A stretch of DNA of 39,980 nt from Halobacteriales archaeon QH_10_67_22 (GCA_003021305.1 PXQN01000003.1:1-39980), one strand, 5' to 3'. Shown: positions 1-39,980, counted from the first letter of the stretch. Notes: a model not told the origin generated them from the letters alone. Translations and numbers: made by a program.

Positions 1-486
1 GTCGGTCGCTTCGGGGTGACAGAGGACGCCGTCGTTGGTGGCGACGGCGGCCGTCCCCACGGTCCGGACGCCGCCGAGCATGCCGCGTTCGACGGGAACC
101 TCCAGGCCGTCTTTGACCGCCCTGACGGCGGGCCGCGAGAGGTCGGGGTGGACGTAGGCCCCGGTGTCGTTGGCGAGGACGATGTTGCCGGCGGCGTTGA
201 TCCGTCCGGGGAGTTCCGTCACGCCGAGGTCCGTTTCGGCCGCGATAGTCTCGCGCTCGCGCTCGCGGACCCGACTGCTCACCAGGAGGCCGTTCTCGTT
301 GCCGGCGGCCAGCGCTCCGACGGTGCCCGACCCCCCGACCGTCGTCGACACTGCGGGGACGTCGAGTTCCTCGCCCAGGTCCGCCAGCAGCGTCTCGTCG
401 GCGTCCGGACGGACCAGCAGGCAGTCGTCGGTGGCGCGTGCGAAGACACCGACGTACGCCGAACCGGAGAAGGCCGCGCGAAGCAA
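1..486 (-). CDS. Translation initiation factor 6 (aIF6), 3' end outside window, TTG start
   Basis: Reverse strand reads [71 protein letters not shown]..., typical IF-6; lies directly downstream of L31e. Confidence 0.93.
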
Positions 487-488
487 AT

Positions 489-767
489 CTACTCTGCCGT
501 CTCTGCTTCGACGACGCTCTCGCCGTCTTCCTCGAAGCGGGCCGCCCGGACTCGGAGCTTCCGGGGCGGGTTCTGGCGGCCGTGTGCCCACACCGCTTCG
601 TTGATCGACGGGTCGAGCCTGACCGCCGACTCCCCGACGGCGAAGTGCTTGGCGAGGTGCCCCTGGACGATGGACATCGCCTTGTCGGCCTGCTCCTGTT
701 CGGGGGCCGCCTTCGCGTCGCGTAGCGGAACGGTCACGACCCGCTCCTCGAAGTCACCCGCGCTCAT
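489..767 (-). CDS. rpl31e: 50S ribosomal protein L31e
   Basis: 92 aa [42 protein letters not shown]...; family-typical; between L39e and IF-6. Confidence 0.96.
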
Positions 768-916
768 TCGTCGGTGTCACTGCGCCGCCAGTGGCGGCGC
801 TTGGGGTTGCGCTGGACCTCCCGGTCGGTCTTTAGCATCACCCACGCCGGAATGCTCGTGTTCTGCCTGTCGAGTTTGCCCAGGCGCTTTTTCTTGGCCT
901 TCGATTTCTTTCCCAT
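764..916 (-). CDS. rpl39e: 50S ribosomal protein L39e
   Basis: 50 aa [50 protein letters not shown]; below the ORF-track length cutoff; stop overlaps L31e start. Confidence 0.97.
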
Positions 917-1134
917 AGTGTCGTCTCTTTCCGCGCCCCCGCTTATATGTGTGTTCCTTTCTCTCCCGCCGCGCCGTCGCCGACCAGCGCCGTCCGGAAT
1001 CCGATATCAGACTAAAATACTGGAGGCAGAATCCATATTTCAGCCACTCAATGGTTCGAATACTGTTTATATGGATATCAGATGTAATAGTAAGCGGGCA
1101 GAGACTAAGTGACTGTCAGCCAGAGACGGTTGGC

Positions 1135-1635
1135 ATGCACAGGCGGGTGGTCGTATCGGCGGTGGTGGCGGGATTGACCTGGGCGGGCGGGTGTATCGGC
1201 GGCGGGAGCGAGGTGGTGACGACCGTCCAGCGGGACGTGTCGGTCACACCGGGTCAGGGCTGGGTCACGGAAATCCCCGACATCTCCGGTTCGGGCGGGG
1301 CGGTCCAGTACAAGGCCCGGGCGAGCCAGCCTTTCGAGGTCTACCTTTTCACCAGCGAGGAGGACTACATGTTCTACGACACGTACGTCGACGGTGGCGA
1401 CCCGGCGCGCACGCCGGGCGGTCACGACGAGGTGAGCGCGACGGCCGAGCAGGTGAGCGAGCGCTCCTACGAGGCGGCGACGCCGAACGACGGGGCACGG
1501 GAATCCGTCGACGCCGAGGGTCCGTATTTTTTCGTCGTCGACCACTCGAACTACGGGGACGCCACTCCCGCAGACGAACCGTCACCGCTGTCGGTGTTTC
1601 TCGACCTCACCGTCACCGAACGGGCCCTGTTCTAG
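1135..1635 (+). CDS. Predicted secreted lipoprotein
   Basis: MHRRVVVSAVVAGLTWAGGC: signal peptide plus lipobox-like AGGC; in-frame ATG at 1135. Confidence 0.75.
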   Translation: MHRRVVVSAVVAGLTWAGGCIGGGSEVVTTVQRDVSVTPGQGWVTEIPDISGSGGAVQYKARASQPFEVYLFTSEEDYMFYDTYVDGGDPARTPGGHDEVSATAEQVSERSYEAATPNDGARESVDAEGPYFFVVDHSNYGDATPADEPSPLSVFLDLTVTERALF

Positions 1636-1783
1636 ACGAACGCAAGCGGGACCATCGCGACGACGTCCGGCCCGATGGCGAGGGCGGCGTCGACGAGCGT
1701 CCCGTCGACGACGGCCACCCCGTTGCCAGGGCCGTGACCAATCCCGCGACGAACACCAGAGCGAGGTTCGCGACCCCTGCCAT
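1632..1783 (-). pseudogene. Small hydrophobic protein gene with apparent 1-nt frameshift
   Basis: Frame 1 MAGVANLALVFVAGLVTALATG and the next frame VAVVDGTLVDAALAIGPDVVAMVPLAFV* join at a C-run (1718-1721); total length 152 nt is not a multiple of 3. Confidence 0.5.
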
Positions 1784-1971
1784 GTGTCACCCTTGCCGAT
1801 CCTCGGGCTTAAGAATCATCACGAATTTGATTGTTCGGATGGCCTAAAGCGGCCTGGTGACCGGCTGTGCGTCTCTGGTCGTTCGGAAAGAGCGCCCTCG
1901 CAACGTGGTACGGAGTCACATATGATCGTCCTAGTATTTGATCGAGATATACCCTCACCTATGTGGTGAGA

Positions 1972-1979
1972 TATAAATA
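1972..1979 (+). promoter_or_regulatory. Archaeal TATA box (TATAAATA) for the 2002 gene
   Basis: TATAAATA 30 bp upstream of ATG 2002 in otherwise GC-rich DNA; consistent with leaderless transcription. Confidence 0.6.
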
Positions 1980-2001
1980 CTGGCATCGGAGATAATGCGA
2001 C

Positions 2002-2286
2002 ATGTCACTGACTGAACGCGGCGCGACGAACACTGCGGACGCGAACACCGAGGCGGGAGCGGAGACGTACCGGGTCGTCGACGCGATGGACGAGACGGGT
2101 CGGATGACGGTGCGGGCGGCAGACGGAACCTCGTACACGGTGGTCGGCACGGCCGACCGTCGCATCAGCGAGCGCCTCACCGACCGCGCGCCGGGGGCCA
2201 CGGTCCGACTGGAGCTGTCCCCGGCCCCGAGCGGGACGGGTTACGTCGTCGGGCGGGTCCTCCCGGGCGGCCTTCCCGCACTTTAG
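2002..2286 (+). CDS. Conserved haloarchaeal small protein, function unknown
   Basis: 94 aa acidic ORF with upstream TATA box; convergent, overlapping stop with thpR. Confidence 0.8.
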   Translation: MSLTERGATNTADANTEAGAETYRVVDAMDETGRMTVRAADGTSYTVVGTADRRISERLTDRAPGATVRLELSPAPSGTGYVVGRVLPGGLPAL

Positions 2287-2840
2287 AGGGGCACCCGGTC
2301 GACCGTCTCGTAGGTCGGCCCGTCGCTCCCGAGCGTACTCTCTTTCAGCCGTATCTCCTGGACGTCCACGACGCCGACCCCCGGGTCGTCCGTTCGCACA
2401 CGCTCCTGGACGAGTTCTTTCCCGCCGGCGTGGTCCATGCGCGCGACCGTCGCGTGTGGCGTGAACTCGTGGTCCTCCGGGTCGAAACCCATGGCAGTCG
2501 TGCGCTTTTCGATGGCCTCGTAGAGGCGGGTCAGTTGCTCGCCGCCCTCGCGAACGCCGACCCAGACGACGCTGATGTAGTCCAGGTCTGGAAACACGCC
2601 CAGGCCGCCGACGCACAGTTCGAAGGGGTCGACGGCCGCGTCGTCGACGGCCGCCTCGAGCTCGTCGACCAGGTCTGGGACCCGGTCGGGGTCGGTGTCG
2701 CCGAGGAACTTCAGCGTGACGTGGGTCTGTCCGGGGTCGGTCGGCCGGAGTCCGGACGCCCCCGCGAAGCGTTCCTGGACGGTCGCAACCTCGTCGGCGA
2801 GGCCGTCCAGGTCGACGCTGACGAACAGTCGCTTGCCCAT
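2283..2840 (-). CDS. thpR: RNA 2',3'-cyclic phosphodiesterase (2'-5' RNA ligase family)
   Basis: MGKRLFVSVDLDGL...HVTLKFLGDT...HEFTPHATVARM: two HxT motifs. Confidence 0.94.
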   Translation of the reverse strand: MGKRLFVSVDLDGLADEVATVQERFAGASGLRPTDPGQTHVTLKFLGDTDPDRVPDLVDELEAAVDDAAVDPFELCVGGLGVFPDLDYISVVWVGVREGGEQLTRLYEAIEKRTTAMGFDPEDHEFTPHATVARMDHAGGKELVQERVRTDDPGVGVVDVQEIRLKESTLGSDGPTYETVDRVPL

Positions 2841-3008
2841 GTCTGCTCCTCGTCCGCCCCGGTCTTAGGGGTGGTGTTAGGGATTCGAGCGTGGAAACCC
2901 GACCCGACGACGCCGAGACGGACGCCACCACGTGACTGCCTTCCGGCACAGTGGCCGTCCTTATTTCACCCCCGTGTGTACAGTCCGACCCGGCCGGACC
3001 CGTTGAGA

Positions 3009-3488
3009 TCACGCGACCCGGACCGCACGGACGCCGAGTTCCCGGCAGGCGTGGTTGACGTGGGCACTGTCGGTATCGCTGACGAGGACCAGCTCGCCGA
3101 CCGTCCAGTCCCAGTCGGCATCGACCAGCACCCGGTGGGTCACCAGGTCACCGACGGTACCGACGGACGACGCCCCCGGTTCGACCTCCACGAGGACGGC
3201 AGTCTCGTCGGCGAAGGTGTCGGTCTCCCGGAGTGTCCGGAACCGGTCGGCTTTCGTCACCCCGACGTCTGCGTCCGGGCCGGGCGCGACGTATGCGGTC
3301 CCCGTGTGGTCCGGGTACACTTCGGGGAGTTCCTGTTCGCGCGACGTGAGACAGACGGCAGTCAGCGTCGCGTGCTCGCCCGCCTCGCCGAGCGAGAGGC
3401 CGGTCGGAACGTCGACCCACCACTTGCCCGAGGGTGAGGCGTCCGACCGGATGAACCCCTCCAGGAGTGCCTGCTGTGTGTCTGACAT
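3009..3488 (-). CDS. Conserved haloarchaeal hypothetical protein
   Basis: MSDTQQALLEGFIRSDASPSGKWWVDVPTGLSLGEAGEHATLTAVCLTSREQEL...; halophile composition, plausible start at 3488. Confidence 0.8.
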   Translation of the reverse strand: MSDTQQALLEGFIRSDASPSGKWWVDVPTGLSLGEAGEHATLTAVCLTSREQELPEVYPDHTGTAYVAPGPDADVGVTKADRFRTLRETDTFADETAVLVEVEPGASSVGTVGDLVTHRVLVDADWDWTVGELVLVSDTDSAHVNHACRELGVRAVRVA

Positions 3489-3630
3489 CGTTGACACGCG
3501 TCGGATCCGGCCGCATCGTCTAAAACCGTGGCCTTCCGGGCTGGACCGCTCCGAGACGGGGTCGGGGCCCGTCGCGGGTCCGACCTCCTCGATGGCCAAT
3601 CACTACGGTCCTGGCACAGCGACCACAGGT

Positions 3631-4485
3631 ATGATCGTCGCCGAGACCGACGGCGAGTACCAGTTCGTCACGCAACCGGCCCACGCGCGACTGGCCGGCG
3701 AGTTCGCCGACCACTGGGGCAACGACACCTTCGAGACGCCGAACCCGCGCGCAGCGGTGCTGCTCGCGGCGTACAGACATGACACCGGGTGGGTCCCGTA
3801 CGACCGGCAGCCACACCTCGACGAGGACGGCCAGCCGGTCGATTTCAGGGACATGCCCCCCGAGACCTGGACCGACCTCTACGAGGCGGGCGTCGACGCC
3901 GTCGCCGACGTCGACCGGTACGCCGGACTGCTGGTCTCGTTGCACGGCGCCGGCCTCCGAAACCGGCGCTACGGCCTCTCGCCGTCCTGGCCCGAGACCC
4001 CGCCCGCGTTCCGGTCGTTCGTCGACCGCCAGGAAAACCTGCAGAGCCGCCTGGCCGAGGCGTTACACGAGGTGGGGGCGGTCTCGCCGGCCGACCAGCG
4101 ACTCCTCGCTCAGTTGCACGAGAACGGGACCGCCGACGAGGGTGCCGACAGCCGACTCTGGACCAACTACAGACTGCTCCAGGCCTGGGACACGCTGTCG
4201 CTGGCGTTCTGTGTGACCGACTCGCCGCCCGGCTACGACGGCGTCGACGCGGTACCGACCGGCGACGGGCGCGAGGAGACGCTGACGGTCGCGGCCGCGG
4301 GCGACGGGGAGTTCCGCGTCGAACCATACCCGTTCGACACCGCGCCGCTGGCGCTGTCGGTCCCGGTCCGAACAGTCCCGAACGACGCCTTCGACGGCCC
4401 GGACGAACTCGTCCGGACGTACTACCGGGCCCGACGGGAGCGGCGGTCCGTGACGCTCGTGCCGGGAGAGCGACGTGGGGACTGA
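3631..4485 (+). CDS. DUF3891-like (HD-type) protein
   Basis: MIVAETDGEYQFVTQPAHARLAGEFADHWGN...AAYRHDTGW...VSLHGAGLRNRRYG; DUF3891-type motifs. Confidence 0.8.
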   Translation: MIVAETDGEYQFVTQPAHARLAGEFADHWGNDTFETPNPRAAVLLAAYRHDTGWVPYDRQPHLDEDGQPVDFRDMPPETWTDLYEAGVDAVADVDRYAGLLVSLHGAGLRNRRYGLSPSWPETPPAFRSFVDRQENLQSRLAEALHEVGAVSPADQRLLAQLHENGTADEGADSRLWTNYRLLQAWDTLSLAFCVTDSPPGYDGVDAVPTGDGREETLTVAAAGDGEFRVEPYPFDTAPLALSVPVRTVPNDAFDGPDELVRTYYRARRERRSVTLVPGERRGD

Positions 4486-4592
4486 TACGGTCGTGCGTAC
4501 CCAATTTCGGCAGTGTCGATGAGGATCGGCGTTTCGGACCACGGAGAGGGTCTTCTGTTTCATGGGAACGAAAAGAATTACGCACGACCGTA
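4486..4592 (+). mobile_element. Family A palindromic MITE-like element (copy A1)
   Basis: 107 bp; TIR TACGGTCGTGCGTA / TACGCACGACCGTA type; flanked by TGA (4483-4485, the stop codon of the 3631 gene) and TGA (4593-4595). Confidence 0.85.
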
Positions 4593-4612
4593 TGACCGCC
4601 AGCGGGAGCGGT

Positions 4613-6403
4613 TCACATCAGCGACTCGAACTCGCCGAGGAACTCGTCGTAGGTGTCGATGGCGGCCTCGACGGGTCCCGAGGCGGTCATGTCGACGCCG
4701 GCGTCGTCGAGCAGTTCCAGCGGGTACTTCCGGGAGCCACTCGAGAGGAACTTCCGATAGCGCCGCGCGGCGGGTTCGCCCTCCTCCAGGATCTCGCCCG
4801 CCAGGGCGACGGCCGCGGAGATGCCGGTCGCGTACTGGTAGACGTAAAAGGCCCGGTAGAAGTGGGGAATGCGCATCCACTCGCGGGCGATACGGTCGTC
4901 GACGGCCGCGTCGGGGTAGTAGGTCGCCTTCAGGTCGCGATAGCGGTCGTCGAGGCGGTCGGGGGTGAGCGCCTCGCCGGACTCCTCGAGTTCGTGAGTG
5001 CGGTGTTCGAACTCGGCGAACATGGTCTGGCGAAACAGCGTCGACCGGAACCGTTCGAGGTACTGGTTGAGAACGTGCCGGCGGAGCCGTTCGTCCTCGA
5101 CGACGTCGAGCAGGTGGTGGGTCAGCAGCGTCTCGTTGACCGTCGAGGCCACCTCGGCCACGAAGATCTCGTAACCGCTGTAGATGTAGGGCTGTTCGTC
5201 GCTGGTCAACTCGGAGTGCATCGAGTGGCCGAGTTCGTGGGCCAGCGTGAACATCGAGGCCACGTCGTCCTGGTAGTTCATGAGGATGTACGGCTGTGAG
5301 TCGTAGGTCCCCCCGGAGTAGGCACCGGACTGCTTGTTCTCGGTCTCGTAGACGTCGACCCAGCGCGATTCGAGTCCCTCCGCGAGTCGGTTCTGGTAGG
5401 CCTCGCCCAGCGGCGCGACGGCCTCGGTGACGTACTCGCGGGCCCGGTCGTACTCCACGTCTGGGCTCTCGCCGTCGACCATCGGGACGTAGAGGTCCCA
5501 CATCCGGAGTTCGTCGCCGCCGACGTGGCGGCGTTTCAACTCGGCGTGACGGGCCAGCACGTCGAGTTCGTCGTTGACGGTCTCGACGAGCGTGTCGTAC
5601 ACCTCGACGGGGACGTTCGGGCCGTCGAGGGCGGCCTCGCGGGCAGTGTCGTAGTTCCGGGCGCAGGCGAGTTTCACGTCGGTCTTGACGCTGTTGCGGT
5701 AGGCCGTCGCGACGGCGTTGCGGTAATTGGCCCACTCGTCGTAGAACGTCTCGTACACCTCATGGCGGAACTCGCGGTCGGGGTGTTCCTGGAGCGTCGT
5801 GAAGTTGTTCAGCGTGATACGCCGGGGCTCGCCGTCGGGGTCGTCGACGGCGGGGAACTCCATGTCGGCGTTGGTAAGCATATCGTAGACGTCACCGGTC
5901 GAGCCCAGCACCTCGCCCAGGTCGGCCAGCAGGTTCTCGACCTCGGCCGACCGGGTGTGGGGTTTGGTCCGCAACACGTCGTCGAAGTAGTGCTCGTACG
6001 TCTCCAGGTCGGGGTTGTCGGCGACGAACGAGTCGATCGTCTCGCGGCCGGCGTCCTGGATCGCCGGTTCGATGAAGCTGGCAGCGCTGTTGGCCTCGGA
6101 GTGGAGCGACTGCGCGCGGGCGGTCAGTGCCTGGTAGTGGTCGTCGGCGGTGTCCTCGTCGCGGCGCAGTCTGGCGTAGGTGGCCACGTTGCCCACCTGG
6201 CGCATCACCGTCTCGTAGGTCTGGAGCGTCTCGTGGAGGGTGTCGGCGTCGTCGGTCGCTCGCCCCTCGAACGCCCGGAGGTCATCGACCAGCGCCCCCG
6301 CGTCCTCGAAGGCGTCCTCCCAGGCGTCGTCGTCCGGATAGAGGGCTTCGAGGTCCCACTTGTACTGCTCGTCGACGTCGCCGCGCTCGGGAACCGAACT
6401 CAT
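4613..6403 (-). CDS. pepF: Oligoendopeptidase F (M3B)
   Basis: 596 aa; HELGHSMHSEL zinc motif, PepF-like throughout. Confidence 0.97.
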   Translation of the reverse strand: MSSVPERGDVDEQYKWDLEALYPDDDAWEDAFEDAGALVDDLRAFEGRATDDADTLHETLQTYETVMRQVGNVATYARLRRDEDTADDHYQALTARAQSLHSEANSAASFIEPAIQDAGRETIDSFVADNPDLETYEHYFDDVLRTKPHTRSAEVENLLADLGEVLGSTGDVYDMLTNADMEFPAVDDPDGEPRRITLNNFTTLQEHPDREFRHEVYETFYDEWANYRNAVATAYRNSVKTDVKLACARNYDTAREAALDGPNVPVEVYDTLVETVNDELDVLARHAELKRRHVGGDELRMWDLYVPMVDGESPDVEYDRAREYVTEAVAPLGEAYQNRLAEGLESRWVDVYETENKQSGAYSGGTYDSQPYILMNYQDDVASMFTLAHELGHSMHSELTSDEQPYIYSGYEIFVAEVASTVNETLLTHHLLDVVEDERLRRHVLNQYLERFRSTLFRQTMFAEFEHRTHELEESGEALTPDRLDDRYRDLKATYYPDAAVDDRIAREWMRIPHFYRAFYVYQYATGISAAVALAGEILEEGEPAARRYRKFLSSGSRKYPLELLDDAGVDMTASGPVEAAIDTYDEFLGEFESLM

Positions 6404-6465
6404 GGACCGGCGTTTGGACCGGACCCGTGTAAACCTTTCAGTGGCTTCCGGAGTCCGGGGTTTTA

Positions 6466-6543
6466 TAGTGATTATTGTAGCGATTTACCGGTACGACCAC
6501 GCAGTCGTGCGGTCGATCCGGAACAGACCGACAATAATCACTA
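6466..6543 (+). mobile_element. Family C palindromic MITE-like element (C1)
   Basis: 78 bp; TAGTGATTATTGT...ACAATAATCACTA; flanked TTA (6463-6465) / TTA (6544-6546). Confidence 0.85.
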
Positions 6544-6570
6544 TTAGTCGCCGGACCACAGACGCGCTGT

Positions 6571-7929
6571 ATGGACGAGGTTGAGGACGCGACTGCGCGG
6601 GCACTGGGTCGGGCCTGGCTGGACGAGACACCCTGGACGCTGCTGACACGGCTGACGGAACTCGACGGCCGACTCGGGGGTCACCCCGGCGAACGCCGGG
6701 CGGCGACGCTCGTCGCCGACACCCTTCAACGAGCAGGGGTCCGGGACGTGACCGAACAGTCGTTCGAGATGAACCGATGGGACCGGCACGGCGCCGACCT
6801 GGCGGTCACGGTCCCCGACCGGGGCGTCGAGCGGTCGTTCGAGGCCGTCGCGTTGCCGTACTCGCCGGCGGTCGAGACGGACGCGCCGCTCGTCGACGTA
6901 GGCCACGCGACGCCGGCGGAACTCGACCGGGCCGACGTCGCCGGCGCGGTAGTCGTGGCCGACACCGCCACGCCCGCGGGGTTCGACCGGCCGTACCACC
7001 GCGACGAGAAGGCGGCCCGTGCGGCCGCGGCCGGCGCCGAGGGGTTCGTCTTCGTCAACCACGTCCCCGGCCAATTGCCACCGACCGGGTCGCTCGGCTT
7101 CGGCGCCGAGGCCCCCCTGCCGGGGCTGGGCGTCAGCAAGGAGACCGGCGCCTGGCTCCGCGAGTACGCCGACGAGGGGGGACGGGCTCGCGTCCGCATC
7201 GACGCCGAGACGGAACCCGGGACGAGTCACAACGTGGTCGGCACGCTCGGACCCGACGACCCCGACGGGGACGGCGAGGTGGTCGTCCTCGCACACTTCG
7301 ACGCCCACGACGTCGGCGAGGGAGCACTTGACAACGGCTGTGGCGTCGCGACGCTGGCGGGGATAGTGGCGATACTCGCGGACCTCCCGCTGCAGCGGCG
7401 CGTCCGGGTGGCCGCCGTCGGCTCGGAGGAACTGGGCCTGCTGGGGAGTCGGGCCCTGGCCGACCGCCTGGTGCCGACTGCCGTGCACGCGGTCGTCAAC
7501 GTGGACGGCGCCGGCCGCTACCGCGACCTGAACGCCCTGACCCACGGGTCGGACGCGCTGGCCGAACTGGTCGAACGCGTCGTCGGTGAAGTCGGCCACC
7601 CGGTGGACACCGAGACCCGGCCCCATCCCTACAGCGACCACTGGCCGTTCCTCCAGGCCGGTGTGCCGGCCCTCCAGCTCCACAGCGACGACCCGAACGC
7701 CGACGGGCCGTGGGACCGCGGGTGGACCCACACTCGCGCCGACACGCGGGACAAGACCGACCGCCGGAACCTCCGGACCCACGCCATGCTCGGCGCACTG
7801 CTGGTCCGTGCGGTGGCGGCGACCGACCTCCCGCGGGTCGAGACCGCGGGGCTCCGGGAGCGACTCGAAGCGACCGGCGCGGCCGAGGGGATGCGCGTCT
7901 CGGGTATCTGGCCCGACGAGTGGGACTAG
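6571..7929 (+). CDS. M28 family zinc aminopeptidase
   Basis: VVVLAHFDAHDVGEGALDNGCGVATL...GSEELGLLGSRALAD...PHPYSDHWPFLQAGVPALQLHS: M28 metal-binding signatures. Confidence 0.93.
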   Translation: MDEVEDATARALGRAWLDETPWTLLTRLTELDGRLGGHPGERRAATLVADTLQRAGVRDVTEQSFEMNRWDRHGADLAVTVPDRGVERSFEAVALPYSPAVETDAPLVDVGHATPAELDRADVAGAVVVADTATPAGFDRPYHRDEKAARAAAAGAEGFVFVNHVPGQLPPTGSLGFGAEAPLPGLGVSKETGAWLREYADEGGRARVRIDAETEPGTSHNVVGTLGPDDPDGDGEVVVLAHFDAHDVGEGALDNGCGVATLAGIVAILADLPLQRRVRVAAVGSEELGLLGSRALADRLVPTAVHAVVNVDGAGRYRDLNALTHGSDALAELVERVVGEVGHPVDTETRPHPYSDHWPFLQAGVPALQLHSDDPNADGPWDRGWTHTRADTRDKTDRRNLRTHAMLGALLVRAVAATDLPRVETAGLRERLEATGAAEGMRVSGIWPDEWD

Positions 7930-8759
7930 ATCCCGTCGCGAAGGCGTCCGGCGACGCGAGCGCGCGCCAGCAACCCGGCGTGGCGCGAGCCGAAGGTGTC
8001 ACGGGCGTCCGCGGCGGCCCGCTCGTCGACCGAAAACTCACAGTCGTAGGCGACGTCCCAGAGGACGAGCGGGTCGGCCGGCGCCGGCGCGACCCCGTCG
8101 GGACCGTCCAGGGGTTCGGCTCCCAGCACCCGGTCGACCGCATCCAGGTCCGCGTCGCAGCGCCCGACGGCGGCGACGAGCGAGACGACCCGCCGGACGA
8201 GCTGGCGCGCGAACCCGCCGGCCCGGAGCGTGACGACGAAAAACGCCCCGTCGCGGCTCGCGGTCGCGTCCAGGTCCCGGACGGTGCCGGTCTCGTCGGG
8301 CGTGAGGTTGTGGAAGTCGTGTTCGCCGGCCAGCAGTGCCAGGGCACCGCGGGCCCGGTCGTCGTCGAACCCCGGCCCCATGGAGGGGTCACGAGGCGCG
8401 TACAGGTGGTAGACATACTCCCGGGCGCGGGCGTCGTGGGTCGCGTGGAAGCCGGGGGCGACGTCGGCACCCGCCCACGCCCGGACCGAATCGGGGAGTT
8501 CGCCGTTGAGCGCCCGCGGCGTGAGCCAGTCGGGCGCGTCGAGGGCGACGGTCTGGGCTCGCGCCGAGACGCCGGCGTCGGTCCGGCCGGCCGCTGCGTA
8601 CCCGTCCGGTTTCGCGGCTGCCTCGTCGAGCACGTCGAGCGCCCGGAACGCGTCGAAGATGGCATCCTCGACGGTCGGGACGTCGGGCTGGCGCTGGAAC
8701 CCGTGGAACGGCCGGCCGTCGTAGGCCAGGCGGACGGCCCGTCTGCGCTCGTCGGTCAC
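7926..8759 (-). CDS. truA: tRNA pseudouridine synthase A
   Basis: RLAYDGRPFHGFQRQPDVPTVEDAI...AAGRTDAGVSA: TruA catalytic motif; convergent overlapping stop (CTAG) with M28 gene. Confidence 0.95.
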   Translation of the reverse strand: MTDERRRAVRLAYDGRPFHGFQRQPDVPTVEDAIFDAFRALDVLDEAAAKPDGYAAAGRTDAGVSARAQTVALDAPDWLTPRALNGELPDSVRAWAGADVAPGFHATHDARAREYVYHLYAPRDPSMGPGFDDDRARGALALLAGEHDFHNLTPDETGTVRDLDATASRDGAFFVVTLRAGGFARQLVRRVVSLVAAVGRCDADLDAVDRVLGAEPLDGPDGVAPAPADPLVLWDVAYDCEFSVDERAAADARDTFGSRHAGLLARARVAGRLRDGI

Positions 8760-8897
8760 GGTGGCGGTTCGCGCGACCCCCGCTTGTGCGTTTCGGGGGA
8801 GACGGCCACCGGTCGGCCAGCGCGTCCCGCCGTCGGTTCGACTGCCGGTCGGGACTCATACGTGGACGAACGGATGGACCGTCAATCCTGACGCGAA

Positions 8898-10211
8898 CTA
8901 CTGAGCGAACTCGTCGTCGGTCGGGCGTTCGCGGTCGCCGGGGAACGCCTCGACGGGGACGTTGGTCTGGTCGCCCGAGGCCATGTCCTTGACCGTTATC
9001 TCGTCGTCTTCGAGGTCGCGTTCGCCCACGATGACGACCGTCTCGGCGTCGATCGAGTCGGCGTAGTCCATCTGGGCGCCAAAGGAGCGGCCGGAGACGT
9101 CGGTCTCGACGACGTGGCCGCGCTCGCGCAACTCGCGGGCGATGCGGGCCGCCACCGGGCGGGTGTCGCCGACCTGGAGGACGTAGTAGTCGGAGGTGAT
9201 CCCCTCGCCGGGCCAGGCGTCGTGGACCTGCAAGAGCAGGGGAAGCGTCGAGTTCATCACGCCGATGCCGACGCCGACGGCCGGGGTCGGCTGGCCGCCG
9301 AACGCCTCGATGAGGTGGTCGTAGCGGCCGCCGCCGAAGATAGACCGGGAGACCTCGCCGGAGGCGTCGAAACACTCGAAGACGACGCCGGTGTAATAAT
9401 CCAGCCCCCGGGCGGTCGTCAGCGAGACGTCACAGTACTCCCGGACCCCGAAGTCCTCGGCGGCCGCCAGCACCGCTTCGAGGTTCTCGACGGCCGCCGC
9501 CAGGGCCTCGCTGTCGGCGAAGTCCGTCAGCGCCGAGCGGTCCCGGTCGCCAGCCAGCAACACGTCGTCGAACTCGCGGGCCTGGTCGGCCGAGAGGCCC
9601 GCCTCGACGAGCAGGTCGACGTACTCGGTCTCGTCGACTTTGGCGCGCTTGTCGACCGCCCGGACCGCCGCGGGGACGTCCACGTCGGCGTCGAACGACC
9701 GCAGGAGTTCCCCCAGGATGTCCCGGTGTGAGACACGGAACTCGAACTCGGAGCCGTCGAGGCCGAGCGCGGTCAGCGAGTCGGCGGCGAACGCGAGGAT
9801 TTCGGCGTCGGCGTCGGGGTCACTCGACCCGAAGATGTCGGCGTTGGTCTGGTAGAGCTCGCGATAGCGGCCCTGCTGGACCTGCTCGTAGCGCCAGAAC
9901 GGCCGCGTCGAGAACCACTTCAGGGGTTTCGAGAGCGCCTGCTGTCTGGCGACGACCATCCGGGCGACCGTCGGCGTCAGTTCGGGCGTCAGTGTGACGT
10001 GGCGCCCGCCCCGGTCCTCGAAGTCGTACAGTTCGTCGACGATGTCCTCGCCGCTCTTGTCGGTCCACATCTCGGCCGGTTCCAGCGCGGGCGTCGCCGT
10101 CTCGCGAAAGCCGTACCGGCGAGCGGTCTCCTCGATGGTGTCGATGACCTCGCGCCGGGGAGCCATCTCCGCGGGGTAGAAGTCGGTGAACCCCTTCAGT
10201 CCGTCGTACAT
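8898..10211 (-). CDS. hisS: Histidyl-tRNA synthetase
   Basis: MYDGLKGFTDFYPAEMAPRREV...RPFWRYEQVQQGRYREL...ARGLDYYTGVVFE...GGGRYDHLI. Confidence 0.97.
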   Translation of the reverse strand: MYDGLKGFTDFYPAEMAPRREVIDTIEETARRYGFRETATPALEPAEMWTDKSGEDIVDELYDFEDRGGRHVTLTPELTPTVARMVVARQQALSKPLKWFSTRPFWRYEQVQQGRYRELYQTNADIFGSSDPDADAEILAFAADSLTALGLDGSEFEFRVSHRDILGELLRSFDADVDVPAAVRAVDKRAKVDETEYVDLLVEAGLSADQAREFDDVLLAGDRDRSALTDFADSEALAAAVENLEAVLAAAEDFGVREYCDVSLTTARGLDYYTGVVFECFDASGEVSRSIFGGGRYDHLIEAFGGQPTPAVGVGIGVMNSTLPLLLQVHDAWPGEGITSDYYVLQVGDTRPVAARIARELRERGHVVETDVSGRSFGAQMDYADSIDAETVVIVGERDLEDDEITVKDMASGDQTNVPVEAFPGDRERPTDDEFAQ

Positions 10212-10293
10212 ACCTCCCCGTTCGGGAAGGGGTCGGTTTAAACTGTCCGTCCCCGGACGGCATCGCGACGACACCCCGACGCGCCGGTCACCC

Positions 10294-10622
10294 TCACGAG
10301 GCGACGACGACGAGTTCGGCGTTCGATGCGCCGTCTCTGTACGCGGTGCCGGCGTCCGCCGGCGGTTCGACGGCGACAGTGAGCGTGCCCTCGCGCTGGC
10401 CCGGCCTGAAGTTCACGTCGGTGGCGTCAATGTGCCCCCGGGCCGTTCCGTCCGCGTCCGTGGTGCCGAGCCGCTGGGGTTCCGAGAGGGCGAGGGTCCC
10501 ACTCTCGACGGTCACGTTCGCGCCACCGACAGGCTCGCCGACCTCGGTTTCGACGGTCACGACGACCGGCTCGTCGCGACCGCGACGACGACGATAACGT
10601 ACGCCACTGGTCGCTGCCTCAC
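10294..10622 (-). pseudogene. Small secreted/anchored Ig-like-domain protein, possibly frameshifted
   Basis: Ig-like DEPVVVTVETEVGEPVGGANVTVESG...GREGTLTVAVEPPADAGTAY in one frame; the adjacent frame encodes a hydrophobic N-terminus VRQRPVAYVIVVVAVAT. Confidence 0.45.
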
Positions 10623-10695
10623 AGGTCTCCCACACCCATGTCGGAAATGGGAGCGTCTTTTTATTTAAAATTCGACACGAAACGGCCGGGCGTCG

Positions 10696-11337
10696 CTACC
10701 GCCACCCGGTCACGCGCGACTGCGTGTGCACCGGAAACACGTCGTCGACCGTCTCGGGCCCGTGCTCGGCGGCCAGCAGCGCCCGGAGTTCGGTCTCGTA
10801 GTCGGCGGTCGCCAGGCGTTCGCTCGGGCCGGTCTCCACAGTGAGGAGGCGGTCGGCGAGGGCGTCGACCGCACCCCGCCCGTAGCCCGCCAGCGGCCGG
10901 ACGTACGCCACGCCGTGGCGGTCTTCGAGACTCCGGGCGAACGACCGCTCTATCGCGGGCACCCGGTCGTCGCGTCGCGTCCCGTCGGCGACGGTCGCTA
11001 CGGGTACCCCGTCGACCGTTGTCCGACCTGCGACCGTCTCCAGGGCGTGTTCGTGGACCCGCTGGATCCCCGCACGCGGGTAGCCGTCGGCGACCATCGC
11101 CTCGACGGCCTCGCGGGCGACCGCCTCGTCGAGGTCGACCGTCGCGAACGGCACCGCCAGGGCCGCGGCCGCGTCCCGTGCGACGTCGGCAGGAGCGACT
11201 CGCTGGCGGTTCGCTCCCCGGGGCTCGCGCGAGAGGCCGAACGTGCAGTGACAGGCGACGACGTCGTAGAACGGTTCGAGGAGGCGGGCGGCCAGGGCCG
11301 AGTCCTTGCCGGCGCTGAACAGGACCGCGACCGCCAT
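10696..11337 (-). CDS. PP-loop superfamily ATP-binding protein (alpha-hydrolase-type)
   Basis: MAVAVLFSAGKDSALAARLL: SGGKDS-type PP-loop near N-terminus. Confidence 0.85.
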   Translation of the reverse strand: MAVAVLFSAGKDSALAARLLEPFYDVVACHCTFGLSREPRGANRQRVAPADVARDAAAALAVPFATVDLDEAVAREAVEAMVADGYPRAGIQRVHEHALETVAGRTTVDGVPVATVADGTRRDDRVPAIERSFARSLEDRHGVAYVRPLAGYGRGAVDALADRLLTVETGPSERLATADYETELRALLAAEHGPETVDDVFPVHTQSRVTGWR

Positions 11338-11691
11338 CTACCGGCGGCGGATGTCGAAACTCTTCTCGTCGGGTTTGAGCTCTTCGAGGAGTTTTTTCAT
11401 CTTCTCCTCGTCGATTTTCCCCTGGATGCGCCCGCTCTGGGCGAGGCCGAGCACCTGCTGTTCGACGCGCTCGCCGAAGTCGGGTTTGGACATCTTGACC
11501 GTGTTCAGGCGTTTGCGCGCGCCGTCGGTCAGGTGCTGGCGCAGGAGTGCCTTCTTTTTGGCCTCCATCTGCTCGCGCTGGGCCTCGCGGGCCTCCTCGG
11601 CGCCCTGGCCTTGGCCTTGCTCGTTCTGTAGCTGGTCCATCTTCTCCTGGCGGAGTTTCTCGAGTTCCTCGTCGCTGGGCTCACCGCTCAT
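11338..11691 (-). CDS. PDCD5-related DNA-binding protein
   Basis: [15 protein letters not shown]...[62 protein letters not shown]; beside S19e. Confidence 0.93.
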
Positions 11692-11736
11692 GGACGGAAA
11701 TAGTCGGCTCCCCCGGAAAACGATTTCGGAGGGGGT

Positions 11737-12198
11737 CTATGCGTAGCGTTCGAGTTCGGGGCGGTCGAGGTCTTCGAGGACTTCGTCGGCAACCTCGTCG
11801 AGGAGGCTCTCGCCGGCGGGCGTGATGCGGCGACCCTCGCCCTCGGCAGTCTGGACGTAGCCGGCGTCTTCCAGCTGCTGGAGCGCGGTCCGGATGATCT
11901 TGCCGCTGCCGTCGGTCGACTTCTCGGGGCGGACGCGGTAGCGGTTCGAGCCCTGTTTCGCGCCGCCGTAGGTCGTCCGGAGCGAGCCGACGCCGACAGG
12001 GCTGTCGACGGCAACCTTCCGGAGGAGGCTGGCCGCGCGGCGCCGCCAGAAGTCCTCCTGTTCGGGGGGCAGTTCGCGACTGACGCCGGTCTTTGCGAAC
12101 TCGAACCAGTCGGGCTCCGAGACGGCGCCCTCGTCGGCGAGACGCTCGGCAACCGCGTCGACGAGGTCCGTTGCAGGCACGTCGTAGAGTGTCGTCAT
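11737..12198 (-). CDS. rps19e: 30S ribosomal protein S19e
   Basis: MTTLYDVPATDLVDAVAERLADEGAVSEPDWFEFAKTGVSRELPPEQEDFWRRRAASLLRKVAVDSPVGVGSLRTTYGG. Confidence 0.96.
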   Translation of the reverse strand: MTTLYDVPATDLVDAVAERLADEGAVSEPDWFEFAKTGVSRELPPEQEDFWRRRAASLLRKVAVDSPVGVGSLRTTYGGAKQGSNRYRVRPEKSTDGSGKIIRTALQQLEDAGYVQTAEGEGRRITPAGESLLDEVADEVLEDLDRPELERYA

Positions 12199-12272
12199 TG
12201 CCGTGACCTTCCGGATGGCGTCATTTAAGCGCATCGTTCGGTCGTCACCGGCGGCGCGCCGGGCGCCAATTA

Positions 12273-12381
12273 TACTGTCGGACACAAGCAAGTCGACACT
12301 CGATACTTCGGTTGGCGGTCTCCGAGACGTCTCGATGGTGAACCACCGACGAGCGTGTTCACGTACTTGTGTCCGACAGTA
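12273..12381 (+). mobile_element. Family B palindromic MITE-like element (B1)
   Basis: 109 bp; TACTGTCGGACACAAG...CTTGTGTCCGACAGTA; flanks TTA/TCA. Confidence 0.85.
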
Positions 12382-12433
12382 TCAGAGGCGGTCGCGTCGA
12401 ACGACACAGGTGAGCGGTCGCGCCGGGCGCCAG

Positions 12434-13456
12434 TTAGAGGCGGGCGGTCGCACCGAGTGCGACGGCGACGCCGCCGCCCAGGACCGTCGGGAAGACGTAC
12501 GTCGCGCCCCGGTGGACGAGGACGCCGGTGAGGGCCACGCTGGGCGGGAGCGCGGTCAGCGAGACGAGCAACACGCCGATGACCGTCTCGACGCCGCCGA
12601 GTCCGCCCGGGAGCGGCGTGATCCCCGCGATGGCGCCGACCGGAACGACGAGCAACACGACCCAGAACGGGACGGGGTCACCCAGTGCCGCGAGCGACAG
12701 CCACAGCGAGGTACACATCGCCAGCCAGCCGAGCCCGGAGAACCCGACCGCCGTGACCAGCGTCGCCCGGTCGCCGGCGACCCGGTCGATGGCGTCGAAG
12801 AACGTCTCGATGCGTGCCGCGACGTCGGCGGCCGTCGGTGGCGTCGTCTTCGGGATCACCCGCCCGAACGTCCGGACGACGGGCGTCGCGGTGCGGACGA
12901 CCCCCGCCTCCAGTTCGAACCGGTAGCGCCAGCCGAGATACGCCGCCAGGGGCGTCCCGACCGCCAGCACGGCGACGGCGACCGCCGCGAACCGGAGGTC
13001 CTGCCCGAGTTGGACGGTGCTCGCCAGCGCGAACGTCAGTCCGGTGACCGCGAACGCGACCGTCGGGACGAAGTGGATGGCGTCGACCGAGGCGATCGCC
13101 GCCAGCCCGGTTTCGTATTCGCGGTCGGTCGCCCGCAAGATGAGGTAGGCGCTGACCGGTTCGCCCCCGGCCTGGCCGAACGGCGTGACGTTGTTGGCGA
13201 AGACGGCGCCGGCGAACACCAGCGTCCCCATCGGGACGGAGACCGGCGCGTCCAGCGCGGCCAGGACCGTCCGCAGCGCCAGTCCCCACAGCACGAGCCA
13301 GCAGGCGGCCACGCCGAGGATCGCGAGCAGGTAGGCCGGGCGGATGTCCCTGACGGCGTCGATGACGCCGTCGATACCGACGACCCAGACCAGCGCGGCG
13401 AGGACGAGCGCCGCACCGACAAACCCCGCCAGCGTGGCCCACCTGCCGCCGTCCAT
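12434..13456 (-). CDS. Lysylphosphatidylglycerol synthase TM-region/UPF0104-like flippase-type membrane protein
   Basis: Multiple TM segments; NNVTPFGQAGGEPVSAYLI...ITPLPGGLGGVETVIGVLL signatures. Confidence 0.88.
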   Translation of the reverse strand: MDGGRWATLAGFVGAALVLAALVWVVGIDGVIDAVRDIRPAYLLAILGVAACWLVLWGLALRTVLAALDAPVSVPMGTLVFAGAVFANNVTPFGQAGGEPVSAYLILRATDREYETGLAAIASVDAIHFVPTVAFAVTGLTFALASTVQLGQDLRFAAVAVAVLAVGTPLAAYLGWRYRFELEAGVVRTATPVVRTFGRVIPKTTPPTAADVAARIETFFDAIDRVAGDRATLVTAVGFSGLGWLAMCTSLWLSLAALGDPVPFWVVLLVVPVGAIAGITPLPGGLGGVETVIGVLLVSLTALPPSVALTGVLVHRGATYVFPTVLGGGVAVALGATARL

Positions 13457-13550
13457 GTCCCGGTGGTCGGCGACCGACGGTTTCAACCCACCGAACCCGG
13501 ATCCCCGGCACAGACCGAGCCGTTTTCCCGCCGCCGTGTCAACGCCGGAT

Positions 13551-14417
13551 ATGGACGAACGGACGGCCCTGGGGATGCTGGCCGAGCGGCTGCCGGCGGC
13601 GGGCGACGACGCCGCCGTCGTTGACGGCCAGGTGATCACGACGGACATGCTCCACGAGCGGACGGACTTCCCCGAGGGGACGACCCGGTACACGGCCGGG
13701 TGGCGAGCGGTCGGCGCGTCGCTGTCGGACGTCGCCGCGATGGGCGCGGGGGCGACGGCCGCCGTCGCGGCCTACGGCGCGCCGACCTTCGAGGCCGACG
13801 ACCTCGGCGCGTTCGTCGACGGCGCCTCTGACGTCTGTGAGCGCGTCGGCGGGGCGTACGTCGGCGGCGACCTCGACGACCACGACGAGTTCACCGTCGC
13901 GACCACGGCCCTCGGTACGACCACCGACCCCGTCCGGCGCTCGGGGGCGACTCCGGGCGAGGCGGTCTGTGTCACCGGGACGCTCGGCCGGAGCGGCGCG
14001 GCACTGGAGCTGTTCGGGGCCGGCGACCACGAGCGCGCCAACGACCTGTTCCGGTTCGAGCCCCGCGTCGAGGCCGGACAGGTCCTCGCCGACCACGCCA
14101 CGGCGATGCTCGATTCGAGCGACGGACTCGCACGGTCGCTCCACCAGCTCGGTGCGGCCAGCGACTGCGGCGTCGCGGTCGAGTCGCCGCTCCCGGTCGA
14201 CGCCGTCGTCGAGGAAGTCGCCGACGACGAAACACGGCGACGGGAACTGGGTGTCTTCTTCGGCGAGGACTTCGAACTGGTCTGTACGCTGCCGGCGGAG
14301 TCGGTCGATACCGCGCGGGCGGATCTGTCGGTCGGTCTGACGAGGATCGGGACAGTCGTCGAGAGCGGCCTCACGCTCGATGGCGAACCGTTGCCCGACC
14401 GGGGCTACACGCACTAA
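13551..14417 (+). CDS. thiL: Thiamine-monophosphate kinase
   Basis: AGDDAAVVDGQVITTDMLHERTDF...GWRAVGASLSDVAAMGA...AMLDSSDGLARSLHQL. Confidence 0.95.
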   Translation: MDERTALGMLAERLPAAGDDAAVVDGQVITTDMLHERTDFPEGTTRYTAGWRAVGASLSDVAAMGAGATAAVAAYGAPTFEADDLGAFVDGASDVCERVGGAYVGGDLDDHDEFTVATTALGTTTDPVRRSGATPGEAVCVTGTLGRSGAALELFGAGDHERANDLFRFEPRVEAGQVLADHATAMLDSSDGLARSLHQLGAASDCGVAVESPLPVDAVVEEVADDETRRRELGVFFGEDFELVCTLPAESVDTARADLSVGLTRIGTVVESGLTLDGEPLPDRGYTH

Positions 14418-14454
14418 AAGGGGGCTCCGGTGGCCGAAACCCGTCGAGAACCGA

Positions 14455-15057
14455 CTACACTTCCTGGCTGGCGGCGTCGGTCTCGGGCACGTCCTCGGAG
14501 GAGCCCACTTCGGTGGCGTCGGTGACCACCAGCCGACAGGTCTCGTCGCCGTCTTTCAAACAAGAGGCCTCGTCGATCTCCAGGGGCGTCCCGTAGTAGT
14601 CGCCGACGCCCTCGATCATCCCCCACGCGAGTTCACAGAGGTACCGGTCCGAGGTGTAGATGACGACGACCCGATGGTCGCCGATGCGGTCGGTCGCCAG
14701 TTCTGGCGGCGTGAACGTCACGTCGTCGCGACGACGGAGCGACTCGTGGATCGTCTCCTCGACGTTTTCGATCATGTCCAGGGCGTCCCAGTCGTCGTCG
14801 AAGTAGACCCGTTCGTAGAGGTCCGCCAGCGACTCGAAGAGGTACCGGCCGAACTCGCGCTGGAGCGCCGGGCCGTCCATCCCGAAGTCGTCGACGAGCA
14901 CCCCGTAGATGGCCAGGAACTCCTCGTCGGGGTACTCTTCCATCCGGGAGTAGATAGTGCGATCGACCCCCGCCCGGTTTCTGACTTCCCGCCACGTATC
15001 GTTCCCCTCCTGGTCCCGTATGAACGACTGGAGACCGGACATCACGACCCCGTGCAT
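14455..15057 (-). CDS. H-NOX / heme-NO-binding (HNOB) domain protein
   Basis: MHGVVMSGLQSFIRDQEGNDTWREVRNRAG...; IENVEETIHESL aligns with proximal-His helix, YTSDR = YxSxR heme motif, GMIEG segment. Confidence 0.82.
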   Translation of the reverse strand: MHGVVMSGLQSFIRDQEGNDTWREVRNRAGVDRTIYSRMEEYPDEEFLAIYGVLVDDFGMDGPALQREFGRYLFESLADLYERVYFDDDWDALDMIENVEETIHESLRRRDDVTFTPPELATDRIGDHRVVVIYTSDRYLCELAWGMIEGVGDYYGTPLEIDEASCLKDGDETCRLVVTDATEVGSSEDVPETDAASQEV

Positions 15058-15171
15058 TACCGGGAACTATCTCCAGTCGTTTTGAAAACCTTTCGGGATG
15101 ACACGAAAACTGTCTTCGGTGTGACCCGACCGCCGGCCACACGGGGGACCGGTCGCCGGTCAGTCTATATG

Positions 15172-16449
15172 TCACACTGAGATTATCTCGATCGGGACCG
15201 GCGTGAAACAGAGCAGTCCGAGCACGAGCGTCAGGACGCCCAGCGCTTTGCGCCTGGCGTCGACCGGGTCGTCGCGGACGGGCGTCGCCGGGCCGGCGTA
15301 GGCCAGCGCGATCGCGATGACGCCCCAGAACGCCCAGAGGACGACCGCGTTCGTAGCGTCGCGGGCGACGTAGACGTACCCCGCGAGGGCGAACAGTCCG
15401 GCCGGGACGGCCGCGGCGACGGTCTCCTGGCGCGGCCCGAGCACCGCCCGGACGACGTGGCCGCCGTCGAACTGGCCGACCGGCAACAGGTTGAGAAACG
15501 TCACGAACATCCCGACCCAGCCGCCGAAGATGACGGGATTGGCCGCAAGCGTCGGGTCCTCGTAGGACAGCGGCTGACCGGTCACGACAGCCAGCCCCTG
15601 CAACAGCAGCGGATAGTTGAACCGGAAGGCGGTGGTCGACTGGCTGTCGAGGACCCGTTCGGGAACCGTGATCGGGTCCAGTGACAGCCCGATGACCGTC
15701 ACCACGACGGTCGCGACGAGACCGGCCAGCGGTCCCGCGGCACCGATGTCGAACAGCGCCTTCCGGCTCGGGATCCGGCCACGCATCCGGATGACCGCGC
15801 CCATCGTCCCGATCAGCGACGGGAAGGGGATGAAATAGGGCAGGCTGGCGTCGACGTCGTAGTAGCGGATCATCACGTAGTGACCCATCTCGTGGACGGC
15901 CAGCACGCCCAGGATGGCGGCCGCGAACGGCCAGGCCGAAAGCAGGTCCAGCGGCCCCGTCACCTGGATGTAGTACCACTGGGTGCCCACCAGCAGCGTC
16001 GAGAGTACCGTAACGACGAAAAAGACCAGGTTCGTCCACGGAATGCCGTCGATGTGAGGGCCCCGGGGCTCGGCGACGAGCACGTACTGGGAGCGAGCGG
16101 GACCGACGGGCGACCCCGCGCCGTTCGGTTCGAGCGACGCCCCCCGTGGGGACGCTCCGGGCCCCAGTTCCGACCCGGACGGTTCGACCGTCAGGTCCGA
16201 GTCTGTCGGTTCGCCGGCCGAACGCGTCTCGTCGAGCGAGACGTCGACCTGCGCGCGGGTCGACAGTGACACCTCGTAGCCGGCGTCGTGAAACAGCGGC
16301 CACAGTTCGCGTTCGAGGGCCCCAACCGACGTCTGTGGCGTGCCGAGATAGTAGACCGTGTCGTCGTGTGTCCGTACGTCGGCGACGCGAAACGTGGTGC
16401 CGACCTCCGTCGCCGACGGCGGGTCGGCCGACGTGGACCCCTCACTCAT
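15172..16449 (-). CDS. Site-2 protease family (M50) membrane metalloprotease
   Basis: LAVHEMGHYVMIRYYDVDASLPYFIPFP...FLNLLPVGQFDGGHVVRA: HExxH and NxxPxxxxDG; start inferred at MSEGSTSADPP. Confidence 0.92.
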   Translation of the reverse strand: MSEGSTSADPPSATEVGTTFRVADVRTHDDTVYYLGTPQTSVGALERELWPLFHDAGYEVSLSTRAQVDVSLDETRSAGEPTDSDLTVEPSGSELGPGASPRGASLEPNGAGSPVGPARSQYVLVAEPRGPHIDGIPWTNLVFFVVTVLSTLLVGTQWYYIQVTGPLDLLSAWPFAAAILGVLAVHEMGHYVMIRYYDVDASLPYFIPFPSLIGTMGAVIRMRGRIPSRKALFDIGAAGPLAGLVATVVVTVIGLSLDPITVPERVLDSQSTTAFRFNYPLLLQGLAVVTGQPLSYEDPTLAANPVIFGGWVGMFVTFLNLLPVGQFDGGHVVRAVLGPRQETVAAAVPAGLFALAGYVYVARDATNAVVLWAFWGVIAIALAYAGPATPVRDDPVDARRKALGVLTLVLGLLCFTPVPIEIISV

Positions 16450-16697
16450 CGCCCGATGGTACGGGCCTGCCTGGTATAAATCCCGGGACAGGGAGCCGAC
16501 GGACGTCGGATACCGGCCGAATTCCGAACCGCCGGCCTGAGAGACGACACGCTCCGATAGCGAGTGAGCACACGAACAGGGGGCCGAAAACGGGCGGACC
16601 GCGATGTCCCCGAAGGGGGTGCAGGGGAGCCAGGGGCGCGAAATTCCGATGCGTCGGGGACAGTACACCGGAGGTGTCCGGGGGACTCGGGCGGCGG

Positions 16698-16946
16698 TCA
16701 GGCAGTCTCGACGCGCCACGTGGTAGCGCTCGTGTACGACCACTTCTCGACGTGCAGGTCCGAGGCCGAGTCGCGGATCTTGACCATCAGCGCACCGATC
16801 TCCTTGGGCGAGAGGCCGACCTCGTCGGCGATGAACTTGCTCTTGAAGTACATCTCGCCGTCCTCGGCCTTCTGCTCGAGATACGAGCGGAGTCGCTGTT
16901 CCTTCGTTGGCTCGTCGTCGCCGGAGGGCTTGAACATCGAACTCAT
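16698..16946 (-). CDS. Conserved haloarchaeal small wHTH-like protein
   Basis: MSSMFKPSGDDEPTKEQRLRSYLEQKAEDGEMYFKSKFIADEVGLSPKEIGALMVKIRDSASDLHVEKWSYTSATTWRVETA. Confidence 0.82.
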   Translation of the reverse strand: MSSMFKPSGDDEPTKEQRLRSYLEQKAEDGEMYFKSKFIADEVGLSPKEIGALMVKIRDSASDLHVEKWSYTSATTWRVETA

Positions 16947-17228
16947 GTTGACACCTCACCACTGCCTCTGTTCGGGACCCCAATATAAAGAGCGGAATCT
17001 TCGGGTTGCTTCGTGTCGTTTCAGTCATGAACAGCGAAAAAAGCGGTGGTCCAGGTATTTCAGAACGTTTCAAAAGCCGTCCAGACGTTTTATAATCGGT
17101 TCTAAGAGTTCTATTTATATTCCGACTGCCAGGAAATAAGGTGTCAACGATGGGTGAGCCTGAGCGGATACCTCGGTAATATTCGCCGCAGTTCACGGGG
17201 AGATGTCGTGTAGCGTGGCGCCACGTCA

Positions 17229-17308
17229 TAGTGATTATTGTAGGTCTGTTCCGGATCGACCGCACGACTGCGTGCAGTCGTACCGGTAAATCGCTACAAT
17301 AATCACTA
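17229..17308 (-). mobile_element. Family C palindromic MITE-like element (C2)
   Basis: 80 bp; flanked TCA (17226-17228) / TCA (17309-17311). Confidence 0.88.
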
Positions 17309-17369
17309 TCAGTCCCGGGACAGTGGTCCTTGACAACCCTTAAGACGGCATCGTGGTAACCCCGTCCCA

Positions 17370-18089
17370 ATGAGAACAGTCGTCTCTATCGGTGGGAGCG
17401 TCCTCGTGCCCGACGTCGACCCGGAACGGGTCGAGTCCTACGCCGACGTCATCGAGTCGCTCGACGCCGACGGTCACACGCTCGGAACCGTCGTCGGCGG
17501 CGGCCCGACGGCCCGCGAGTACATCACGACGGCACGCGATCTGGGCGCCAACGAGATCGAACTCGACCAGCTCGGCATCGCGGTTACGCGGTTGAACGCA
17601 CGGTTGCTTGTCGCCGCGCTGGACGAGCGCGCGGCGCCGACGCCCCCGGAGGACTACGAGACGGGTGGCGAGGCCATCCGCCGGGGAGATGTGCCGGTGA
17701 TGGGCGGCGTCGTGGCGGGGCAGACGACCGACACCGTCGGGACCGCCTTCGCGGAGTACGTCGACGCCGACCTGGTGGTGTTCGCGACGAACGTCCCGGG
17801 CGTGTACGACGCCGACCCCGATAGCGACCCCGACGCGACGAAATACGACGAGATCACCGCGAGTGAACTGGCCACGCTGGTCGCTCAGACCGGCGTCGAC
17901 GCCGGCAGCAACGCCCCGGTCGACCTGCTGGCGGCCAAACTCGTCGAGCGGTCGGGTATCAGGGCGCTGGTGCTCGACGGAACCGACCCGGCCGCCGTCG
18001 AGCGCGCGATCCGGACCGGCGAGCACGACGGAACGACGGTCGTCCCGGCTGACGCCAACGGTCCGCCGGCCGAGTGGAACGATGAGTGA
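17370..18089 (+). CDS. pyrH: UMP kinase (archaeal type)
   Basis: MRTVVSIGGSVLVPD...VVGGGPTAREYI...MGGVVAGQTTDTVGTAFAEYVDADLVVFATNVPGVYDADPD. Confidence 0.93.
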   Translation: MRTVVSIGGSVLVPDVDPERVESYADVIESLDADGHTLGTVVGGGPTAREYITTARDLGANEIELDQLGIAVTRLNARLLVAALDERAAPTPPEDYETGGEAIRRGDVPVMGGVVAGQTTDTVGTAFAEYVDADLVVFATNVPGVYDADPDSDPDATKYDEITASELATLVAQTGVDAGSNAPVDLLAAKLVERSGIRALVLDGTDPAAVERAIRTGEHDGTTVVPADANGPPAEWNDE

Positions 18090-19872
18090 GGACGGGGACG
18101 ACGACACGGGCCCGGTCGCGGTGTCGAGTCCCGGCGACGAGGACGGGAACGGTGACGACCGCTACGCGTTCTGGGCCGACGAGGTCGCCGACGCGGTCGA
18201 GGCCCGGAGCCCCACGGAGCCGGTCGTGATCAAGGGTGGTATCTCCCCCTCTGGTGTCCCACACCTCGGCAACGTCAACGAGATCACTCGCGGCTACTTC
18301 GTCGCCGAGGTGTTGCGCGACCGGGGGTGGACGGTCCGGCAGGTGTTCACCACCGACGACCGCGACCCGCTCCGGAAGCTCCCCCGGAAGCTCGCGGACC
18401 TGGACGGGAACATCGTCGACCTGGGCGACGTGGACGCGGGCGCGCTCGGCCGGAACCTCGGGCACGCCTACACGGACATCCCCGACCCCTTCGGCTGCTG
18501 TGACTCCTACGGCGCGCACTTCTCGGCGCTCATCGGGGCGTCGGCCGACCTGCTGGGCGTGCCGATCGACGTCGTCTCGACGACCGAACTGTACGAGTCG
18601 GGTCGGTTCGACGACGTGGTCGAACACGTCCTCGCGAACCGGGACCGCGCCCGGGAGGTGCTGGGCCAGTACCAGGACAAGGTCGACGCCGACTACGCCC
18701 CCTTCAACCCGGTCTGTGGGTCGTGTGGGAAGATCACGGAGACGGTGACCGGCGTCGATATCGACGCCCGGACGGTCGCCTACCGGTGTACGGACATCGA
18801 GGCCGGCGAGCGGACCATCGAGGGGTGTGGCCACGAGGGGGAAGCCACCTTCCGCGAGGGGAAACTCCCCTGGCGGTTCGAGTGGCCCGCCCAGTGGGAC
18901 GTGCTGGGGGTCGACTTCGAACCGTTCGGCAAGGACCACGCCGAGGGCTCCTGGCCCTCCGGCGTCGACATCGCCGAGAACGTCCTCGGGACCGACCCCC
19001 CCGAACCGATGGTCTACGAGTGGTTCACGCTCGACGACGAGCCCTTTTCGTCCTCCGAGGGCAACGTCGTCCTCGTCCACGACGTCCTGGAGACCCTGGA
19101 ACCCGAAGTCCTGCGCTTTTTCTTCGCGAAAGACCCCAACCGGGCGCGGGACTTCAGCGTCGAACGCCTGGACCAGCTCGTCGACGAGTTCGACCGCGCC
19201 GAACGGCTCTACTACGACGAGGAGACCGGCACCGACGACGAGACCCGGCGGGCCGACAGGGTGTACCCGTACCTGTTCGACCTGGACGACGTTCCCGACG
19301 ACGCGCTCGCGGCGGGCGACGTGACCGTCGACCCGGCCGCGTTCGACCACGACGACCCCGACCACAGGCGCCAGCGCCGGACCTTCCTCGACGAGACGTT
19401 CACAGACCGGGTGCGACTCCCCTACACGTTCGCGGCCGTCCTCGGGATGTTCGACGACGAGGCCGCCCGCCTCGAAGCCGCGCGGGCCCAGAACCACGTC
19501 ACCGACGCCGACCCCGACTGGGCGGTCACGGACGCCTTCGAGCGCGTGGCCCTCGCCAGCGAGTGGGCGACCCGGACCGACAACGAGTACAACTACAGCG
19601 TCCAGCGGGGGTCGGCCCCGGCCGTCGACGTCGACGACGAAACTGCAGCGGCACTGGACGAACTCGCCGGGTTCGTCGCCGACGGCGCCGACGGCGAGGC
19701 GATCCAGGGCGAGATCTACGAGACAGCAAAGCGTCACGGGCTGGACGTCGGGGACTTCTTCGCCGCCGGCTACCGCCTGTTTTTCGACGACGACGAGGGG
19801 CCACAGCTGGGCTATTTCCTCGCGAAACTCGACCGCGAGTTCGTCGTCGACCGGTTGCGCCGCGAGCGGTGA
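18082..19872 (+). CDS. lysS: Class I lysyl-tRNA synthetase
   Basis: GISPSGVPHLGNVNEI (HIGH), zinc cysteines, FSSSEGNVV (KMSKS-like); overlaps pyrH stop. Confidence 0.96.
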   Translation: MSEDGDDDTGPVAVSSPGDEDGNGDDRYAFWADEVADAVEARSPTEPVVIKGGISPSGVPHLGNVNEITRGYFVAEVLRDRGWTVRQVFTTDDRDPLRKLPRKLADLDGNIVDLGDVDAGALGRNLGHAYTDIPDPFGCCDSYGAHFSALIGASADLLGVPIDVVSTTELYESGRFDDVVEHVLANRDRAREVLGQYQDKVDADYAPFNPVCGSCGKITETVTGVDIDARTVAYRCTDIEAGERTIEGCGHEGEATFREGKLPWRFEWPAQWDVLGVDFEPFGKDHAEGSWPSGVDIAENVLGTDPPEPMVYEWFTLDDEPFSSSEGNVVLVHDVLETLEPEVLRFFFAKDPNRARDFSVERLDQLVDEFDRAERLYYDEETGTDDETRRADRVYPYLFDLDDVPDDALAAGDVTVDPAAFDHDDPDHRRQRRTFLDETFTDRVRLPYTFAAVLGMFDDEAARLEAARAQNHVTDADPDWAVTDAFERVALASEWATRTDNEYNYSVQRGSAPAVDVDDETAAALDELAGFVADGADGEAIQGEIYETAKRHGLDVGDFFAAGYRLFFDDDEGPQLGYFLAKLDREFVVDRLRRER

Positions 19873-19892
19873 TACGGTCGTGCGTACCCAAT
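19872..19892 (+). mobile_element. Truncated family A left end (A2)
   Basis: ATACGGTCGTGCGTACCCAAT identical to left end of A1; begins at lysS TGA stop. Confidence 0.7.
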
Positions 19893-19976
19893 CACGAGTC
19901 GGGGCGGGGGCCGACCGGGCGATTGTCGCACGGACGAACGGAACGCTCTTGATGGGGAGGCCCCAGGCTCAACCAA

Positions 19977-21758
19977 ATGGTGGACACGCTCACGCTGGTG
20001 CTCGCCGGGGTCGTCGTCTCCACCCTGGGGATGATGGCGCTTCGCGCCCGGGGGCTGTTGCCCGAGTCGGTGCGCGTCTCCGGCCCCATCGTGACGCTAC
20101 ACACGAAGAAAGGGCGGGCGTTCCTGGACTGGCTGGCCGCGCCCCGGCGGTTCTGGCGTGCCTGGGGGAACTTCGGCGTCGGCATCGCCGTGGTCGTCAT
20201 GTTCGGCGCGGCGGCCGCCGTGTTCAGTTCCGCCCTCGCGGCCATCGACCAGCCCGAACGGACCGCCTTCAGTAACCCACAGAACGCGCTGGTCATCCCC
20301 GGCGTCAACGACTTCCTCCCGCTTGCGGCCGCCCCGGAGATCGTCTTCGGGCTCGTCGTCGGACTGGTCGTCCACGAGGGCGGCCACGGCCTGCTCTGTC
20401 GGGTCGAAGACATCGATATCGACTCGATGGGGCTGGCGTTTCTCTCCGTGTTCCCGATCGGCGCGTTCGTCGAACCCGACGAGGACAGCCGGAACGCCGC
20501 CTCGCGCGGGAGCCAGACGCGGATGTTCGCCGCCGGCGTGACGAACAACTTCCTCGTGACGTTCCTGGCCTTTCTGCTGTTGTTCGGCCCGGTCGCCGGG
20601 TCCATCTCGGTCGCCGCCGGCCTCCCGGTCGGCGACGTACTCCAGGGCTCCTCGGCCGACGACGCCGGCCTCGAACACGGCGACGTCGTCGAGCAGGTGG
20701 AGGGAACTGCCGTCGCCAACGGCTCGGAGTTCGAGGCCGAACTCGACCGCGTCGAGGGCCGGGAAGTGTCCCTCTCGCTCAGGGACGGCCGCCAGCTCAC
20801 GGTCGAGCGGTCCGTACTGGTCACCCGGGCGGTGCCTGGCGTGCTGACGGGGATCGAACTGAGTCGAACCGACCCCACGGTGGTCGAGCGCGTCAACGGG
20901 ACAGTCGTCCACACGGAGGGACAGTTCGCCCGGGCGGTTGCCGACCGGCCGGTCGTCGACCTGACGACCAACCGCGGAAACACGACGGTGCCCGTCGGCG
21001 CGTACATCGCCCGCGTCCAGTCGGACGAACCCCTGGCCGCCGCCGGTGCACCGACCGACGAGGACAGACAGGTCGTCGTCACGGGCGTCGCCGGCCGGCG
21101 GGTGACCAACGCCTCGGCGCTCTCGACGGTCCTCGACGGAACCGAGCCCGGCGAGACGGTGTCCGTCGTCGCGTACGTCGACGGCCAGCGCCAGGAGTAC
21201 CAGGTCGAACTCACCACCGGCGACGACGGACACGGCTACCTCGGCGTCAGGATCGCGCCGGGGTACAGCGGACTGGTTCTCGACGACATGGGTATCGACG
21301 CCTACCCCGCCGAGGGGTTCCTGGGCTTTCTCGGCGGGTCGACCGGACCGCTCGGTGGACTGCTGTCGGGTGACTTCCTCCGGAACGCGCTGGTGGTCCT
21401 CCTGTTGCCCTTCTTCGGGGCCTTCGCCGGCGGCAACTACAACTTCGCCGGGTTCATCCCACCCGTCGACAACTTCTACACGGTGACGGGCCCGCTGGAA
21501 CCGCTGGGCGGTGGCGTGTTCCTCCTCGCGAACGTCCTCTTCTGGAGCGCGTGGGTCAACCTCAACCTCGGGCTGTTCAACTGCATCCCGATGTTCCCCC
21601 TGGACGGCGGCCACATCCTGCGGGCCAGCACCGAGTCGTTCATCGCCCGCCTGCCCGTCGAGGAAGGGCGCAGACTCACCTCCGCCGTCACCGTCTCGGT
21701 CAGCGTCGCCATGCTCGTCGGCCTCGCTGTCATGCTGTTCGCACCCCAGTTCCTCTGA
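19977..21758 (+). CDS. Site-2 protease (M50) with PDZ-like domains
   Basis: VVHEGGHGLLCRVEDI (HExxH-type), PDZ segment GSSADDAGLEHGDVVEQVEGTAV, FNCIPMFPLDGGHIL. Confidence 0.93.
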   Translation: MVDTLTLVLAGVVVSTLGMMALRARGLLPESVRVSGPIVTLHTKKGRAFLDWLAAPRRFWRAWGNFGVGIAVVVMFGAAAAVFSSALAAIDQPERTAFSNPQNALVIPGVNDFLPLAAAPEIVFGLVVGLVVHEGGHGLLCRVEDIDIDSMGLAFLSVFPIGAFVEPDEDSRNAASRGSQTRMFAAGVTNNFLVTFLAFLLLFGPVAGSISVAAGLPVGDVLQGSSADDAGLEHGDVVEQVEGTAVANGSEFEAELDRVEGREVSLSLRDGRQLTVERSVLVTRAVPGVLTGIELSRTDPTVVERVNGTVVHTEGQFARAVADRPVVDLTTNRGNTTVPVGAYIARVQSDEPLAAAGAPTDEDRQVVVTGVAGRRVTNASALSTVLDGTEPGETVSVVAYVDGQRQEYQVELTTGDDGHGYLGVRIAPGYSGLVLDDMGIDAYPAEGFLGFLGGSTGPLGGLLSGDFLRNALVVLLLPFFGAFAGGNYNFAGFIPPVDNFYTVTGPLEPLGGGVFLLANVLFWSAWVNLNLGLFNCIPMFPLDGGHILRASTESFIARLPVEEGRRLTSAVTVSVSVAMLVGLAVMLFAPQFL

Positions 21759-21838
21759 TAGTGATTATTGTAGCGATTTACCGGTACGACCGAACGATTG
21801 CGTGCGGTCGATCCGGAACAGACCGACAATAATCACTA
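21759..21838 (+). mobile_element. Family C palindromic MITE-like element (C3)
   Basis: 80 bp; flanked TGA (21756-21758 = stop codon of M50 gene) / TGA (21839-21841). Confidence 0.88.
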
Positions 21839-22007
21839 TGACTACCGGGCTTTCGCGGTCGGTTGTCACCGTATCCGGCCCCACCCCGCCATCGACGGGT
21901 GAATGAATTTGGGTATACGTTAGCTATTCCACCCAGATGTACCTTGTTCTAGAAGTTAAGAGGGAGAGTACGAAACATTCATTAGCCATATTCGCATGTG
22001 GGTAGGC

Positions 22008-22175
22008 ATGAGTGTCGATCGGGCGTCGGTCGATGGGCTGACGAGCGGTGACGGCGAGACGATGGCGGCGGTCGACGAGATAGACGGACAGACACACTTC
22101 GTCATCGCGGACGTCGGACGGGAGGGCGCCTGGGTCGCGGTCGCCGAGCGGGTGGCCGTCCCGGCCGACAGGTAG
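22008..22175 (+). CDS. Small acidic conserved-type haloarchaeal protein (55 aa)
   Basis: MSVDRASVDGLTSGDGETMAAVDEIDGQTHFVIADVGREGAWVAVAERVAVPADR*; below ORF-track cutoff. Confidence 0.6.
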   Translation: MSVDRASVDGLTSGDGETMAAVDEIDGQTHFVIADVGREGAWVAVAERVAVPADR

Positions 22176-22266
22176 ACCCTCATATACTGACCGACAGAGG
22201 CTCTGATAGATATTCGCCGGACCCGAGGCGACGGCGAATTCTATCAAACGTTCTGTCGGCCAGTAT

Positions 22267-22482
22267 ACGGTCGTGCGTACCTACTTTCTGCAGTGTCGGT
22301 TCGGATCGGCGTTTCGGACCACGGGGACAGTCGTCTGTTATACTGTCGGACACAAGCGATGCAACCGTCGAGTGACTGTTCCGACCGGTATAGGTCTCTC
22401 GATGGCCGAAACTCGACACGTGTGTTCACGTACTTGTGTCCGACAGTATACGTGGGCACAAAAAGAAGTACGCACGACCCAC
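22267..22482 (+). mobile_element. Family A element (A3) interrupted by a family B element
   Basis: Left part 22267-22340 and right part 22451-22482 join to match A5 (33421-33527); right terminus decayed. Confidence 0.85.
22341..22448 (+). mobile_element. Family B palindromic element (B2), nested in A3
   Basis: 108 bp; TACTGTCGGACACAAG...CTTGTGTCCGACAGTA; inserted at the TTA of CTGTTACGTGGG of family A. Confidence 0.88.
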
Positions 22483-22542
22483 GCGACGTGACTGACGGCC
22501 GCGAAAAGCAAGGTTCCTTACTCGGGGTGCCGAACGACCTGT

Positions 22543-24546
22543 ATGGACAGACGCGAGCCCCCCCAGACAGCGGAAGGGTGGTACGCCCTCCACGACCTCC
22601 GGACGGTCGACTGGGCGGCCTGGAGCGACGCGCCCGAACGCGAGCGAAAACGGGCCATCGAGGAGGCGACGGAGTTCCTGCAGGACGCGACGGCCGTCGC
22701 CGACGCCCCGGACGGTGACTCGGCGCTGTACGCGGTCACCGGCCACAAGGCGGACCTGCTGGTCGTCCACCTCCGGCCGAGCCACGCGGCCGTCGAACGC
22801 CTCGAACGCCGGTTCGAACGCACCGAGTTCGCCCGCTTTACCGACCAGACCGACTCGTTCGTCTCGGTGACCGAAGCCTCGGGCTACTCCGAGCGAGCAC
22901 GCGAGTATCTCGATGGCGAGGTCGCCGACGACTCGGGGCTGGCCCAGTACATCCGCTCGCGGCTCTACCCCGAGATTCCCGAGCGCGAACACGTCTCCTT
23001 TTACCCGATGGAAAAGCGCCGTCGGCCCGACCAGAACTGGTACGACCTCCCTTTCGAGGAGCGGGCCGAACACATGGACGCCCACGGTGACATCGGCCGC
23101 GACTACGCCGGCAAGGTAACGCAGATGATCACCGGGGCAGTCGGCATGGACGACTGGGAGTGGGGCGTCACGCTGTGGGCCGACGACCTCACCGACGTCA
23201 AAGACCTCCTCTACGAGATGCGTTTCGACCCCTCGTCGTCGAAGTTCGCCGACTTCGGCCCCTTCTACGTGGGACGGCGGTTCCCGCCGGCCGACCTCGA
23301 AGCGTACCTCGCCGGCGAGCACGTTCCGGCGGACGAACCGACGGACGAACCCAGCCACAACGCGGGCACGGTGAGCAGTGACGGTGGCGACGCGGACGAC
23401 GGCGGTGGGGTCGACTGGGTCACGCCGGCGGAGGTAAACGAATCCAGCGGGGCCACCCCGAGCGAGGCCGACGAGAGTGGGGCCGACGCCGACGGCGACG
23501 AGGAAAAACCGGCCGCCGCGGCGAACGAGAACGGGGGCGGTCGTCCGCCCACGCCGGGAGCGGCCGACGACGTGACGACGGTCGAGGACATCGCTCGTCG
23601 GCTGGTCGAGTTCGGCCTCATGCCCGGCGAGTACGACGACGGCGACCACGCGCTGGTCTGTTACCTGGAGGGCGACGCCGAGGACGTCGTCGACGAGGTG
23701 AGCGGACTGCGGGACAACTTTGACCACTACGACACCCACCGGCTGACCAGCGTCCGGGCCGAGGGCGGCCAGGCCGCCGTCGTCAGCCTCTGGGCGACCG
23801 AGAGCGCGGCCTCGACCGCCGCCGGCTTTCTGACCGACATCGGCAGCGTCTCGCGGACCGTCCGCGGGACGCTGGGCGAACCCGAGGGCACCGACGGCGG
23901 ACACGACGAGGTACCCGACGCCAGTCGAGACGGCGCGGACGCGACGGCGATTCGCGAACAGCTGGCCGACAGCGGCGTCTACGCCGGCCAGCCCCACGGC
24001 GAGGACGTGTACGCGCTGGTGGTCTACTCGGCGGCCGACGTGGGGACGCTGGCCCCGGCAGTCGGGGACCTGCGCGACGGCTTCGACCGCTACGACACGC
24101 ACGTCAAGACGGCCATTTACACCTCCGACGAGGGGGTCACGACCGGCGACGCCGCCGACGTGACGGCCATCGCCAGCGTCTGGGAGACCGGAGACGCCGC
24201 CGACACCGCCGCGGACTTCCTGACCGACCTCCCGGAGGTGGTGGGCCGCTCGGAGGACCGCGAGGGCTTCGGCACGATGGGGATGTTCTACACGGTCAAA
24301 CCGGACTACCGCGAGGAGTTCGTCGACACCTTCGGGACGGTGGGCGAGCGACTGGCCGGGATGGACGGCCACCGCGAGACGGCGCTGCTCGTCAACCACG
24401 AGGACGACACCGACATGTTCATCGCCAGCCGCTGGGACGCCAGGGAGGACGCGATGGGGTTTTTCCGCTCCGAGGAGTTCCGCGACACCGTCGAGTGGGG
24501 GCGGGAAGTGCTGGCCGACCAGCCACGCCACGTGTTTCTCGCCTGA
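22543..24546 (+). CDS. PitA-like protein: chlorite dismutase-like heme domain fused to tandem repeats and C-terminal ABM domain
   Basis: N-term Cld-like GWYALHDLRTVDW...FYPMEKRRRPDQNWYDLPFEERAEHMDAHGDIGRDYAGKVTQMITGAVGMDDWEWGVTLWADD; C-term ABM-like GMFYTVKPDYREEFVDTFGTV...MFIASRWDAREDAMGFFRSEEFRD. Confidence 0.88.
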   Translation: MDRREPPQTAEGWYALHDLRTVDWAAWSDAPERERKRAIEEATEFLQDATAVADAPDGDSALYAVTGHKADLLVVHLRPSHAAVERLERRFERTEFARFTDQTDSFVSVTEASGYSERAREYLDGEVADDSGLAQYIRSRLYPEIPEREHVSFYPMEKRRRPDQNWYDLPFEERAEHMDAHGDIGRDYAGKVTQMITGAVGMDDWEWGVTLWADDLTDVKDLLYEMRFDPSSSKFADFGPFYVGRRFPPADLEAYLAGEHVPADEPTDEPSHNAGTVSSDGGDADDGGGVDWVTPAEVNESSGATPSEADESGADADGDEEKPAAAANENGGGRPPTPGAADDVTTVEDIARRLVEFGLMPGEYDDGDHALVCYLEGDAEDVVDEVSGLRDNFDHYDTHRLTSVRAEGGQAAVVSLWATESAASTAAGFLTDIGSVSRTVRGTLGEPEGTDGGHDEVPDASRDGADATAIREQLADSGVYAGQPHGEDVYALVVYSAADVGTLAPAVGDLRDGFDRYDTHVKTAIYTSDEGVTTGDAADVTAIASVWETGDAADTAADFLTDLPEVVGRSEDREGFGTMGMFYTVKPDYREEFVDTFGTVGERLAGMDGHRETALLVNHEDDTDMFIASRWDAREDAMGFFRSEEFRDTVEWGREVLADQPRHVFLA

Positions 24547-24626
24547 TAGTGATTATTGTAGCGATTTACCGGTATGACCGTACGAACGCGTGCGGTCGAT
24601 CCGGAACAGACCGACAATAATCACTA
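24547..24626 (+). mobile_element. Family C palindromic MITE-like element (C4)
   Basis: 80 bp; flanked TGA (24544-24546 = stop codon of 22543 gene) / TGA (24627-24629). Confidence 0.88.
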
Positions 24627-24681
24627 TGAGAGCGACGGCGTAGAGAGTGGATCCCGAGCGGAGCACGGGACACTGCGACGG

Positions 24682-25914
24682 TCATTCGAGCGTCCACAGC
24701 AGCGCGGTCAGCCCGGTCGCGCCGGCGAGTGCGACCGCGAGCAGGCCGAAGGCGGCCCGGAAGCCGACTGTCTCGGAGAGGTAGCCCACCACGGCCGGGC
24801 CGACCGCACCGGCCCCCATCAACAGCGTGCGGACGGCGCCGAGGCCGCCACCGGCGACGCCGTCGGGGAGAATCTGCATCAGGTAGGCGCCACGGACCGG
24901 CCGGAACCCGTGGGCGCCCAGTCCGAGCGCGACGACAGCTGCCCCCAGTTCGAGGACGCCCCCACCGGACGAGAGCGCGAGCGTCGCCGCCAGCCCCGCG
25001 GTGGCGACGCCGAGTGTCGCCACGAGCACCGGGAGACGGCCGACCCGGTCGCTGGCCTCGCCGGTGCCCAGCTGGACGAGACTGACGGCGAACAGTGCTC
25101 CGAACAGGAGGTTGGCACTCGCCGACGGCAGTCCGGCCTCCGTGACGAGATACAGCGGCAGGAAGGCCACGACGCCGTTGTACGCGAAGCCGAACAGGAC
25201 GGTGACGGCGACGAACGCAGCGAACCGCAACCGGCCGAACAGGCCCAGATACGCGCGAACGGAACCGGCGCTCGTCTGCGCGCCGCCGTCGCTGGCCGCC
25301 CCCTGTGCGGCGATGGTCCGGTCGTCGGCGAGTCGCCGCGGGACCCGCACCAGCAACGCCCCGACCAGAGCGAGGCCGGCGAGGCCGCCGACCAGAAACA
25401 GCGTCCGCCAGGGCGCACCGGCGACCGGCGGCAAGCCGGCGGCGACCACGACCGCGGCGGGGGCGGCGGCGCCGGCCAGACTCCCGGTCGTGTCGAACAC
25501 GCCCAGCGCGCGGCCGGTCCGGGTGTGATAGACCCGCGAGAGCAACTCGACCGAGGCGGTCTTGTACACGCCGGTGCCGGCACCCATGAGGACCATCGCG
25601 CCGACGAGCACGCCGAACGGCGCGTCGACGACGAGCGCGAGCGCGCCGACCGTCGTCACGAGTCCGCCGGCGGCGACGACGGCGACCGGGCCGACGCGGT
25701 CGGCGAGCAGCCCCGACGGGAACTGCAACAGCGCGTACATCAGCATGAATCCGGTGAACGCCGTCCCGAGGACGGTCCGGGAGACCCCGTAGCTCGCGCC
25801 CAGCGTCTCGAACAGCGGCGGGAACGCGTACCGGAGGAACTTCCCGAAAAACCAGATAGCAGCGGTGACCGCCAGCGCATCCAGGCGGGCGAGTCTCGCG
25901 CGAGCGAGCGTCAC
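24682..25914 (-). CDS. MFS transporter
   Basis: about 410 aa, around 12 hydrophobic segments; FPSGLLADRVGPVAVVAAGG and GEASDRVGRLPVLVAT cytoplasmic-loop motifs. Confidence 0.92.
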   Translation of the reverse strand: MTLARARLARLDALAVTAAIWFFGKFLRYAFPPLFETLGASYGVSRTVLGTAFTGFMLMYALLQFPSGLLADRVGPVAVVAAGGLVTTVGALALVVDAPFGVLVGAMVLMGAGTGVYKTASVELLSRVYHTRTGRALGVFDTTGSLAGAAAPAAVVVAAGLPPVAGAPWRTLFLVGGLAGLALVGALLVRVPRRLADDRTIAAQGAASDGGAQTSAGSVRAYLGLFGRLRFAAFVAVTVLFGFAYNGVVAFLPLYLVTEAGLPSASANLLFGALFAVSLVQLGTGEASDRVGRLPVLVATLGVATAGLAATLALSSGGGVLELGAAVVALGLGAHGFRPVRGAYLMQILPDGVAGGGLGAVRTLLMGAGAVGPAVVGYLSETVGFRAAFGLLAVALAGATGLTALLWTLE

Positions 25915-26055
25915 CGCTGTCGCCTCCGTCGGCGTCGACGTGCTGTGAGCGACTGCATCCGCCCGAGATATCGTGACCGTCCGGCTAAAGGAGTCCGGTC
26001 ACTGTCCGCGGCGCCAGCCAACAACGCCAAGCCGCTGGGCGTCGTACCACTGACC

Positions 26056-26436
26056 GTGCCAGACCACGACAATGGAGGCGACACCGGGCCGGCTGACGTC
26101 CCGCCCGTCGACGCCGTCGACGACACGCCGACGGTCACGTGTACGCGCTGTGACCGCGAGTGGAACCTGGCGTATGAACTCGACGACCTCGGGGTCGGCA
26201 ACCAGGCTGTCGAACAGTTCGCGCTGGACCACAAACGCCACACCGGCCACTTCCCGGACGGAGTGGCAACCTGGCGAGCGGCGTGTCGCAACTGCCCCGA
26301 AGGGTCGGAACACCTCGCCGAACGCGGGGCGCGACGGTGGGCCGAAACCCACGCGAGACACACACGCCACAGCGTCGCTATCGACCACGCCGACGCCGAG
26401 GAGACGACCGTCGTCGACGGCCCCGCCGACGAGTGA
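26056..26436 (+). CDS. Small zinc-binding haloarchaeal protein, function unknown
   Basis: GTG start; CTRCDREWNLAYELDDLG...HKRHTGHFPDGVATWRAACRNCPEGSEHLAERGARRWAETHARHTRH: CxxC pairs and His-rich. Confidence 0.75.
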   Translation: MPDHDNGGDTGPADVPPVDAVDDTPTVTCTRCDREWNLAYELDDLGVGNQAVEQFALDHKRHTGHFPDGVATWRAACRNCPEGSEHLAERGARRWAETHARHTRHSVAIDHADAEETTVVDGPADE

Positions 26437-26543
26437 TACGGTCGTGCGTAATTCTTTTCATGCCCACGTAATAGACGACCGTCCCCGTGGTCAGAAACGC
26501 CACTCCGCACCGACACTGCGGAAATTACGTACGCACGACCGTA
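26437..26543 (-). mobile_element. Family A palindromic MITE-like element (A4)
   Basis: 107 bp; abuts TGA stop of 26056 gene (26434-26436) and TCA (=TGA stop, minus strand) of the SufU gene (26544-26546). Confidence 0.88.
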
Positions 26544-26972
26544 TCACTCGTCGTCTTCGGTCGTCGTTTTCTCGAGGTCGACGTCCCCGAAGTAGATCCC
26601 CGCGCCGTCCTGTGCGACCTTCTCGGCGAGGACGGCACACTTGACCCGCATCGGGGAGATGTCGACCCCGAGCATGTCTATCACGTCGTCGCGGTCCATC
26701 TCTTGGAGGTCCGCGACGGCCATCCCGTGGAGCTGTTCCGAGAGCATTGACGCCGACGCCTGGGAGATCGCACAGCCGTCGCCCTGGAAGGCCACGGCCT
26801 CGATGGTCTCGTCGTCGTCGTCGAGGACGACGTCCATCCGTATCGTGTCGCCACACATCGGGTTCTCGCCGGTGTGGGAGTAGGTCGGGTCCTCGATCTC
26901 CCCGTAGTTGCGCGGGTTCTTGTAGTGGTCGAGGATCTGCTGTCGGTACATGTCCGATCCGCCGATTCCCAT
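26544..26972 (-). CDS. sufU: Fe-S cluster assembly scaffold SufU/IscU-like
   Basis: MYRQQILDHYKNPRNYGEIEDPTYSHTGENPMCGDTIRMDV...GDGCAISQASASMLSE...RVKCAVLAEK: three conserved Cys. Confidence 0.94.
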   Translation of the reverse strand: MGIGGSDMYRQQILDHYKNPRNYGEIEDPTYSHTGENPMCGDTIRMDVVLDDDDETIEAVAFQGDGCAISQASASMLSEQLHGMAVADLQEMDRDDVIDMLGVDISPMRVKCAVLAEKVAQDGAGIYFGDVDLEKTTTEDDE

Positions 26973-27070
26973 AGTGGATACAGATAGGCTCCAATCCCGG
27001 AAAAACGTTCCGAGGCAGGCCGCCGCACGCGGATGACCGGGCTCGGCCGGCCGTCGAAAAGCCAGTGTCA

Positions 27071-27179
27071 TACTGTCGGACACAAGTACGTGAACACGCT
27101 TGTCGGTGTGTCACCATCGAGACGTCTCGGAGACCACCAAACGAAGCATCGAGTGTCGGCTTGCTCGTGTCCGACAGTA
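27071..27179 (-). mobile_element. Family B palindromic MITE-like element (B3)
   Basis: 109 bp; flanked TCA (27068-27070) / TCA (27180-27182). Confidence 0.88.
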
Positions 27180-27182
27180 TCA

Positions 27183-27262
27183 TAGTGATTATTGTAGCGA
27201 TTTGCCGGTACGACCGCACGATTGCGTGCGGTCGATCCGGAACAGACCGACAATAATCACTA
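27183..27262 (+). mobile_element. Family C palindromic MITE-like element (C5)
   Basis: 80 bp; flanked TCA (27180-27182, shared with B3) / TCA (27263-27265 = minus-strand TGA stop of the ferredoxin gene). Confidence 0.88.
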
Positions 27263-27985
27263 TCAGTCGTCGGCGTAGGCCTGTTCGAACGGCCGGGGCG
27301 GGAGCAGCAGGTCCTCCAGTTCCGGTACGTCCTTGACGTTGTAGACGACTTTCAACTCGGGCGTCGTCGGGATGCCGTTACAGGACAGCTGGAACCCGCG
27401 GGCGGCCAGGTCGTCGGGGAGGATGGTGTCGACGCGGGGCGCGAGCGACCCCTCGGTGAGATACACCGCGCAGTTCGCACAGGCCCCGCCCCGGCAGGCG
27501 AAGGGCCAGGCGAACCCGCGACGTTCGGCCGCTTCGAGCAGCGACTCCCGGGGTTCGACCCGGAACTCGCCGTAGTCGACCTCGCCCAGGTCGGCGCCGG
27601 CCGCCTTCGCGAACAGGTCGGGATCGTCCAGCTCCCAGCCGTGGTCGTCCAGCACCGCGTAGTTGAGATACTCGACGTGGGTACCTGTCCGGGGCGTTCC
27701 AGTCTCCCACTGGCTCGCGTCCGACCCATCCGTCGTCTCCGACCTGGCTCTGCCCGTGGGCCTGTTCGTCGCGCTGCTCCCGGTTCCTGTCGCGTCCGTA
27801 CCGTCGTCGAGCCGCGGCTCGTGACCCTCTATTATCTCCTCGTAGGCGACCTGAACCCGTTGAAACTCCTCGACGGTGCCGCCCTGGTCCGGGTGGGCCT
27901 CCTTGACACGCTCCCGGTAGGCGTCGTTGAGCGTGTCCTCGTCGACCCCCGGCTCCACTCCCAGCACCTCGTAGGGCGATTCCAC
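27263..27985 (-). CDS. J-domain / 2Fe-2S plant-type ferredoxin fusion protein
   Basis: N-term MESPYEVLGVEPGVDEDTLNDAYRERVKEAHPDQGG (J-domain, HPD); C-term VEYLNYAVLDDHGWELDD...FACRGGACANCAVYL...QLSCNGIP haloarchaeal ferredoxin. Confidence 0.92.
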   Translation of the reverse strand: MESPYEVLGVEPGVDEDTLNDAYRERVKEAHPDQGGTVEEFQRVQVAYEEIIEGHEPRLDDGTDATGTGSSATNRPTGRARSETTDGSDASQWETGTPRTGTHVEYLNYAVLDDHGWELDDPDLFAKAAGADLGEVDYGEFRVEPRESLLEAAERRGFAWPFACRGGACANCAVYLTEGSLAPRVDTILPDDLAARGFQLSCNGIPTTPELKVVYNVKDVPELEDLLLPPRPFEQAYADD

Positions 27986-28015
27986 GCATGCGTCTAATGA
28001 AAAGGCGTCTATAAA

Positions 28016-28086
28016 CCCACGTTTTTCGAGGAGCCCTTCCTCGCTCGCTTCGCTCGCTGCGGAGAGGGCTCCTCGAAAAACGTGGG
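28016..28086. repeat. Perfect 22-bp inverted repeat, 27-nt loop
   Basis: CCCACGTTTTTCGAGGAGCCCT (28016-28037) / AGGGCTCCTCGAAAAACGTGGG (28065-28086). Confidence 0.9.
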
Positions 28087-28094
28087 CGAAAAAA

Positions 28095-28146
28095 CCGGAC
28101 GCTCCTTGCAGTCGCGTCCGGCGAACCGCCTCGCCTCGCTCGGCGG
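28095..28146. repeat. Dual-hairpin motif (copy 1)
   Basis: CCGGACGC..GCGTCCGG then gaa then CCGCC(tcgcctcgctc)GGCGG; homologous in layout to 39402-39464. Confidence 0.6.
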
Positions 28147-28219
28147 ACGTTCAGCAAGCGGTAGCGCGGAGCCCCCGGCCTCACGGAGCGAGCGAAGCGA
28201 GCGAGTAGGGCGGGGTAGT

Positions 28220-29461
28220 TTACGCGAACAGTTCTCGCGTCGCGTCGACGGCTTCGACGAGTTTGTCCACTTCCTCGCGCGTGTTGTAGAGGTAGAAGCT
28301 GGCGCGGGCGGAGGCCGCGGCGCCGAGTTTGTCGTGGAGGGGCTGGGTGCAGTGGTCGCCGGCACGGATGGCGACGGCGAACTCGTTGAGTATCTCGGAG
28401 GTGTCGTGGGCGTGGACGTCGCCGAGATTGAACGAGACCAGCGCCGCGCGGTCGTCGCCGGGCGGGCCGTACACCTCGACGTCGCCGGTCTCGGTGAGCC
28501 GGTCGTAGGCGTACTCGGCGAGCTGTTCGCCGTGGCGCTTGACGTTGTCCATCCCGATGTCGTCGAGGTAGTCACACGCCTCGGCCAGCGCGATGCCCTG
28601 GGCGATGACCGGCGTCCCGGCCTCGAATTTCCAGGGGAGTTCGTGCCACGTCGAGTCCTCGAAGGTGACCTTCGAGATCATCATCCCGCCGTAGAGGTAC
28701 GGCTGCATCTCTTCCAGGATGTGTTCCTTGCCGTACAGCACGCCGATCCCGGTCGGCCCACACATCTTGTGGCCCGAGAAGGCGAAGAAGTCGGCTCCCA
28801 TCTCCCCGACGTCGACGGGCATGTGGGGCACTGACTGGGCGCCGTCGACAAAGGCCAGCGCGTCGTGGTCGTGGGCTAGGTCCACGAGTTCCGAAACCGG
28901 ATTGACAGTACCGAGCGTGTTCGAGACGTGGACGACGCTGACCATCTCCGTGTCGTCGGTGACCAGTTCGCGGGCGTGGTCCATGTCGAGGTAGCCCTCG
29001 TCGTCGACGCGGATGTACTTCACCTCGGCGCCGGTCCTCTTGGCTATCTGTTGCCACGTCACGAGCGCGGCGTGGTGTTCCATCTCGGTCATGACGACCT
29101 CGTCGCCCGGCCCCAGTTCCGCCAGCCCCCACGCGTAGGCGACGGTGTTCATCGACTCCGTCGTGTTCTTGGTGAACACGACCTCCTCGCGGCCGTCGGC
29201 GCCGATGAACTCCGCGACCCGGTCGTGGGCGTCCTCGTATGCGATCGAGGCCTCCTGGCTCAACTGGTGGAGCCCCCGGTGGACGTTGGCGTTCGTGGTG
29301 TGGTAGTAGTCGACGATGGCGTCGACCACCGGCTCGGGCGTCTGGCTCGTCGCCGCGTTGTCGAGATAGACCAGCTGCTCGCCGTCGAACTCCCGCTGGA
29401 GGATCGGGAAGTCCGCCCGTATCCCCTCGACGTCGAGCGCGTCCGTTTCTGAGAGTCCCAT
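28220..29461 (-). CDS. sufS: Cysteine desulfurase (SufS-type)
   Basis: RADFPILQREFDGEQLVYLDNAATSQTPEPVVDAI...FFAFSGHKMCGPTGIGVLYGK...IRAGDHCTQPLHDKLG. Confidence 0.96.
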   Translation of the reverse strand: MGLSETDALDVEGIRADFPILQREFDGEQLVYLDNAATSQTPEPVVDAIVDYYHTTNANVHRGLHQLSQEASIAYEDAHDRVAEFIGADGREEVVFTKNTTESMNTVAYAWGLAELGPGDEVVMTEMEHHAALVTWQQIAKRTGAEVKYIRVDDEGYLDMDHARELVTDDTEMVSVVHVSNTLGTVNPVSELVDLAHDHDALAFVDGAQSVPHMPVDVGEMGADFFAFSGHKMCGPTGIGVLYGKEHILEEMQPYLYGGMMISKVTFEDSTWHELPWKFEAGTPVIAQGIALAEACDYLDDIGMDNVKRHGEQLAEYAYDRLTETGDVEVYGPPGDDRAALVSFNLGDVHAHDTSEILNEFAVAIRAGDHCTQPLHDKLGAAASARASFYLYNTREEVDKLVEAVDATRELFA

Positions 29462-29588
29462 TACCCGATCGAAGGCCCCGCAGGGCTAACTTTCCTTCGG
29501 TTCGTGCGAACTCTGGTTTGTGCTTCGGAAAGCGATGGCGGTCGCGGGTCCGCTTTAGGGGGCGATCCACCAGGGGCAGACCGGCGAG

Positions 29589-29879
29589 TCACAGCCAGAG
29601 CAGCTGTGCGTGGCGCGTCCCGTCGAGTTCGAGGACGTTGTCCTCGTCGACGAAGCCGTGTTCGACGGCCAGCGCAACGGCTTCGGTGCCGACGATGTTG
29701 GCGGTCGAACAGCGCGCGAGGCTGTCCAGCACCTCCGTCTCGGTGGCCTCGGGACCGTCGTAGAAGTCCGGGTCGACGGTCAGGGAGACCGCCCCGTTCT
29801 CGAACGTCTCGCCGAGCACGTCGGGGTCACAGACCGAGACGAGCAGACCCTCGTCGGTGTCGCGCTCGTTGAGCAGCAT
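29589..29879 (-). CDS. DUF424 family protein
   Basis: MLLNERDTDEGLLVSVCDPDVLGETFENGAVSLTVDPDFYDG...ANIVGTEAVALAVEHGFVDEDNVLELDGTRHAQLLWL. Confidence 0.88.
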   Translation of the reverse strand: MLLNERDTDEGLLVSVCDPDVLGETFENGAVSLTVDPDFYDGPEATETEVLDSLARCSTANIVGTEAVALAVEHGFVDEDNVLELDGTRHAQLLWL

Positions 29880-30608
29880 CTATTCGAGGAGGTCCGCCTC
29901 GGCCTCCTGGCGGAGTTCGTCTGCCTCCTCGGCCAGCTCCTCGGCGCGGTCGTACTCGCCCAGTTCTTCGAGGGCGCGGGCTTTCTCCTCTATGATCTCG
30001 GCGTTCCTGAACCCGAGACGGATGGCGTTGTCGAAGGCGTTGCGGGCGTCCTCCGCGAGGCCGCGTTCGAGCAGGAAGAAACCCCGGTTGTACCAGCCCT
30101 GCGCGAACCTGGGGTCGACCTCGACGGCGCGTTCGGCGTGTTCGAGGGCCTGTTCGGTCCGGCCCGACTCCCAGAGGGCGAAAGCGAGGTTGGTGTGAGC
30201 GGTCGCGGCGTGTTCGGAGTCGTCGTCGATCGACAGCGCCTCCCGGTAGGCGCCGATAGCGGCGTCGTACTCCTCCAGTTCGGCGTGTGCGGCGCCCTTG
30301 TTAGTCCGGGCTTCCTGTTCGATGCGGTCGTCCTCGGCGAAACGGGCGGCCCGCTCCAGGGCGTCGGTGGCCTGCTCGTAGCGGTTGATCCCGATGTAGC
30401 TGATCCCGACGTCGAGCAGTTGCTCGGCGTCGACGTCGTCGCTGGCGAGGTTGCGCTCGTCGAGCAGGTCCGTCAGCACACGCGAGTCGACCGGGTCCAC
30501 GGTGTCCGGGTCGACGTTGAACTCCGGCGGGTCGATGTCGAACCCCTCGTATGGGTCGCCAAAGCCCTGCCCCGAGGAGAACTCGTAGTCGTCCCTGTCG
30601 TCAGTCAT
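29880..30608 (-). CDS. TPR repeat protein
   Basis: Repeats such as ARTNKGAAHAELEEYDAAIGAYREALSID, AHTNLAFALWESGRTEQALEHAERAVEVDP, GWYNRGFFLLERG. Confidence 0.9.
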   Translation of the reverse strand: MTDDRDDYEFSSGQGFGDPYEGFDIDPPEFNVDPDTVDPVDSRVLTDLLDERNLASDDVDAEQLLDVGISYIGINRYEQATDALERAARFAEDDRIEQEARTNKGAAHAELEEYDAAIGAYREALSIDDDSEHAATAHTNLAFALWESGRTEQALEHAERAVEVDPRFAQGWYNRGFFLLERGLAEDARNAFDNAIRLGFRNAEIIEEKARALEELGEYDRAEELAEEADELRQEAEADLLE

Positions 30609-30678
30609 ACCCTCGAGTACGCGAGGCGCAGGGTTAAGGGCTACGTCCCGCCGACGCCAGGGCCCTGGCCGGTCCTCA

Positions 30679-30782
30679 TACTGTCGGACACAAGTACGTG
30701 AACACGCTCGTCGGTGTTTCACCATCGAGACGTCTCGGAGACCGCCAACCGAAGTATCGAGTGTCGACTTGCTTGTGTCCGA
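30679..30782 (-). mobile_element. Family B palindromic element (B4), one terminus lost
   Basis: Left flank TCA; right terminus reads ...GTGTCCGA then CTA (stop codon of the 30783 gene), losing CAGTA. Confidence 0.8.
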
Positions 30783-31073
30783 CTACTCTATCGTGAACGC
30801 CGGTTCGGTGACGGACTCGCTTTTGCACTCGGGACAGCGCGCCGGGCGGTTGACGAGGTCGTCGAACCCGTCGAAGCCACAGTCCTCACATTCCGGCGGA
30901 GCGACCAGCAGCGTCTCGTCGGTCGGTTCCAGCGACCGGGCGATGTGGTCGACGTGCTGGAGGGCATCGTCGGTCGACACCTCGAACTCCCGGGCGAGCG
31001 CGCCCGCAGCCAGCGGTTCGCCGCGCAACCTGTCGGCGATACGCTGGCGGGTCGTCCGGCTCGCCTCGCGCAT
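30783..31073 (-). CDS. HTH plus zinc-ribbon transcriptional regulator-like protein
   Basis: MREASRTTRQRIADRLRGEPLAAGALAREFEVSTDDALQHVDHIARSLEPTDETLLVAPPECEDCGF...CPECKSES. Confidence 0.85.
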   Translation of the reverse strand: MREASRTTRQRIADRLRGEPLAAGALAREFEVSTDDALQHVDHIARSLEPTDETLLVAPPECEDCGFDGFDDLVNRPARCPECKSESVTEPAFTIE

Positions 31074-31158
31074 ACCCCCGGTTGGACGGGCGTTCACTAA
31101 GCCTTTCCGGGGAGTCCGATCAGGTGGCTTATCCGGTCCCGCACCCGATCTGGAGTCG

Positions 31159-31764
31159 ATGACCGACGCGACCCGGCGCGGCGGGGACGGGGCGAGCGCC
31201 GGCGAGGCTGCGACCGGCGACGCGGGGAGTGGCGACGCGGACACGGAACCCGCCGCCGACGACACCTACGGAGGTCTCGTCGGGGCCTTCCCGTACGCCG
31301 TCCGGGCCAGCGAGTCGCGGCTGTTCCGGGTCTACGCCGTCGGTGGCGGCCTCCTCGCCGGCCTCATCGTCGTTCTCTTCGCGCTCGCACTGGTCACGCT
31401 TCTCGGACGGACCGCCGGCGCGACCGGCGGGACGTTCACCTTCTCGCGGGCGTTTTTCGTCGTGGTGATGGTGCTCGTGGTCGTGCCGCTGGTCGCCCCG
31501 GTGTTGCTGGTCGCGCGCCGCCACCGGCGGTCGGGGTCGACCGCGGAATACGACCGGGCGCTCGCCGGCGCCGGCTGTCTGTTCGTGTTCGCGCTGTACC
31601 TCGGGCTCGTCATCTCGGCGCCCGATAGTCTGACCGACGACCCCGGCGGCGGCCCGCTGGGGGCGGTCGTGACGTGGCTGTACGCGCTCCCGCGGACCGC
31701 CGGGGCCGTCCCGCCGCTCGTCGCCGCTGCCGGCGTGTACGCCGTCCACCGACTGGTGCGGTAG
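31159..31764 (+). CDS. Haloarchaeal multi-pass membrane protein
   Basis: Acidic N-term then about four hydrophobic segments (LLAGLIVVLFALALVTLL, AFFVVVMVLVVVPLVAPVLLVA, ...). Confidence 0.78.
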   Translation: MTDATRRGGDGASAGEAATGDAGSGDADTEPAADDTYGGLVGAFPYAVRASESRLFRVYAVGGGLLAGLIVVLFALALVTLLGRTAGATGGTFTFSRAFFVVVMVLVVVPLVAPVLLVARRHRRSGSTAEYDRALAGAGCLFVFALYLGLVISAPDSLTDDPGGGPLGAVVTWLYALPRTAGAVPPLVAAAGVYAVHRLVR

Positions 31765-31805
31765 TCGTCGAAACGGGCAAGACCCCCGGTCGACTACGAC
31801 CGTCC

Positions 31806-32264
31806 ATGAAAGAGGGGACCTTCCTGGTCGTCAAGGCCGACGCCGAAACCGCCGTCCTGCGCGACGTGAGCGACAGCCAGGTCCACACGCTCGCCGAGAA
31901 CCCCGACCTCGAGGCGGGGACGGTCGCCGATGCGACGCTCGAACCCGAACCGCCCCTGGAGGTCGCCTGGCGGGTCATGGACCTGGAGCGGACGTTCACC
32001 GTCGAGGTTGGCGAGAGCGAGGAACCGCCGACACAGCGCGCCCGCGAGACGGCCGCCGGCCAGCCCGTCGGCGAACTCACCCGCCACGAACGCGCCGGCA
32101 CCGGCGAGGTCCACGTCCTGACCGTTCCGGAGGAGGGCACCGACGCGGCCGTCGCCGACGTCCTCGCCGACGAGGCGACCGTCGAACGCGCGGCCCGCCT
32201 GGGCGTCGAACGCGTCGAAGTGCGCGCCGAACCCGGCGTCGTCAGCGTCCGCTACCTGCCCTGA
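31806..32264 (+). CDS. Conserved haloarchaeal protein (DUF5812-like)
   Basis: MKEGTFLVVKADAETAVLRDVSDSQVHTLAENPDLEAG... Confidence 0.75.
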   Translation: MKEGTFLVVKADAETAVLRDVSDSQVHTLAENPDLEAGTVADATLEPEPPLEVAWRVMDLERTFTVEVGESEEPPTQRARETAAGQPVGELTRHERAGTGEVHVLTVPEEGTDAAVADVLADEATVERAARLGVERVEVRAEPGVVSVRYLP

Positions 32265-32278
32265 ACTCCCGACCGGTA

Positions 32279-32387
32279 TACTGTCGGACACAAGTACGTG
32301 AACACACTCGTCGGTGTTTCACCATCGAGGCGTCTCGGAGACCGCCAACCGAAGTATCGAGTGTCGACTTGCTTGTATCCGACAGTA
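32279..32387 (-). mobile_element. Family B palindromic MITE-like element (B5)
   Basis: 109 bp; flanks GTA/TTA. Confidence 0.85.
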
Positions 32388-32461
32388 TTAGTCGGGGCAG
32401 CCGAGGGTCCTTTCGCGTGATTGCGAGGGACTTATGACGACCACGGTCGACACGGGAACCG

Positions 32462-33408
32462 ATGACTGACAACGACCGACCGCGACTCCGTGACTTCGGC
32501 GTCGAACCGGGAACCTTCGAGCCCGGACCCGGGAACGCGGTCACAGACGTCCCTTCGGTGGCCGTCGGCCACGAGACGCTCGTGGAGGGTGACCCGGAGG
32601 ACCCGCCGTGTGTCCGGACCGGCGTCACCGCTGTCGACGTCCCCGACAGGAACCTCTACCGGGAACCACTGGTCGGGGCGACCCACGTCATAAACGGCTA
32701 CGGGAAGTCGACCGGATTCGCGCAGGTGAACGAACTCGGCCGCATCGAGACGCCGCTGTTGCTCACCAACACGCTCAACGTCTGGCGCGTCGCCGACGCG
32801 CTCGTCGACCACGTCCTCGACAGCAACCCGGACGCGCTCTCGATCAACCCGGTCGTCGGGGAGTGCAACGACGGTCGGCTCAATAACATCCAGTCGAGAC
32901 ACGTCGGGCCCGAGCACGTCCACTCGGCGCTCGCGTCAGCCTCGGACGACGTTCACGCCGCGTCTCGGGTCATACCCTGGGCGCGCTGGTGCTCGTCAAC
33001 ACCGGTCAGAGCAGGCACCTCCGCGTCGAGGGCCACCACGTCGGGGCCAGCCTCACCCCACCGTCGAGTCCCGAACCGGCCGAGGGCTCGATCATGATGC
33101 TCGTCGGGACCGACGCGCCGCTGGACCACAGACAGCTCGAACGGGTCGCGAGGCGGACGACGTTCGGCCTGGCACGCACCGGCAGCGCAGGCCAGCACGG
33201 AAGCGGCGACTTCGCCGTCGCGTTCACGACCCACACCGGCGGACCCGCTCTCCCGGAGGAGTCGCTGGACCCCCTGTTCGAGGCGACGGTCGAGGCCGTC
33301 GAGGAAGCCGTGGTCAACTCCGTGCTCCGGGCGGAGACGGTGGTCGGCACAACGACCACAGCCCACGCCATCCCGGTCGACGAGCTGCGAGGACTCCTCG
33401 GCGACTGA
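32462..33408 (+). pseudogene. P1 family (DmpA-like) peptidase, internally deleted and frameshifted
   Basis: N-part ...GYGKSTGFAQVNELGRIETPLLLTNTLNVW...NPVVGECNDGRLNNIQSRHVGPEHVHSALASASDD; the later part TLGALVLVNTGQSRHLRVEGHHVG...EGSIMMLVGTDAPLDHRQLERVARRTTFGLARTGS is in another frame; the usual GxGTGM..GGIGTASR segment is missing. Confidence 0.85.
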
Positions 33409-33420
33409 GCGAGCGCGTCA

Positions 33421-33527
33421 TACGGTCGTGCGTAACTAATTTCTGCAGTGTCGGTTCGGATCGACGTTTCGGACCACGGGGACAGTCGTCTGTTACGTGG
33501 GCACAAAAAGAATTACGCACGACCGTA
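33421..33527 (+). mobile_element. Family A palindromic MITE-like element (A5)
   Basis: 107 bp; flanked TCA (33418-33420) / TCA (33528-33530). Confidence 0.88.
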
Positions 33528-33577
33528 TCACGGACGCCGCCCGTCGGAGCCGTCGCCCGGGAACGGGCCGGACCCTG

Positions 33578-33904
33578 TCAGTCCCGCGGCGTGCCCGCGC
33601 TCTGGACTGCCCAGCCGCCGTCGACGCCACAGGCATCGCGGACCTCGTACTCGACGGTCGTCGCTTCCGTGACGGTGTCACCACCCTCGACACGCTCGAT
33701 ACGCAACGGCACGTCTAGGGTGTCGCCACAGCAGCCGACGCCGACGAACTCCTCGACGGTCCGGCCCGCCTCGACAGTCCCGAGGGTCTTGCCCAGGTAC
33801 GCACGGAAAGGGTCGTCCTCGACCGTCTCCCGCCCCCACCGACTCAGGTCGGCGGGATAGGAGACGACCACCCTGGTCGCCGCTCCGTCGTCTGTATCGT
33901 TCAT
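33578..33904 (-). CDS. Conserved haloarchaeal hypothetical protein
   Basis: MNDTDDGAATRVVVSYPADLSRWGRETVEDDPFRAYLGKTLGTVEAGRTVEEFVGVGCCGDTLDVPLRIERVEGGD... Confidence 0.8.
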   Translation of the reverse strand: MNDTDDGAATRVVVSYPADLSRWGRETVEDDPFRAYLGKTLGTVEAGRTVEEFVGVGCCGDTLDVPLRIERVEGGDTVTEATTVEYEVRDACGVDGGWAVQSAGTPRD

Positions 33905-33984
33905 ATTCCCGATAGGCGCGCGACATCAAAAGCCGTTGGGTCAAAGAGGGGGCGTCTCGACCAGCGGGTACCAACAACCGCTCA

Positions 33985-34092
33985 TACTGTCGGACACGAG
34001 CAAGTCGACACTCGATACTTCGGTTGGCGGTCTCCGAGACGTCTCGATGGTGAAACACCGACGAGCGTGTTCACGTACTTGTGTCCGACAGT
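33985..34092 (+). mobile_element. Family B palindromic MITE-like element (B6)
   Basis: 108 bp; flanks TCA/TAA. Confidence 0.85.
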
Positions 34093-34592
34093 ATAACAGT
34101 CTCGTCGCCCGTCCGGCACGCAGAGACCGTTTCGCTCCCGGATCAGAGAAAAGCGTGTTGACCTATTCGTGTCCGAGTGGATATCGGGTCAGAAAAAACG
34201 GTGGGCGGGAGCACCGGGACTGCAGCGGCAGGTCTGGCCGACCGGGTGGCGGAGCGTTGCCGACCGCGAGAGCGGGCAGGTACGGATACGGCAACGGTCC
34301 AGTCGGCCAGGGGATCCGTGTCGAGTGTTCGGGGCGTGCGGGCGGCAGGCGCCGGGTAGAGCGCGCCGTCCGCACCCGAACCGAGGGACGGCGCCGACAA
34401 AAACCCGGCTGAAACTCAAACCCGCGTTTGACCTTCGAGGACGAAACGGTTAACGGTCGGTTGGCCCAAGGTTTCCCCGATGCAGACGCGCCCCGCCCTC
34501 CAGGCTCGGTCCGGTCCCTTCCGGCCGCGTCCACCCGGTCGCCGCGGCGACGGACAGGCACACGACAGCACGCCGCCGGGCACCGACTGACG

Positions 34593-35654
34593 ATGCGGGC
34601 CGGGTCGCTCTTCGCAGTCGCACTGCTCGCGGTCGTGTTCGTCACCGGGGTCGTCACGCCGGTCGCCGGCACCGGCTCGGCCGCGCTGCCCGACGCTGCG
34701 TCGGCTGTGGAGACCGGCAGCGACTCGGTGCTGGCGTCCGGCCCGGCGGACACTGGCAACGTCCACGGGAACCACGTGGCCGTCGACCCGCAGGTGTCCG
34801 CCGACGGGACCGTCGTCGCCGAGACGGTCGCGACCCTCGCGTCCGGCTTTCTCGTCCTCAAGGCCGACGACGGCGGCCGTCCGGGCGAACCGGTCGGGCA
34901 CACGTACCTGGACGGCGTCGGCTTCAGGACGGACGTCTCCGTCGCACTCGACGCTGCGGCCGGAACGGACCACCGCAGGCTGTGGGCGGTGGTCCACTTC
35001 GACGACGGCGACGGCGAGTTCGACCCGGCGGCCGACCCGTCGGGGGCCGACCGGAACCCCGCCGCGAGACAGTCGTTCGCACTCGGGGACGGCGACCGTC
35101 CGGTCCACGTCCTCGCACGCGAATCCGACCCGCTGGCCACAGACGACGGCGCGCTCACGGTCCGGCGCGTCTCGCTCGCCCGCGACGGCTATCTCGTCGC
35201 CCATCCGATAGACGGCGACCGCGTCGTCGGAAGACAGTCCCTCTCGGCGGGTCGCCACGACGGCGTCCGACTCACCCTCGACGAGTCGTTTCTCGACGCG
35301 AGCGACTCGCGGTTCCGCGTGCGACTGGTCGCCTACCGCGACGATGGCGACGGCGAGTTCGACGCCGACGACAGTCCGGTCCGCGTCGGCGACGCCGTCG
35401 TCGGGACCGACGTCGTCGTCGACCGGGAACGCGACCCGGCCGCGACGGACGACGGCCCCTCGATACTCACCCCGACGCCCACGCCAGCGAGCGCCGAGAA
35501 CGTGACTGCCGGAACCGACGCGACCGGGGGGACAGCGGCCGACGGCACCGACCCCACCGACGCGACTGGTCCCGGGTTCGGCGTCGCCGCCACGGCACTC
35601 GCGGTCGTGGTCGCACTCGCAGGACTGGCCCTGTCGGGGCGCCGTCGGCCGTAA
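34593..35654 (+). CDS. PGF-CTERM-type secreted surface protein with two tandem repeated beta domains
   Basis: Signal MRAGSLFAVALLAVVFVTGVVTPVAG; T-rich linker; C-term GPGFGVAATALAVVVALAGLALSGRRRP; repeated ...(W/L)(A/V)..(Y/H)(F/R)DDGDGEFD units. Confidence 0.85.
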   Translation: MRAGSLFAVALLAVVFVTGVVTPVAGTGSAALPDAASAVETGSDSVLASGPADTGNVHGNHVAVDPQVSADGTVVAETVATLASGFLVLKADDGGRPGEPVGHTYLDGVGFRTDVSVALDAAAGTDHRRLWAVVHFDDGDGEFDPAADPSGADRNPAARQSFALGDGDRPVHVLARESDPLATDDGALTVRRVSLARDGYLVAHPIDGDRVVGRQSLSAGRHDGVRLTLDESFLDASDSRFRVRLVAYRDDGDGEFDADDSPVRVGDAVVGTDVVVDRERDPAATDDGPSILTPTPTPASAENVTAGTDATGGTAADGTDPTDATGPGFGVAATALAVVVALAGLALSGRRRP

Positions 35655-35655
35655 C

Positions 35656-36021
35656 TCAGAGTCGCTCGTTTTTCATGATGACCCGGTCGCCGCGGCCGCC
35701 GTTCCAGACGATCCGGACCAGCGACCCCTCGCTGGCGGGGACCGTCGTGTTCTCGCCCGGCGTGACGGGGTCGGAGAAGTCGGTGATCCGTTCGAGGCTG
35801 TCGACGGTCACGCGGAGGTTCTCGGTCCGGACCGGGTCGCCACTGGCGTGTGTGACCTGGACGTGACTGTCGTTGACCCGTTCGACCGCCCACTCCGTCT
35901 CCGGGGCGTCCGCGCTGTCGGGCGGGTCGAAGTTGAGTGCGAGGACGACGACGGCGAACAGAAGCGCTACTACCAGTACCACCCCGACGATGTTGAGTAT
36001 CCGGTCGCCGTCCTCCAGCAT
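35656..36021 (-). CDS. Single-pass membrane-anchored extracellular protein
   Basis: MLEDGDRILNIVGVVLVVALLFAVVVLALNFDPP then beta-rich acidic domain. Confidence 0.75.
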   Translation of the reverse strand: MLEDGDRILNIVGVVLVVALLFAVVVLALNFDPPDSADAPETEWAVERVNDSHVQVTHASGDPVRTENLRVTVDSLERITDFSDPVTPGENTTVPASEGSLVRIVWNGGRGDRVIMKNERL

Positions 36022-36111
36022 AGACGCGGGTTGCTCCCCGACCTATATGAGGGTGCTGTCTCGTGGGCGACCTGGGCCAGCCCAACGCCTTCGCGCTCGG
36101 TGGCGGACTCA

Positions 36112-36191
36112 TAGTGATTATTGGAGCGATTTACCGGTACGACCGCACGACTGTGTGCGGTCGATCCGGAACAGACCTACAATAATCACTA
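36112..36191 (+). mobile_element. Family C palindromic MITE-like element (C6)
   Basis: 80 bp; flanked TCA (36109-36111) / TCA (36192-36194). Confidence 0.88.
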
Positions 36192-36343
36192 TCAGTCGGG
36201 GGACGGTCGTCGTCGCCGGCGGGCCAGGGCCGAACGTCCGACTATCCGGGCCGATAGCGCGACGAACACCGGCGCTGACCGGCCGGACGCGGACGGACCG
36301 CGTATTCGAAAACCCTATACTCGCATCCTTCGACGCCTAGGGC

Positions 36344-37360
36344 ATGAGCCAAGGAGAGAACGCTGTTCGCATCGGGATCAACGGGTTCGGCCGCATCGGT
36401 CGCAACGTGTTCCGTGCGTCGCTGGGTGACCCGCGGGTGGAGATCGTCGGGATCAACGACGTGATGGACGACGCCGACATGGCCTATCTCGCCGAGTACG
36501 ACACCATCATGGGACACCTGGAGGGCGTCGACCTCGAGGAGGGGTCGCTGACCGTCGACGAGTCCGACTTCGAGGTCCCGCTGTACAACGAGACCGACCC
36601 GACGCAGCTGCCCTGGGAGGAACTGGACGTCGACGTCGCCTTCGAGTGTACGGGCATCTTTCGGACGTACGACGACGCAAGCCAGCACCTGGCGGCGGGC
36701 GCGGACACGACGCTCATCTCCGCGCCGCCGAAAGGCGAGAAGCCGGTTCCCCAGCTCGTCTACGGCGTCAACCACCACGAGTACGGCGGCGAGGACGTCG
36801 TCTCGAACGCTTCCTGTACGACCAATTCCATCACGCCGGTCGCGAAGGTCCTCCACGAGGAGTTCGGCATCGAGGCCGGCCAGCTGACGACCGTCCACGC
36901 CTACACCGGTTCGCAGAACCTCATCGACGGCCCCAAGGGCAAGACCCGCCGCGGCCGGGCCGCCGCCGAGAACATCGTCCCGACGAGCACGGGCGCCGCA
37001 CAGGCGGCGACGGACGTGTTGCCCGAACTCGAGGGGCGACTCGACGGGATGGCGATGCGCGTCCCCGTCCCCAACGGCTCGATCACCGAGTTCGTCACCA
37101 GCCTCGAGGCGGAGGTCACCGAGAGCGACGTCAACGGCGCGTTCCGCGAGGCCGCCCAGGGCGACCTGGAGGGCGTGCTCGGCGTCACCGACGACGAACT
37201 CGTCTCCTCGGACATCCTCGGCGTCCCCTACTCCACCTACGTCGACCTCGAGTCGACCAACGTCGTCGGCGGCCTGACGAAGGTGCTGACCTGGTACGAC
37301 AACGAGTACGGCTTCTCGAACCGGATGCTCGACCTGGCCGAGTACGTCGACGAGAACTGA
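36344..37360 (+). CDS. gap: Type I glyceraldehyde-3-phosphate dehydrogenase
   Basis: RIGINGFGRIGRNVFRA...SNASCTTNSITPVAKVLHEEFGIEAGQLTTVHAYTGSQNLIDGP...WYDNEYGFSNRMLDL. Confidence 0.97.
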   Translation: MSQGENAVRIGINGFGRIGRNVFRASLGDPRVEIVGINDVMDDADMAYLAEYDTIMGHLEGVDLEEGSLTVDESDFEVPLYNETDPTQLPWEELDVDVAFECTGIFRTYDDASQHLAAGADTTLISAPPKGEKPVPQLVYGVNHHEYGGEDVVSNASCTTNSITPVAKVLHEEFGIEAGQLTTVHAYTGSQNLIDGPKGKTRRGRAAAENIVPTSTGAAQAATDVLPELEGRLDGMAMRVPVPNGSITEFVTSLEAEVTESDVNGAFREAAQGDLEGVLGVTDDELVSSDILGVPYSTYVDLESTNVVGGLTKVLTWYDNEYGFSNRMLDLAEYVDEN

Positions 37361-37370
37361 CCACTACAGC

Positions 37371-37604
37371 GTGGCCCTCACGGAGAAGCTCCGCGACATC
37401 GATTCGTTCAACCGGCCGACCCTCGCGAAGGTGCTGGTCGTCGCCGCCATCCCCGTCGCCGCGGGCCTGGCCGCGACGGCCGCCGCGAGACTCCGGCTGT
37501 CCTACGGCGGCCGCGCCGGCGTCACGATGCTGCTGACCGCGCTCTTGCTGGTCGCCGCGTTCGTCGGTATTGCCGCCCTCGACGACGCCGTCTGGGGCGA
37601 GTGA
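37371..37604 (+). CDS. Small membrane protein, GTG start
   Basis: VALTEKLRDIDSFNRPTLAKVLVVAAIPVAAGLAATAAARLRLSYGGRAGVTMLLTALLLVAAFVGIAALDDAVWGE; 10 nt after gap stop. Confidence 0.75.
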   Translation: MALTEKLRDIDSFNRPTLAKVLVVAAIPVAAGLAATAAARLRLSYGGRAGVTMLLTALLLVAAFVGIAALDDAVWGE

Positions 37605-37658
37605 GCCGACCGCAGGCCGACCTCCTCGACGAACAGGCGGCCACCGGCCGCAGTTCGT

Positions 37659-37955
37659 TCACACCCCGTTCTCGGAGACGATGACGAGCACCGTCTCGCG
37701 ATCGCGGCCCATCGGCTGGACGGTCCAGCCCTGCGTTTCGACGACCGCCCGGAGGTCCTCGGGCACCAGGTCCGGGTCGGCACCACCGCAGACCACCCGC
37801 GGGACGAAGCGCCGCCAGCCCGTCGGTTGCTCACGGCGGTACTCCTCGGGGACCGGAACCCGCCCGCTTGCCTCCCGGTAGCCCTCGGTTCGGCCGATAG
37901 AGTCGTAGCCCAGTTCGTGCAGGTCCGCGAGAATAGCGTCCAGTTCGTCGGTCAT
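37659..37955 (-). CDS. Conserved haloarchaeal hypothetical protein
   Basis: MTDELDAILADLHELGYDSIGRTEGYREASGRVPVPEEYRREQPTGWRRFVPRVVCGG... Confidence 0.78.
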   Translation of the reverse strand: MTDELDAILADLHELGYDSIGRTEGYREASGRVPVPEEYRREQPTGWRRFVPRVVCGGADPDLVPEDLRAVVETQGWTVQPMGRDRETVLVIVSENGV

Positions 37956-38144
37956 CTCTCGGTCCGGTCCGTATCGGGACTCCCGCGAACGAAAAACTTT
38001 CGACGGTGTGACACGAACTGGCACGTATGGCCGGTTCTCGGACACTCTGGGTGAGAGACGGGACGCTGGTCGGGGGGAGGGCACCGCGACTCGCGTCTCT
38101 CGGCGGGGGACTCGGGGGCGCTGCTGGCCGGCGCAAGCGCCTCA

Positions 38145-38253
38145 TACTGTCGGACACAAGCAAGTCGACACTTGATACTTCGTTTGGCGGTCTCCGAGAC
38201 GTCTCGATGGTGAAACACCGACGAGTGTGTTCACGTACTTGTGTCCGACAGTA
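38145..38253 (+). mobile_element. Family B palindromic MITE-like element (B7)
   Basis: 109 bp; flanked TCA (38142-38144) / TCA (38254-38256). Confidence 0.88.
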
Positions 38254-38301
38254 TCACTCGCCTTCGTGCTCGTCTTCGCCGTCGTCGCCGTGTCGGACTG
38301 A

Positions 38302-38408
38302 TACGGTCGTGCGTAATTCTTTGTATTCCCACGAAACAGAAGACTGTCTCCGTGGTCCGAAACGCCGATCCTCACCGACACTGCCGAAATTGGGTACGCA
38401 CGACCGTA
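38302..38408 (-). mobile_element. Family A palindromic MITE-like element (A6)
   Basis: 107 bp; flanked TGA (38299-38301) / TGA (38409-38411). Confidence 0.88.
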
Positions 38409-38411
38409 TGA

Positions 38412-38491
38412 TAGTAAGTATTGTCGCGATGTACCGGGACGGCCGCACGACTGCGTGCGGTCGATCCGGAAGGGATCGACAATACTCACGA
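38412..38491 (+). mobile_element. Divergent family C palindromic element (C7)
   Basis: 80 bp; TAGTAAGTATTGTCG...CGACAATACTCACGA; flanked TGA (38409-38411, shared with A6) / TGA (38492-38494). Confidence 0.8.
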
Positions 38492-38535
38492 TGACCGCCC
38501 ACGTTTTTAAGACCGTGGGAGACGCGCTCATCGAC

Positions 38536-38913
38536 GTGAAACGAACAGTCAGTACCGACGCAGCACCGGCCGCCGTCGGGGCGTACAGCCAGGCCACCGA
38601 GACCGACGACCTCGTGTTCACGGCCGGGCAGATCCCCCTGACTCCCGAGGGTGACCTGCTCGACGACGCCGCTATCGACGTCCAGACCCAGCAGGCCCTG
38701 GAGAACGTCGCCGCCGTCCTCGCGGCCGCCGACGCCGACATGGACGACGCCCTGAAGGTGACGGTGTACCTCGACGACATCGAGGACTTCGACGCGATGA
38801 ACGACGCCTACGAGACGTTCTTCGACGACGACCCCCCGGCCCGGAGCGCGGTCGGCGTCGACGCCCTCCCCAAGGGTGTCGGCGTCGAGGTCGAGGCCGT
38901 CGCCACCAAATGA
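38536..38913 (+). CDS. ridA: RidA family (YjgF) enamine/imine deaminase
   Basis: GTG start; VGAYSQATETDDLVFTAGQIPLTPEGDL...TQQALENVAAVLAAADADMDDALKVTVYLDDIEDFDAMNDAYETFF. Confidence 0.95.
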   Translation: MKRTVSTDAAPAAVGAYSQATETDDLVFTAGQIPLTPEGDLLDDAAIDVQTQQALENVAAVLAAADADMDDALKVTVYLDDIEDFDAMNDAYETFFDDDPPARSAVGVDALPKGVGVEVEAVATK

Positions 38914-39227
38914 CCGACGACGCCGCGACGAGCGGGGGCGAAGGGGCGACGGACGCCGCCCCGGGCGACCGCACGGACGGCGGCCCGGACGACGAGCGGT
39001 CGGGCGACCCGGTGTTGGCCCTCCCGCCGCGGGTCGCGTCGAGCGCGCTGTGGGGTGTGGTCGGCGGGCTCTCCTTTCTGGTCCTGGTCCAGGGGTACGA
39101 ACTGCTGGCCGACGCTGGCGTGTCGATCGCCGCCAAGTTCGTGGTCGCCGCGGTCGTGGCCGTCGTCGCGGGCGTCTCGACCCATCTCGCTCGCGGCCGC
39201 GTCCCGGTCGAGAACGAAAGGGATTAA
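38910..39227 (+). CDS. Small haloarchaeal membrane protein
   Basis: Overlaps ridA stop; acidic N-term and two hydrophobic segments. Confidence 0.75.
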   Translation: MTDDAATSGGEGATDAAPGDRTDGGPDDERSGDPVLALPPRVASSALWGVVGGLSFLVLVQGYELLADAGVSIAAKFVVAAVVAVVAGVSTHLARGRVPVENERD

Positions 39228-39255
39228 CGGAGCCATCGTGGATCCACGAACGCGG

Positions 39256-39339
39256 GCCAGGATGGCCGAATCTGGTAAGGCGCACGCCTGGAAAGCGTGT
39301 TCCCGTATGGGATTCTGGGTTCAAATCCCAGTCCTGGCG
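39256..39339 (+). tRNA. tRNA-Ser (anticodon GGA)
   Basis: GCCAGGA/TCCTGGC acceptor, CACGC-CTGGAAA-GCGTG anticodon arm, CCCGTATGGG long variable arm, CTGGGTTCAAATCCCAG T-arm. Confidence 0.95.
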
Positions 39340-39401
39340 TCCCACCGTTTTCCGCTCGGGGTCGCGAGCGACCCCCTCTCGCAAAACCGTAGGCGAAAAA
39401 G

Positions 39402-39464
39402 ACCGCCTCCGCGGGTCTTCGACCCGCTCCGGCGGTGAACCGCGCCTTGCGTCGCTCGGCGCGG
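39402..39464. repeat. Dual-hairpin motif (copy 2), downstream of tRNA-Ser
   Basis: ACCGCC..GCGGGTC ttc GACCCGC..GGCGGT then gaa then CCGCGCC(ttgcgtcgctc)GGCGCGG. Confidence 0.6.
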
Positions 39465-39471
39465 ATACTCA

Positions 39472-39551
39472 TAGTGATTATTGTCGGTCTGTTCCGGATC
39501 GACCGCACGACTGCGTGCGGTCGTACCGGTAAATCGCTACAATAATCACTA
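39472..39551 (-). mobile_element. Family C palindromic MITE-like element (C8)
   Basis: 80 bp; flanked TCA (39469-39471) / TCA (39552-39554). Confidence 0.88.
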
Positions 39552-39608
39552 TCAGCCTAACTCCAGAAATATCGTTGATTTTACACTCCTGGCTCGAAAT
39601 ATCCGGTC

Positions 39609-39980
39609 GTGCAGATCGCAATTCTCTCCGACACGCACGTCCCCGGGCAGGCAGACGCGATCCCCGAGCAGTTCCGGGACCTCATGGCCCAGGCGGACCA
39701 CGTTATCCACGCCGGCGATTTCGGTTCGCACGCGGCGCTGGCCGACGTACGGGAACGTTCGGCGGACCTGACTGCGGTCTACGGGAACGCCGACCCGGGC
39801 GACATCGACCTCCCGCCGGTCGCTTCAGTCACCGTCGAGGGGGAGACTTTCGTCGTCTCCCACGGGATGGTCGATTTCGTCGAGCGGGCGGTGTCGAGTT
39901 CGGAGGGCGTCGTCTTCGGCCGCGAGGACTGGCTCGACGCCGTCGCGTCGACGGCGCGGGCGAGAGCCGGTACGGACAGG
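39609..39980 (+). CDS. YfcE/MJ0936-type metallophosphoesterase, truncated by window end
   Basis: GTG start; VQIAILSDTHVPGQADAIPEQF...VIHAGDFGS...VYGNADPGD...FVVSHG: phosphoesterase motifs. Confidence 0.92.
   Translation, partial: MQIAILSDTHVPGQADAIPEQFRDLMAQADHVIHAGDFGSHAALADVRERSADLTAVYGNADPGDIDLPPVASVTVEGETFVVSHGMVDFVERAVSSSEGVVFGREDWLDAVASTARARAGTDR

Follow-up and report, generated by a model that had tools for sequence, protein, structure and literature searches.

Probable IS630-driven MITEs with three-base target duplications in the genome of a halobacterial archaeon

Three families of short inverted-repeat elements, here called A, B and C, are scattered between the genes of Halobacteriales archaeon QH_10_67_22. 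They are MITEs by every test made, and they very probably belong to haloarchaeal transposases of the IS630 family (IS630-Tc1-mariner group), which would have moved them in trans into CTSAG targets. Direct observation covers their structure and target duplication, the nested and the empty sites, how many copies there are, which sequence is targeted, and the matching repeats on IS630 elements elsewhere. From these it appears that the IS630 enzymes in question did the moving, and that their source has since been lost from the host genome or lies in its unassembled part.

The window, meaning the whole stretch of 39,980 nucleotides that was analysed, holds 21 elements: 19 intact ones (4 of A, 7 of B and 8 of C), a split A and a single A end. 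They are listed below in order of family; no strand is assigned to any of them.

4486-4592: family A, 107 bp; duplication TGA/TGA, the left TGA being the stop of a DUF3891 ORF that ends at 4485
19873-19890: family A, single end of a truncated copy, immediately behind TGA 19870-19872, the stop codon of lysyl-tRNA synthetase; right limit approximate
22266-22480: family A, interrupted by the B element at 22341-22448; flank GTA, right end degenerate
26437-26543: family A, 107 bp; flanks TGA/TCA
33421-33527: family A, 107 bp; duplication TCA
38302-38408: family A, 107 bp; duplication TGA, common to the C element at 38412
12273-12381: family B, 109 bp; flanks TTA/TCA; site empty in genome G138
22341-22448: family B, 108 bp, nested in A
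27071-27179: family B, 109 bp; duplication TCA, common to the C element at 27183
30679-30787: family B; right end degenerate
32279-32387: family B; flanks GTA/TTA
33985-34093: family B; flanks TCA/TAA
38145-38253: family B; duplication TCA
6466-6543: family C, 78 bp; duplication TTA; site empty in genome G136
17229-17308: family C, 80 bp; duplication TCA
21759-21838: family C; duplication TGA at the stop codon of an M50 peptidase gene
24547-24626: family C; duplication TGA at the stop codon of a chlorite-dismutase-domain gene
27183-27262: family C; duplication TCA, which is the minus-strand stop codon of the DnaJ/Fer2 gene at 27263-27985
36112-36191: family C; duplication TCA
38412-38491: family C, diverged; duplication TGA
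39472-39551: family C; duplication TCA; near tRNA-Ser at 39256-39339

All 21 copies proposed in the sequence-only reading were thus located, and its counts of identical flanks (C 8/8, A 3/4, B 2/5) hold. Corrections concern the C element at 6466 (78 bp, not 80), the split A (starting at 22266) and the truncated A (starting at 19873). The window is free of transposase genes, as had been said, and a search of Rfam returned tRNA as the sole match. The description of the intergenic space as saturated is apt locally, but the window is unusual, being the densest stretch sampled: the rest of the sample would predict 5.2 intact copies here, and 19 are present (P = 3e-6). Intact elements are about 3.6 times richer here (1-39980) than in the rest of the sampled genome, and six of the sampled stretches (14.5-20 kb) held zero elements.

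The host assembly is a haloarchaeal MAG of 2.52 Mb in 94 contigs, 77% complete. Exact A ends number 105+118 in the whole assembly, while B ends (109+95) and C ends (146+137) were counted with at most one mismatch; the reversed-pattern controls gave 0 in every case. These end counts indicate about 350 copies genome-wide. Statistics on intact copies come from an 810-kb sample of the host genome, which contained 120 of them: 33 of A (28 exactly 107 bp), 31 of B (108-109 bp) and 56 of C (54 exactly 80 bp), with mean identities within families of 87%, 86% and 94%, respectively. The elements are short (78-109 bp) and non-coding, and they carry terminal inverted repeats of 13-18 bp. Near-complete self-complementarity, which had been ascribed to all three families, describes C well (fold z about -8.6); in A (-4.0) and B (-4.5) it is confined to the terminal 14-18 bp. 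The families lack obvious common sequence in their interiors, but all three have TA tips, duplicate TSA and target CTSAG. On viral contigs, zero complete copies were found and matches to the ends occurred at chance only.

Identical TNA flanks border 92 of the 120 intact copies (A 27/33, B 17/31, C 48/56), far above chance, which upholds the three-base TNA duplication as first proposed; almost all of these flanks are TGA or TCA, so that TSA is far commoner than TNA in general. TA/TA flanks form a minority, mainly in family B (B 4/31, C 1/56). The target can be written as CTSAG: at position -1, A never occurs, T almost never, and C makes up 69-83%, and TSA is preferred over TWA (P = 0.002). Two nested insertions of B into A show what was duplicated. 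In one, the B copy at 22341-22448 of the window, GTTACG became GTTA[B]TACG with a 2-bp duplication of TA, and in the other a TCR site became TCG[B]TCA, a 3-bp duplication with one mismatch; hence the TA tips are part of the element itself. Some copies have TNA on both sides with a differing middle base, for example TGA/TCA (26437-26543, 12273, 33985 and others), which could possibly stem from recombination of one copy with another or from mismatch repair once the element was in place. Pairs of elements from different families also occur exactly 3 bp apart around one common TSA triplet, at 27071-27262 and 38302-38491 of the window and at 15677-15866 of another locus (L070), and this spacing indicates that one member of each pair used the other's duplicated target as its own insertion site.

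Comparison with related genomes also speaks for movement. The orthologous sites of the C element at 6466 and the B element at 12273 are empty in G136 and G138, respectively, so that copies at orthologous sites, as vertical inheritance would give, were not seen there; divergence of the flanks hides which bases were duplicated. In the closest genome (G137, same genus), A ends were absent while B ends numbered 9 and C ends 2, and this near absence marks the expansion as lineage-specific.

The driver is suggested by terminal repeats that the MITEs have in common with IS630 elements of other haloarchaea. The match is exact through the 12 bp of the A repeat; with C it covers 9 bp, and with B 9 bp or, at one end, 22/26 positions. 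Partners of A are IS630 elements of 1.04-1.15 kb in G138, G011 (two copies) and G116, which carry TACGGTCGTGCG at both ends and have duplications of TCA, TCA, TGA and TCA; elements with near-identical ends in G059 are flanked by TGA/TGA twice and TGA/TCA once. C-like partners with TAGTGATTA ends are IS630 elements of G101 (TTA, TCA, TCA) and G040 (TGA). For B, a partner in G140 has an intact 340-aa transposase, TACTATCGGCTGAA ends (also given as TACTATCGGCTGAAAG) and a TCA duplication; B-like elements in G100 and G013 end in TACTGTCGGCTGAA, and the IS630 element with 22/26 identity to B at one end lies in G137, of the same genus. The partner transposases match NF033545 and PF13358 (DDE_3), with an E value of 1.7e-71 to NF033545 for the intact G140 enzyme (L156). 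Plasmid copies of IS630 in Halorubrum ezzemoulense (two), Natribaculum breve, N. luteum, Halovenus salina, Halorubrum salinarum and Haloarcula sinaiiensis also fit TNA, where, as for all elements with weak repeats, the duplication helped to choose ends that then lay at a constant distance from the ORF within each group.

IS630 elements classically duplicate TA, in CTAG. The MITEs depart from this rule, with a TNA majority and a TA minority, and most of the partners also duplicate TNA, whereas ISNamo16 and its Halopenitus relatives fit TA. In a tree of 27 DDE domains, TNA elements occur in both the A/TAGTG and the TACT clades while the ISNamo16-like clade (L101) has TA, so that the length of the duplication looks labile. 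The elements fit the MITE class, with drivers that would be IS630 by transposase sequence but that fail the classical TA rule. In the proposed mechanism, the transposase would bind the TA-tipped terminal repeats in trans and insert the MITE into CTSAG with a 3-bp TSA duplication or, in a minority of events, with the classical 2-bp TA duplication. Against an IS630 driver, the B and C partners match the MITE repeats over only 9 bp at both ends. Searches with DDE_3 and P0001 found no IS630 transposase in the assembled 77% of the host genome, so the source may have disappeared or may lie in the part that did not assemble. In the A-type IS630 copies that were inspected the reading frame is split, and the one in G138 seems to have a deletion in its N-terminal HTH. 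A-type and TAGTG-type transposases (L149, L150, L146, L305-L307) have two overlapping frames with the DDE_3 half in the second, an arrangement that suggests programmed frameshifting.

Supply of the transposase in trans had been proposed from the start and is supported, but the transposase was then thought to come from the IS5 family, of the IS1031/IS427 type. A 3-bp TNA duplication is indeed reported for IS1031-type elements. However, none of the PF01609 (IS4/IS5-type) loci of the host and four relatives is bounded by the MITE repeats (TACGGTCGTGCG, TACTGTCGGACAC or TAGTGATTATTG), whereas IS630 elements carry the A repeat exactly, or C-like and B-like repeats, together with TNA duplications, and an IS5-type driver is now very improbable. 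Still less credible are REP-like palindromes moved by Y1/RAYT (IS200/IS605-type) transposases, a reading that would account for elements that are palindromic, intergenic and of high copy number; it is refuted by the target duplications, to which the long terminal repeats can be added, as IS200/IS605-type elements cause no target duplication (PMC3119063). Several candidates for a full-length IS were also rejected. In G003 (L031), what lies between two C ends spanning 2.28 kb is host genes and not a transposase, and single exact C ends (G032, G033, G023) and B ends (G058, G061, G080) proved to be MITEs, diverged or chance matches.

A different kind of rival concerns the position of the elements behind genes, where they might target, or be recruited to, stop codons as a functional 3′-end signal such as a terminator. 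The elements are strong palindromes, and with genes called by a simple codon model, which makes occupancy by gene context approximate, 47 of 544 TGA stop codons are occupied versus 32 of 1469 other intergenic TSA sites (P = 9e-10); TWA sites are occupied at 4/786 and genic TSA sites at 5/10608. Genes confirmed to end at an element's TGA encode lysyl-tRNA synthetase, an M50 peptidase, a chlorite-dismutase-domain protein and a DUF3891 protein. Once the 5-bp context is controlled, however, sites lying fewer than 30 bp behind a stop are occupied as often as the stop. In CTGAS context, occupancy is 28/154 at the stop itself, 9/48 within 30 bp past it and 8/187 farther away (18-19% vs 4%), and in S-TSA-S context it is 11/125 within 30 bp past the stop versus 32/270 at the stop (P = 0.49). 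Stop codons are therefore not recognised as such, and their targeting as a specific mechanism is rejected. WTGA stops, moreover, are not occupied, and the elements are absent from relatives, so that a 3′-end signal is unlikely. The target sequence together with tolerance at gene 3′ ends is enough to explain the preference: TGA stops in a GC-rich genome would be fortuitously good matches to the target, and purifying selection would purge copies from genes and promoters after insertion, leaving them to accumulate just behind stop codons. The elements had been placed in intergenic DNA only, and this is mostly so: of 106 placed copies, 5 lie within called genes, and for at least one of the five (26437) a longer alternative ORF has its stop there.

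Elements of 73-80 or 107-109 bp occur across many haloarchaeal genera. A family-blind scan of 795 kb from other haloarchaeal genomes, requiring a TNA duplication, TA tips and 13-bp repeats and allowing 40-600 bp, returned 22 elements of 73 (1), 78 (12), 79 (1), 80 (5), 107, 108 and 109 bp, with 0 for control tips; two of the 22 were previously known, the first stretches were taken at fixed coordinates, and some of the second set came from genomes in which such elements had already been seen. The same two length modes, with a few other lengths besides, had emerged when loci selected on other grounds were scanned earlier. More families of the same design were seen elsewhere in haloarchaea (L263-L302, L187, L212, L293-L295), including the following.

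TACGGTCGGTTGT: further family, 78 bp, in G138
TACTGCCGGCTGT: further family, 78 bp, in several genomes
TACGGTTTATTGT: further family, 79-80 bp
TAGTGACCGTTGT: further family, 78 bp, in G140

Twenty aligned elements of 78-80 bp with different ends have a common layout of TGTA, CCGG and a central palindrome. In the central stem, every one of the 14 pairs has changed on both sides and 83% of cells are paired; the structure as a whole lies far above shuffled and slid controls. One-sided pairs of the G-U type account for just about 11 of the 485 paired cells (about 2%), and this rarity suggests that the palindrome acts as DNA rather than RNA. Judged from the alignment, the palindrome of this class would thus be kept by compensatory changes at the DNA level; alternatively, quasi-palindrome correction during replication, instead of selection, could yield such changes. 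It is an even call whether all these elements form one old and widespread haloarchaeal non-autonomous superfamily of two lengths (about 78-80 and 107-109 bp), the small mobile repeats (SMRs) of Haloquadratum included, in which the repeats diversified in step with IS630 transposases that had shifted from CTAG/TA to CTNAG/TNA and the palindrome was kept by compensatory changes. If so, a maintained palindrome implies that transposition depends on how long the element is and how it folds internally, and the fixed lengths and covarying palindrome are directly testable by transposition assay. About one-fifth of suitable sites behind genes are occupied in the host genome, which makes it useful for measuring insertion tolerance.

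The closest published likeness is with the SMRs of Haloquadratum walsbyi, SMR-A of about 110 bp and SMR-B (HqIRS41) of 80 bp, whose mobilisation was called enigmatic, with no known driver (PMC3119063). By their published description they are also haloarchaeal and transposase-free, with prominent ITRs, similar lengths (here 107-109 and 78-80 bp) and several unrelated-looking families with common target habits. The present elements would offer such tiny repeats a concrete driver and a duplication rule. Unlike them, SMRs are described without target duplication, at no more than 54 copies per family and mostly inside IS605/PATE (PMC3119063). Haloquadratum PL47, which holds no SMRs, had zero elements of 60-140 bp with repeats of at least 13/14. 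The partners resemble IS630 elements such as ISNamo16 of Natrialba magadii in their NF033545/DDE_3 transposases, TA-tipped ends and size of 1.05-1.15 kb, but ISNamo16-like elements duplicate TA and the partners mostly TNA (TSA, some TTA) at CTNAG, an apparent prokaryotic shift within IS630 from a 2-bp to a 3-bp duplication with both kinds of relatives in one tree. A eukaryotic precedent for this switch is provided by Fot and Fot-like elements of the pogo superfamily, which went from TA to a 3-bp TAA duplication while some members still duplicate TA (PMC7386202). Fot and the IS630 partners fall in the same transposase group, although Fot elements are autonomous and duplicate TAA, not TSA. Finally, families A, B and C share with other prokaryotic MITEs, such as those of Haloquadratum (PMC3119063), their non-coding nature, terminal repeats that match an IS and a duplication set by the transposase, and they differ in being shorter and far denser, with two discrete lengths and, in the 78-80 bp class, a covarying internal palindrome.
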